From Tribonema minus (Eukaryota; Sar; Xanthophyceae; Tribonematales; Tribonemataceae): a DNA stretch of 64,000 nt. The stretch spans positions 496,001 through 560,000 of the forward strand of contig JAFCMP010000412.1 of assembly GCA_017506865.1 (NCBI GenBank), in the 5' to 3' direction. Positions 1-64,000 of this stretch are shown here, one piece after another (positions within the stretch are counted from its first letter, which is position 1; each line of letters begins with the position of its first letter). The position numbers and the translations under genes were made by a program. Under the pieces are notes generated by a model. It was not told where the DNA came from. It did no database searches and saw only the letters and a program-made list of their open reading frames with translations.

Positions 1-1
1 C

Positions 2-1722
2 ATGTACACCACCCCACCGTCGGAGGAGCTGACCCTGGACGAGTTTGAGCTGTTCGCTCTCGACAGACTTACAGTGCTGCGCAAGCTGGAGGATCTCAAG
101 GCCCGGGGCTACAAGGGCAGGGAGTTCACCGAGCACCTCGAGAAGGCAGTCAACACCCACATGAAAATCAACTCCCTCAGCGAGAACGTCGAGGAGGCCA
201 TCCGCAAGGACACCGTCTCCCACTTCATCCTGCGCCTGGCCTACTGCAGGACGGAGGACCTGCGGCGGTGGTTCCTGACGCAGGAGTCCGCGCTGTTCCG
301 CTACCGGCTGGAGTCGCTGAGCTCAACAGGCATCATCAGCTTCATACAGTCCAACGGCCTCGCCTTCGAGGTCGTCAGCGCGGACGACAAGGCCGCGCGC
401 CGGTCGCGCCTCCTCACCGCCCCCGGCGCCACCGCCGCGGAGTTCGAGCGCTGCACCTTCTACCGCATCCCCTTCGCGCAGGCGACGGACCTCATAGGGC
501 AGCGCCTCGTGTACCTTGAGGGCGGCTACGCGTACGTGCCCGTGCAGCGCGTGGTGGCGATCGTCGTGGCGCGCTTCCGCGCGGCGCTGTCGCGCTCGCT
601 CGCGGAAGCTTCCGGCGCGTTCCCCGCGGTCACCGGCGACCCGCGCTTTGGCCCGCTGCTGCAGAACATGAGCCGGCAGTACGTGGGGCGCGACTTCGGG
701 GGCGGCGGCGGCGGCGGCGGCGACGCGATCCGGCCGGAGCACCTCGACGCGATGGCGGCGCGCAGCATGCCGCTGTGCATGCGCGGGCTGCACCTCGCGC
801 TGCGGCGCGACCACAAGCTCAAGCACATGGGGCGCCTGCAGTACGGGCTGTTCCTCAAGGGCGCGGGGCTGTCCATGGAGGATGCGGCGGCGTTCTGGCA
901 GTCCGAGTTCACGCGCGTCATGAGCGTCGACGCCTTCACCAAGGGCTACGCGTACAACGTGCGCCACATGTACGGCAAGGAGGGCAAGCGCACCAACTAC
1001 ACGCCGTACTCGTGCCTCAAGATCATCATGGGCGCCGCGCCCGGCGCCGGCGAGCACCACGGCTGCCCGTACCGGCACTTTGATGAGAGCCACCTGAGCG
1101 CGCTGTTTGGACAGTTGAAGTTGGAGCGCGCGGACCGCGACGCCATGGCCGCGCACGTCAAGGGGCGCAACTACCAGCTCGCGTGCCAGCGCCACTTCGA
1201 GGCGACGCACCGCGGGTGAGGCTCGTAACCGTTTCACTATGTGTATGTATGTATCGAACCGTTAATGCTGGCATGGCTAAAATTGGCGTGGTGAGGAACC
1301 CACGCAGCTACAAGACATGCGCGCGTGCTTGTGCATAGGACTGGCAGTGATGATTACCAAAGACGGCATGTCTGGGCATGCCAGCTCAGGATTGCCATGT
1401 CAACAAAGCCAAGCGTCTTGACGTGATCATTAATGCCAACTACGCATTTTCACACAATGTCAACCGCAAGTCGACTGCTAACAAAACAGTGCGTGCTCAT
1501 TTCCACAGGTACGAGGACGCAGGCGTCAGCGCTGACGGAGTCGGCAACCACCCCAATGCGTGGACAGCAGCGTCCATGCAGTACTGGAAGGCGAAGGAAG
1601 GGGGCGCGACGGCAGCGGCGGCGGCGACGGCGGCGGCGGCGGCGCAGCAGCAGCAGCAGCAGGAACGGGAACAGCAGAGCGAAGGGGGTGATGGGGGGGC
1701 GCCTGTCGCTGCGCAGTCATAG
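2..1722 (+). CDS. PRIM2: DNA primase large subunit, 5'-truncated by window edge
   Basis: This is the regulatory subunit of the primase that partners DNA polymerase alpha and makes RNA primers in the nucleus. Exons are 2-1215 and 1509-1722, joined by a GT-AG intron that restores CGC-GGG-TAC in frame. The fragment opens at the motif YTTPPSEELTLDEFE, which lies a few dozen residues into the family, so the true start is left of the window and the first ATG is internal. The four iron-sulfur cluster cysteines are visible at fragment residues 259, 338, 355 and 395; their spacing of 79, 17 and 40 residues is nearly that of the human protein. KEGKRTNYTPYSCLKII and GCPYRHF surround two of them. The second exon carries the conserved GNHPN segment. 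Oddities are a glycine run near residue 240 and a C-terminal tail of Ala and Gln. Identification is very secure. Confidence 0.96.
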
Positions 1723-3361
1723 GTGGGGAGTATTGGGGGGCTAACGAGGTGACATCGTGTGTGTTGCACGAGGCTGCGAGAGTAGAGCAGCTGAGTTGTT
1801 GTTGGTGCATGCGATGAAGCGGCGCAGGATGGGGGGCGGGCGGCCGCTCAGCAGCGGCGGCAGTAGCAGCGGCAGCGGCTGCAGCGCCGTCATTGTCTGC
1901 CGCGGCGGCAGCGCCAGTGTTGGCGGCGCCAGCAGCGGCGGTGCCAGCAGCAGCGGCAGCAGCAGCGGCGGCGCCGCCATTGCCTGCTGCGGCAGTATCG
2001 TCAGTGTTGGCGGCGGCAGCAGTGGCGATGCCAGCAGCAGCAGGAACAGCAGCTAGCGGCGCCCGTAGCGGCAGCAGCACTGCCAGCAGCAGGGAGAGCA
2101 GACTGTGCCGGGCAGCAAGCAGCTGGAGCCATGCAGCCTGGCAGCAGAAGTCGCACGGCGCTCAATTCTGCGGTGTTGCTGCTGCGGTGAGGCAGCTGCG
2201 GCGCAGGTATCAGTATGTACATCGTAGTTGTGTGTGCAGTGGAGCAATGGCATACGCTGCTGCCCATGGCAGTGTCAATGAGAACGCGCAAGTATTGGTG
2301 TGCTCAAACCCGCGCTTTTGGCTTCGTGTACGTGTTGCCATCCACTCATATTACTTGCAGCATTATCGCATGGATGGTGTTTGTGCATGTTAGTGACCTG
2401 CGGTTTTGTGAAACAATGACCGCCTGACGTTGCACATGCGCAGCGTGTAATTTGGAACAGGCAGGTAGGTGCATGTTGAATATATATGTCGGTCGGCTCA
2501 GTTTGCTTGTATACTGGCGTTAGGGTTAGGGTCTGCTGTTTCACCAGGTCCTGGTCTACTCGTAGAATGTATTGAATGCTTGCTGCGCAGATGCCTCAAG
2601 TCTTGCGTAATCTCAGCACTGATCTGTCCGACAGGGTTGCTGCTTTCCGCACCTCGGTGCACACTTGCAATTTTGCCACCAACTGAGCAGTGCTGCGCCA
2701 GTATGCTCAGTCGGCAGGATACTTTCGTCACTGATTCTTTGAAGATTGAACGGTCACAGTGCCAGCCGCTGAGGTCGGTCATCCATGATCTGTGATCACA
2801 CTCTTGACAGTAAACTTTTGAGGGAACTTGTTGCATGTGATGCAACTCATACCCAAGTATTCAAGTATGAAATGCGTCTAAGATGGCACCAGTGAATGTG
2901 ACAGTTCGCAAGTGGCCCACGTGCGGTGGTTGCGGAAATGCAGCAGCGGCGCAAACAGCGGAACATGTTGCTCACTTGCACATTCCACAATGGCAAATGT
3001 TACACATGATGCGAAATTCCCATCAAGGTAACCTTCAAACTCGAACAAACAGTGCGACAGCAGAACCAGACATGTCATCGTCCTCAAGCAACGCAGCCGA
3101 ACTTTGACATTATCAGCAACCAATTGAGAGCCCCCACTGTTAGGAAGTTTGATGCGGGTTGCCGATATGTCGGTGATGTGCACAACGTCAAAATCCTGCA
3201 CCGCTGTCTCAGTGCTCAGGATTGCACATTCAGCACGGGTTTCCCCAGCCAGCCGCAACGCCGCCGTCAATCACACAGCACACGACCAGCATCATGAACA
3301 GCGGGCAACAGGCAGTGACAAGTCTTCACACATGCTGTCTATTCGAATGTTGACGTGCGCA
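1723..3361. other. Intergenic spacer between convergent PRIM2 and AP-4 beta
   Basis: No gene is supported here. Positions 1840-2090 are a GC-rich degenerate triplet region (GGC/AGC/GCN) that opens Ala- or Ser-rich frames on both strands, so those frames are composition artefacts. A short TTAGGG-like run lies at 2518-2532. The rest is unremarkable and should include the 3' untranslated regions of both genes. Confidence 0.6.
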
Positions 3362-6300
3362 TTATGTGGCGCCGAACGCGTGTTTGACTACAGCGGCCAC
3401 GGCATGCGCCGCCGGCGCTGCATCCGCCGCAGTCGTCTTGATGACCACGTCGAGCGCGCAGCTCGACTTTAACAATGTGCACTGCACCAGGTGGACCTCG
3501 GAGGGGTTATCGGAGCCGTAGCCGTAGAAAAAGAACCGCATCGTTTCCGGCTGCGAGAACAGAGTTAACAGCGATGGGCCCAAGTGAGGCGTCTGCGGTT
3601 GGCTGTATTCGTAAGTTTGAAGTGTGTGCAGTAAGGCCCACATGTGCCATTGCGAGTTTGGGTGCTGATCACAGCGCATGAGTGCATCAGGTGCATGACT
3701 GCAGCTGGCGCGATGCGCACAACCGTACCAACTATGAGGAGGCAGCTTCGATGATGACACCATGCTTTTGTTCCAACAACACAAACAAAACGACATACTT
3801 CTATGTACCATCCGGGATCACCTTCAAATAGCAGATCCGCAAAACATGATGCATTGCAAAACATGATGCATTGCAGCATATTTTGCCACACATTACATTG
3901 AGTCCCTTGTGACAGCATGTAGAAGTACCAAATGCACCTAACCTTTGCGCACGCATGGCGTTCTCATGTGACATAATTCATGGGCATCTGCGCTGACATG
4001 TCCAAATACTCTTACTTACAAGTCCGTGTGAAATAGTGTAGTGAACAGAATCACTACTTGAAATATGCGTGACACACATATGGCACAACGTGCCACACGA
4101 TTCATACGCGATGTTACTGGCCGCTCTTTGCCTGTGACTGAAGGCCGCGCCGCACGTAAGCAGCATACAATAGGTGCCCCAGCTTCTTAGAAGGCTTGCT
4201 GACGTGCTGGTTTTCACTCGTCTTGGATATCTCATAGCAATTCACCACTACTCATCTTGGATATCTTATAGCAATTTACCTGGTGCATACCACTTGCGCC
4301 ACCAGCCCTTGTGATAACATGCTGCTGCTAGAGGCCTCTCAAGCATCACGGATGGCCAACTTCAAGTTCCCGCATTGATCAACTTCAATTATGTGTACCT
4401 CCATCTATTCAAATGACATGCCGCCCTTCAACTTCCCCTGAGCATCGCGCCGCCAAGTTCAAGTGCAATGACCCAATTCAACCTCACCTTGTCGCCGGAG
4501 GCCATCGTCCGCAGGCAGGCAGCGCTCATCCTCCCCTCCACCTCCCCCGTCCCCGCCGGCGCGCGCAGCACCACCCCCTGCACCACCGCCGCCTCCGCCA
4601 GCTCCCCCCACAGCGCCTGGAACTGAGGCGCCCCCATCGCCGGCCCCGGCCGCAACACCCCTCCCCCCCCTTCCCCTTCCCCTCCCCCTCCCCCGCCATT
4701 CGCCGCCTGAGCGCCAGGGTCCCCATCGTCCATGCCCAGCAGATCCACCGACGGCGCAGCGGCAGCAGCAGCGGCAGCGGCGGCGGCGGCGGGCGCGTGC
4801 GCTGCCCCGGGCGAACCTGCGCCGCCGCTGTCGTGGGACTGCTGCTGATGAAGTTGAGGTTGAAGTTGAGGTTGCGGCGACGGCGGAGGCGCGAGCCCCA
4901 GGTCCGCGAGCTCGCGCGCGAGGCGCGCCTCGGGGGGCATCCACGGCGGCGGCGCCGCGCGCGCGACGCGGTACGGCGGCGCCGTGAATGCATCGCTCGG
5001 CTCGCCGTACGCGACCGCGAGCGTGTTGAACTCTGCGAAGATCGCGTCGCGCAGCGACGTGTCGCGCTCCTCCGCGAAGGGGCCGTCGAGCGCGGCGGGC
5101 GGCGCCGCGGCGGCGCCGGCGGCAGCGGCGGCGTGCTCGCCGCAGATGACGGCGCGCGCGGCGTCCGCGTCCGCGCGCAGCAGACGGTAGTAGAGCAGCG
5201 CGCGGTCATGGAGGTCCTGCGGCGGGGTGCGGCGAATGCGGTTTGGGGGTTGAGTGCGGGTTCGTAGACGTGCTGGTGAGGGTGGACAGAGGTAGCTTCT
5301 CTCAAGTGGTGCGGGTTGAGTGCGGATGTATAGATGTGGCAGGTGAGGGTGGACGGAGGTAGCTGCTCTCAAGTGCTGCGCTGGCAGCCCCAACGGCGGC
5401 CACACTGTGAATGAGGGTACGAATCAGCAAGCTGTAGTACAGCGCGTCTGCTACAGCCTGGTTCAGCGATGAACCGCGCTGACAGCCAGTCACATACTGA
5501 GCCCAGCACCGTGTTACAGCAATTCCAATGTACTCTGTACGAATAAGGGACAGTTACGGATTTCAGTTATTTCGGTTACGCACCTGGCTGGACACGTCCT
5601 CGACCGCCGCGGCGAGCAGCCTGCCGAGCATCGACTGCACCTCTGGCGGGCGCGCGAAGAAGAGCTTCATGGCGGCCGTCAGCAGCTGCAGCTTGACCTC
5701 CACGTTGGTCTCCTCTTCATAGGCATCTGCGACAGCGCGGCGGCGGCGGCGGCGGCGGCAGCAAAGGCGGCGGCGGCAGCAATGTGCTGAGCGTTGTGGT
5801 GTGGCAGCGTGCGTCATCAAAGTGCTTCCGAGGGGTGCACTATGTCACGTGGAGGAGCGCTTGTGCGTATGCGCGCGCACGAATGTGTGTGCGACAGGGC
5901 GCGATTCATGAATTCACGACATGCATTCATGACTGCAGCCGCATTGACACGAGTGCAGGGCATACAGAATATCATGTAAGGCCCAGTTGAAGCAGATTGA
6001 ATTGAGGCAATCAACATCAACATCTCAGCAATATGCGGTCTGGCAATCGTTCGTACCTATGAGAGGCTCCAGCATGTATGGCGCTTCTGGTATTTCAGCC
6101 CCATATTCCCCGACCATCCATATGAGCGCTGCCTTCCCTGCCGGTTCATCGCCCGCGCGCTTGAGACATCGCCGCAGCGAAGGCAGCACCTGTGGTTGTA
6201 TGAAGCAATTGGAAACATGAGCTTTGGCGCGTATTGCCAGTGCGTTGCGGGGGTACCCTTTTCAAAGTGTTGTGCACCGCCACATGCGCTGCTGCTTGCG

Positions 6301-9300
6301 CAAAGGCCGCAAAAACACATGAGTATGCCATAGTGGAGCAAAGCCATGGCATCACTACCTGTTGATTGTACATTTGTTTTCGAGAGACCAGTGCAGTGAT
6401 TGCAGCACTTGTAGCACCAGGGCATATCATGCTCTATGCACAACGATGCCACTCAAAATGCCACGGCAGCACATATATGCTATGAGCTGTACTGTACAGT
6501 CGTTGCTGCAGCTGAGAGCTGGCATTGCAGCCATGTCAGTCTTTTTGGTGCCAAACTGGACCATACTGCATACTTAACACAAGGTTATTGAGGCCAGTAT
6601 ATATTCGTTTCCATATCATGCCACACATATGCACTGCAACTGCGTCCACACAGCGGATGCGCTGACAGCAGCAGCGCAGCAGCGCATGAGCAAAGTGCGC
6701 CTTTCACAACACTAAGCACAATCTCCATCCATATGCACTGCAGCCAAAGAGATGCTGAAGCAGCATCGATCGGTGCGTTAAAGCTGAGCGCTGATGCCGG
6801 AGCTGCCAACAGCAGCAGTGCTCAGCAGCAACGGCTCTGCGGCTTTACGCCCAGCAAGATCAACGCAACCAGGCCCTCAAAACCTAATGCCGTGTATCAC
6901 TCGAGTGGCAGCACACTGCCGCGCGTGCGCAATTGATCGCTGCCGCGTGAGCTTGATGGCGCCACGAGGGGTGTGTATCGCTGCAGCAAATGCTGCGCCG
7001 CCGGCGCCGTCTCTGCCTTGCCATGTTCCGGGCCTACCTCCAGGAACGCAGCAGGTAGCACAAACGATTCTACGCACCGCGCTTTCCACTCGGGCCAGCA
7101 ATCGACCATCTAAATTGATGCCTTGCGCTTGCCGAGTCGCAGCGCACTGCCGAGCGCGCAGACGATGCCCCAAGAGTATGGTCATTTCCTGTCTCACGTA
7201 AAGAGCTGAATCGCCTTGTCTGATCGCTTTGCTAGTTGATACTGTGATCGCAGTACATGCCTTGTGTGACGGTTGCCGTAGTTGATACTTTAATGGCAGC
7301 ACGTGCCTCCAAGGTCACGCGACGCGGGTACGGGTAACCCTAACCCTAGCCCTGACCCTATTCCTAACTCTAAACCTAGCTGCTACTCATATCGCACGTG
7401 CCTGCTCGCGCCACGCGGCGTACCGGTAGCCCTAACCCTAACTAACCCTAATCCTAACCCTAACCCTAGTTGCCACTTAAATCACAGCACGTGCCTGGTC
7501 GCGCCATGCAGGATACCGCCGCAGCAGATCCTGCACCGCCAGCGCCGCCTCCGCCCTGACATACCCCGCATCCACCTCCAAGAACTCCAGCAGGTGGCCC
7601 ATGCCGAGCGAAGCGCCCTCCGGCACCCTGTGGCATATCTCGCCAATTGCCTGCGCACGCACGCACAGTTGCAGTTGCGGTCAAGAATGGAATGGCGCGC
7701 GGTGACATGGCCATACGATATGATGGCCCGTGGCATTTCTCGCCCATGGTCTTCATGCACGGATGCGCAGCCACAGACCGCGCTCAGGCATGGGAGGGGT
7801 CGCGGTGACGTGGCCATACGGTATGGTACCCTGTGGCCACAATATATGATGACCTGTGGCATATCTCGCCTGGTGACTTTGCGCACGCATGCGCAGACAC
7901 AAAGCGCGCTCAAGCATGGGATGGGGCGCGGTGAGGCGGCCGTGCGCTATGGGCATAAGCTCCACGGTGCCGCTTCGCCGCAGCAACAGGCAGTCCTTGC
8001 CCTCATGACAGCATATTTGCATATCCGCATACCCTCTTCTACTCTCATTACGATATCACAACTAGCTTACCTACCGCAAAGCATCAAACATACATACTCT
8101 CACGGACCGCCGCGCGAGGTCCGCATTCCCTCCCCCCCCCCCGCGCACTCTGCCAGCTCCGGCAAAGCACCTCCGCCGTGCTCGCCCGCCTACATACCCT
8201 CATGATATAGACATACCCTCATGGCATAATACATGCATACCCTCACAGCATACTACACGCGGGGTTTGCGTCCAAGCCCCCCGCGTACTCCGCCAGCTCC
8301 GCGAGCACCTCCGCCGCGCTCGCGGGCCCCGCCAGCAGCTCCACATTGCATACATACCCTCATGGCATTACCCTCTTTGACCCTTGTTAAAGCTGCACAC
8401 CTAGCATACCTACCCTAAAGCAGACATACATACCCTCACGGACTGCCGCGCGCGTCCGCGCCCCCTGCATACTTCGCGAGCACCTCCGCCGCGCTCGCGG
8501 GGCCCGCCAGCAGCTCCACATTGCATACATACCCTCATGGTATATACATACATACCCTCCCTCTCCCTTGCCCTTACTAAAGCTGCACACCTAGCATACC
8601 TACCCTAAAGTCAGCACTAATGCATACCCTCACGGACCGCCGAGCCATGTCCGCGTCCGCGCCCCCCGCGTACTCCGCCAGCTCCGCCAGCACCTCCGCC
8701 GCGCTCGCGGGCCCCGCCAGCAGCGCCAGCAGCTCCACCTTGGCGCGCCGCACGTGCGCGTGGTCGTTGTGCCGCGCGTAGAACAGGCGGTACTCGGAGT
8801 CAAACACGCCCGCGCGCCGCTGCGCGAGGATGAGCACGTGCGCCAGTACGCAGTGCACGGTCTCCGGCGCGGCGCCGGCGGTCAGCGTGAGCAGCGGCGC
8901 GCGCGCGCGCTCATAGACCTGCGGCGCGCGGCGGCGGCAGCGGCGGCGGCGGCGGCGGGGCGGTGTGAGAGAGGGGGACTGCTGATGGTGCGCGTGCGTG
9001 GTGAGCAGGCAGTGCTCAGAGGCGAGGGCGATCACGTGCGCCGGCATGCAGTGTGCACGGTCTCAGGCGCAGCACCAGCAGTCAGCGTGCGCCGCGGCGG
9101 CGACGGTGGCGGCAGCGGCAGTGGGAGTGATGTGTGATGGGAAGGCAAGCCGCCGGTAGTGCGCATGCGCGCGCGATGGCAAAGCTTGGAAGGACACTCA
9201 CTCTGACACTTGTGGTTAGAGTTGGGGTGTAGCAAAAGAGGCAGGCGCAGCCGAGGTTTCCCGCTGGCACTGCCGACAGGGAACATCTGCCAGAACCTGC

Positions 9301-12300
9301 AGTTGCGGGTGAGGTCGTGTGGTGCAGACACTCTTGCACACAGCAGTTGTGGGCAATTACTGAGTTATGCGCAGTGCCTGGCTCCGATGGCGCATTCATC
9401 ATGCCGCCATCGGGGTTGGACGTTCAATGGAGGGTAGGTTGAAGTTGGAATGTTGAACCTGAAGCGCTGAAGCTGAGCGGATTTCAGGTCAACTTGCTCA
9501 TCACGTATGCCCTGCACTGTGTCACCGTCACACTTTTCATGTGCCTAACTCTTGTCTAGATGGGGGCACGGCGCGTTCAACAACAGAAGGTCCAGCCAAA
9601 GAAAGCCGCGCGGGTCAGAGCCCAACTCTACTTCAATTTGAAGTAAGTGATCAAAGTACCACACTAACGCTGGCAGTGCTGAGCTCAGGCTGCAAGTCCT
9701 GGTTATGGCTACATCAGATTGTAAGCTCATGACTGAAGTGAATATTGAGGTTGGCAGCGCGCACCTGCGGTTGTAGATCTGGCAAGTCGCGCGTCAGGTG
9801 CAGGAAGCAGTCGATCACGGCCAGCACCACGCCACTGTTGCTGGTCCTCAGGACCTGCAGCCGCCGCAGGCACGCGGCATCACAGCACTTCTAATCAGCC
9901 TCAAGATGATATCAGCGGTAGAAAAGACAGTGACGCTCAAACAGCATCCATCAGCTCTTTGAGTTGACCGCAGACAACGGGCATGATTGCAGGGGGTCAA
10001 GATGACATTGGCGCAAGGAATCACGGTGACCTTCAAATCAGTCATGACATGACATTGCAAGCACAGGATAGACGGTCGTCGTTCCGGCGTGTCGGACTCG
10101 CAGCAGGAGTCACACGCTAAGTGACAAGCAACTTATGATGCCGCCAAAGTGGAATTGAGCTGTGCCGGGCATGTTGGGAAACAGCATCCACGCAATCACG
10201 CATGTCTTTCATCGCCAAGCCCAGCGACTCAATGCCCCAGGACCCGGCTTTATGAGCCTGCGCCGCATGCGGCAAACCAGTGAATGAGCTGAGCGCTGCC
10301 GCTCACCGGATCTGGCAGGTTTGTGATGCTGAACACATGAGTTGGGCGTTGCTGCTCACCGGATCCAGCAGGGTCATAATCAAGCCACTTGTTGAAACTC
10401 GTCAACGAGCCCAGTAGCGCGATCCAGCCCGATGGCCGGAGCCTAACCCTATACCCCAACCATAACCCGTACCCTAAGAAAGCAGCACAACATGACAACC
10501 TGAGCGCTGCTGCTCACTGGATCCAGCAGGTCCATGGTGCTAAACAAATGAGTTGAGCGCTGCTGTTCACCAGAGCCAGCAGGTTCATGATGCTGAACAG
10601 CTCGACCTCATCACAAGCAACGTTCGCTTTCTGGGCAGGAAGACTGTGCCACACGGGAAAAACAAAAGAAGCCAGTACAGGAGTTGAGCGCTGCTGCTCA
10701 CCAGATCCAGCAGGTTCATGGTGCTGAATAGCTCGTCCTCGTCTGCGGGCGCGTAGCGGCGCACCAGATCCAACAGGTGTATCATGCTGCCTCATCCTCT
10801 GTGCTGGACCAGCAGTACTCCTCAAATCACAAGCACGTAAAGTGAGCGCTGCTGCTCACCGGATCCAGCAGGTTCATCATGCTGAACAGCTCGTCCTCGT
10901 CCGCGGGCGCGTAGCGGCGCACCAGCGCCAGCACCTTGCACAGGCCCCACTCGCTGAACCCATCGAGGCGCCCCAGCAGCAGCAACACCGTGTCACGGCT
11001 CAGGCTCATGCCGCCCTGCGCCGCCGCCATCTCGTCCAACGCCAGCAGGCAGTTGGTCACCACCTGCACGTTGGAGTAGTGCACTGAGGGTTAGGGTTAG
11101 GTTTAGTGGACTGGGCGCCGTCCACAGCTGAGCAATGATGCACAGGCAAAGGGCGCGCTGCGCTGCCGCCATCTCGTCCAGCGCCAGCAGGCAGTTGGTC
11201 ACCACCTGCACATGTGAGGGTGGAGTACGGCGATAGGGGTTAGGGTGGGGTGAGGGAGCTGGGCGCCGACAACAGCTGAGCAATGATGCACAGGCAAATG
11301 CGCCCTGCGCCGCCGCCATCTCGTCCAGCGTCAGCAGGCAGTTGGTTCACGACCTGCGCGTGGAGATGAACAGCGGTGCGCTGATGAGCACGGGAACTGG
11401 CACAGCACCCACTTCTGGCGGCAGCACGCTGTGTCATTGCTCACGTGTAAGCCGCAGTGGCGCGCCGTCATCAACTGATCGTCCAGCGCCAGCAGACAGT
11501 TTGTCACCACCGCCTGTGTGCACGCCGCCGCCATTCCGGCTTCGCATCGTCCGCATGCGGCAATCGTGGAGCGCTGCTGCGAAGGAGCGGGTGCGTGGGT
11601 ACGCAGCGCCACCGGCGGGCAACGACGAGGCCTCCTCTCACCTGGGCGTCCACGTCGTGCAGCATGGCGTAGAGCGTGTCCACCATGTTGCCCTCGCGCA
11701 CGACGGCGGGCGCGAGGTGGTGCAACTTCAAGATGCCCATGACGCCTGTCTTGCGCACGTACGCGTTGGCGTCCGTCAGGCTGCGCCGCAGCGGCTCGCT
11801 GCCATGGGTAGGCAGGTAGGGGGGGGGGGGGGGTAACACCGAATCAGGGCTGCTGCTGCTGCGTCAAATGGTGGCAGGTATTCATGGCCTACATGTCTTG
11901 CATAGCGTGCGCGATGAGTTGCGCATCAGCAGGCCAGTATTGGCCGCCCACAACAGCGCTCATCTAATGTACGCCGCGATCATGCTCGGCAGGCGCAGGC
12001 TGCACAGGCTGCACAGCACACGCCCCGCACCATGAAAGGAGTATGATTTGAACCTATAATTGAAGTATACTTGAAGTACGCGCGCTCACCTGATGTACTC
12101 CACGATGCTCGGCAGGCGCAGGCTGCACAGGCTGCGCAGCGCAAGGCCGCGCACCATGGGGTCCTCATTGCCGCAGTCGCGCTGCAGCGTGTTGACGCAC
12201 ATGATGGCGAGGTCCGGGTTTGTGTGCGCGTACGTGCACAGGTACAGGTAGACCATCTTCTTGACCACGAGGTCGCGCGTCTCTATCGCCATGATCATCT

Positions 12301-12922
12301 CCGTGAAGAGGCGCGAGACGTCCACGCCGAGCGTCATGTATGCGATGACCTTTTTGATCACGTCGCGCCGCTTCTTGGCGTCGCGCTCCACTGCGACGCT
12401 GCGAAGCAGCTGCGGGGGCGCGGGGTGCGCGGGGATACGCAGATTGGTACTTCAATGCTGCGGAGGTATGTTCATGCTGCTGTGCAGTGGCTGGCTGGGG
12501 ATGCAGCAACGCCGCAGGCTCTTGCTGCTCTGCCTCTCAGAAGGTTTGTGAGTTGCAGTTGAAGTTGGCGACAGAGAGGAGATTTTGTTTCACTGCGCGT
12601 GTCTGTCAGGGTGGAGTGCGTTTTGGCAAGCGTCAGTGAGACACAGCGGCGATGACTGCAGCGAGCGTCGCTGTGCAACTTTTCTGCTGCTCCGTTGCGA
12701 GAGTCGCGCCGATGATGGCACTCAGAGCAATCTGAGAGCACGCACCTGCTTGAGCTCGTTGACCTCTCCTTTCTTCTGGTCCGTGAAGTATGAGTTGGCA
12801 ACAGGCGCAGGCGGTGGCGGAGTTGTGCCATTGCCGATCCCCCCCCCTCCGAACCCAGTGATGCTGGGAGAAGGCGAAGCCACCCCGACAGTTCCATTTT
12901 TGGATCGTATGTAGTCCGCCAT
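3362..12922 (-). CDS. AP4B1: AP-4 adaptor complex subunit beta
   Basis: Large subunit of the clathrin-independent AP-4 complex that sorts cargo at the trans-Golgi. Exons on the minus strand are 12746-12922, 12090-12409, 11642-11798, 10860-11063, 9765-9854, 8628-8918, 7495-7650, 6057-6189, 5584-5726, 4488-5216 and 3362-3550, giving about 862 residues in unbroken frame. Exon 2 has KKRRDVIKKVIAYMTLGVDV and LQRDCGNEDPMVRGLALRSL, hallmarks of the adaptin beta trunk; HEAT-like repeats continue through exon 9. KLQLLTAAMKLFFARPPEVQ and DLHDRALLYYRLL match AP-4 beta rather than AP-1/2 beta. Exon 10 holds a low-complexity Ala/Gln hinge with DLLGMDD, and the last exon carries the end of the appendage domain. 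Intron 7 uses a GC donor (CAG|GCACGT). An alternative in-frame ATG lies at 12997. Introns are filled with decayed exon-edge copies. Confidence 0.95.
6190..7494 (-). repeat. AP-4 beta intron 7 with decayed copies of exon 7
   Basis: Positions about 6945-7110 read on the minus strand as a degraded version of exon 7: FLEVGPEHGKAE and LLQRY can be matched to FLEVDAGYVRAE and LLRRY in the true exon, but frames break. Shorter copies of the exon 7 donor edge (CAGGCACGTG) occur near 7300-7330 and 7384-7425. TTAGGG-type telomere-like runs, seen here as CCCTAA, fill 7331-7380 and 7425-7470. Confidence 0.75.
8090..8627 (-). repeat. Ladder of copies of AP-4 beta exon 6 3' edge
   Basis: The true donor at 8627 (AGG|GTATGC) is followed, going down the minus strand, by partial copies of the last part of exon 6 at about 8430-8525, 8264-8345 and 8095-8190. 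Each retains the segment for the ELAEYAGGAD region and the CATACCCTCAC block, which is the reverse complement of the splice donor. The donor block itself is multiplied further as a short minisatellite (for example near 8210, 8240, 8347 and 8530). Confidence 0.85.
10300..10859 (-). repeat. Ladder of AP-4 beta exon 4 donor-edge copies
   Basis: The true donor of exon 4 is at 10859. Donor-like copies with the adjacent coding sequence (MMNLLDP and upstream residues) lie at about 10701, 10570, 10517, 10359 and 10306. Spacings are 158, 131, 53, 158 and 53 bp. The 10701 copy retains most of the exon 4 3' half (LVRRYAPADEDELFS is still readable). Most keep a usable GT. Confidence 0.88.
11064..11560 (-). 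repeat. Ladder of AP-4 beta exon 4 acceptor-edge copies
   Basis: The true acceptor of exon 4 is immediately above 11063. Copies of the first part of the exon (NCLLALDEMAAA) together with an AG acceptor end near 11206, 11354 and 11514, at spacings of 142, 148 and 160 bp. The copies diverge progressively with distance from the true exon. Confidence 0.88.
11955..12089 (-). repeat. Decayed copy of AP-4 beta exon 2 donor edge
   Basis: Positions about 11961-12040 repeat the last part of exon 2 (MVRGLALRSLCSLRLPSIVE) with substitutions. The copy sits about 126 bp beyond the true donor at 12089, and its donor dinucleotide is mutated. Confidence 0.75.
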
Positions 12923-13330
12923 GCCGCTCTCACACGCTCCTGCAGCGCCACAGTACGTGTGCAAAGATGTTTGCTGGAGGGAAAATCCTTTCTGCATTTC
13001 ACTGTCCGATCACTTGCTCGAAAGGACGATCCGAGAGCTTAACAGATGAAGGTCAAAAACGTGGCGGACTTACCTGATGCCTTTGAAGTCCAGTAGAGGC
13101 TCTATGACGGACCCTGCTGCTCCTTCTTGTGTCACAAAATGCGGCGACAGGATAAGGTCTCCATTTACTCAGAGCTTCGCTTTACCTCGCTTCTCCGGGT
13201 TCAAACTTCAAAGTCATTGTTGAAGTCTCAGAGTTTTTTTTTCTAACCTTGCCGCCAAATTGAGTCTCTGTACAGGTTCGCTGTGATGTAAGCAGCGACA
13301 CCCGAAGCAGCCTGATCGCGCAGCAGTCAC
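12923..13330. promoter_or_regulatory. Shared upstream region of AP-4 beta and GCP4
   Basis: A 408 bp interval separates the two divergent start codons, so both promoters must lie here. It is less GC-rich than the exons and contains a T run near 13231-13240. No recognised promoter element can be named with confidence. Confidence 0.5.
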
Positions 13331-16300
13331 ATGCAGCACGAGGTGCTGGCGGCGTGCCTGGGCTGCCCTGGCAGCGTCATCTGGGAAGATCCCACCTATC
13401 AGCCGCCCGGAACGCAGCGGCGTGGAGCCTTCAGAGTGTCGCAGGGAGCTGCCAACTCCTTCCTCTCAAAGGCGGAAGTGGAGCTCATCAACAGGGTGTG
13501 CGAGCTGGGCTTCTTGTACCGCCGACTGTCGCAGGTCTCACGGGATGCACAAGTGCCACATGCTGGGCCAGCAGAGGCCGATGCACCAGCCGACCCAGCC
13601 CTGCCCCCACCCTCCGCTGATGGCCTCTACCTCACAGCACTCAGAGCTGGCATCGAAGAGATGCTCGAGGAGTACGACACCACGGTAGCAGAGGTGGAGG
13701 AAGAGCTGGTGGGTGACCCGACACTTCCAGTCAGCTACATACAACACAGGCTGAGGAGCTATCTGCCGGTGTTCGGTGCCCTCGCGGCGGTGTGCGATGC
13801 CATTGTCAAGGAGGAGGCCAGGGGCGGGCAGCTGCTGCAGCTGCTGTACGACAGGTCGCGTGTTGGCGCGCCGGCGGTGCGGGAGCGGCTGCTGAGGCTC
13901 CTGTGGCACTGCCATCAGGTACGGCGACGCACGTCGAATAGCTGCGCAGAACAAATGTGCAGGGAAGATTAGCAAATCAGGTCCCTGACAACATACAGAG
14001 AAACTATCAGGATCAAGGCCTCTCAATTATCTGTCCGATACATTAGCAGCATGAGGTCTAAGCAAGGCTGCGGCTGCTGAGGGTCGCCTGCACTTGCGGC
14101 TGCTGAGGGTCGCCTGCACTGCGGCTGCTGAGGGTCGCCTGCACTGCCATCGATCGCTGCGGCACACCACTAGCCGAGCGCTCAATTTTGTATGGCGAGC
14201 TATTCAGGGGTAGCATATCTACCACATGTTGGTGGCGGGGAGCAGGTTTGCTCAGCTTGCGGTTGCATTGCCATTGCCATGCACCGCGGATTCACCACTG
14301 TGCTAGGCATGGAGACACTTGGCAGAATAGATTTGTCATGGGGTAGGTATTCTGAGGCACGGCAATACAGGCAAATTGCGTTTCAGCTGCGACAGCGTCA
14401 TCCGACTCAGAACTGAACGCCCTTGCTGATGAAATAAATGCCGTATGGAGTGCGCGGTTACTGGAGGTGATGCTCAGCTGGGTGGGCCGCAGCGTGCGCC
14501 TGTTGTGCGCAACAGCCCTCATACAATGTTGACGGTACCCAGCAAGCACAACCGCCCTCAAGGAACAACCGGGATCCTGCTCTGTGTTTCTAGCAACAAA
14601 GGAGCATGCGAACAAGCTTGCGATGGCTATTCTGCAGAGCGCCACAAGTTCAACCGTGCACACCGCAACTGCTATTGGCCGTGGAACCAGTGCAGATCTT
14701 CACACTGTTCCATGCCGGTGGTGCCATGGCGCAGGTTTTCTTCAACCAGATCGCGGCGTGGTGCTTGTATGGGCAGCTGCTGGATCCCTACAAGGTGAGC
14801 ACTGTCGCACCAGCAGCAGCACCACCAGCAGCAGCAGCAGCAGCAGCAGTAAATGAGGTTGGACCACGTGCCACACCCAATGCGTGCACATGATGAACTC
14901 TTCGTTGAGCCATATGCCAATTGATTTGTGCACTCTCGTCATGGTTGAGACTCTGCCACAGCTCATCTGATGCTGCACTACCTGAGCTACCGCTTTTGCG
15001 TGCCATGGTGACTGGGCCCTCAATCAGTGCTGCTACTGGTGTGTACATCGTATCAAACGACGGCATATACCGCTTGTATGCGGAAGTTTCTCCCAAGGTA
15101 CTGTCGGTGGCGCCATCGCCTGAGCACTGCCGAGACGCGCTGCATACTGTCCAAGTGCAGTTTGTGCGGTGAGTGCAGCACATGCATCGCGTCTGAATCG
15201 TCGCGCCACCATTGCCACAGCAAGTTGCCACCGCTCACGCGGGGCATGAGCTGGCGGCAGACTGCTGAACAGAGTGAGAAAGTCTGAACTAGTCTCAGCA
15301 GGCAGAAGTGCTCTTTGGACACACATGGACTGCCCTAGTCCGCCCCCCCCCCCCCCGCCCCCCGCCCTCCTGCAAAGGATTTCTTCAGAGAGCACTGCCT
15401 GCATCACGGCGCAGCTGCTGCCGCTGTCGGCGCCACCAATGCCATGGAGCGCTGCTGGGACGAGGAGTACCCTCTTTCAGTCAGCACTGCATTTACAATC
15501 GCAAACCAACCACTATGCCGCCCCCCATTGTGCAGGAGTTCTTCATAGAGCACTGCCCATGCCACGCCACCGCCGCCGCCGGCGCCGCCGCCGACGCCGC
15601 CGAGCGCTGCTGGGACGAGGAGTACGTCGTCGCGGGCGGTGCGACAGGGCAGGGCGCAGCCATGCTGCCGGCGCGCTACTTCCCCGCGCAGCTCGCGCAG
15701 CGCGTGCTGTTTGCGGGCAAGGCGGTGCGCGTAGTGTCGGAGGGGGCGGCACGAGGGGAGGGGGAGGGGGAGGGGGAGGGGGAGGGGGAGGGGGAGGGGG
15801 GGGGGGGTTGCCTGGCGCCGGCGGAGGTGGCGCGGTTTCTGGAGGCCTGGGGGGGGGTGAAGCGGCGCGAGGAGTTCCACCTGCTGAGCGTGCAGGCGGC
15901 GATTGACCACGTGAGTGCGCATGAACTTCAACTGCAACTGTCGGGCCGCCGTGGCGCGGCGGCGTTTTTGCGTCGAGTCGGAGGTTGGGCGTTGTCCAGT
16001 GATCTTGGAATTGTGTCTGGTAGGCCGTGGTGGTGAAGCGCAGGTCAGTGAGTGCTAGTGAACTTCAACTTGAACTGTTGGGGCCGCCGTGGCGCGGCAT
16101 CGTTTTTCCTGGGTCGAATTGAGGTTGGGCGTTTTCTAGTGGTCTTGAGGTTGTGTGTGACAGGCCCCGGTGATGTCACACAGGTCCTGACTGTTGGTCA
16201 ACACGCGAGTGCTTAGGGTTACCTAGGTTTAGGTCATCGACTGCCGCAACCGCCAAAGCCGCTGCGGCGCGGCGGTAATTGGCAGTGGATGGCAGGTGGT

Positions 16301-19300
16301 GCTGTGTCAAGCAGTGGTCTGCGAGCAATGTGCGACGCGGTCTGGTGGCGTCGCACACGCCCTGATGTCACTGGCCGCGGCGTCAGCATCGCTCAACGCC
16401 GCATTCAGTGCTCAGCATGATTACATCACCCACGCAGATCCACGCCGCCGCGGCGCGCCGCCTCTGGCGCCTCGTCGTCCACCGCGGCCGCCTCCCGCTC
16501 CACCTGAACGCGATCCACGACTACGTACTGCTGGCGCGCGGGGACCTCTTCCACGCGTTCCTCAGCGCGGCGCGCAGCACGCTGCGCGGCGGCAGCGGCG
16601 GCAGCAGCAGCGCAGCGCCAGCGCCGCAGGACGTCGCGCGGCTCGCGCGCGGCGCGCTGCGGCAGGCCGCGCGCGCATGCGGCGCGGACGACGACCCGCT
16701 CTTCGCGCGCGTCGCGCTCGCGCTCGACTTCCCCAGCGTGCGCTGCGCGACGCTCGGCGGCGCCGACGCCGCAGCGGCGTTCTCGCTCGCCGGCGGCGCC
16801 GCGCACGACGCCGGCAGCGCATGCGTCGCGCTGTGCAGCGGCGTCAGCAGCGGTGACGGCGGCAGCGGCGGCGGCAGTGGCGGCGGCGGCGGCAGCGCCG
16901 GCGCCATGTGGTACGCGTCACGGCGCGACATCGGGGGCGCGTTCAGCACCAGCTTTGCGTTCCGCCACTCCATCGACGCAGCGGCAGCGGCAGCGGCGCC
17001 CAGCGGCGGCAGCGGCAAGCGGCCGCGGCAGCCCACCGGCGGCGTGTCACTGGTCCTGCAGGGCGCGTCCGCGCGCGCGCTGGGCCGCGGCGGCGGCGGT
17101 ATGGGCTCTGAGGGCATCCGCGGCAGCGTTGCGGTGTGCCTGCAGCTGTGCGGCGCGAGTGCGCTGCCGCCGCCGCAGCGGCCGGCGGCACCGAGCGGCG
17201 TTGGCGGGGTCGACGCGTCGGCGCGCGTCAGCACGGCCAGCTGGGTCAGCGGCAGCACGCGCAGCAGCGGCGGCGGCAGCGGCGGCGACGGTCACGCCGT
17301 TTTCATCAGGACACAGGCGCCTGGGCAGGCGGAGGGCGAGGTGGTCGCGTCCGCCGTGCTACCGCGCGCAGCGCTCGACGGCGGCGGCGGCGGCGTGACG
17401 TTCGTGCGTCTGGACTGCACCGGCGGCGGTGGCGGCGGCGGCAGCGGCGGCGGCGGCGACGGCGCTGCGCAGCAGTGGCGGCTGCTGCGCATGTACGTCA
17501 ACGACCCTGAGGGCCGCGGCGAGCCCGCTCTCGAGGCCGACGTGCCGCTGGCAGCGCTCATCCCGAGCGCTGCTGCGGGCGATGGCGGTTACGTTGGCGT
17601 AACTGCCGGGGGCCCCCCGGGTCTAGGCGTGAGTGTCGTGCAGTGGGCGTTTACGTGCGGCGGCGGGGGGGGGGGGGAGGGGGGGGCGGAGCCGGTGGGG
17701 GCGCGGTGGGAGCAGCTGCAGATTAGCTATAGGCTGGAGTGGCCGTTGCACTTGGTGCTGGGCGGCGCTGCGATGGCGGAGTACGGGCGGCTCTCGGCGC
17801 TGCTGCTGCACGTCAAACGCTGCTCGATGGAGGTGAGGGGTGACGATGACGACGTGTTTGAGCAGCTGTAAATGTCTGGAGTGTGCAGCTTCAGACTATT
17901 GTCGGATGTCGATTTTTACCAGCGCACAAGCATCTATCAGTAGCAGCATCCTGCCACCACCAGCTGCAGGCATGCACGTAGGTACATATGCTCCCAAAGA
18001 GGACCAGGTTTGACCAGGTCTCAAGACCTGCGATGCTTTGCTCACCAACTCTTGCCAGTGATGGATTTGCGGTATCACACATTGCCGACCGTATACACCT
18101 CAGTGCTAGATGTGTGAATACAAACTTACCACGACCTGTACATCGCGACCTGCGGCGGCGGCGGTACCAATGGTTACCCTTGAAGTTGACCTTGAAGTTG
18201 AGGCTGCTGGGTTCAAGCAGGAGATGGCGGTGCATGTCCTGCAGCTCTTCAGCGCAGCTGCGCATTACGGCCCACATGTGATGACTGAGTTCAACCGTGC
18301 ATTGGCGTTCTGTCGCTCAGGTGGACCAGTTGTGGCCGCTGCTCATGCATCCGCGCTTCCGCTCGCCGGCGCCCGCGGCGCGCCCGCAGCTCGCGCAGCT
18401 GTGGCGGCTGCGCGCGATGATGGCCTTCTACACCACCAACCTGCACTACTACCTGCAGGTACTGTTACACCGAACAATCAAGCCCACCAAACATCAAGCC
18501 CTAGAATCAGTCCCAGTCGAGACCAATATAAATTAGAAGTATACAACGCGTAGCTGGCGCAGCTGTGGCGGCTGCGGGCGGTGATGGCTTATCACACCAC
18601 CAATCTGCACTACTGCCTGCAGGTACTGTTGGACCAAACATCAAGCCCTACTAGCCCTAGCCGACTTTCTATTCAGGTTCAACTACATAGCAAAGCGGCT
18701 GTGGCGGGCTGCGAGCGGTCGAAGACTTGTGCACCGCCAACCTGCTCTACGACCTGCAGGTACACAATCTAGGGCCAGCATCTCATGAACAAAACGACAC
18801 GTTTTGACATGCGTTTATATGTTCGTCGTCCAGTGGTGCGGATGAACTCTCAGCAGGCGGCGCGCGCGGCGCTGCGCTGCGGCTTTCGCGGCGCCTGCTG
18901 CCATGCGCGCTGCAGGTTTCTGTACGCCCCACACCCCTCTAACCCCGCCCTTCTCACACAAAGCGACACGCCATTGACAATCCATAGGCCACGCACGCTC
19001 ACAAAGCCGCACTCTCCTACCCATGGCTATGTGGAAACACATGACAAAAACACTCAAGTGTGCACTTGCTGTACTCTAAGCTACATGCATACTCCCTGCC
19101 GCTGGCGCAGGTCGACGTGATACAGGCGGAGCACGCCGCGCTGCGCGCCGCGGTCGCCGCGGCGACGGACTTCGGCGCGGCGGCGGCGGCGGCGGCGCGC
19201 TGCGCGGCGCGGCTCGCAAGGCGCGCGTTCCTCACGTCGCGCGCCGCCTCCGCAGCGCTCGCGGCGCCGCTGGCGACGTGCCTGCGGCTGTGCGCCGTGG

Positions 19301-20068
19301 TGCAGGAGTGGGGGGAGGGGGAGGGGGCGGGGGAGGGGGGTGAGGGGGAGGGGAGGGGGGCGGGGGGGAGGGACCGCAGCAGGGAGCTGCAGCGGCTGGG
19401 GGAGGCGCTCGTGGCGCAGCTGCAGCACCTCGTGGCCGTGCTGGACAAGGTGCACGATGCTGCGGGTGCACGCGCGGGGGGTGTCGCTGCCGCGTGCGGT
19501 GTCGCTGCCGCGTGCGGTGTGCGCGGGTTGCGATTGCTGGGCGCATGAGGCTGGTTCAGCGTGTGCAGCATGCTCTGATGAAACCGCTGCGGTACGGCTG
19601 AGCCGCGGTGGCCGTGCTGTTTGTAAACCGCTGTTGCGTTTGTGCTTCCATCACAGCAGGGCGTTACATGAGCAGATCGAGCCAGCTTTTCTTGCTCTGA
19701 ACTTCAGCGTGCTAGACCGTGTCGCATGCAACCTCTGGGTTGGCGCAGGAGAGCTGGTCATGCCATTTGATTCCAAAGAGAATCACCTGCCTTGTGTCGC
19801 ACAAACTTGTGTCACCATAGTGCTCAGCTAACGCGCAACACCTCGCGCTCTCGCTCTCGCGATGCAGATCGGCGCAGCGGAGCTCGTCATGCGGCTGGAC
19901 TTCAACAGCTGGCTCGCTGGGGCCTCCAATGCCGCGCCGCCAACCTCCACCGCCGCAGCTGCGGCAGCGGGAACAGGGGCGCCGCCAGCGCCGCCGCTCC
20001 GACCCAATCGTTCTTCTGCTGCCACACAACCGGCAGCAAATGTTGCACATGGCGGCAGCGCCCGCTGA
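13331..20068 (+). CDS. TUBGCP4: Gamma-tubulin complex component 4 (GCP4)
   Basis: Member of the Spc97/Spc98 family that helps assemble the gamma-tubulin ring complex for microtubule nucleation. Exons are 13331-13918, 14735-14794, 15536-15910, 16438-17832, 18321-18458, 19111-19449 and 19868-20068, all phase 0, giving about 1031 residues against roughly 670 in animals. The N terminus MQHEVLAACLGCPGS matches the family start. FFNQIAAWCLYGQLLDP and VLFAGKAVRV belong to the GRIP1 region. ISYRLEWPLHLVLGG, MMAFYTTNLHYYLQ, VDVIQAEH and LVMRLDFNSW belong to GRIP2 and the C terminus. Extra length is mostly Gly/Ala/Ser-rich insertion in exon 4, a Gly-Glu repeat in exon 3 and a low-complexity tail. The donor of exon 6 is chosen by phase and is the least certain boundary. 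Confidence 0.94.
15371..15500 (+). repeat. Decayed copy of GCP4 exon 3 start
   Basis: An AG-like acceptor at 15376-15377 is followed by a degraded version of the first 100 or so bases of exon 3, with FFREHC in place of FFIEHC and ERCWDEEY still readable. It lies 158 bp before the true exon start at 15536. Confidence 0.85.
15755..15807 (+). repeat. GGGGGA minisatellite inside GCP4 exon 3
   Basis: About eight tandem GGGGGA-type units followed by a G run encode a Gly-Glu repeat within the coding region, in a part of GCP4 that is not conserved. Confidence 0.85.
18553..18765 (+). repeat. Two decayed copies of GCP4 exon 5 donor edge
   Basis: After the true donor at 18459, copies of the last 70 or so bases of exon 5 end in donor-like sites at 18623 and 18760 (spacings 164 and 137 bp). 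The first still reads LAQLWRLRAVMAYHTTNLHY; the second is more degraded. Confidence 0.9.
19736..19770 (+). repeat. Decayed copy of GCP4 last-exon start
   Basis: The stretch coding VGAGELVMPFDS mirrors IGAAELVMRLDFNS at the start of the last exon, about 125 bp upstream of it, and is preceded by a weak acceptor. Confidence 0.7.
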
Positions 20069-20690
20069 CGTGTTGTAGGCAGGCAGGACTGTTGTCGTGC
20101 TGCAGCACAGGTCTGTTACCTGCGCTGTGATGTTGCATCGACATAGCATGTAGCGGCGGCACTGCAGTATGTATGTTGTTGTGGACCGGTAATAGATGTT
20201 TCAAATGTGTTTCACGAGTGTGTGCGCTCATATATGTGTGTGTGAAGTCAAAATTCGTCAGCGTGTGCTGGGTCAATGGGGCGCTGACATGACGTATGCA
20301 ATGAAGCTCCTGTCTCTCACGGCACTGTCTGTCACGTCTTGCGCCTGTTCATTGGCGCACATGATGCAGACAACGTTATCATGGTGAGGCAAACTGCGCC
20401 GCATACGCACACCTGATTGTCTGGTTGCATACTGGACATAATTTCGGCGCATCAGCCTGGAGAGGCACCATGTGCCGCATACACATGCCAACTTGCTTGT
20501 TGTGTCCGCACGAACAATGCTCAACTGCCATATGCCCGCGGGGTATTTTATCGGCGCAGAGCCCCCGACCTGAAGTTCACAACTTCTGCCGGTTGTGCCT
20601 CTAGCTCAGGCTCTATTGAGACCTCCAGCTGTTAGCTCTTCAACGTGCTGCTTGCCCACGTGACTTTTCCGGCCGCTATCCGGCGCCGGT
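20069..20690. other. Intergenic spacer between GCP4 and DHHC gene
   Basis: No coding sequence is supported. It should hold the GCP4 3' untranslated region and the promoter of the downstream gene in the same orientation. No clear regulatory motif is seen. Confidence 0.5.
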
Positions 20691-23600
20691 ATGGGGGACG
20701 CAAGCAGGAGGAAGGGCTCTGCTCCGCCAGCGGGAGGGTTTGATGCATCCGCCTTGCAGAGCACGATCTTTGCACAGCCATCAGGCCCAGGAGTGGAGAG
20801 GGTAGCAGCGGCGATGGAGATGACGGAGGTTATCACGACAGTGCCTGGGCTGGAGAGCACGGATGTTGGCGAATCGGATGTGAGTGTGCGAAGTTTGCCA
20901 AAAAACCTCACGGTTACAGAATTTCAAAGCTGCTGTGAGCAAACCGCAACATGTACGTGCTGGTGGAAGTAACTGCACGTATTGGCTGAAAACTGCATAT
21001 CTTGCATAATACTTTGTGGTACTGGTGTTACTGCTCAGGACCCACTGCGACTTGACGTACTTGGCCTTGATCTTGATGTTTGTAAATCATCGGTTGCAGG
21101 ATAACATGACACCCCACGCCAGCAGCAGGACCCTTCCCCTCTCAGTCCCGCATGTGCTCTCTCAGCAGGTGCCTCCTCGCACCTGCAGCCCACGACGATA
21201 TAATCATCGGTGCGCTTCGTTCGACGTTCGCATGTGCAGCCCGAGGCTCTGATGAGGCAGCTGTACTTGGCGGTGCGCATGGGTCACGCGCAGGCGGCGG
21301 GGCAGGTCATAGAGAAGCTCAAAAACAGGAATGCACTGGACATGCTGAAGGAGCCGGATCACGACGGCCACTCTCTCATGCACTGGGCCGCCAAGGTGCG
21401 TTCTTGAAGTCACTCTCAAGTTCAAACTTGCTTGTAGCTGATGATGACTTGATTTGCTTTGTGAAAATCGTGTGTTGGCTCCTTTTAAAGCGCTTCTGGC
21501 TGAAAAACTTGCCACTGAAACTTGTGTGTTTGCTCTCAAAGCTCCAGTTGGAACACCCAATGCTGGCAGTCTGCTGATCAGGGAGGCCTTCAAATGGCGA
21601 TTTTACCCAATGGGGCAACGCAAGGCGTCGGCGTCCCTTGCAGCGCACTGGTGGCTCTCGAGGCTGCACATAAAAGCTGTTGCTTACACTTTATTTATTT
21701 ATAAATATATCGGCGTGGTGAGCAGCATATTAAATTTATCGTTATCACCAAAGCTCACGCGAGCACCCAGAGGGCCACTCCTTATGCACGGAGCATTGAG
21801 CTGCCACGGTACTTGCCGTTTGTCAACCAGTTCTGCCACACCTTTGATTTGCTGGGATCCAATTGAATCAGCATATTCTGGTACCCTGCTATCTTCTCTT
21901 CACTTGCTGAGAGTCACAGCAACACTGCCGTTCTGCGACCGTGCCGGGCTCAGTGGTGCGCAGGCTCAGTTGAGCACAGTCGGGGGACATTCAGCTGATG
22001 GTGCTGCTGCTGCCCACTGTACAGCTGTCATTGGAGCCCGCAGAGTACGTACGTATCCGTGACCAACCTCAACCCCAACCCTGCTTTCAGAAACATTGCC
22101 CTCGCTCCTCCCTCCACGCGACTCCCATTTTTACCTGAAACAGTCAGGGGACGTTCAGTTAATGGATCTGCTGCTGCTGGCGGGCAGTATCTGCCGTCAC
22201 AGGAACTTGTGCGTATGCATCCGTGACCAACCCTCACCTCAACCCCAACCCCTCTCTAGGCATATCCCCCAATCCTTCGGTGCCCCCCCCCCCCATTTTC
22301 CTTGCAACAGTCAGGGGACGTTCAGTTGATGGAGCTGCTGCTGTTGGCGGGAAGCCCGCTGGCGGTGCCTTCGCAGGACCCCGTGGGTATGTATCCGATG
22401 CACTGGACGTGCACGGAGGGGCACCTCAAGGCCCTGAAATGGGTGAGTCTACATGCCCTCACTGTGGCCAAACTTTTACCATTTGTAATCAAAGTTTTCA
22501 TTTCATGTATAGTCCAGAACGTACACTCCGTGGGTATATGTCTGATGCAATGGATGTGCACGGAGGGGCACCTCAAGGCCTTGAAATGGGTGAGTGCATA
22601 TCAGGAACTGTAATGCAGAAGCTTTCATGTACGCTGTGTAGCACATGGACAAAGTTCATGCGCATGGAGTTCTCATATCGTGGAGAACGACGTGTCACAA
22701 TACACACTTCGTGGGTATGTATTTGATGCACTCTACATGCATGGACGACCACTTCAAGGCCTTGAAATGGGTGCGTGCAAGTTCTCTCATCATGGCCAAA
22801 CTCAATTGTTTTCATGTACAGTCCAGAATGTACGCTGCGTGGGTATGTAAATCTGGGCGTGCACGGAGGGGCACCTCGAGGCCCTCAAAGGGGTGCGCAC
22901 GCGTGCACTTGAAGTACTCTTTATGTACTTGAAGTTTTCATGTATGCCTGCCTTCAGAAGGCCTTGGACCAAAGTGTGGACCACATCACCACCATCAATG
23001 CACAGCAGGATGTGATGCTTTGCATGTTATCAATAATAACGTTATTTATTAAAGTGAAACGTTGCGTGCAATTCCCCTCGCAGCTGCGGTCACGCGGCGC
23101 GGGCGTCAACTGCCGCAAGATTGTTCCGCGTTCGGGCTTAGCCGACCACCGAAGTTTGCGGTCAACAAATGCTGACAAAGAGTTTGGTCAACAACGTTGA
23201 TCACCGTACCGCTAACAATAAGGACGTCATCAACTTCCTTTCTGCCCGCGTGTCCGCGCAGCTGCGGTCGCGCGGTGCCGACGTCGACTGCCGCGACAGG
23301 CAGCGGTGCACGCCCATTGCCATCATCAATGAATCACTGTCAACATGCGCTGACCAACGCAGCAATCTCTGCGCAGCAAAGCTGGTCTTTTTTCTTTCTC
23401 ATGTGTGTACTCAGAACCACATGTCATTTTTTTAATGCTGAATTTATCTGTCGCGTTTGCGCGCAGCTGCGGTCGCGCGGCGCGGACGTTGACTGCCGCG
23501 ACAGGCAGGGCTGCACGCCCGTCAACACCATCGATGAATCGATGTTCTAATGTGCACTCAATAATTTGATCTCAATGCCGCACCTCGGTTCTTTACATGT

Positions 23601-26600
23601 GATCAGTAGCAACAGTTCATATAAACTGAACTCTTCCGTGTAATTCCCTCGCAGCTGCGGTCACGTGGCGCCGACGTCGACTGTCGCGACAGGCAGGGCT
23701 GCACGCCCGTGGTCATCGCCGCTCAGTACGGCTTTGTGGAGCTGGTCATCTACCTCATCAAGGCGGGCGCGCGCGCAGACATACTGGACGAAAACGCTGA
23801 CTCGCCACTGCACTGGGCGGTGAGTAGAGTCAGAGTTGCGTAGACTTTAAGTATGGCGCAGGTGTAGCTTGAAGTTTGGACGCTGACACGTAACTGTGAC
23901 CTGAAACATGAGTACCTTGGGCCCCCGGCACTCAGGTATGTCAAGATGATTGTGACGTACAGGACGAGAACGCCGACTCGCCGCTGCACTGGGCGGTGAG
24001 TAGAGCCATAGTCGTGGAGACTTGAAGTATGTCGCAGGTGTAACTTGAAGTTTGGGCGCTGACACGCAACTGTGACTTGAAACATGCACAAGTACCTTAG
24101 ACCCCCGCTACTCAGGTATTTTGAAACGTGTGTGACATGCTGGACGAGAACGCCGACTCGCCGCTGCACTGGGTGGTGAGCGTGATGTCTAAATTTAAGT
24201 GTGAGAGCACACTTGAAGTATGGCAAGTGATGAACGTGGCGCAACATGGCTGCTCGTGCCCTCTTCCAGGCCTAGGGTTACACGTGTGTGATGGTTTGCT
24301 CCACAATGTGGGCGGCGGCGTCAACGCCTGCAACGTGCGCACACTTATCACGCTTGAAGTTCACGCTGACTGTCGCCCTCACTCTTGACGTCAATCCTGA
24401 TGCTCTTCCAGGCTCACGAAGGGCACACGCCCGTGATGATGCTCGTCAACCTGGGCCACGATGTCGATGCGCGCGATGCACTTCATGTTTGAAGTTCAAT
24501 TTAATTTACTTATTATGCGGTTTCGCGTTGTGCTCACGCTACTTCCTCGCTCTGGTCTCAAACCTCATTCGCTTTTCAGGCCTACAAGGGGCACACGCCC
24601 GTGATGGTGATGCTGCTCAAACTTGGCCACGACGTCGATGCGCGCGACGCACTTCACATTTGAAGTTTGATTGAATTAAATCTTTTGCGGTCTCGCGTTG
24701 TGCTCACGCTGCCCCCTAACTCTGGTCCCGACCCTCATTCACCTTCCAGGCCTACAAGGGGCACACACCTGTGATGGTGATGCTGCTGAACCTGGGCCAC
24801 GACGTCGACGCGCGCGACGCACATGGCCAGTCGCCGCTGCACCTGGCAGCGCTCAGGGGGCACCTCGATGCCGTCGAGTACCTCGTCCTGGAGGCCAATG
24901 TGAGAAAGTAACTGTATGTATTCAGAAGTTGCACATCGTGCTTGCTGTTGAAAGTTGAAGTATGTTGCACCTGGCAGCGCTCAGGGGGACACTTCGCTGC
25001 GGTCCAGTACCTGGTACTGGACGCCAACGTGAGCAGAAATGTGCTCAATGTTTAAAATTGAAGTATGTTGCGCTGTGGCAGCGCTCCCGGGACACCTGGA
25101 CGCAGTCAAGTTCTTGGTTTTGGAGGCCAATGCGCGAGAGCACATGTGTGCATAAAATCCAAAGTTGAAACATTGGCAACCGCATGTGGCAACGTTCAGG
25201 GTGCACCTGGTGTGTGCTCGGGCTTTGAAGTTGACGCGTGTACAGGGTTAGGGTTAGGGTTAGGGTTAGGGTTAGCGGCAGTGCTTGCGGGGGCATCACG
25301 ACGCCGTCGAATGCCTGGTTCTGGAGGCCGACATGACAGCACAACCCTGTCGTCGATGCCTGTAAGTGGTCTTTGAAATTAAAGTTTTTGAGAGCCACAT
25401 GCTGAAGTACCAGGGCCGCGGCATCGCCCCTTTGTTTTGCGCGGCAGCGACACTGTGGCCATTTCAAACCTCAGCTTCAAGTCGATGAGACGATGCGCAT
25501 TGATTGCTGAGCACTGAGACTGTCACACACAAACGGCCGCTTTCGACAAATCCAATGCCAGGTGGCAAGGGGATGCTCGCATCTGGGCCAAGCGCACATC
25601 AAAACTTCAAGTGTCATGCTGAGCAATGCTATGCACATGTACAAATTGTGCTCCGACAATGGTACCCTTTCCTGAGCCTCAAAACCTGCTGTGTCTTCAA
25701 GGCTGTCTCTCAGGCCAAGCTAACATCATACCTTGAAGTGCACAACTTCATGCTGAGCGCTGCCATGCACAACTTCAATGCTCGCAGGCCGACACGCAGG
25801 CCAAGGACAAGTACGAGAAGACCCCCCTCGATCTGGCCGTCAAGAAGCACATGGTGGACGTGGAGTGGTTTCTGCGCACGTGGGTGCCACAGCAGTGCTC
25901 AACAGTGCACTGCTGTTGAAGTAAATGCGATGAGACTTCAGTGTGCAGTTGTATTACTTCTATGTGTAGGCTACGCGGTCATCAACAAGATCAATGGGCA
26001 GTTGCACAGCTCCAAGTCGAATACTTCTGCTGAGGTATACTTTAGAGCACAGGGGCCACAGTGCTGCGCTGCTGTTTGGCGTGTCAAAGCAACGACATGG
26101 TGTATGTGTAATATACCTGTGCTTTTCAAACTACACTTGTACGGCATACTCCTTGAAGCAGACGTGACGTATGCCCAACCGCAGTGCTACTCAACAGGCA
26201 GTGGCGTGTGCACGAGCGTAGGCAGAGCATGCGCGGCGCCGCGAAGCCGGCCATTGCGGCGCCATAGTGCACTGGCCCTGAAGTGTGACTAAGCCCGGCA
26301 TTTTGCATCTCGCAGTGTGTTTCAGATTATGCGTTTTTGTGCTCTCTGCGTTGGTAGACTTCACCAGCACACTTGAGCCCTGCAAGATGCGTTTCAGCCA
26401 CACGCGCGTGACGTTGGTATTTCAAACGTGCAGGCAGAGCGCGGGCGGTGCCGCGAAGCCCGCCATGCTGCTGGAGTGCCTGCGGCGGCCCGCACTGATC
26501 AAGACCATGTGCGCCATGGGGCAGGTATGTACATGTGTACTTCAAGTATGAAAAATGAAATGGCGATGTAATGGTATTAAAAAAAAGCACTTTCAAGCAG

Positions 26601-29600
26601 TCTCTGAGGGAAGTCTGTCAAGTAACTGTGTCTGCGCCGGCCCGCCCTGATCAAGACCATGTGCGCCATGGGGCAGGTGAAGTTCAAGTTGCAGTTCCTC
26701 GGCAAGAAGGAAAGTTTCGGAATGTGTTTGGGCAGTTGAGCTCTGAACGCAGTGGGGAGGAAAGAAGTCACGTATGCACACATTCTCATTTCTACTGGTC
26801 ATTCAGCCGCTGCCTGGTTTCTTACGGTGTGCACAGACCTCAAATACAGTCCGGCTTCTCCTAATGAACTCTCATTGGCAGTGCCACGGCTGCGTACCGT
26901 CATGTGCCAAATTAGGCCGGTCGGTCAAATATTTAGAATGGTCAAAAAAAGCACTCGGACACTGAATCAGGATCACACAAAAAAAGCCAGGCGCAATTAG
27001 GACAGGGCCTCCAAAACACCCTCAAGTGGGCGCTATACTTCGAAGTATGACTATCATCGAGACCTGCAATATATTGTGCGTGCTGCTTTTGTTTCGCTGT
27101 TGAACCAATCCGAACAACACACTTCTTGAAGTTGCATTGACGAAATGATTAGCAGCTGCAATCACAAATTCAAAGACAGCTCAAAATCTTAGAGGGTTTT
27201 CCACCCCGCGAGCCCTAACAGCAGCACTATGTAGCAATACCACCTCAGCTCCATCCTCACATTGAGACGCGAAAGGCTTGCTTGCTTTCCAGGCGAAGTG
27301 CGTGTGGGAGACCGGTTGAGGGATTTTATCAGCTAAAAGTACCACCAGGCCTAAGAAGGAATGCCCAAAAAAAACACCCAGGCTTAATAAGGATCGGTGC
27401 CCGGTACGCTCCTAATTCTTGGCTGACCGGCCTAATTTGGCACATGACGGTATTTCTTCCGTTCGCGCTTCCTCTACACTGATCATGCCGCCGCACCGCA
27501 TAAAGACATTGAATGTGAATGTGTGCAGGCGCCACTTCCACAGTTTGCACATGGCAAGCTGTATGTATTTCCTCACGTCGAAAGGGCTGGCTGAGTGCGC
27601 CGTCTGGCAGTGATGCCTCGGCCATGGGGGTTCAGCGAACCATAGTGCAACGTGCCGCGGCGCTTGGCACTTAGGGTTAGGGTTAGAAGAATTACATGGG
27701 GTCAGAATTTGCCGCAGCACGTGCCTCTCAGCGTTGATTGATGGAACTTCATACGCTTTGAAAGGTCAGGCATCAAATGAAGTACTGCGGAGTGCTTTGA
27801 ACCACAACGAGAAGTAGACACCAGCGCCGCCTTGCCGAGTCTCATGAAGTGCCACTGCACAAGCGAGGGTTAGGGTTAGGGCTAGTTCGCTGATATGATA
27901 GCACACTTATGTCAACCTCAACTCTCACTTCAACTCTCAACCCCGGAAAATCAGGGCGCGCAGGGCGCGCTGTGGCCGTACATCCTCAACGTCGGCTCGT
28001 CGTCCTTCGTCGGCGGCGCCATGGTGACGCGCTTCTTTGATGCGCGCTTCCTCTACACGCCCTTCGCGGCGAGCATCGTTACGGCGGCATTCACCGCGTA
28101 CGTCATGATGTGGGTCTTCCTGGGCGCCGTGAGGTTCTCGGACCCAGGTTTCATCAGCGCTCAGCAGGTGCGTCACCTCCATGGTACTGTACTTCAAGTG
28201 TGTACTTCAAGTACTACATTTCATCCTGATCATTCTGCGGCAGGCACCGATTGCTTTAGATTCCACCCTAGCGCTAGTGCTGAGCACCGCCACAGCAGCA
28301 GCACACAGCACGTCGCAATCGTGGGTCTCAGTTAGTTTGCTCAAACTTCAACTACATCAGCGCTTATGCGAGCTGTTCGTGGTATGCTATACGTGCCATC
28401 TGCGCCATGCGCAGTGCGGCAGCGCAGCGTCGTGATGCCGGGGCTGCTGACGTACATTACGATGCAAATTTTGCTGCAGGCGATGCTCATGTTGGTCACA
28501 GGAGTTGTTAGCAGGCGGCACTGGCGGGCCGCAATCAGATTTAAAGATTGCCCAGTGACGCACCGAATGATGCACCACAAGTTTTGGCAGCGAGCACGTA
28601 CGCTATGCAATAGTTTTTTGCAGGGACTGTGCTGTCTATAGGCCTAGTTTTTATCAGCGCGCGCCTCGGGTGCGTCACCGCAGTGCTGTGCACTTCACCC
28701 TCCCGCACGGCTGCAACTGGCATACGCTGCGGCATGGGCCTTTGTAGGGGGCTCATGAGCTCGCTGAAAGTGCTGGGCTTTTTCGCGCCCTGAGCGAGAA
28801 TTGATACTAAGTGCTCACAGGATCTGAAGAGGGGTCGCCCCTGGCGCGCAAGAGTCAGAGCGAATACATCAATCGTGCCTTTGATTTATGCACTTCCAGA
28901 GCGCATGAGGCGCAGAACGCATTGCAGGTGGCTGCTGAATAAAGTGCGCTTGCTGTTGCCTCATCAGGAGCCCGCGCTGTCCGCGAACTTCAAGAAACGC
29001 ATGGAGACGCTCCTGGAGGAGGAAGCGGGGGAGGGGCAGGGGCCCGAGGGGTTGCCAACGGGCCCGCTGTGCTACACGTGCAGCCTGGAGCGACCGATTC
29101 GGGCAAAACACTGCCGGTGAGAATGTAATTTGTAGTGGTGGGGTCAGCGTGTAGTGTGCGGAATGAGGTAGGGGTTGCCAACGGGCCCGCTGTGCCGCAC
29201 ATGCAGTCTGGATGAGCTGCAGTTGTTGACCACCCCACCTGCTTGACAGTACACGCGACCGTGCTTCCGTTGCGCAATGCGCAAATGCCACGGCGAGCCC
29301 TGTTTTCTCTTCCCTCACTCCCTTTCCTCACGCACATGCACGCAGCCTCAAAGACTCACGCACTCACTCACTGACTCACTCATTCGCGCGTGCGCTCTCA
29401 GGGTCTGCCGGCGCTGCGTGCGCTGCTTCGACCACCACTGCGCCTTTGTACGCAACTGCATCGGCCTGCGGAACTACTCGTACTTCTACCTGTACCTGGT
29501 CTTCTTCCTGGCGGCGACAGTCACGCACGTAACTGCCGGGGCGCTGTGGCTGTGGCGCCTGGGGTTCGACTGGCTCGTGGCGGTGTCCACGGTGTATACG

Positions 29601-30379
29601 ATACTGTACGTAGTGATGGGCATCGGGCTGGTGCAGTACCACACGCAGCTCATCAGCCGCAACCTCACCACCAACGAGCACCAGGCAAGAACTTCAAAGT
29701 ACTGGGGATCGGCGATGCAGAACAAGGATCGACAACAGCTCTCGAACACAGCACTCTCGTTTTGAGAGCGATTGTTGCCCGGCTCTGCTTGTTACATGTG
29801 GTGACGTACCCACATTAGGGTTAGGGTTAGGGTCAGGGTTAGGACCCCCACAGCCGTCGCTGCACCCTGCATCTCTGCTGAATGTCTGCCTCGATGAGCA
29901 GAACCGGCGTGTCGGGCCTGTTGCGCCTGGCGCGGGCATGGCACCTGCAGATTTGTTGCAGTGCACTGGCTTGACCTTGTACTGTAGTGCTCCATTTCTT
30001 TGTGTTCTGCCGTGTTTCCAGCCAACACCACAGTGACTTTCTCTATAGTTGCGTGTTTTGATTCTGGCAGATGCCTCATTCATCGTGCAATCCGCATTAC
30101 CTCCAAGTAATCGATCCACAATTTCGTCCATGGCAGTTCTGAAGGTGCTGACGACAGTACGCTCCCCCCCCCCTTCCCCCTCGTGCAAAATAGAACTGGC
30201 ACCGGTACGCCTACCTGCGGGACCACGCGGGACGGTTCTCCAACCCCTTCAGCCGAGGAGGCTTTGTGGCCAACTTCCTGTCTAGAATCGTCTACATGGA
30301 CTCTGACAAACGCCCGGGGCTGCCCATTGACCCTCACCAGCAGCGGGCCCCGCTGTTGGGTGGCGAAAGCGCCGTCTGA
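20691..30379 (+). CDS. Ankyrin-repeat DHHC palmitoyltransferase (HIP14/Akr1 type)
   Basis: Multi-pass Golgi or endomembrane enzyme that S-palmitoylates proteins. Exons are 20691-20879, 21240-21395, 22311-22442, 23655-23819, 24750-24899, 25788-25879, 26434-26524, 27955-28167, 28968-29116, 29402-29684 and 30194-30379, giving about 601 residues. Residues about 64-295 form ankyrin repeats (DGHSLMHWAA, DENADSPLHWA, GQSPLHLAALRGH). Exon 8 encodes hydrophobic membrane segments ending in RFSDPG, the usual DPG motif. The Cys-rich domain runs CYTCSLERPIRAKHC then CRRCVRCFDHHC, with catalytic Cys about residue 459; the following residues are AF where PW is usual. The TTNE motif closes exon 10, and NPFSRGGFVANF matches the C-terminal cytosolic segment. 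Intron 10 is GC-AG (CAG|GCAAGA). Exon 7 has a partial rival copy downstream; the model picks the one with both edges. Confidence 0.95.
21976..22310 (+). repeat. Acceptor-edge copies of DHHC-gene exon 3
   Basis: Copies of the start of exon 3 (SGDVQLM, LLLLAG) with an upstream AG begin at 21980 and 22144; the true exon begins at 22311. Spacings are 164 and 167 bp. The middle copy is nearer in sequence to the true exon than the first. Confidence 0.92.
22443..22900 (+). repeat. Donor-edge copies of DHHC-gene exon 3
   Basis: After the true donor at 22443, copies of the last 70 or so bases of exon 3 (coding GHLKALKW in the original) end in donor-like sites near 22590, 22771 and 22893. All three keep a GTGAGT, GTGCGT or GTGCGC donor. 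Confidence 0.92.
23084..23654 (+). repeat. Acceptor-edge copies of DHHC-gene exon 4
   Basis: Copies of the start of exon 4 (LRSRGADVDCRDRQG) preceded by CGCAG begin at 23084, 23262 and 23467; the true exon begins at 23655. Spacings are 178, 205 and 188 bp. Confidence 0.92.
23820..24190 (+). repeat. Donor-edge copies of DHHC-gene exon 4
   Basis: The true donor at 23820 is followed by near-identical copies of the exon end (DENADSPLHWA) with donors at 23996 and 24176, spaced 176 and 180 bp. Intronic sequence between the copies is also repeated. Confidence 0.93.
24412..24749 (+). repeat. Acceptor-edge copies of DHHC-gene exon 5
   Basis: Copies of the exon start (GHTPVMVMLL, GHDVDARDA) preceded by a pyrimidine tract and AG begin at 24412 and 24580; the true exon begins at 24750. 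Spacings are 168 and 170 bp. Confidence 0.93.
24900..25340 (+). repeat. Donor-edge copies of DHHC-gene exon 5 plus telomere-like run
   Basis: Copies of the exon 5 end (HLAALRGHLDAVEYLVLEAN) end near 25029, 25131 and 25330. Only the first keeps a clear GT donor. A perfect-looking TTAGGG array of about five units lies at 25244-25275, between two copies. Confidence 0.88.
26216..26690 (+). repeat. Half-copies flanking DHHC-gene exon 7
   Basis: A copy of the start of exon 7 lies at about 26216-26262, and a copy of its end, with a GT donor, at about 26630-26680. The true exon at 26434-26524 sits between and is the only one with both halves. Confidence 0.82.
28640..28682 (+). repeat. Decayed copy of DHHC-gene exon 8 donor edge
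   Basis: The stretch resembles the last 30 bases of exon 8 (GFISAQ) with its GTGCGTCACC donor, about 500 bp beyond the true donor at 28168. A similar single copy of an exon 9 segment (LPTGPLC) lies at about 29168-29215. Confidence 0.7.
29815..29845 (+). repeat. Intronic TTAGGG telomere-like array
   Basis: Four to five TTAGGG-type units, one degenerate, lie in intron 10 of the DHHC gene. Confidence 0.9.
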
Positions 30380-31525
30380 CGGTTACACAGCGTATAACCG
30401 TGAGGGTGGCGTTTGTGTCCTTGTAGTGGTGGTGCCTGTGTGCGTGTCGTGGCGTGGTTGCCGTCGGCGCTTTTCGAGCGCCCCTGGCCTGGCCATATAA
30501 AGCAAAACTGCCTCATGGTGGCAGCTTCAGACTCGAAATGTGAGGGGTGTCTCCTGCTTTGCTCCTTGCGCGACGCGTGTGCATTTGTGCGTGTGTTTGC
30601 GTGTGGCGGTGAAGCAAGCGTTCAGCACCTGCACCTGTGTCAGCAACATTCCAGAGTCTGTTCAAATTCGACAGGAGCTTGCATGCATGCTTTTCTGCAA
30701 TGTAAATGCTCGTGTTGTTTGCACATGAGTCGGTTCGCGCTGTGCAGGGCGGCAGTATGTGCGGCTCTTCACGTCATTCCTCAATACAAGTGGTGACAGC
30801 TGTGCCGAGTACCAAAGTCCACACCATCGTCTGTTTGGCAGTACTGCTGCTATTGAACACCAGCCATCGATGAATGAGGCAAGTATACGAGTGCAATGAA
30901 GCAGCCCATGTACTACGCACGAGACATGTGTTGACATCTGCTGAGGAATTCCGGGAGCAGCAATGCCGTGTACATGCAGTAAAGTAGCACCTGCATCGGA
31001 ACCCCTGCGCGAACTTACATCAGCTTGAGCCTTCCAAAATTGAGGTCGGAGCGCGGGATGGCGGCCACTGAAGCATATCAGAAGCCACATTCTCAACAGG
31101 CGTTTGTCACAAACATGCCACGAGACAGCCAGGGGCACCCCCATGGTGTTTTGCATGCTGGGGCCTTAGCACACATTTCCGCCATGAAATGAAGTTCAAC
31201 GACAGCAGTGCGCTTGCGCAGATGCGGTGCGCGGCAGCATGCGTGCGACACAGTGACACAGTGCACGTACAACACTCAAGCTGGCATCTCATGCGACCGG
31301 GCAGCAGCGCTCCACACAACATCATCGCAGTTGACGGCAGCACCCCCCCAGCTTTTGTGACACATATACTTGAAGTACATTGTTGTGGAGCACCATACGA
31401 AATCATCGCACCAACCGATGCGCCCACACATATGAGGTGGGCCTTGTGGGGTCGTTGACCTATTGCACACCCGTGAGGAAACGCATGAAGAGACCTATAC
31501 ACGGGACCCGCTTCTAGGGCAAGCA
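30380..31525. other. Intergenic spacer between two convergent genes
   Basis: No coding exon could be supported on either strand. It should carry two 3' untranslated regions. Open frames here lack conserved motifs and compositional coding signals. Confidence 0.5.
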
Positions 31526-34500
31526 TCATGGGGGGGCATCGGCAGCGGCCACGTCCATGGTCAGGTGGTGTATCTTCTTGCGCCCGCCCATGAACTTGGC
31601 AAACCCTGTGCAGCGGCAGGCACGCAAGTACACGTGGCGTGATGTTGGTGAGAAGTGACTATCAATGACTCAGCACGTATGGTGACACAGCATACATCGG
31701 TGAGGTATATTGCAGCAAGTCATGGTGTTTCTGAACCCAAGTGTACAGGCCATGAGGTTCTACCCCGAAACCTAGGTCATAACCCTAACCCTAACCCTAA
31801 CCCTAAGGATGGGGTCTCCTGGAGGCCCAACTAGGCTTTGTATGGTTGCTTCAGCTGCCAGCTTACATGTGCGTTTTGAGCATACGCATAGGAAGGGCAT
31901 TAGAGCTGTATGTCTTGCATCAGGGTTATGATATTTTATAAATACACTCATGCGGAAGAAAAAAAATACATCTTCATCTGGCATCAAGCTTGACATCAAT
32001 AATATGGTCTTCTTCACGCCCTTAACAAAACTCGTCAGTAACAAGTGCGCAAGGTTGTCAAACTGCACGGCACCGACGTGAGAACGGTCATACCCAACTA
32101 TATCAAGCGCAAGAGACCGTCAAAGTACTGACACATCAATGTGCGCAGCTACAGTAGTATAATGATGGGATAAGTGCCTGTGGTTCTTTGCCAGTGCACA
32201 TGGGCCAGAGTCTGGGCCACTGAGGTACAGCACAGACGCATTTGGGAGCTGAACCATGTTGAAGCAGCACGTTGGGGACACAGGATACTCCACAGGGCCA
32301 ACGTGTACACAAATCTCGTCGCATAATAAGAAACGCCAGCAGAGCCAGCATGAGATGGCATGCACAAAACCTTTTGCGATCGGCACATTCTCAGCGCCAA
32401 CACTTCACCGCATTGCACAATTAGGTGTGACATATTCTTATTAGCAGTCTTTTGTAACTCACATTTGTCCTTGTCGGGAGTGGACAGCTCGTTGTTCCAG
32501 CTGCAGCGGCGCAAGCAGTACGTGCAGGCGCCATGGCAGTCAGCATCACTGTAGCGTCAACCGATGTATGCAGGAGTAGCTCAGATCATTGAACTTCAAT
32601 CGATCACAATTCCACTTGAAAGTAGCAATAACTTCAGGAAGCACAGTTGCACGAATTGACAATGTTGCACGGCAAAGATAATACTTCTGACACTTTGTGA
32701 GACTAAAACAAGTCACTACCCTACTACTCAAACAAACGCTAGCTCCAACCTTGTAAGCCATGGTCAAACCCTGGCCTTGATCATAGGCCTAAGCCTGATT
32801 CTACTTCCAGCTGACAGTGCACATAGTGCTTGCTCTGGTTCTAACCCTAATTGTAACCCTTATTACTTACGTGGCTGCATAGTAGCGCTTGCAGTCGACT
32901 GCGCAGGTGCTGCTGCACTCCGCCTGAAAGAAGGGCAGGCCCACTGACGTTGGCGTAGCAATAAAGCGGCAGCGGCAGAGGAGTGACAGCAATGAGTAAA
33001 GTCTTGAGTGACTCGGTATTGCTGGGTAAGCAGGCTAGTGCAGGGGTTCTTGCAAGACAACCTCATGAATTCAGGAGCACAACTGCAAGTGTACCAGGGG
33101 AGCGAATGACACCCTTGTTGAGAATCATTGGAGGGTATCCCACTCCTGCTGTAAAGAATGAAAAGTAGAGACGTGCGTAACTCCTCTTCCCCCCCCCGGG
33201 GCGCGTTGTCTAGAGGCATGGCAACAGGCGCAAGTGCTGACGTCTAGTCTACTGTTACGACACAAAGGGGTATTTTAAGACTTACACTCCCAATTCTCCT
33301 CCTTATTGGTTCTCTTATAATTACTTCACTTATTGACCGCACTGATTCCTGAGAATTATTTCTGGTGTTTTGTTGGCCTAACCTCACCCTGACCACCCCC
33401 CCTCGCCCTGAATGCATCCTGGGATTTACTGTTGTCACTGTGATTCAAATTAGGAACAGGAAGACCTGACGTTGCAAAAACAGGACCCAGAATCAGACCA
33501 CTTTCGCCGCGCCTGTTTGAACTCTGCCTTCATTTGGTGCTATATGTTATTGTGACATGTTGTTGAGGTCATGAGGTGAATGCACCGGTGCTGCAGTTGG
33601 TCAGCAATCATGCTGGCACTGACTGAGAGAGTGACAATGCTCGACCACATGTGTATGTCTCACCTAAAGGGTCGTCTGCCGAGGTGCTGGTGAGGAGGGC
33701 GTGTAAGCACAGCTCCTTGCCTGTCAGACGTACAGGCGCACACATTATTTTAAGATCGTTAAAGCATAATCGCAAACTAGATGCAAAATGGTGGTCAAGA
33801 CACAAATTAAGGAAACAGTGCGACGGGGAAAGCACCGGTGATAGATGAAACTGTGCACGATTTTCAGTGCGCCTTAGGGTGTGTGCACGAATTAGTGCTG
33901 GGATCAGGTATGATGAGCATTGATAAAAGCTACTTCAAGCTGAGCTACCTGCAAAGCACAAGGCAGCGCGCAGAATGAATGGTCTAGCACCAGTGATCTA
34001 CAAAATTGTGAGTTGCTTCGACTGTGCCCTCATGGAGTTTGCTGTGTGCTGTCATGAGCCTCATCACCACGGGTCGCGATGTTTTCTGATGCAGGTGTAA
34101 GCATGTATTGCTGGCGCCACGCGGCTTACAGTATAGGTCGCACCAGTGGGCCAGCACGTGCAGGCAGGCAAGCAGATCTTTGAATGTCCTTGTGAACCCA
34201 AGTATATATGTGTACTGCCGACGCCACATTACTTACAGTATAGGTCGCAGCAGTGTGCGGACACATGCAGCTAGGCCAGCAAAACGTTCTTGTAACATCA
34301 GACGTATGTATGTATTGCCGACGTCACATTACTCACAGTACAGGTCGCACCAGTGCGCGGACACATGCAGGTAGGCCAGCTGGTGACGGTCGAGCGGCTC
34401 CCTGCAGCGGACGGCAGGGGCATCAGAGGGGCATATGCACATACATGAGTACACCCGCTGTACACTCAAGACTACTGTAGTACACTTGGACATCAGACAC

Positions 34501-36278
34501 GCAATGCACAGATACCAGCTCCTTGAGGGCAACAGCAACAGCAACGCGGGCGGCGGTGGTGGCCTGTTGAAATGCTGTCCTGTTTGCATCAACTACCAAG
34601 CAGGAAACGCACAGGCTCCGCTGTCTGCACTGAAGCGCTGCTACATCTGCGGCAAAATGCCGAACAATGAATGCAGCAAATCTCATGCGTGCACGCCAGT
34701 GCTCAGTGGAACTCACTGGAAGTCGAAAAACAGCGGATCGGCGAGCAGCGCAGTTGTTGTGGAAGATGTGGTCGTGGTGCTTGTCATGCTGGATGAACTG
34801 TATGTCGTGTTGGTACTACTAAATGCCATGTCAGTAGTGCCATTGCCGTTGTCATTGCCGTCGCCGCCGGCAGCAGCGCCGCCACCAACCGCCCCTGCCT
34901 CGGCGCCATTTCCGTCAGCTGTTTCACCTCCGGTCGGTGTGCCATCGTCGTCGCCGCCATCGCTGCCACTGTCCTTGCCGCTGTCGTCACCAGTGCCATT
35001 TGCGGAATCACCGCTGCCGCCTCCGCCACCGCCACTGCTGCTGCTGTGGTGGCTGCTGCTGCCGCTGTTGCTGCCACTACTACTCTTGCTGCCACTGCTT
35101 TTGGATTTGCTTGTGCCGCTGTTGCTTTTGCTTGCGCTGCCGGTGCCGGTGCTGCCACTGCCTTGACTGGCCTTGCCGCTGCCGCTGCTGCCGCCGCTGC
35201 CGCCGCTGTCGCCGCTGCCGCTGCCGCCGCCGCTGCCGTCGCCGCTGCCGCCGCTGCTGTTGTCATCATTGCTACTGCTAGAGTGCCATTGGTCGATGTC
35301 ACTGCCAACAGGCAGCGAGCCGCTCTGCGCAGCGCCGCCGGCGCTGGTGGTCACATCTTGAAGTTTGCGCTGCTTCTCGGCGACGACGCTCCCCCCCTCG
35401 AAGCTAAAGTCGTAGAAGCGGTGATGGTACGCGGGCGACGCTGCGCAGTCGTCGACGGCGATGGCACAGTGCTCAGCTGTAAGCAGCGCGTCCTCGTAAA
35501 ATAGCGAGGTGTAGCCCTCGACGCGCAGCCGCTGCGCCGCGAAGTGGCGCGCGTCGCGGTCGGCGCGCTGCTTCTGCAGTGCGCATGCGAGGCGCGCGAG
35601 AACAGAGCGTGAGAGGTGGTCGGAAGCGGGAGCTCCGCTTTGCTTGCAGGCCACGCAGGAAAATTCCGTTGCGCTCAGGGCAGACAATCGGATTCAGACA
35701 GGAAATGCAAGAGGGACGCGACTTGGCTGGTGACGGCGCATTTGCAGTTGCCGCTAGGTGTACAGCACGGAGTGGCAGCAGGTTCAGCATGAGATCATCT
35801 GTGTAGTGATAACTGAACCGCCGTTAGCATTTTTGCTGTCCGCTGCCAGTGGTGTGGATTGACTTTGAAGTCATACGTAAGACCGCTGTAAGCAACAGCA
35901 CAACATTGCAAGGCTGAAGCAGCGGCCATAGTCTATGACAACAGGCAATTAACGCGCCACAGCTGTACGCAAGCTTGTTGATGCTGAGCGGGGACCCATG
36001 ATGTCACTCTCGAGTTGCTCAGAAAATCTTCAAGCATGAAAGTGTAAGAGGTATGACAGCAATGGCTCACGTACCAGGTAGGCGGACACCATCTCGTCGA
36101 TGGCAGCCTCCGACACCGAGTAGTCGGTGGAGCTCCAGTAATCGATGGCGCTCTCCGACACCGAGGAGTCCATAGAGCTCCAGTACTCCCATGTATACGA
36201 GGACGAGGTCACTGCAGCAGCGTCCTGGCAGATTACAAGGACCAGCGTGGCTCTCGACAGTCTGCGAACTAAGCGCAT
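31526..36278 (-). CDS. Secreted Ser/Gly-rich, Cys-rich protein A, unknown family
   Basis: Function unknown. Minus-strand exons are 36075-36278, 34717-35573, 34337-34401, 32871-32943, 32463-32548 and 31526-31605; the frame is continuous through introns of phases 0, 2, 1, 2 and 1, giving about 454 residues. The N terminus (MRLVRRLSRATLVLVICQDA) looks like a signal peptide; an upstream in-frame ATG lies at 36326. Next come two copies of a 16-residue Trp/Ser/Tyr unit. A conserved block in exon 2 (residues about 69-140) precedes a 180-residue Ser/Gly/Thr-rich region. The C-terminal third is Cys-rich: HWCDLY, then C-x3-C-x3-C-x2-YY, then C-x3-C-x2-C-x3-C-S-W. No membrane anchor is evident at the C terminus. 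Protein B, divergently transcribed at 37251-42743, is a clear paralogue with matching motifs and mostly matching intron positions. Confidence 0.75.
31782..31806 (-). repeat. TTAGGG telomere-like array in intron
   Basis: Four CCCTAA units on the plus strand lie in the last intron of the minus-strand Cys-rich gene. Confidence 0.92.
34103..34336 (-). repeat. Donor-edge copies of protein A exon 3
   Basis: The true donor is at 34336. Copies of the exon end (coding LHVSAHWCDLY in the original) with donor-like sites lie about 100 and 207 bp further along the minus strand, near 34236 and 34129. Coding sequence in the copies has drifted but remains obvious. Confidence 0.88.
34840..35270 (-). repeat. 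Coding Ser/Gly/Thr triplet-repeat region
   Basis: Dense AGC/GGC/GAC-type triplets within exon 2 of protein A encode a long Ser/Gly-rich linker. It is compositionally unlike the conserved ends of the same exon and makes misleading Ala- or Cys-rich frames on both strands. Confidence 0.85.
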
Positions 36279-37250
36279 GGCGCCAAGCCGTGCTTTGCTT
36301 GCTGGTCCGACGCGCTGCACAAGCACGCGGTAGCTTCATCACTACCACCAGCGCCTGATACGTCTTGCTGGCCGTCGTTCCTGCGTTAGGATGGTCCCTT
36401 GTTGGTTCTCGCTGAGGGATGCACTCGTTCCTGCTCGCAAGCACGCCGCCGAGCACACACACTTTCGGCGAGATCTACTCAAGTGATGAAACAAAATCGA
36501 GTTGAAGTTGAACTACTCTCAGGTGCCTCGTCCCTGCTCCCTGCTTAGAGTACGGCAACATGTGCTGCCGTTGCTCTTGAACAGTGCAGGCCAGAGAACG
36601 CTGGGCGGATCCGCCGCTGCAAGTAACTGCTCTCGGTTTGGCTCTGTGAATACTTGTGACTGCGCAAGCGCCAGGCAGCGAGCCCACCACTGGGTGGCGT
36701 GGCGCGCGCGAGCAGCAATTGACGTCAAAGCACCCGTGTGGACCACACAGCTGTGCTTAAGCCGGCGGCAAGCGCTGCAAGACCGAAGCGCCGGCTACAA
36801 CCAGGTACGTATCTGGTGCTGGATCTGCTCTGACGCCCGAGACGGAGCGTTACCGGTCAGTCCCGCGCGACACAATGTGTCACGACTTGTCAAATTCCGG
36901 CCGCAATGATTTGCTTTACATGCACACATTTGACCGTGGAAAAAAAGCAAGCTTGAAAACCAAGCCTGAGAAATCATTGACCGTCGTGGAGCTAAGCGCG
37001 ACTCCCCTGGCCACAATATGTTGCATAGCGCTGAGTTCTTTTGATATGTCACATACAAATGACATACTTCGAAGTGGTAGATTTGTGCTGAATTGCCATT
37101 AGCCGGTGTGTTGATTGCTTAGACATCGAAGCTCTAGGCTTATTCCTCACCGCGCATCTCCTTGGCGTGCAATGACACTGAGCTGAATGAGCAGGGGCTC
37201 ATGGCAAGATGCTCGTTCGTCTCTAAATTGCCGCTCTGCGCAGGCTAATC
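36279..37250. promoter_or_regulatory. Shared upstream region of the divergent Cys-rich pair
   Basis: A 972 bp interval separates the predicted starts of the paralogous genes, so both promoters should be here. No exon is supported and no named regulatory element is recognised. Confidence 0.45.
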
Positions 37251-40200
37251 ATGCGCACGCGCTCACAACGGCAATGCCCAGCGGCGGCGCTGCTGTGGGC
37301 ACTGGCCGCACTATCACTGTTTTCCGGCCCAGGCCCGCACACAACACAACGCGGCAGTCGCGCGTGGCTAGTCGCTGCGCAGAGCTCCTGGTCGGTAAGT
37401 GAAGTTAGTGCACGTGCCATGTCTTCAATTCAGTCAATTAATGTTGCATATTTTTGAAACTGTATTCCAGGGGCAAGTGACGTTGCTCAGCGGTGGTGGG
37501 CGCTGCCCCATACTTTTGCGGACCAGCCGAGTTCTTTTAGTATACTGCCTGTAATATTGTCGTACAGGCATTTACAGATCTTGATGCAACTGTTATACAG
37601 GCGGCAATATGCCTGCGCGTACATGCATGCAGTCCCCCGCTCACGGCAAAGCATCTGCTGCCTTTGTGTGAGGCAGGGTCTTGCTGACGTGTTAACTTGC
37701 CCTGTACCTGTACATCCGATTTTGACATCCACGCTACAATGCACTGTGGTACTGCACCCAAGAGTCTACTTAGAGCTATGACTGCTGTGACTTTCCACCA
37801 ACTTTGCTGGTGTGCTTGCGCACTAAGTACAAGGCACGCTGGGCATAAGACGGTAAAAAAAATTGGCCAGTTTGAAGAGAAGGCCGGCGTGAGCGTCACC
37901 TGCCACCGTACTACTGTACTGAATACAACCTGAAACCCCAACAGTAATGAGCAAGGAATTGGTGCCGGCGAATGCTGCCTAGTTCCACGGTGCAGCAGTC
38001 ACGCAACACAGCAAACAACGACAGCCGCAACGCGCCGCTTCACACCTTGCACATGCGCGCTGCAATCCTTTACTGTACGTAGGGCATTGAAATGGAGCAT
38101 GATGTCGAGTTCCAGCACCACGTCCGCAAGCTCGAAGCCGACGCGGAGATGAGAGTCGCCGCCGCCGCCGCAGCGGCCGCGGACGTAGTTTCAACTCCTG
38201 CCGCAGAGAGTCCAATGCCTACACCCCAAGGGGCCGCAGCGCCGACCACTGTCTCAGCGGCTGGTGGTGCGAAGGATAACGTGTTGCCAGGACCGGCATC
38301 GTCGTCGGGGGATCCGCTGCTGACGCCGCTGCTCGCGGACCCGCTGTACTACAACTTCAAGTGAGTGTGCGCGCTGCGGAACGGCAAAAGCTATCACATT
38401 CAGTTGTGGCACGTTCATTGATTTCTGCGCTGAACGATGTACTTTGAAGCATGTATCTGCACTTATGCAGAGCGTCAGCAGGTAGGGGCCTGTGTGTGTG
38501 CAGGGCGCTGTAGGCTTAACAATGTCAACTGATCAGGTAAGACCCTGTAGCTTTGACGATGCCAACTTATCAGGTAGGGTAGACTTGTGACGAATGCTCA
38601 TAGGGAAGCCGGTGTCTTGGTGCGGTATGCGACCAAACCTTAACTCGCTTGACTTTTGTTGCAACAGGCCACGTTGCTGCCGTTCTTTCTTCTTTCTGTG
38701 GTTTGCCTGCAGCAGCGGATGCTCCGCAGGCTTCTGAGCTTCCACTTCACCCTTGTTAGTGACTGCAGTGATTTTTGTTTGTTGCTGTTAGAAGAAACGT
38801 GGCAAGAAGGCCGTACATCCCTGCACTGGTGGATGGTCACCCTTGAGCGTCATCTCAAGTAGACTGACATTTGCTGCGCAACCTGCGCCTCGGGTACATG
38901 ATCTGCTCTGTAGCATAGTTGCATGTCAGCAGAGGTTGCCCCCCACTGGATCCGGCGGCACATTATCTTGAAGTTTGTCACAAGGACCCAGTCAGGTAGG
39001 TCATCTGAACGATTTTGTCTTGTAGCCGTCCCGGTACGCTCTCATCAGCAATCACCCTCAGCCCTTTACCACTTTAGGCACTAGCCCGACCAAAGGCTCA
39101 TCGCCATCAGTTCAAGTGGCTAATACTGACGCGAAACCCCTTTGCTTCACCGCTGCAGCTACATACTGGACAAGCGGTACATACTGTGGTACGGGATCGC
39201 GCTCAAGTGGTGCTTCAAGTATTGCAAGTACCTGTGCCGCCACGCGGAATTCACCGGCACCAGCTCTGTCGCCGATCCCTACTGTAAGTGGACTATACAA
39301 TCACCATACCTTACAATATGAAGCTCTGAAGCTCTGACTTGTGTTTTCTACAGCTTTGTCGCCGATTCCTACTTCAAGCGGCGACGCTATCACACGTTTG
39401 CAGCTGTAAAGCTTGCTTATTATTCCTTGGTCGCTTTGACAAGCAACCTGCACATTGAGGCGCAGTTAGTGTGCATCTTGCTTTAAGTGGGGTGAAGGTC
39501 AAGCAGCTACGCAGGCGCTGGCTGTCCAGGTCATGCTTGCACCGAAACAGACCCTTGCATGAATTTATGTTTCAAGCAAATGCGGGACCAGAGATGATGG
39601 AGCAATTTAAACACTCTTTGCGCAATGTAAAATTCACTCCGCAACCATGAGCAAGAAGCAATGAGCCTTTGTGCAACGTTAACGTCACTCAGCAGTCATG
39701 AGCAAGGAGCAGTAAGCCCTCCAGCTCCATATCTAGCAATACTTAATGTCGCACCATGGGTGCATTCAATTAACTTACCCAGAGCACATCCGCTTATGTA
39801 CCTTGTTATGATGCTTGAAGCGTTAGGAATTGCCGCGAGCCTTGTGTGCATATCGCCATTACTTCACATAAACCCATACTCACTGCACTGAGGTTCTGAT
39901 ATTCCTCCAGCAGCAAACTGCGCATGTTGGCATTGCGGTTTCTGACAGGCACACTGTTCATGTTTGCATGCTGAATCCCCCCTGACTGCGGACATGATGC
40001 AGCATTTCCGCAATGTGTGCAGCGGCACTTCAAGTTGTAGTAGCGCCTGCACCTACAGTAGCGCGCCAAGACATGTTTTTGGTCTGACAGTCTCTCGGTG
40101 TTGGCCTCTGCAGACTCAATTCAGTACTTCAGCTTCGTCTGCAACGACCGGTGCAACGACGCCTGCACCGACTACTATGGTAAGAGCCAGCATCACATGT

Positions 40201-42743
40201 GCTGATCCGCGTAATCAAACTTTGAAGTATGTGTGTTGTATGTACGCCTGTACACGAAGAAAATGTCTGGATTGATAGGTATGTCTGGGTAATGGTCAAT
40301 GGCAGCAGTGAAGTTAGGGTTCGAGGTAGCATTATATCTAGGGTTAGGTTTGAGGCGGCGAGGCTCGTACACATAGTCATCAGCACTGAGCAAGAATTAA
40401 GTCACTGAGATGCATGTTTACAGTGACTGCAGAAATTTTGTGTCTGACTGCATTTTCAAAGATCAAGTTGCATGTGGCTGGCAAGCGTTGGTGTCCCTAA
40501 CAGAGTTAGGTTTTTTGGCAGCGACAGTTGAGCAGTTACAGGGCATAGTGCCTGGGCCCGGACAAACCCTGCACAGGTGCTGCTGCCCCAGCAGTGCACA
40601 CTCATCTGGGTGGCTGACACTATTTGGATGAACCTTTTTTCTTTCAAGTTTACCGTTCACGTCAGCACAAGGGTGAGGATTAGGGCTAGCAAAGTTGAAG
40701 GTTCACCATGCAACCCAGCACTTGAGGCGTGAGGCGAGGGGCAGCTGCAAGCACTGGCACCGTACGCCTTTGAGAACGCTGTTCTTTTTGTTTTTTCTTA
40801 ATGCACGTCATTCTCATGCCGTGTTCTCAGTATACTTCTACATTGCTCTACATGTCATAATGTTTGCATATGTTTCCACAGGCACTGTTTCCATGTATGC
40901 AGCGGGTATAGTACACACGCGCTTGCAGCAGCTTGACATTTTTATATACTTCTGAAGTATATCCAAATGCATTGCTGCCATGTATGCAGCTAGCGTAGTG
41001 CACACGCGCTTGCAGCAGCTCGTGACATACAGGCCCTGCTGCTGCTGCTGCTGCTGCAGCTGCTGCTGTTGTAATGTTGCGCAGCCATCGCCGCAGCAGC
41101 ACCGCGCACGGCTGCTGTTCAGTGCGCTCTTACTGCGCCAGTTGCTGCGTCGATACTCATGTGCTCTGCACAACGGCCCACAGCACATCCCTGTGCAGTG
41201 GTCATTTGCAGACTTGTCCTTGCTTGCTGCATTGCCTGTTTGCGTCTCGGTCCGCAGAGGCTGTGTACTTGGTGGAGTGGAGCAACGCCGACAGAGAGCG
41301 ATGGTGAGAACTTATGAAGTGATGGACTTGAATGCATACGCACCATATATACTACATTGCGTTCAATGCAACATGTATACATCGATATATATCGTATCAG
41401 ACGCAGATGCAGCATTGAGCACCACAGTTGAACTCCGTGTGTGATGTGAATCATGAGCCTGTAGCTCTGTGCAGCCGCCGGAAACAGCGGCTAAGGGCTG
41501 GCGCATTCAGAATTTCCCAGCATTTTGACAGCTACTAGCAAGTACCTGACAGTATGCCAGAAGAGGGTCACGGAGCGCCCTTGTGCATGGGAGCAAGACC
41601 GCAGTAGGCTGGGTGGCGTGGAGGTTCTGAGATGAAAACGACGTTGCGCTGATGTCACACCTCTGTAAACCAACCTTGTAAGTGCCGAAGAATGCCGCAA
41701 CAGCTTACTTCGGGAGAATGTCTGAAGTACTTACAGTACAGGTGGATTCTGATGGCAAGCTTCGAGATCAACAATCTGTTTCTATTGAGCCCCCCCCAGC
41801 AAGCTTGCTGGATTACTCAAAAAAAGTGTGTTGTGGAATTCATCATTAAAATTCAGAAGGTCTCAAGTGCAGTTCACTCTTGCATGAGTGGTCATGCCCT
41901 TCTGCAACTACCACGGACAATGGCAAAGTGCTTTGAAAGATCTTCAGGCCTGATTATTGAAGCCCTTGCTCAGTAGGGGCTGGCAGACATGCAATCACGC
42001 CGTGGCAAGTGTGCAGTATATCACCAGCTTTCTCATTTGAATCTCATGTGTTTCAGACACAAAGCCGTTGCCTCCTGCAGTTTCTACGACATCACCAAGG
42101 TTTGGCAATTCTTGCAGTACATTAACTTGTGCTGCAAATGCACACGCGCGCTCACACAAGCAGGAGGCTGTGCTGCTACGGCCCTCAACCGTGTCGCTCA
42201 TCACCATCATGAACACGAAATTGTGTCACTTCAAATGCTCCAAACAATGACTCATTTGTACTGGACCTGTCATGCCACCGCTCTGCAGGTTCGCTACGTA
42301 CCGAGACGGGTCGTTCCCTGGGGGTCTGCTGCCATGAGGCACTTCAACTTGAAGTTGCCACACGGCTCCGCAACGGCACACTGAGCCCTGCAAATCAGGG
42401 GGCAGCTGCAATCGGCCGCACCAGCACACGAGAGAGCAGCGCTCCGATCAGATCGTGACTGGTTGAACCTCATGCAGCGGCGCGCATCATCAACACATGA
42501 CGCTCCTCTCCTGTTTCACCTGTGAATACTGGTGACCCACACACCCCCGCCAGCGCACTGGTGTGGCGCACGCGGACCGGCAAAGAAGGCATCCATCCAG
42601 CGCGGCACGGCATCGTGTGCTTTGCGATGCTGGGGCCGTACGCAATATCGCCAGTCACGTTTTATGAGGCGGATTTCATGGGGGTCACGCAAGTCACGCG
42701 AGGTCAGCAGCAGTGGCGTGCTGAGGCCTTACAAGGGGGCTGA
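37251..42743 (+). CDS. Secreted Cys-rich protein B, paralogue of protein A
   Basis: Function unknown. Exons are 37251-37394, 38083-38360, 39159-39283, 40114-40179, 41123-41160, 41258-41303 and 42655-42743, giving about 261 residues. The N terminus has a signal-peptide pattern (Arg-rich start, then ALLWALAALSLFSGPG). Exon 2 ends LLADPLYYNF, matching LLADPLFFDF of protein A at an identical phase 2 junction. Exon 3 has LDKRYILWYGIALKWCFKY, and exon 4 has C-x3-C-x3-C-x2-YY with the same spacing as A and the same phase 1 boundary. Exons 5-6 give C-x2-CC-x6-C-T-W; first and last Cys are 11 residues apart in both proteins. The last exon is the least certain: it rests on an open frame of correct phase and a short resemblance (ADFMG against AKFMG). 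Confidence 0.68.
39347..39380 (+). repeat. Decayed copy of protein B exon 3 donor edge
   Basis: A stretch reading SFVADSYF-like codons repeats the SSVADPY end of exon 3 about 85 bp beyond the true donor at 39284. Confidence 0.65.
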
Positions 42744-44468
42744 AGGGGGACCAGCCCGCACAATGAATGTACGGTGCGTCGCCGCCGCTGCAGCGTGTCG
42801 TTTCTTGAACGCTTCTGTCAATGCATACCCGTGCCACACTCACAACACTGACACACTGTGAAGCATGAGCTGCATGGTATGCGCACTGACATTTGTGGCA
42901 TCGTGCTCACTGATGGCACATGTAGACGTTTGCCTGCACTACACGACAGCAGGTAGGCCAAGCACAGGGAGATTGTATGTGCTTGTGGACTTGTATCCAA
43001 CAAACCTCATGAGCACACAGCAGTGATGCGTTGTCGTGGTGCTGGTGTAGTTGAAGCTGGCAGTGTGACCACCTGCGGGAACCGCAGTTCATTTGACATT
43101 CACAACCCTGGCAACACGCTGGCCGCTGCAGCATTGTGCGTGCGTTGTCTATGCGTTCTGGTTTTGACAGTGGCCGGAGTGCTTGTAGGTAGGTATACAA
43201 TAACATCAACCGGCACCAGCTTCCGATCGGCACTTGCTCAGGAAAGCAGCGCTCAACTGATGAGAAACTGCTTGTCAAGCTGGCATTGATTGAAGCCGTG
43301 TTGTGATGTTTTGGTACATGCATATGCATCAATGTTGACATAACATGGCTAGCTGGCCTGCCTCTTGCATTTGGAATACGCGAGCGTAAAAAAATTAACC
43401 GTGTGGCACATCTCAACCCGTAGCGCTGAAGTACATGCATGCCTCTCTGATGATATTGCTGACATATGAGTTGCAATGTGACATTGACATGAGAGTGTGC
43501 TTTGAAGGTGTCTATGCTGCTACACAGAGATAGCAGACTATCTGCAATGTACACACATTGACCTCACTGCAGTGGTCACAAAACGTTTGAGACTTGTAAC
43601 GTGAGAGGTGAGATCAGTACTTGGAGCATGAAGCAGGGCAAAAGTGGGTGGTCTGAGAGCAGCGAACCCTGCGGGCCAGTTTCACGCAAAGCGCACCAGA
43701 GCACACATGGTCGATCAGTAGCAGCCTGGGTACAGATGCGTTCATTGCATACCTTGAAGGTAACAGTACGGCTTTTCGTTTGCGCGTTCTCGATAAGATA
43801 CAGCCTCAAGAAGGGCCTGCTGCTGCCCCGAAACGCGCCTGCCAGCTACTTCCACGTATTTAAACGTCTTCTTCGATTAAAGCACAGTGCACGCTGCAGC
43901 GCCATGGCGCAGCTGTCATTCACCCAAGAAGCACGGCGCACAGCACCGCGACTGTGCACCTTGTGTGCTGCAGTTGCGGCACACTGCAGCGCTCAGTTGA
44001 TTGTCCTGCAACTCGAGGCCGAGCATAGAAGATCGAATAGGGGGACACCTGCGTGCATGAACGCAGCACAGTTGCTGACCCCGAGTAGAAACCGCATGTA
44101 AACACTGCGTCCAAAAGCGCCGGCAAGTACTTCTTGCTGGCAATAAAAACTGTCTTCGCTAGTAGCTGCTGCATATGCAAGTGTGGTACACTGCCATATG
44201 TCAAGGCGCGTGTCCCCCTGGCACACCAGAGCGAGCTGTCGTGCTTGCACGACAACACCGCTCCAGGCACATACACGCTGACTCGCACAGCTTTTTTGCT
44301 GCGGCGGCATCCTACATCTCAGCAAAGAACTTCAAAACCGATTTCAACTGTGCTTCACAGACTCCCTCATCATGTCCCGCCCGTGCTCTTCAAGTATCAT
44401 ACGCAAGACTCTTTGCCCACATCCTACTAGCACCACTACGCGGCGCAGATCAGCAGCCGTGCTCTGGC
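42744..44468. other. Intergenic spacer between protein B and transferrin
   Basis: The two genes converge on this interval. No exon is supported; several open frames exist but none has recognisable motifs or splice context. Confidence 0.45.
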
Positions 44469-47400
44469 TCAGGCGTGCGACGACGCCGCCGTCCCGCCGC
44501 CGCCGCCGCCGCCGCCACCGCCCGCCGCGGGTGCCCACTCCTGCGTGAACCCCTGCGCCTTGGAGAGCTCCTTGTTGACGTGCCGCAGGCTGCGCCGCAT
44601 GCGCAGCAGCGCCGCCGCCGCGACCACCGTCACCAGCGCGAGCGCCACGCCCAGGACCATGGCCGCCGTCTGATCGCCGCCGCCGCCGTCGCCGCCGCCG
44701 CCGTCGCTGCTGCCGCTCCCTGCGTCGAGCGCTGCCACGGCGGCGTACACGTCGTACGTGCCGCCCATGTACGCGCGCGCGCTTGCCGCCGGCAGCGGCC
44801 GCAGCGCGACGAGCCCCGGCGACAGCAGCACGCCGTCGGCGGCGGCGCCGACGAAAGCGGCGGCGAAGGCGGCGTCGGACGGCGCGGCCTCCAGCGCAGC
44901 CTGCGTCGCGAGGACATAGCCTGGCGTCGCGGCGGCGGAGGTGACGACGGCGTGCGATGGTACGGTGGCGAGATTGCACGTCGCGTAGTCGGTGGCGGGG
45001 GCGGAGCCGCCGCCCGGGCAGAGCAGCTTGTAGCTGCAGAGGCGCGCATGTGGCCGGAGGCAGGGGGCGTTTGTAGGGGGGGGGGGGGGGGGGTAAGGGT
45101 GGGCGCTGCGCTTTGGGCAGAGTGCGCAGCGAGCGGGTTCACGTTCAGGCTGATGCTGCTGCACGCTTGAGGTAGCAGCACCAGCTGTTTTTTCCTTCCA
45201 GTGGCACTTGCTGCAAACGGTGTTGCGCAATGAACACGCAGCTGGCTCAGCATCCGATCATCTCGCCGTGCGGTGCTAACGCCGGCAGTCTGAAAGACAC
45301 AGGTGCCAGTGGATGACCCTGTCTCATCACTCATAGGCGATTGTTGTCCCCTGCTCAGTAATACGCGTTGGCAGGGCTATCGCTCTGGTCACACAAGCAG
45401 CTGCGGCCAAAAACCGGTTTTGCAGCTCAGCATCCCACCATCCTGCGGGGCTGACGCTGGCGGTCTCAAAGACGCTGTGGCTCGTGCCTGCTTGGCCCTT
45501 TTTATCAACTCATGCGTGACCTCGTTGCCCTGCACACTTGGCCATCAATCAAAACCTACACGTAGCTAGAGCAGCATCTCATTCTGCAGGGCTCAGGCCG
45601 GCGGTCTCGAAGACGTCGAGATGCATAGAGGCAATGAGCCTTTTATCCATTTATTTGTGACCTTGTAGCCCTGTTCACTGCGGCCATCATTCGCATCCTA
45701 CAAGCAGCTACGGAGCTCGGTGTCTCACCCCACTGGCTGCTTGCGGCCATTTCAAGCGGCCATTTCAAAGACGACTTGGCGCGCACAGGCAATGAGCCCT
45801 TTGTCCACTCAGTCGCGACCAAAGTAGGTGCCCTGCGCATTTTGGACATCAATCACAGTCTACACGCAGCAGCTACGTAGCGCAGCACCTCACCCTGCGG
45901 GGCTGACCCCTGCCGTTGTCAAGACGTCGTGGCGCATGAAGGCAACGACCGACCCTTTTATTCACTCATTTGTGACCTTTTTGCCATGTTTACTGGGGCC
46001 ATTATGCGCACTTTGGAGTTATACTACAAGCAGCTACCCAAACTCAGCATCTTACCCTGCCGGGCTGACCCCTGCCGTCGCAAAGACGTCGTGGCGCGTG
46101 AAGGCAATGACCCTGTCGTCGCGGTCATCCTCGCTCAGGCACAGCAGCGCACCCGCGTAGTCGGAGTACGGCTCCGTGATTGCGTCCTGAGAGCAGTCGC
46201 CTGATGCGGCACGGGTGCAAGAGGAGTGCGCGCTGTGACAAAGTGACTTCAAATTGAGATGACGCAGCTGTGAACTTGAAGTTGTAATGCACATCAGACG
46301 ACGCCGGGCGGGCATGCCAATGAGAGCCATCGCCTGGTGTGGCGCGGAAGCAACAGGAGTGCGCGTTGTGACACAATGACTTCAAGTTGAGGTGACGCAG
46401 CTGTGAACTTGAAGTTGTGACGCACATCCCACAGACGACGCCGGCTGGGCACGCCGATGAGTGTCCACCAGGTGTGTGCGTGCGCATCTGCCTGGAGTTC
46501 AGGCAGGGTACGTCGATCCGTGACCACGCCCTGAGAGCAGTCGCGCGGTACGGCGTGCACGCAACGAAGGGGCGCACGCCGTGACTTCAAGTTGAGGTGA
46601 GGCAGCTGTGGATGTGAGGTGCGCATGTCAAGGGGTGCACCGGCCGAGGCGTGCGATGCAGCTGATGAGCGTCCACGAGGAGTGTGTGCTACTGAAGTTG
46701 AGGCGGGCACATCGCAGCATCACTGCGCTCGAAGACCAGTTGCCTGTCATGGCGCGCACGCAGATGAAGGGGCCGCATGCCACAACAGAGTGGCTGAAAG
46801 TGCGCCTCCAAGGGAGGCCGGGGCTGAGGCAGTTGCACAGGTACTTGAAGTTGGGGTCATACACTTCAACAAATCACCTCTGTCAAGTACACCAAAAGTT
46901 CTCAGAAAAGTATCGACGCTGTGCCCCCACCACTCACCCTTGCAGTTGGTGCAGATGCTGGTGGCGCCGTCTTCACCATCCGGGCCCGGCGCGCAGCTGC
47001 CGCCGCTGAAGAACGCCGCCACGGTCTCCATGTCATTGGGGGCGTCGTCGCTCTCGTCGACGTACGGCATGATGCCGCTGGCGACCAGGCGGCCCACTGC
47101 GGCGGCAACAGCAGTGCTCATGCGGAGGAGGCGCGTTGGCAGTGACGGTGGTCATCGTTGGCGTGGCAGCGCGCGCGCATGGTGCACGGGGACGGTGACA
47201 TTGGTGTCGCCGTGTCAGCTTCTTGATCTCGTCGTTTCAACTGTTGGACCTGTCATCGCATCATTACGCCTTCAAGTTGGTACGTTGCCCCTGGCGACCA
47301 GGCGGCCCACTGCGGCGTGTGCACCACAGGCAGCAGCGTTCGCCTAAATCACGCGTGCTGGCAGTCACTGTAGCGGTGATGGTCAATCGCGTGGCAGCGC

Positions 47401-50400
47401 GTGTGCGCATGATGCGCGGGGACAATGACATGTGTGTCGTGATTTCAGCTCTTTGACCGGTGACCGCGTTCGCCGCAGCCCGTGGCACAGCGCGTATAGC
47501 TTGATGCATAATGAGGTCGGGGTCATGCTGAGCACTAATGCGTCACGGCATGCACCTGCCGTGACTTTGGGGTCCGCTTGGGTCAGTTGGTCGCCCACCT
47601 CTGGCGCGGTGGTGAGCTATGCGCTCTCAGGGGATGGCGGTTGTCATTTTGCACCGAGTGCTGACAAGGCGCGGGGATATTGACACTGTGGTCATAATTT
47701 GTGCCAGGTACAGTGAAATTGGCATGCTGTCGTTAGTCCCTGGCGTGATGGTGATGGCCGAAAGGCGGCGCGTTGCGGCAGCGCACAGCCAGGTAACAGC
47801 AGCGCACACGCAGACAGCAAGCGCTGCTCGACTTGATGCTTCTGTTGGATGCAACGTCACTTACGAGTGTGAGAACATGGCGTCGACAACAAGTTGAGGG
47901 TTGGAGTAAGGACTAGGGTACCATTGTCAGCACGGCGCAGCGCCGGCGCCGCGCTTTGTGGGATATAAGGCATGCGGCTAATGGCGTCAGGCCATGTACA
48001 TGAGCCATAAATTGAGAATGCTATGTTGTGTTTTGTGCTACAACGCCATGGCAGCTTTGGCTCTGCGTCAGGTAGGTGTCGTGGAGTGTTCAGCCGATAC
48101 ATATGCCATGCAGTACAGGGGCACCCTCAACATCTCAAGAACATGCATATATAGGTGCTCCTTGAGTCGTCGACCGGACTGCACGCCAACGGTGTGATGG
48201 TGTGCAAAAAAAGGTATGCAGCGGCACGCAACGGTGAGCAGTGGCGACGGTCAGCAATGGCGCGCACCAACAACACCAATGTCTATTGACAACAACTCTC
48301 AGTTTACTTGAGTCTCAAGGGCAGCGGCGGTACCTGGCATGAACCACCCTGCTGTCTTGCGGTAGCCGGTGTGGCACGAACGCCCCCCCCGGTACTCTGC
48401 AAAGTCGTTGGGGGCGCTCTCCCTCACCACCGCGACGGCGTAGTACTCCACGCCATCGCTGACTTCAGATGTGGTCTGCTCGGCGCTCACAACCTGGCGA
48501 TCACAGTGCGTGACACATGGTGTTTTTTGAGAGGGAAAAACATCAAATGTACTTTCAGAAGCTGGTCTTTTCCGGTCAGTATTTGGCATCCGAACGACAA
48601 ACGCGCCAAAGGCCTTGTTTAGCTCTCCCTTCGGATGTCGTCTGCGCTCACAACCTGGCGATCGCAGTGCGTGGCACATGGTGCTTTGAGGCGTGCAAAA
48701 CGTCAAACGTATTTGCGGACGCCGGTCTTCTTCCAGTTAATGATTGGTATCTGACCGTCAAATGCGCCAAAGCACTTCAATTTTTTTTGAAATCGTCTGC
48801 TCAGCGCTCTCTTGACCTGGCGATCAAAGCGCACAGCATGAAGTAATACTCTGTTGTGTATATGTATGTATATGCTTTGCGGTGCCGTGCCACACCTCAA
48901 CATTGATGTGTATGCCTTTGGGGTGACGATCCACACCTCAACACGCGTTGAGGTCAGGTCCTGACATGCCTGGCCTCGTGCAGGTTCTCCTGCTTGCGTC
49001 TCAGTGATCACTTCTAGCGACACGCGTGGCAAGCACAGGCGTTTGTTCTTGCGAGTCACAGATCATGATGGAGAACCGTGAGCCGAGCACTGAGTGAGAG
49101 TGAATACGACGCACACGGCGGCAATCGGTTGAAACATGACTGCAGCACCTGCACACTGTACCGTTGAACGCAGTAAACCACCGACAAGGCATAGAAATGG
49201 TGATAGAGCCTTTTTGTCAAGTCTTATTGTGAAGTATCCATCATCTGGGCCGCGTTCAGATGCATCATATGCACGCGCCTGTGTACATCAACACTGTGAT
49301 GGGCGTGCCTGCACACCGTTCTGCTGCGCGCAGTCAACCGCCTGCCCCCTTGCCCGAGCATGGTGTCAGTTTGCGCCAACCATTGCATCGATCACCTGGG
49401 CTGTTCTGCGCCCTCATCGAGACGCAATCGTGTACCGTGTATTGGTGACATCAATTAAAACGTGATCAGCATTGGCGCACCTGTACGCCATACTGCTGCG
49501 CGTAGTCAAACACCTGGCCTCGCCTGAGCATAGTGCATCAATCGTCTGGGCTGTGCCCTCACCAAGATTCGATCTTACGATGAAAATGACAAAGTTACAA
49601 TACTTTTTTGAAGTATACTACTTCACAAGTACACACCTAGCAGTAGAACTTTGTTGAACGGCATTGGCGCACTTGTACGCCGTACCGCTGCGCGTAGTCA
49701 ACCACCTGCCCCTTGCCTGAGCATTGTGCACCAACCATTGCATCGATCAGCTGGGCTGTTTTGCGCCCTCATTAAGAGTCAATCATGTACCGTAAATGGC
49801 AACATCAACTAACACACGATTGGCGCACCTGTATGCCGTACTGCTGCGCGTAGTCGAACACCTGGCCGCCGTCCAGCGCCACCAAGTCGACGGAGCCCGC
49901 CGACATGGCGACCATGCAGTCGTCGAGGTTGCCGAGCTGCGCGCACGCAAACTTCAACTTCAACTCATTGGAGACCATGGCGTTGAGCGGCCGCGCCAGC
50001 GACGTCAGGCACTTGCTGTGCTCCTCGTCTGTGGTGGTACTGCCGAGGCGAGGGGAGTGCAACAACCTTCAATTGAATAGTCTGTGCGAATGCTGCCCGT
50101 GGCATATAGGGGTAGGGGATCAGCGTCCGTCCAATGGTGCAGAGCACCCTGCATCACATGTACTGCAGGGCAGCGTTCGAGGGGAATGCAACGAACTTGG
50201 GTGGAATCATCTGTGATGCTGCCCGTGGCATACAAGGGCAGGGCCAGGCTCAGTCCAACGGCGCAGAGCACCACGTGTCACGTAGGGCAAAATGCAACAC
50301 GCCGAGGAGCGGTGCACAAGTGTATCGCTGCAGCAGCGCTCGCCACCTGGTGACAAAGAGCTGGCGGGCACGCTGCCGAAGGACATGCGGAAACGTCACG

Positions 50401-53400
50401 TGTGGTGCCAAAATTGGTGTTTAACGTTTTCGATGACTTCATCGACCTATGGCATAGACAGCTATGCTGACGTTGCAGCTGTGAGCGCAGTCACCAATAC
50501 GCGGCAGCGGAGCCAACGATGATCGCATACACCTACAACAGCTCCTGATAATCCCATGAACTACGCACACACGCAGGCTCCGTCAAACAGAACACTGGCC
50601 TACACGTTCATTGGAGTGCAGCACGCAAGGCAGCGGTGCGTAAAACGCGCAGCACGCTACACGGACAGTATAGTGCAGCGTGCAATGGAGTGGTGCGCAA
50701 GTTGTACTGCTGCAGCAGCGCTCACCACCACTTGGCAGAGGATCTAAGGGAAGGGCACAGCATCTGTGTTACGCATGGTGCCGAAGTCTATTTCAATTGA
50801 TCATGAGCTTATAAAACCATAGAAATGGTTTTGCTGGTACCGTAAACTACACATGCAGACAGGCTCCACCGAACAGCCCAGTGCAGCACACGTACTGAAC
50901 TGTGTAGCATGCAAGTACGCAAGTGTACTGAACAGTGCAGCACGCAAGTACGCAAGTGTACCGCCGCAGCAGCGCTCACCACCACGTGGCGGAGGAGCCC
51001 ACAGGCACGCTGCCAAAGGGCACAGCGTCGGTGTCGCGTATCGCGCCGAAATTGTCGTAAGACGAGCCCATGAAGCCACGCACGCTAGCGGCGGCCGCCT
51101 GCAGTCCCACCATCTTGGAGTCAAAGAGGAGGCCGTCGGCATTTGCGGCGTCGCCATAGAAGAGCGCGGCAAAGCTGGGCAGCAGCGAGGCTTCGACGAG
51201 GTCGGCCTGTTTGTGACAGTTGAAGTTGAAGCGCGCATGCAGGCTGCGGTTCAGAAGGTGGGGGGGAAGGAGCTAGACTACTGCATGTTGAAGCGCTCTT
51301 TGGTATCACCTGTGACGGGTGAAGTGCAGGCGCAGGCTGCGGTTCAGAGGGTTTGGGAAGGAGCTACTGCATGTTTGCTATCACCTGTGACAGTTATTGT
51401 GCGTGTGCAGGCTGCGGTCCAGAAGGATTGGGAAGGAGCTACTGCATGTTTACTGCTGGCACACGGAGAGAGCCTGGCCGTCAACCAGCTACTATAGTCA
51501 CAACCACCGCAACCCTACACCTAACCCTAACCCCAATCCTGACAGGCATCCCCATATGCACCCACCTGCACGGCCGCAATGTTGCCGGGCAGCATGTCGG
51601 GAGTGGTCACGACGATGTGCGCCGGCACAACCGCCAGGTTGCACGTCGTGTACTCATCTATGGGGGCCAGGGCAGCAGTGCTCCCCGGCGCGCAGAGCAG
51701 CTGGTACTCGCCCGCCACCTCAGGGGGTACCGTCCCCTCCTTGGTGAAGGCGACGTCGCACACGCCGTCTTGCAGGCACTGGAAAGACCCCGCGTAGTCC
51801 TGCGCAGGAGGGCGGGGGGGGGGGGGTCAAGGGGCGGGGGGGGGGGGGGGGGGGTTAGGAGGGGCAGCGATGGGGCTGAGCGGTGCGAATGAAGCTTCTA
51901 GAAGCGGCCTTTCAGGCGATTGCAGAACTCAACAAAAAGCAGTAGTTACCCTCCAGGCACCACCAAAAATCATATCGTACCTTCATCAGATGGTGCAAGC
52001 GTTACCGCTCAGCGCCTGTGCGGCAATTTTGCAGTGCTCAGCAAGGATGCAGAGTGCAAGAGGCGCGCGTGTTTTTAACTGTTTCTTAATTATCATGAAA
52101 AACTTCTTGGTCAAAAATGTAAAAAAACTAAAAGTTTTGAAGTGCACTCCCCCGGCGCTCGCCAGAGCGCTGCCATGGTGGAGCGCTGCTTGGGCCTTTA
52201 GCCGCGCACTGTGTGCAACGATGCACACATGCGCAAACGCATCGTTGCACACAGTACGCAAACGACTTGAAGTGGTGCTGTTGTCGCTGCATTGGTCTGC
52301 CTTCGCACAGCAAGTCTACCTGCTGATACATGTTGCAAACTGGATACATCGAGCCGCCTCTGCACGCGCAGTGCGGCACGCTTTGTCTGTTTGCGGGGAA
52401 ACAGTGCAAAGCTGACACTATGCTGCAGCAGCGCACAGTCAACAGCGATTTTGCAGCAGCGCTCGGCTGGCAGCACATCATCTCCCTCGCCCGAAGGCGA
52501 GCGAGTCACGGACACAACTTGAAGTATGATCGATCAATCAATACCTACGTACCACCGGCCTGGTGCGGCAATCAATACCTACATACCACTCGCCTGGTAC
52601 GGCTCGTCGGCGTCCTGCGTGCACACGCGCTGCAAGTTGAAGTGTACTCAATCAGTCGATACCTACATACCACTCGCCTGGTACGGCTCGTCGGCGTCCT
52701 GCGTGCACGCGCCGGCGCACGCGTCGCAGATGGCGCTGACGCCGTCCTCCGCCGCGCCGGCGACGCCGGGGGCGCAGCTGCCGCCAAAGAAACCCTTGAC
52801 GGCCTCAATGTCGTTGGGCATCGTGCTGTTGGCGTCTGCAGACGTGAGGACACCGGCTTCGAGGAGCGCGCCGACGGGCATGAACCAGCCGGCCGTCTTG
52901 CGGTACCCTGTGGGAGGGGGAAGAGGGGGGGCGGGGGGGGGGAGTTCAAAGGTAGAGTTGGCTAGGGGGTTTGCTATGGGCCATGATCAAGGTGGTTGGG
53001 GGGGGGGGGGGGGGCTTGAGGGGTAGAGTTGGCTAGGGGGGTTGCAAGGGGCATGTTGATAAAAGAGGTGGTTGTGGTTACGGGGTGAACAACGGGTCTT
53101 GTCCCCTCCCCAGACTTTTGGCAGGAGCGCGCCTGCTGGTGGCGTGACAGTGAAGCAGCCGCACGACTTGTGTTGTGCCGTTGCAGAGCTCAGCAGCATT
53201 TGGGTCAGACGCGGCACAAGAGGTGATGCCACGAGCCTTCAGTCTGTTGTTGTTGCCGGTACGGATGCGCGTGAGTTGAAAGCAGCAGCGCCCGTTGCAC
53301 GCTGAGCATTGCTTTGTTGCCATCGTTTGCAGATGCACAGCTACACTTGCAATGCGCACCCATTGTGGTTCTTATATGCAATGCTCAAAATGAAATGGTA

Positions 53401-55827
53401 GACGATGATCTGAGCCAAGACTGGTAAAAACTCTCGAAACATGATGCGCATCACGCATGTGTGGCTGGCATCTCGGAGCATGATGAGACAATAGGTGCTG
53501 GGTGAAGAGAGATTGACGTCTGTTAAAATGATGTTCATTGCAACTCCAGTAGCGCCAGTGGGGGTGACTTAGAATTGTCTCTGTCACTGGCAGTGCTGCC
53601 ACAATTCATTCAATGTGGGAGTACATGCATAATGCAGTGCAGACTAGGTCGCTGCATGGGGCGTAAACCTTAGGAACACACAGGGCCTCCCACCTCCATT
53701 GGGGCCCTGGTGAGTTCAAGATGAGGACAACTCCTTGAGTACAGCACATGGGCACAACCTCATCCCCAAACTCACGCAGACTGGCAGGCACGCACAAAGT
53801 AACCTGCGCTCTCGGGCCTCTAGGTGTGCCAGATTCATTGAATCATTGGCACACCGGAGCCCCGATAGCTAGATCAAACAAACAATGCGTGCATATCACC
53901 CGTGTACGCTGTGAGCATTACATCACCTGCGTACACTAGCAGCATTGCTTCACTGACGGGCGCACTCCACAGGCACATAGAAGTATGTACGTACCTGTGT
54001 GTCCAGACACCTTGCCGCGTAAGTCCTCCCAGCTCTTGATGCCATCCGCGGCGCGCACGACGGCGATGGAGTGGTACTCTACGGCAGACGCGGTGGTGCC
54101 CTCGCCATATTTCTGCACAATTGACAGCAAGACCAGAGCAACAGATTCGACGTTGAAAACACTGCAAGCGCCTGGCTGCACGCCATGACATCGGCTCACG
54201 GTGAAACCGGGTTGATGGAGTTAAATTTTCTGCAGTTGTCAATGACTCCATAGCGGCTGGGCATGCACAATGATTGGGTGTGAATGCCAGCGCCTGGCCT
54301 CAAGCCATGGCATACATCTAGCTGCGGCGGACGCACGCAGTTGCTCTGACATGTATCATCATGACTGGAGTGAATGCACATGTCCCGGTGTGAAGGTCTG
54401 CCAGGTCAATGGCCAACCCTCCCCGCTCATTGACAACATGCAATTGAGAACATGCATTCACTATACTCGTGGGTGGATGTTTCAAAGTTGCTTTGGCTGG
54501 CTTAACCTCAAATGGCCTGTGTGACAGCCAGTACAGGTCAGACATCAGACATCGACTTTGAAGTTGTCTGCTGGGTCAACAACACAATTTCAATAAAATT
54601 TGTCAAAAATTCACTGAAGTAATCGGCATGATGCACATAGCCACCAAACCCTACAACCTAGCATCTACTGAGCAGTGAACGTATTAGTAATATGTTACAA
54701 GTTCAGCATTTCGAGGTTGTACTAGTAAGCTTATAAAAGTACAAAGCGAGCACAGCCACAGGTGCAATGACCGGCACTGCATGACAGCAACTGAAAACTG
54801 AATCTTCGAGTTGCACATGACAGTCACGGAAAATACAGCCTCAACTTGAAGCTGGGGCACTGACGCGCAGTGCACTCACCTCGGCGGCGACTACTTGTAT
54901 GCCGGACGCCTCCGCGGCCTCGAAAGCGGCGCCGCCGTCGAGGCTCATGAGGTGGGCCGTGCCGGCAGCAATCATGCTGATACAAGCGTCTTCATCCGCT
55001 CCGGGCACGCATGAATAGGTGTTTCGCATGGCGGCCGGCGCCGCAGCCACTGGTGCCGCCGCTGCTGCTGCCGCTGTGCGCAGGATGGGCATCATTTGAA
55101 GGCACTTGGTGGCCTCGGCGACGGACACGGTGCTGCGATCAGCATGATATGGGAGTGCGGGGGTGCAACGGCGAGTGCACGCAGCCTCCGAGTGAGTGAG
55201 CGTGATCTGGTCGGCGACAGGGGATCTGCAGTGGCTAGTAGTACTACTGGTAGTACCTCTGCTACTGGCATGGCGGTGCAGACTCACTGCCTCGCATCTC
55301 GAGGCTCTAGTGGCTGCAGTGCATGCTTGCTGATGCTGCAGGACAAGGACCAGCACATGAGTTAGAAAAACGTGAGCGGTTACAAAGGCAGTGTTCACTT
55401 CAGAGTACGTTGAAGTGGCATATAATCTTACGTTGTCCACGCATGATGTGAAGGCTTTAAACAGCCTTCAGGCTGGCGGGTGCCACAGTCGCAGTGCTGC
55501 AAATTACGTGGTGATGACAAATGACAGACATGTCAGCAACGCCTGATGATACTTCAAGACAGTTGGAAGCGGCTCTGAGACAACACCTCGGGTGGTGCTG
55601 CCATATGATTCAGGAGCCGCGTCACCGCTCTCATCCGTGACACCATACACATGGTTAAACCGGGAAGCAGTCACCCAGCCCTGGCAGCCTAGGTCCGAAA
55701 TGTACGCGCAAAAACTGCCGTCTGTACCCGACGCGGCTCACCACCACTTGACGTCCAGCGCTTGCACCCCTTGTACAGACCATGATGTTACTAGCAGGGC
55801 AGCAGCTGCTGATGCCGTCGCTCTCAT
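44469..55827 (-). CDS. Two-lobed transferrin with C-terminal membrane anchor
   Basis: Predicted surface iron(III)-binding transferrin. Minus-strand exons are 55742-55827, 54880-55132, 53995-54112, 52678-52907, 51566-51799, 50980-51206, 49829-50039, 48334-48493, 46938-47096, 46056-46200 and 44469-45033; frame is continuous for about 795 residues. A signal peptide (LLVTSWSVQGVQA) precedes the lobe start VKWCTVSVAEATKC, whose Cys codon is completed across intron 1. Lobe 2 starts ATWCTTTDEEHSKC, again split by a phase 2 intron. Candidate ligands are D94, Y115 and Y231 in lobe 1, with Glu250 where His is usual, and D439, Y574 and H596 in lobe 2, with no clear first Tyr. The anion site reads SGHTGYRKTAGW in lobe 1 and SCHTGYRKTAGW in lobe 2. 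Residues about 730-751 form a single membrane span before a basic cytosolic tail. Intron 4 is GC-AG. Transferrins with membrane association are known in green algae such as Dunaliella. Confidence 0.94.
45076..45093. repeat. G homopolymer in transferrin last intron
   Basis: Eighteen G on the plus strand, so a C tract on the coding strand 42 bp before the last exon; it is placed like an exaggerated polypyrimidine tract. Confidence 0.9.
45255..46055 (-). repeat. Five donor-edge copies of transferrin exon 10
   Basis: Degraded copies of the end of exon 10 (original RHDVFATAGVSPAG) recur near 45888, 45724, 45577, 45429 and 45262, against 46051 for the true site. Spacings are roughly 147-167 bp. 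The copy nearest the exon is the best preserved. Repeat units also share non-coding sequence. Confidence 0.9.
46201..46650 (-). repeat. Acceptor-side repeat units before transferrin exon 10
   Basis: About three units of roughly 130-200 bp upstream of exon 10 (minus sense) repeat its acceptor region and the adjacent intron, including paired ACTTCAAG and CTTGAAGT blocks and a GACGACGCCGG block. Confidence 0.8.
47284..47320 (-). repeat. Copy of transferrin exon 9 acceptor edge
   Basis: The GCGACCAGGCGGCCCACTGC block of the exon 9 start recurs about 205 bp upstream in the preceding intron. Confidence 0.85.
48494..48840 (-). repeat. Acceptor-edge copies of transferrin exon 8
   Basis: The acceptor block of exon 8 (true site 48494) recurs at 48655 and 48817, spaced 161 and 162 bp. 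Homology extends tens of bases into both exon and intron. Confidence 0.9.
49130..49828 (-). repeat. Donor-edge copies of transferrin exon 7
   Basis: The exon 7 end (original DYAQQYGIQ) with its donor at 49828 recurs with donor-like sites near 49672, 49480, 49307 and 49147. Spacings are about 156-192 bp; copies decay with distance. Confidence 0.88.
50040..50980 (-). repeat. Repeat-built intron 6 of transferrin
   Basis: Copies of the exon 6 donor edge (CTCACCACCACGTGGC block, true site just below 50980) occur near 50726 and 50346. Separate intron units of about 130 bp near 50085-50245 repeat a TGCTGCCCGTGGCATA block. Confidence 0.8.
51230..51460 (-). repeat. Tandem intron repeat before transferrin exon 6
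   Basis: Three units of about 80-100 bp share GCAGGCTGCGGTTCAGA and GGAAGGAGCTACTGCATGT blocks. A CCCTAA telomere-like stretch follows at 51511-51540. Confidence 0.85.
51836..51854. repeat. G homopolymer in transferrin intron 4
   Basis: Nineteen consecutive G on the plus strand, with another G run just upstream at about 51814-51826. On the coding strand they form C tracts preceding exon 5. Confidence 0.9.
52535..52677 (-). repeat. Copies of transferrin exon 4 GC-type donor edge
   Basis: The exon 4 end with its GC donor (true site 52677) recurs near 52590 and more weakly near 52554. The best copy keeps GC rather than GT at the donor. Confidence 0.83.
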
Positions 55828-57847
55828 AATCGCGCGCCTCACACTGACGCCGGCGCTGTGTGTAGTGAAACTCTAAAAACACTTTCGAGATCTAAGAGTG
55901 CAGCGCGGCCGCGAGCCTCGATTTTGATTGGCTTCAACTCACGCCTCCCCTAATCAACCTGACCCACCCCAAAAGTAGCAGCCAAGAGACAGCATGCGAG
56001 AGCTTGGATAGCACACCACCCGCACTATCGATGCGTTGAATACAGCTGTTGTGGCGTGGTGGATTCAGATCCGCAAAGTGGCTGAAAACTGGCTTTCCTT
56101 GGGAAAATTGGTTTTAGAAAAAAAATCATGATGTCAGGCACTGTGTCACGAGGACACCAGCAGCATCCAAGTTTTGCGCACATTGGTTCCAGATAAATGC
56201 AGTTGACCAGTGATGCCATCAAATATATATAGTGAAGTGCCATTGAATGCGGGCAACAGTGTCACACGCATCATATCACCCCCACACCAAATGTAATTCC
56301 TCCGAGTCCAAGCACACCAATTAAGCTGCCCAGCGGAAGGGTCCCTGCAAAACGCCATCTAACTTCACCGGACAGTGCTTAGTGACTAGCACAATGGTCA
56401 CGGTATAGCAAGTCAAATTTCAAGTGCCAGGCCATCAGAGCAGTTGCAGAACTACATCTACTTATGTGAACTGCCAGTGCATGTCGGACGTCAACCTCAC
56501 AAGCGTGCATGCATCCGATCACACTCACTGCATCGCGTATGCTCAGTCAGCCTAGACCTACATAAGTACACGCAGCAGGCCGCATTGTGCTGGCAACAAT
56601 GGCTCCATCAGGGCTGCCCAATTTCTGCGCAGAAATACTTCGATTGGCTTTAAGACATAAACAACTTGAAGTGCATGTTGTGGTTCCGTTTGAACATGAT
56701 GATCATGAAGCACGGCCCACTGGCGTGCACATGAATATATTGAAGTTCAAGTTGACGCACGCCAACAATGTACGCATGTACATGTGCATGTGCGCCTTGC
56801 ACACTGTGGCACTCTCAGGCTGACGCATTGGCGTTGAGAGCCTGCCGCCAGCAGATGCAGAGGATCTTCAAGCATTACCAGGAATGTCGTGTGCGAGAGC
56901 GCCGGGGGTATAGGTGGGCATTGAAGTTGGCCTGAACTTGAAGTACAGCAACCCACCGCACAGTGCACCACCAGACATAGTAAAGCAAAGGTGCATGCAA
57001 TGACAGACCAATACAGGGCAGGGGGCGTGTGATGACCACAGCCTGCAGTGCATGGCACACACTCACGCAGTGCATTCAGACGTACTTCAAAGAACATGAT
57101 CTCAAGACAAGAAGCAGCCGTAGCAGCCCTTGCATGGCATTGCACGAGTGTGTGGGGAAGCGTGTGTGAGCTATCGTGCATGAGCCATCATGCAAACTCG
57201 AGCGCCAGAATGTGAGGATTTCTTTCCACCAGGGCTCGCAATGTGATCCAACACCAAGGCAATGGAAACAGACAAAGAAGCGTAAGGCATGCTGGGCGGT
57301 ACACAAGTCAATGGTTGCCATGGTCTGAGGATAATATTTATGGGAACTATGGCAACGAAAATGCCATCCACGTGATGGCCAGATGAAGTTTGACAGGAGC
57401 CCTTATTGTCTGCCCTCAGGTACAACAGTGGCTTACTTTGCGTCGCTCTGATTACAGTGTGTAGCGCAGTCACACCTCTGCCATCAAAGGCAGCGGCAGC
57501 AGCAGCGGCAGCGGCAGCAGCAGCAACAGCAGCAGCAGCTCTGCAGTCACCTTTACGTATTGCCGTAACCTGCGTGCACATCAGACCCACCCAGGTACCC
57601 AGGCGAGCTTCCTTGAAGTTGCAGTGCAAACTTAACAGATACTAGACACCATCCCCGAACACAACAGTGCTGGCAGGTCCGAGATCAAGCTGGTTTTGGA
57701 GCGGCAAACTTGATCATGAAGCTGCTGCGCTCCACAACTCACATTGTGTGCGAGGCTTGCAGTCGCCACGTTCGGTAAGCTGCAGTTACGCTTGCCCCCC
57801 CCCCCCTCCCACTCTCTTCTTGCGGAAGTGATACACATGTGCAAGCA
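55828..57847. other. Spacer between LYR gene and transferrin start
   Basis: No exon is supported. It should contain the transferrin promoter next to 55827 and the 3' end of the LYR transcript. Positions 57480-57545 are an imperfect CAG/CGG triplet repeat that creates an Ala run in one frame. Confidence 0.5.
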
Positions 57848-58268
57848 TCATCTTCCCATTGGCGCTTGGTCGGTGTCGAATGTCCACTCCATATCCTCCT
57901 TTCGCAGGCCCGTGTACGCCATCAGCTGCTCCAGCCCCTTCACTGCGACACTGATTCGTTGCTCCAGCTTCTTAGGATCTGTTTCCAGCGCGCCTTCCCG
58001 GAACTGCAGAGGCAAACCAGAAGCAGTGTGTGTGTTGGTGGTGCCAACATGAACCATGACCAGTTGCACACCATCACAGATTGATATAGATCCAGCAACA
58101 AGCCTCCTGCTACGAGACAAGCATCGGTATCCTCCACTGCTGACACACAATTCTGACCTCTATCCTGATATCCTGCACAAGGGCGTCCCTCTTGATGCTG
58201 GGAAACACTTTTGCATTCCTCAGCACGTGTCTATATAGCCGCAGCATCTGCGTCTTGTTGTGCGCCAT
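57848..58268 (-). CDS. LYR-motif protein, Complex1_LYR family
   Basis: Small mitochondrial-type assembly factor of 88 residues. LYR proteins usually bind acyl carrier protein and help build respiratory complexes or iron-sulfur clusters. Exons are 58158-58268 and 57848-58003, joined in phase 0 by a GT-AG intron (GAG|GTCAGA). The N terminus reads MAHNKTQMLRLYRHVLRNAK, with the LYR tripeptide at residues 11-13. The second exon opens FREG, the conserved Phe-Arg that follows the motif by about 25 residues, and continues as an amphipathic helix. The exact subfamily cannot be set from sequence alone. Its start codon is only 137 bp from that of the divergent kinase gene. Confidence 0.9.
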
Positions 58269-58405
58269 GCTGATAGCGCTGCTGTTACACCTTGACGGCG
58301 CTTTTGTGGGCGGTCAATTTGGTCAAAAGCCAGCTTGAAGTTTTAACTTCCTAGTGACAGTGTCGCGCTTTGATGTTGTGTATTGCACACACACTAGCGC
58401 TAACC
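58269..58405. promoter_or_regulatory. Compact bidirectional promoter, LYR gene and kinase
   Basis: Only 137 bp separate the two start codons, so both genes must be driven from this interval or from within each other's 5' region. The kinase ATG sits in a good context (AACCATGG). No specific element is recognised. Confidence 0.5.
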
Positions 58406-61400
58406 ATGGAGACCACCGATGCAGCTCGCGAGGGCACTCTCGCACAGCACGACTCTGTGGCCTCAGCAATGAGCGATGCTTTCGAGGCAGCGAGAGAGGT
58501 GAACGATGTGCTGCTGCCGACGAGCATCTTCCCACAACACAAGCGTCAATCCATTGTGTCCGAACGGGATAGCACTTTGGAGAGCGAAGCCAGAGACCAG
58601 TTCGATGAGCTACAGGAGCCGAGCCTGGACGAGAACATGGCTGCGGGACAGTAAGTGAACGTACTCCTAGGTATCACCTGCTGAGACCCAATGTGTGAGC
58701 AGATCTTGCACCAGCCTCGTGTGTGATTGAAGCACTGAGTACCAGCAGATTACGCCAGGCTGTACCCGTGTCGTTTGATTAAATTGTGCGCTTGGCGTCG
58801 ACTATGTGCAAATGCATCGGACGGCTCAATTCCTCTGGCCTGCTGCTCGTTGCTGTTGCAGTTTGGGCAGACGATTCGCGCACATGGACTCTGCGCGGAC
58901 GGCAGATGAGGTCACCCCTTCCAGCGCCGTGCATATGCAGAAAGTCCTCCGCCAGAGCCGATTGCTCATTCCCGCAGAGCTGCCCCAGGCTCCCGAGGAA
59001 CTGCTGCAACAGTTCGGGGAGCCGGCGCCGCGCGCGTCCTACATGCCGGAGGTGCACCACCATGGAGGTTTTAAAATGGGGAGGCTGAGCATAATAGGTG
59101 GAGCTGGAGACTCAGGTGATGCGTTTGGCATGAGCAACGCGCGCTGGCATTGATGGCGTACGTAGCTTTCCATGTGTCGCTCGCGCAGCTCAGAGTCAAG
59201 GTTAGACGTCATGAAATTGCTCATCAGTAGTTTGCAAGCACATCAAGCTGCTGAAGAGCACAGGGCATGTTGCGCGCTGCCTGAGCCAGTCATGCCTGTC
59301 AGCACCGGTCATGGAGCATCACATGGTCCCGTGCCAATATATTATGGTCAGGTGGACCGATGCCCGCCGGGGGGCTCAAAAAAGGCTTGGATTGCAGTCG
59401 CTCACACACATTTGAACGTGCACGCGGCGGCATGCTGTCTGGAGTCGTACTGCTTCAATGTCAGTGCGTACCGCGGCCACCTTGTGTGTGTGCGGCATAT
59501 TGGTAGTGTCTCGCATGCGCCTGTGGTAACTTTGGAGGAAGCGCTGCCCCTAAACTGCGCTGGTGCAGCTCGCAAGTACTTTCCTCGTACGCGATCACGT
59601 GCTGCACAGCAAGTGGCGCTCTCGCAGCGCAGCGCGGCGAACAGCAGTACGCGCAGCAGCCAGTAGAGTCAAGCAGGCGACCTGCCACACGCGCATGCTC
59701 TGAGCGAAGTGGTCATCTGTGGGTGCACTTGCATGTCCAACCTGTCTCAAATGTCCGCACGCGAGTGTGCCCTGCGTAGCTGTATAAGCCGGCATGTATT
59801 TACGACTGTCACTGCAGACCCGAATTTTCGGCAGCACACTTTTCCCCTTCGCCCGCCAGGCGACGGCAGCAGCAGCAGCGACCGGCAGGCGGCATGCCAA
59901 GTGACACCCGCTCTGTCTAATCGCTGCGCGCGCGTGCACTTCTGCGGCGCAGGCACGCGCTCCGCGGCGGAGCTGCGCCGCTCCAGCTTCGCGCGCCCCT
60001 CCATCACCAGCGGCGGGCGCCGCCGCAGCACCCTGAGCCACATGTTCAAGCACATGGAGAAACCCGCGGAGGGGAGCGACGTGCCCAGCAGCGCCGCCGG
60101 CGCCGCCGCCGCCGCCGCCGCGGAGCTCGCCGCAGAACTGGAGGCCGCGGATCTGAAGGCGGGGGGGTGGGGGGGGCGGCGGAGGGGGGGGGGGACAAGC
60201 TGGGGGGGGAGGGGCAGGGGGCGGCGCCGGCGTCGGCGCTGCCGCCGTCGCCGCGGCCGCCGCCGCCGCCGCGGCAGCTGACGCGGCGCGCGTCGAGCAT
60301 GATGGGGCTCGGGCTGGCGAGCGTCGCGCGGCTGACGGGGTCGCGGCGCGACGCGTCGATCGCGATGGACGTCGCGACGGCGGACGTCGCGGACCGCGAG
60401 TACATGACGTGCGGCGCCATGTGCAACATCTACACGGCGCGCTGGCACGGCAAGGTGAGCGCGCGCACGGGGGGGCTTTGATGTGTGGTGGTTTTGAGGT
60501 ATTGGTTTAGTTGTAGTCTGTACAGCAGCGCTTTGACGCTCACTGCCATGTGCAACATCTACACGCGGCGCGCGCTGTCACGGCAAGGTGACAGTGCGTA
60601 CGCGGGGGGTGGGCGGGTGGGGTGGGGGGAGGGCTCTGTGTGTGAGTTGAAGTTTTGAGTTGAAGTTTGTACTGCAGCGCTTTGACGCTCGGCGCCATGT
60701 GCAACATGTAGCAGCATGTACATGGCGCGCTGGCATGGCAAGGTGAGCCGGCGGGGGGCGGGGGAGTTGGCTTAGTAGTAGATTCGTCGAAGTTTGTGCG
60801 GCACGGATGGCAATGGCGGTGCGCAGCCATGGCAACGTTGCAGAATGCGAGTACGTGGCATGGGGCGTCACACGCAACGTCTGCGCACTGGCGCGTCAAG
60901 GCCAGCGCGCCAAGGCGAGTACGCGCGGCGCAGCACTCGTCGCCTGCGCTACTGCAACGGAGGGCTCGCGCATCCGGGCTAGGGTTAGAAGGGGGAGTGT
61001 AAGTAGGTTTACACATGCGGCGCGCGCGACGACGCCGCCGCAGATGTGCGTGATAAGTGTGCATGAGCTGCGCCGGCGCTGGCGCACAGCCGGAGCGCTG
61101 ATGCAGGGGCGTCGCGCGACATGGAAACTTCAACTGCTCTGCGCATGAGGCGCAGGGGCAGTCAGTGTTGGAGAATCGCCTGTGCGGCGCCGCAACGTTC
61201 GCCTACACGCCGCGGCGTCTACTGCGGGAAGCGCACAGTGTCGCGCTTGTGAGCATCGCTTATAAATAAGTTAGTACGTGAGCCACAGTGCGGCGAGCGG
61301 CGCTTTTGCAGGCCCTGAGTCTCTGCGTGCAGAAGGCGCTACTCGAGCGCGCCACGGCTGTCGAGAGCTGATACGCTGCGACACCGGCGCAGTGGCTGCG

Positions 61401-63792
61401 CGCCATTGCTAGCAGTGGTTCCGGAGGCGGTCGCGGCGACGCACGCCAGCAAGCGACAGCCGAGCCAGCGTGTGCACTGCCGATGCAGCACAGGATACAG
61501 CAATGCTCAGCACTATTGGGTGCGGCGCACCTCTTGCCCTCGCCTTATTCTGCGTTGGCAGCCAACGTTACGTGTAGCCACGGCAGAGTCTGAAGGGCAT
61601 TGTCAGTCACCGGCTTCCTTATCACCCGCAAGGCCATGTTGAAGCCCTTTTTGTGCATACTCGCGGCTCAGTAGTTGTGAGCCTGTACCTCGCGAGCGCT
61701 GCCGCACACTGTAGCCCACACTCCTGACAAGACACCAGTGGGACTTTGAAGTAGCGTGTACGCCTTAGTAGCGAGCAAGTTGCTCGGGGCAACAGCCTCA
61801 TTGTCCTTGTCAGTCCCGCAGCAAGTTCGCCTTGCAACAACATGATTTGAATCAAAACATCGTGTTCACTGGATGTGCAGCAAGTGGTGCTGAAGACGCT
61901 CTGCGTCTCGCAGCAAGTTGTCCTATCAACAACATGATCTTAATCGAAATACATTGTTGTCACTGGTGGTGCAGCAAGTGGTGCTGAAGATACCCCGCGT
62001 CGTTTTACAACCTGATTTCAATAACAATCAGAGTATTGTGTTCACTGGTCCTGCAGCAAGTGGTGTTGAAGATACCTCGCGACGACGCGCCGCGCACCTC
62101 CGCCAACGACCTGGAGCTGGAGATGGTGCTGCTCAAGGAGCTGGGCCACCCGAACATATGTGAGACGAGCCACAACTGCTGCGTTGTACTCCTCATGGAC
62201 TTGTACTGCCGTGTACTACACCTTGTACTGCCGTGTACTGCACCTTGAATGGTCATGCTACAGTACACGACGTTGCACGCAGCATGAATCCTAGTGCTGT
62301 AGCTCCGACGTTTCAACTATCAGTACCGCTGTGCAGTACACCTGCACACTTCATTGTAGATGTACCTACAGAGGTGGCGTAACTCCTCGAGGCAGTGCTC
62401 CCCCCCCCCCCCCCCCCTAGCACTTGTGAGATGACTGGCTTAACCTTGGCGCCATAAGCGAACACTTCATGCTAACCCTAACCCTCACCCTGCAGCAACT
62501 TCAGCAACTCCACAGCCACATTGAGGCAGCTTATTGCAACAGCACATATCGAACAATCAAAATCAGCATCTGTGAAGGCAATGGTCCACTCTCGCTTTTG
62601 AAACAAGATTCTTCTCACTGTGAAGCGCTGGTCTGCATTCTCCGGGATGAAAGTGGGAATGGTGCACTTCACTTACCAATGTCGCCTGTTCTTGGTTCAC
62701 AAACCTCTTCGTTTTCACATTTTCAAAGTCGTAGTCCCCGCCCCCTCCCCCTCCCCCTCCCCCTCCCCCTGTTTGTTGTGGCACCGACCGGCGCATTGAT
62801 TCAATCAGCGCATCTGGGACCAGGGTTCTCGACACCAGGCCCATGCGCTTCTTCCTAGTCCTCGTGCCCCCCCCCCCCCCCCCCCAAATCTCGCATCAGG
62901 CTAGGGTATTATAAGGTTTGCGTGCGGGACCAGGGGCAGCATTACCAAGACGTGCCCCCCCTCATGACACTTGCACTTGCTGCGCGTTCGCAATGCAGGC
63001 GCCATGATGTTTGGAGGCAAGACGCCAACGGGCACTCCATTCATGGCTATGGAGCCGTTGATGGGCGGCAGCCTGACCAAGGTGGTGGACAACATGTCCA
63101 GATTTGCGCCGTGGACGCAGGTGGGCGCGCAAACTAAGTAGGGCTAGGGCTTGGGGTGGCAGCAGACTGTTGCCCTGTGCATTTGCCGCGCCTGCTGTAA
63201 ATGCAAGCTGATGGACGATGCGCCGACAGTCCGCGAGAAGGAAGGCGCGCCACTAACAAATGTCAGTCGCAGTGTGGCCCTCCTGCTGCAGTTTGTACGG
63301 GTCTGCATGTGTACTGTTTACTAATTCTCGCTCAGGGCGCGAAACAGCCCAGATGAATGGCATCTAAGTTGAAGCTTGCTGTACGGAATCTACATGTCGT
63401 GTGACAGTCTGAAAGTGTCTCAATGACAACCACTCAAACGCCGCCGCCGCCATATGGCATCGCGTATAGAAGTATGTACTTCTATAGGCCCTGAGGGAGT
63501 CCCTACGTCGGGTGCGCTCTTGTGGTCCGCGGCCTATGCTGCACCCCAAGACCCTCAGTAGATGCTTGTGTCGCAATGCGGCCCAACATGTGCGCCCCAC
63601 GCGTGTGTATGCCACAACAGGTCCTTTACTTGCTTCTCTCTTGCGTAGAAGTATTTAGGGTATGTTTACCCGAGTGACCGCGGCGCTCATGGCTCTAACT
63701 TGATCTTGCTCTGAACTCCCCCTTGCAGGGCCTGCATTACGCACGCGACATCGCATGCGCCTTTTCCTTCCTGCACGAGGAGGCGATCGCAG
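58406..63792 (+). CDS. Protein kinase, 3' end beyond window
   Basis: Exons supported are 58406-58650, 58862-59097 (or to 59115), about 59860-60454, 62057-62159, 62999-63120 and 63729-63792; the gene runs off the right edge. The first 300 or so residues are Ser/Ala-rich without a known domain. The kinase domain starts in the third exon: EYMTCGAMCNIYTARWHGK replaces the usual glycine-rich loop and lacks the normal GxGxxG. It is followed by QVVLKIPRDD with the ATP-binding Lys, LELEMVLLKELGHPNI with the helix C Glu, FMAMEPLMGGSLTKVVDNM (hinge) and ARDIACAFSFLHEE (helix E). The catalytic loop lies past the window. The style resembles algal tyrosine-kinase-like kinases. The reading frame shifts once between about 60150 and 60290 in a G-rich run, by an indel, a sequencing error or a tiny unseen intron. 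Confidence 0.82.
60543..60920 (+). repeat. Donor-edge copies of kinase exon 3
   Basis: After the true donor at 60455, copies of the exon end (CNIYTARWHGK) lie with GT donors at 60588 and 60743, and a third strongly decayed copy near 60902. Spacings are 133, 155 and 159 bp. Confidence 0.9.
61813..62056 (+). repeat. Acceptor-edge copies of kinase exon 4
   Basis: Copies of the exon start (QVVLKIPR) preceded by a GCAG acceptor lie near 61872-61900 and 61967-62000, with shorter CAGCAAGT fragments near 61817 and 61910; the true exon starts at 62057. Confidence 0.88.
62400..62417. repeat. C homopolymer in kinase intron
   Basis: Eighteen C on the coding strand. A second run of about nineteen C lies at 62867-62885, and CCCCCT units at about 62738-62770, all before exon 5. 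Confidence 0.9.
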
Positions 63793-63847
63793 GTGAGAGA
63801 TTCAGATCGCAGTCTGCAGCAGCTTTGCTGGGTTGCGGTCAGCCTTA

Positions 63848-63890
63848 ACGTTAGGGTTGATTATGGGGTAAGGTTTGGGTTAGGGTTAGA
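63848..63890 (+). repeat. Degenerate TTAGGG-like run after kinase exon 6
   Basis: Three or four imperfect TTAGGG-like units lie in the intron that follows the last visible kinase exon. Confidence 0.8.
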
Positions 63891-64000
63891 CACTGATAAC
63901 CCTACACCGCAGCAGTCACCAAGCCTGTGCAAAACGAACAGCAATTGTTCGCGCCGCATTGTGGGTAGTGCCTGTGCCTGTGCGGACGTGCACGGAACGT

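What the first reader, a model, noticed from the sequence alone, without database searches (positions are those of the whole stretch)
6190..62160. Introns built from serial decaying copies of the adjoining exon edge and its splice site
In AP-4 beta, GCP4, the DHHC gene, both Cys-rich genes, transferrin and the kinase, introns hold repeated partial copies of the neighbouring exon boundary. Copies after an exon carry its 3' edge plus donor; copies before an exon carry its 5' edge plus acceptor. Copies usually decay with distance from the true exon. This is not the pattern of transposon-like introners, which are not derived from the host exon. It suggests a local, repeated boundary-duplication process that lengthens introns and leaves ladders of cryptic splice sites. 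I know of no described mechanism that fits exactly; novelty is my inference.
Basis: partly seen in the sequence, partly recalled or inferred. Interest (0 to 1): 0.93.

Follow-up and report, generated by a model that had tools for sequence, protein, structure and literature searches.

The report
Exon-edge duplication ladders in introns
In this genome, perhaps a green alga's, many introns carry rows of worn, same-direction copies of the neighbouring exon border about 160 bases apart, apparently left by local tandem duplications that hit exon-intron borders more often than the rest of the intron.

Summary
In four multi-exon genes (60 curated exon edges), 26 edges have at least one copy in the adjoining intron, 55 copies in all. 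Shuffled introns give none, reverse-complement copies occur at 0 of 60 edges, and the intron at the exon's other end holds one in 1 of 52. The median step is 158 nt. All 30 ladders in the curated genes contain or lie within 32 nt of an exon edge.

The border preference survives removal of exon bases: the first or last 85 nt of introns have outward copies at 25 of 60 edges, against a mean of 0.22 for interior draws; uniform tandem duplication simulates as 0.25 versus 0.24. Fifteen other genome stretches with predicted exons repeat it: 24/148 against a stretch-matched 13.9, sd 3.4.

Copies look like near-neutral debris of local tandem duplication, not introners. Decay with distance is not diagnostic. 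None of 16 high-identity pairs is full length, so the process looks old and episodic. A duplication crossing an intron-exon border is in print (PMC4974935); junction-biased ladders were not found in ten searches. Why borders are preferred is unresolved.

The parts
10860..11063 (-). AP-4 beta exon with ladders on both sides
   Evidence: Cnd1/Adaptin_N Pfam matches in this gene; sequence read
10274..10780 (-). Donor-edge copies of exon 10860-11063, at about 95, 158, 289, 342, 500 and 553 nt from the true donor, most keeping GTGAGCAGCAGCGCTCA or a near variant
11112..11511 (-). Acceptor-edge copies of exon 10860-11063 at 142, 290 and 441 nt
   Evidence: stretch 11064-11641 matches only itself and its own exon in the genome
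8057..8559 (-). Donor-edge copies of AP-4 beta exon 8628-8918
7708..7952 (-). Acceptor-edge copies upstream of AP-4 beta exon 7498-7650 (3' end of this exon uncertain)
11956..12034 (-). Donor-edge copy of AP-4 beta exon 12090-12409; exon part 95% identical over 45 nt, following intron not homologous
18549..18763 (+). Two donor-edge copies of GCP4 exon 18321-18458
15376..15470 (+). Acceptor-edge copy of GCP4 exon 15536-15910
15911..16186 (+). Two-unit tandem array (step 137) starting at the donor of GCP4 exon 15536-15910; no exon part
22523..22895 (+). Three donor-edge copies of ankyrin exon 22377-22442, containing most of the exon but not its acceptor
21976..22397 (+). Tandem array (step 164) running into the acceptor of ankyrin exon 22377-22442
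23018..23522 (+). Three acceptor-edge copies upstream of ankyrin exon 23655-23819
23954..24180 (+). Two donor-edge copies of ankyrin exon 23655-23819 (176 and 356 nt)
24241..24740 (+). Three acceptor-edge copies upstream of ankyrin exon 24750-24899 (170, 338, 480 nt); unit is about 96 nt intron + 72 nt exon
24966..25329 (+). Three donor-edge copies of ankyrin exon 24750-24899
26628..26678 (+). 51-nt copy of the 3' edge of exon 26434-26524; the intron after it is not homologous
45426..45950 (-). Four donor-edge copies of transferrin exon 46056-46200 (161, 315, 473, 617 nt)
46321..46781 (-). Acceptor-edge copies and array upstream of transferrin exon 46056-46200
48629..48772 (-). Acceptor-edge copy of transferrin exon 48382-48493 (a second copy lies at 321 nt)
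49299..49734 (-). Donor-edge copies of transferrin exon 49829-50039
50306..50742 (-). Donor-edge copies of transferrin exon 50980-51206
52515..52628 (-). Donor-edge copies of transferrin exon 52667-52907 (this donor is uncertain)

Best explanation
The ladders are debris of local tandem duplications of mostly 120-215 bp (median step 158 nt) that fell on exon-intron junctions more often than elsewhere in introns. Each event copied part of an exon, its splice site and some adjoining intron in direct orientation. Most likely (inferred) it arose by fill-in and end joining of staggered breaks, which leaves a direct duplication with or without filler. Only events that leave the mRNA intact survive (inferred): the outer copy becomes intron, so copies sit on the side of the edge they came from. 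Freed from coding constraint, the copies decay almost as neutral sequence, while the true exon changes mainly at silent sites. New events on old ladders give higher-order repeats, such as the paired donor copies at 10289-10591. Few or no events are recent. Shown: local, direct, side-specific copies; step size; edge enrichment without exon bases; near-neutral decay; no relatives of the one ladder intron searched alone. Inferred: the break-repair chemistry and why junctions are preferred. A chromatin cause, with breaks set by nucleosomes positioned on exons, would fit the step size but was not tested.
For: Direct against inverted pairs 79:3 and 85:1 within 1.5 kb. Own-side copies 26/60, reverse complement 0/60, intron at the exon's other end 1/52. 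Step: 55 first distances and increments, median 158, IQR 134.5-191, 75% within 120-215; the window and sample lags together also peak at 120-200.

Edge bias: 25 of 30 ladders contain exon and the other five start 1-32 nt from an edge. Uniform-duplication simulations of introns averaging about 875-890 nt give edge-containing ladders 0.40-0.49 and within 32 nt 0.46-0.59; a first run gave 0.43-0.52 and 0.54-0.61. Exon-free test: first/last 85 nt of introns 25/60; in the introns of at least 355 nt 0.46, against interior draws mean 0.22, sd 0.048, max 0.37 of 300; uniform simulation 0.25 against 0.24. Replication in 15 other 10-kb stretches, predicted exons, exons that are themselves copies dropped (7 of 139), interior positions matched by stretch: edges 26/148 and exon-free 24/148 against mean 13.9, sd 3.4 (0 and 5 of 2000 draws reach them); at stricter exon scores 22/115 and 22/115 against 10.1, and 17/78 and 15/78 against 6.1.

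Near-neutral decay: 44 copies, 145 silent and 181 replacement differences, 30 frameshifting gaps. In 15 of 26 nearest copies the intron part is homologous too (z>=4), as a true tandem duplication requires; there the exon part is a median 84% identical and the intron part 74%. Nineteen pairs in the window have alignment length of at least 0.9 of the lag.
Against: In 10 of 26 nearest copies the intron part shows no homology (z<2), including two whose exon part is 95-96% identical. These are not simple tandem duplications and need filler DNA, deletion or a different process. Only 1 premature stop in 44 copies and AG kept in 18 of 19 acceptor copies look high for pure neutral decay. In the sample stretches, the test of whether ladders touch a predicted edge is weak: 24 of 35 against null 18.7, sd 2.5, max 25. 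GCP4 shows little exon-free enrichment (2 of 10 edges). Exon borders are predicted or curated, not transcript-based. Microhomology and breakpoints were not measured systematically, and nothing shows which repair enzymes acted.
Confidence: 0.55

Rival explanations
1. No junction bias. Introns were once short (about 130 nt), so nearly any tandem duplication of about 160 bp had to include an exon edge; a burst of untargeted duplications lengthened them and decay followed.
For: Burst simulations from 130-nt introns give edge-containing ladders 0.82-0.97, within 32 nt 0.85-0.97, edges with a copy 0.47-0.55 and with two or more 0.26-0.35, close to the observed 0.83, 1.00, 0.43 and 0.27, and they reproduce the lack of full-length high-identity pairs.
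Against: A burst simulation of this kind predicts copy-free introns of median 110 nt and length-copy correlations of 0.91 and 0.98. Observed: copy-free introns (9 of 30) have median 527 nt and the correlations are 0.47 and 0.49. Searches with 30 kb of the window showed only one large dispersed repeat that could have lengthened introns later, but they scored only part of the candidates and skip common words. Very old, fully decayed copies could also have lengthened the introns; that is not excluded.
Confidence: 0.2
2. A splicing- or transcription-linked process targets junctions directly, for example RNA-templated repair or R-loop breaks at splice sites, copying the junction itself rather than a random segment that spans it.
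For: Edge bias without exon bases; ten nearest copies have no homologous intron part; two copies end at or within about 8 nt of the donor (sequence).
Against: At least 15 of 26 nearest copies carry intron homology as well, which needs a DNA or unspliced-RNA template; no mark of RNA intermediates was tested.
Confidence: 0.15
3. The copies are kept because they work, as alternative exons or as decoy or back-up splice sites.
For: AG kept in 18 of 19 acceptor copies and only 1 stop codon in 44 copies.
Against: GT is kept in 28 of 37 donor copies, with identity at those two positions (0.86) similar to neighbouring positions; 30 frameshifting gaps in 44 copies and a silent-change share (44%) near the roughly 40% I expect if only the true exon is constrained.
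Confidence: 0.07
4. The introns are introners or other mobile elements.
For: Many introns in several genes are affected.
Against: Ladder intron 11064-11641 matches only itself and its own exon in 158 Mb; 30 kb of the window yields one large dispersed repeat, at about 26895-27453, besides telomeric, low-complexity or short matches, with only 39 of 199, 18 of 19 and 39 of 206 candidates scored; the copies match the neighbouring exon.
Confidence: 0.02

Closest known systems
[quoted passage not shown] passages and Results section read)
   Same: A tandem duplication of the 3' side of an intron plus the 5' side of the next exon; a second, 83-bp tandem duplication lies within an intron of the same gene.
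   Different: There the duplicated exon part is spliced as a new exon-intron unit; here the copies lie inside the old intron, are often serial, and occur on donor as well as acceptor sides.
Growth of new introns by repeated staggered double-strand breaks in Daphnia pulex (PMC4202315; passages read)
   Same: Direct repeats inside introns and of the terminal exon bases, read as footprints of staggered breaks that passively lengthen introns; 55 of 90 new introns have internal repeats.
   Different: Exon-derived repeats there are 4-12 bp, in newly gained introns; here aligned copies are about 30-80 nt and more, in steps near 160 nt, and I did not test whether these introns are new.
Direct repeats near intron splice sites (PMC11782384; abstract read)
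   Same: Direct repeats near intron-exon borders, attributed to break repair on insertion.
   Different: Repeats of 4-30 bp, interpreted as marks of intron insertion.
Small tandem duplications by CST-Pol alpha-primase fill-in at staggered breaks (PMC8355091; passages read)
   Same: A tested route from offset nicks to short tandem duplications.
   Different: Shown in mouse and human cells at Cas9-made breaks, for example with 43-bp overhangs; the passages I saw make no link to exon borders.
Introners (PMC9860276; passages read)
   Same: Add intron sequence in many genes; many families are biased toward nucleosome linkers.
   Different: Introners are dispersed related elements; these copies derive from the adjoining exon and, where tested, are locus-specific.

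Membership tests
Intron change by local tandem duplication | Direct, nearby copies at the same locus | tested here: met
   79 direct against 3 inverted pairs; 85 against 1 within 1.5 kb
Intron change by local tandem duplication | Whole unit (exon part and intron part) duplicated | tested here: inconclusive
   Met in 15 of 26 nearest copies, not met in 10, one between; 0 of 16 pairs at 88% identity or more are full length
Intron change by local tandem duplication | Ancestral state without the duplication in relatives | not testable with these tools
   No relatives of this genome are held
Rogers-type intron gain from a duplicated exonic AGGT segment | Intron sequence derived from the exon on the far side of the new intron | tested here: inconclusive
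   Copies were found to match the exon on their own side (26/60); whether they also match the exon across the same intron was not tested separately
Introners | Dispersed related copies at many loci | tested here: not met
   One ladder intron alone has no relatives; searches show one large dispersed repeat, outside the ladders, with part of the candidates scored
Introners | Target-site duplications or terminal inverted repeats | not tested
   No formal test made on the ladders
Staggered-break footprints | Filler DNA or microhomology at junctions | not tested
   Suggestive single cases only (11956-12034; 26628-26678); no systematic breakpoint analysis

The most novel reading that the evidence does not exclude
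A mutational process in this lineage specifically duplicates exon-intron junctions in steps close to a nucleosome repeat. Introns then grow from their edges, and much of what now looks like unique intron sequence is older copies decayed beyond recognition.
Probability: 0.3. Interest if true: 0.85.

Novelty: new variant of a known kind. Interest (0 to 1): 0.6.

Why it matters
How introns lengthen apart from transposon insertion is poorly resolved (my own view of the field). If local tandem duplication prefers exon-intron junctions, introns can grow from their edges and are seeded with decoy splice sites beside real ones. That makes intron growth datable copy by copy and links gene structure to a mutational bias, perhaps set by chromatin or transcription. 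It also warns gene finders that exon-like, splice-bearing copies next to real exons may be debris.

Tried and rejected
Chance: rejected by resampled-sequence and shuffled-intron controls. Introners and other mobile elements: rejected for the ladders on the searches made; the stretch 26895-27453 is a separate MITE-like repeat. Alternative exons: not favoured. A gradient of decay as proof of ordered growth from the exon: rejected as not diagnostic. A mobile element or break site marked by the motif ACTT(G/C)AAGT: the flanks printed share no obvious consensus; left as an aside. Telomeric tracts as a mark of repair in ladders: 5 of 13 tracts in spans that make up 20% of the window, several in one array; too few to claim anything.

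Methods that failed or were replaced: a first exon HMM over-predicted and was retuned. An earlier, less sensitive exon predictor gave 12 of 35 sample ladders touching an edge against null 7.2, sd 2.0, max 12. The predictor used later was trained on the 35 curated exons; by penalty setting it finds 23, 27 or 28 of them exactly and 32 by overlap. The sample tests (edges 26/155 against 63/1149; exon-free 23/148 against 55/820) did not drop predicted exons that are themselves repeat copies, and their interior positions overlap, so their Fisher p-values (3.6e-6, 8e-4) are nominal; redid them with both points mended and the ratio fell to about 1.7-2.5.

Rows dropped: pairs outside the five curated genes (9 of 85) were left out of the edge counts. 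Six uncertain edges stayed in the 60 (three of them with a copy) and were removed. Predicted exons lying wholly inside a repeat copy were dropped (4 of 64 in the window; 7 of 139 in the sample). Simulations assume unit lengths of mean 150-200 and sd 30-50, exon rate 0.3 or 0.05 of neutral and simple indels; other settings were not explored. The roughly 40% neutral expectation for silent changes is my own arithmetic from the 25% figure.

Literature: ten searches of open-licence papers only, mostly seen as listings; two returned no paper. None of the listings described serial exon-edge ladders, which does not prove absence.


Full report
What the window is. The window is G000:C412:496001-560000 of a 158.2-Mb genome in 554 contigs; the source is unnamed and no relatives are held. 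A telomere-like stretch of the window (about 7335-7468) matches the first 700 bases of four contigs, so the telomere repeat is probably TTAGGG. GC content and gene content would suit a green alga; the Haematococcus lacustris paper reports AACCCT telomere repeats and a 151-Mb assembly (PMC7617258, passages read). That is a lead only and I do not name the species.

Genes. Domain and structure searches support DNA primase large subunit (26-1215, +), AP-4 beta adaptin (-), gamma-tubulin complex component 4 (+), an ankyrin-repeat DHHC palmitoyltransferase (+) and transferrin (-). I curated 35 exons from homology, frame and splice consensus; PRIM2 has one exon, so the 60 edges and 30 introns come from the other four genes.

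The observation. Local similarity is almost entirely direct and near: 79 direct against 3 inverted pairs. Resampled sequence gives none. Of 60 curated edges, 26 have at least one copy in the adjoining intron, 16 have two or more, 55 copies in all, and 0 in shuffled introns; without six uncertain edges, 23 of 54. Donor-edge copies follow the exon and acceptor-edge copies precede it; reverse-complement copies 0/60; copies in the intron at the exon's other end 1/52. The clearest cases are AP-4 beta exon 10860-11063, with ladders on both sides, and ankyrin exons 22377-22442, 23655-23819 and 24750-24899. First distances and increments have median 158 nt, IQR 134.5-191, 75% within 120-215.

Is the exon edge special? 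A random tandem duplication near an exon would also copy its edge, so I compared with simulations and internal controls. In the curated genes 49 of 76 pairs include true exon, and 25 of 30 ladders contain an exon edge; the other five start 1, 10, 20, 28 and 32 nt from one. Random placement of the 76 pair geometries gives a mean of 19.2 edge-spanning pairs (max 30) against 37 of 64 observed in the same two classes. Uniform tandem duplication in introns of similar length gives edge-containing ladders 0.40-0.49 and ladders within 32 nt 0.46-0.59; five- to ten-fold edge bias gives 0.68-0.85 and 0.74-0.88. Exons are constrained, so their copies stay recognisable longer; I therefore repeated the test without exon bases. 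The first or last 85 nt of introns have an outward copy in 25 of 60 cases. In introns of at least 355 nt it is 0.46, while interior 85-mers of the same introns average 0.22 (300 draws, sd 0.048, max 0.37). Uniform simulation gives 0.25 and 0.24, and eight-fold bias 0.39 and 0.22. By gene, exon-free copies are at 7 of 16 edges (AP-4 beta), 2 of 10 (GCP4), 7 of 16 (ankyrin-DHHC) and 9 of 18 (transferrin).

Elsewhere in the genome. Fifteen stretches of 10 kb hold 35 ladders, in 11 of 15 stretches. With predicted exons, those that are themselves copies dropped (7 of 139), edges have outward copies in 26 of 148 and exon-free border sequence in 24 of 148; interior positions matched by stretch give 13.9, sd 3.4, max 25 of 148, with 0 and 5 of 2000 draws as high. 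At stricter exon scores: 22 and 22 of 115 against 10.1; 17 and 15 of 78 against 6.1. A cruder test, whether a ladder touches a predicted edge, is weak in these stretches: 24 of 35 against 18.7, sd 2.5, max 25; in the window it is 32 of 35 against 17.1.

What the copies are doing. Across 44 copies and 765 codons there are 145 silent and 181 replacement differences, 1 stop and 30 frameshifting gaps. With no constraint on either sequence 25% silent would be expected. If only the true exon is constrained I expect about 40% (my arithmetic); observed 44%. GT is kept in 28 of 37 donor copies, similar to neighbouring positions; AG in 18 of 19 acceptor copies. The low stop count and high AG retention are hints against purely neutral decay. 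Intron stretch 11064-11641 matches only itself and its own exon in the genome. Searches with 30 kb of the window found one large dispersed repeat, at about 26895-27453, besides telomeric, low-complexity or short matches; only part of the candidates was scored.

Age and order. Copies nearer the exon tend to be more similar (34 against 15 pairs), but simulated plain tandem duplication gives 10:5, 50:28 and 105:64, so the gradient is no evidence for ordered growth. None of 16 pairs at 88% identity or more and lag up to 260 nt (8 in the window, 8 in the sample) is full length, against 74-83% in simulations with steady births; burst simulations do reproduce this. The process was therefore probably episodic and is now quiet or rare.

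Short introns as the cause? If introns had been about 130 nt, nearly every duplication would have hit an edge, and burst simulations from that start fit most statistics. But such a model predicts copy-free introns of median 110 nt and near-perfect correlation of intron length with copies. Observed copy-free introns (9 of 30) have median 527 nt and the correlations are 0.47 and 0.49. I prefer edge bias in already long introns, without excluding the rival.

Mechanism. Fifteen of 26 nearest copies have homologous intron as well as exon, as a tandem duplication should; ten do not, two of them with 95-96% identical exon parts. The latter look like duplication with filler or later loss, for example 11956-12034 and 26628-26678. 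Fill-in and joining at staggered breaks could give both forms; it is tested in mouse and human cells (PMC8355091, passages read) and proposed for intron growth in Daphnia (PMC4202315, passages read). Why junctions are preferred is not shown. The step resembles a nucleosome repeat (general knowledge, not tested).

Known or new. Duplication across an intron-exon border is known as a single event in potato (PMC4974935, Results read). Ten full-text searches of the open library listed no description of serial, junction-biased ladders. I rate it a new variant of a known kind.

Noticed in passing
window 26895-27453: MITE-like element of about 558 bp with 34-bp terminal inverted repeats and dozens of related places in the genome, inside the intron after exon 26434-26524; separate from the ladders.
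   Followed up: partly
window, 66 places, e.g. 12069, 22907, 26539, 46274: The odd palindrome ACTT(G/C)AAGT and its variants are over-represented (TTGAAGTT and complement 46 against 1.5 expected), 36 of 66 in curated introns; density varies from 0 to 17 per 10 kb among sampled stretches.
   Followed up: partly
window 7335-7464, 11087, 25244, 27671, 27866, 29815, 31780 and others: Thirteen interstitial TTAGGG tracts of two or more units in 64 kb (2.0 per 10 kb) against 9 in 150 kb elsewhere (0.6 per 10 kb).
   Followed up: partly
window 10289-10591: Higher-order structure: a pair of donor copies 53 nt apart is itself duplicated at a lag of 211 nt.
   Followed up: no
L003, L004, L012, L014: Four of 15 sampled 10-kb stretches have no ladders; L003 and L004 are GC-rich (0.69, 0.64). 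Why ladders are uneven across the genome is unexplained.
   Followed up: no
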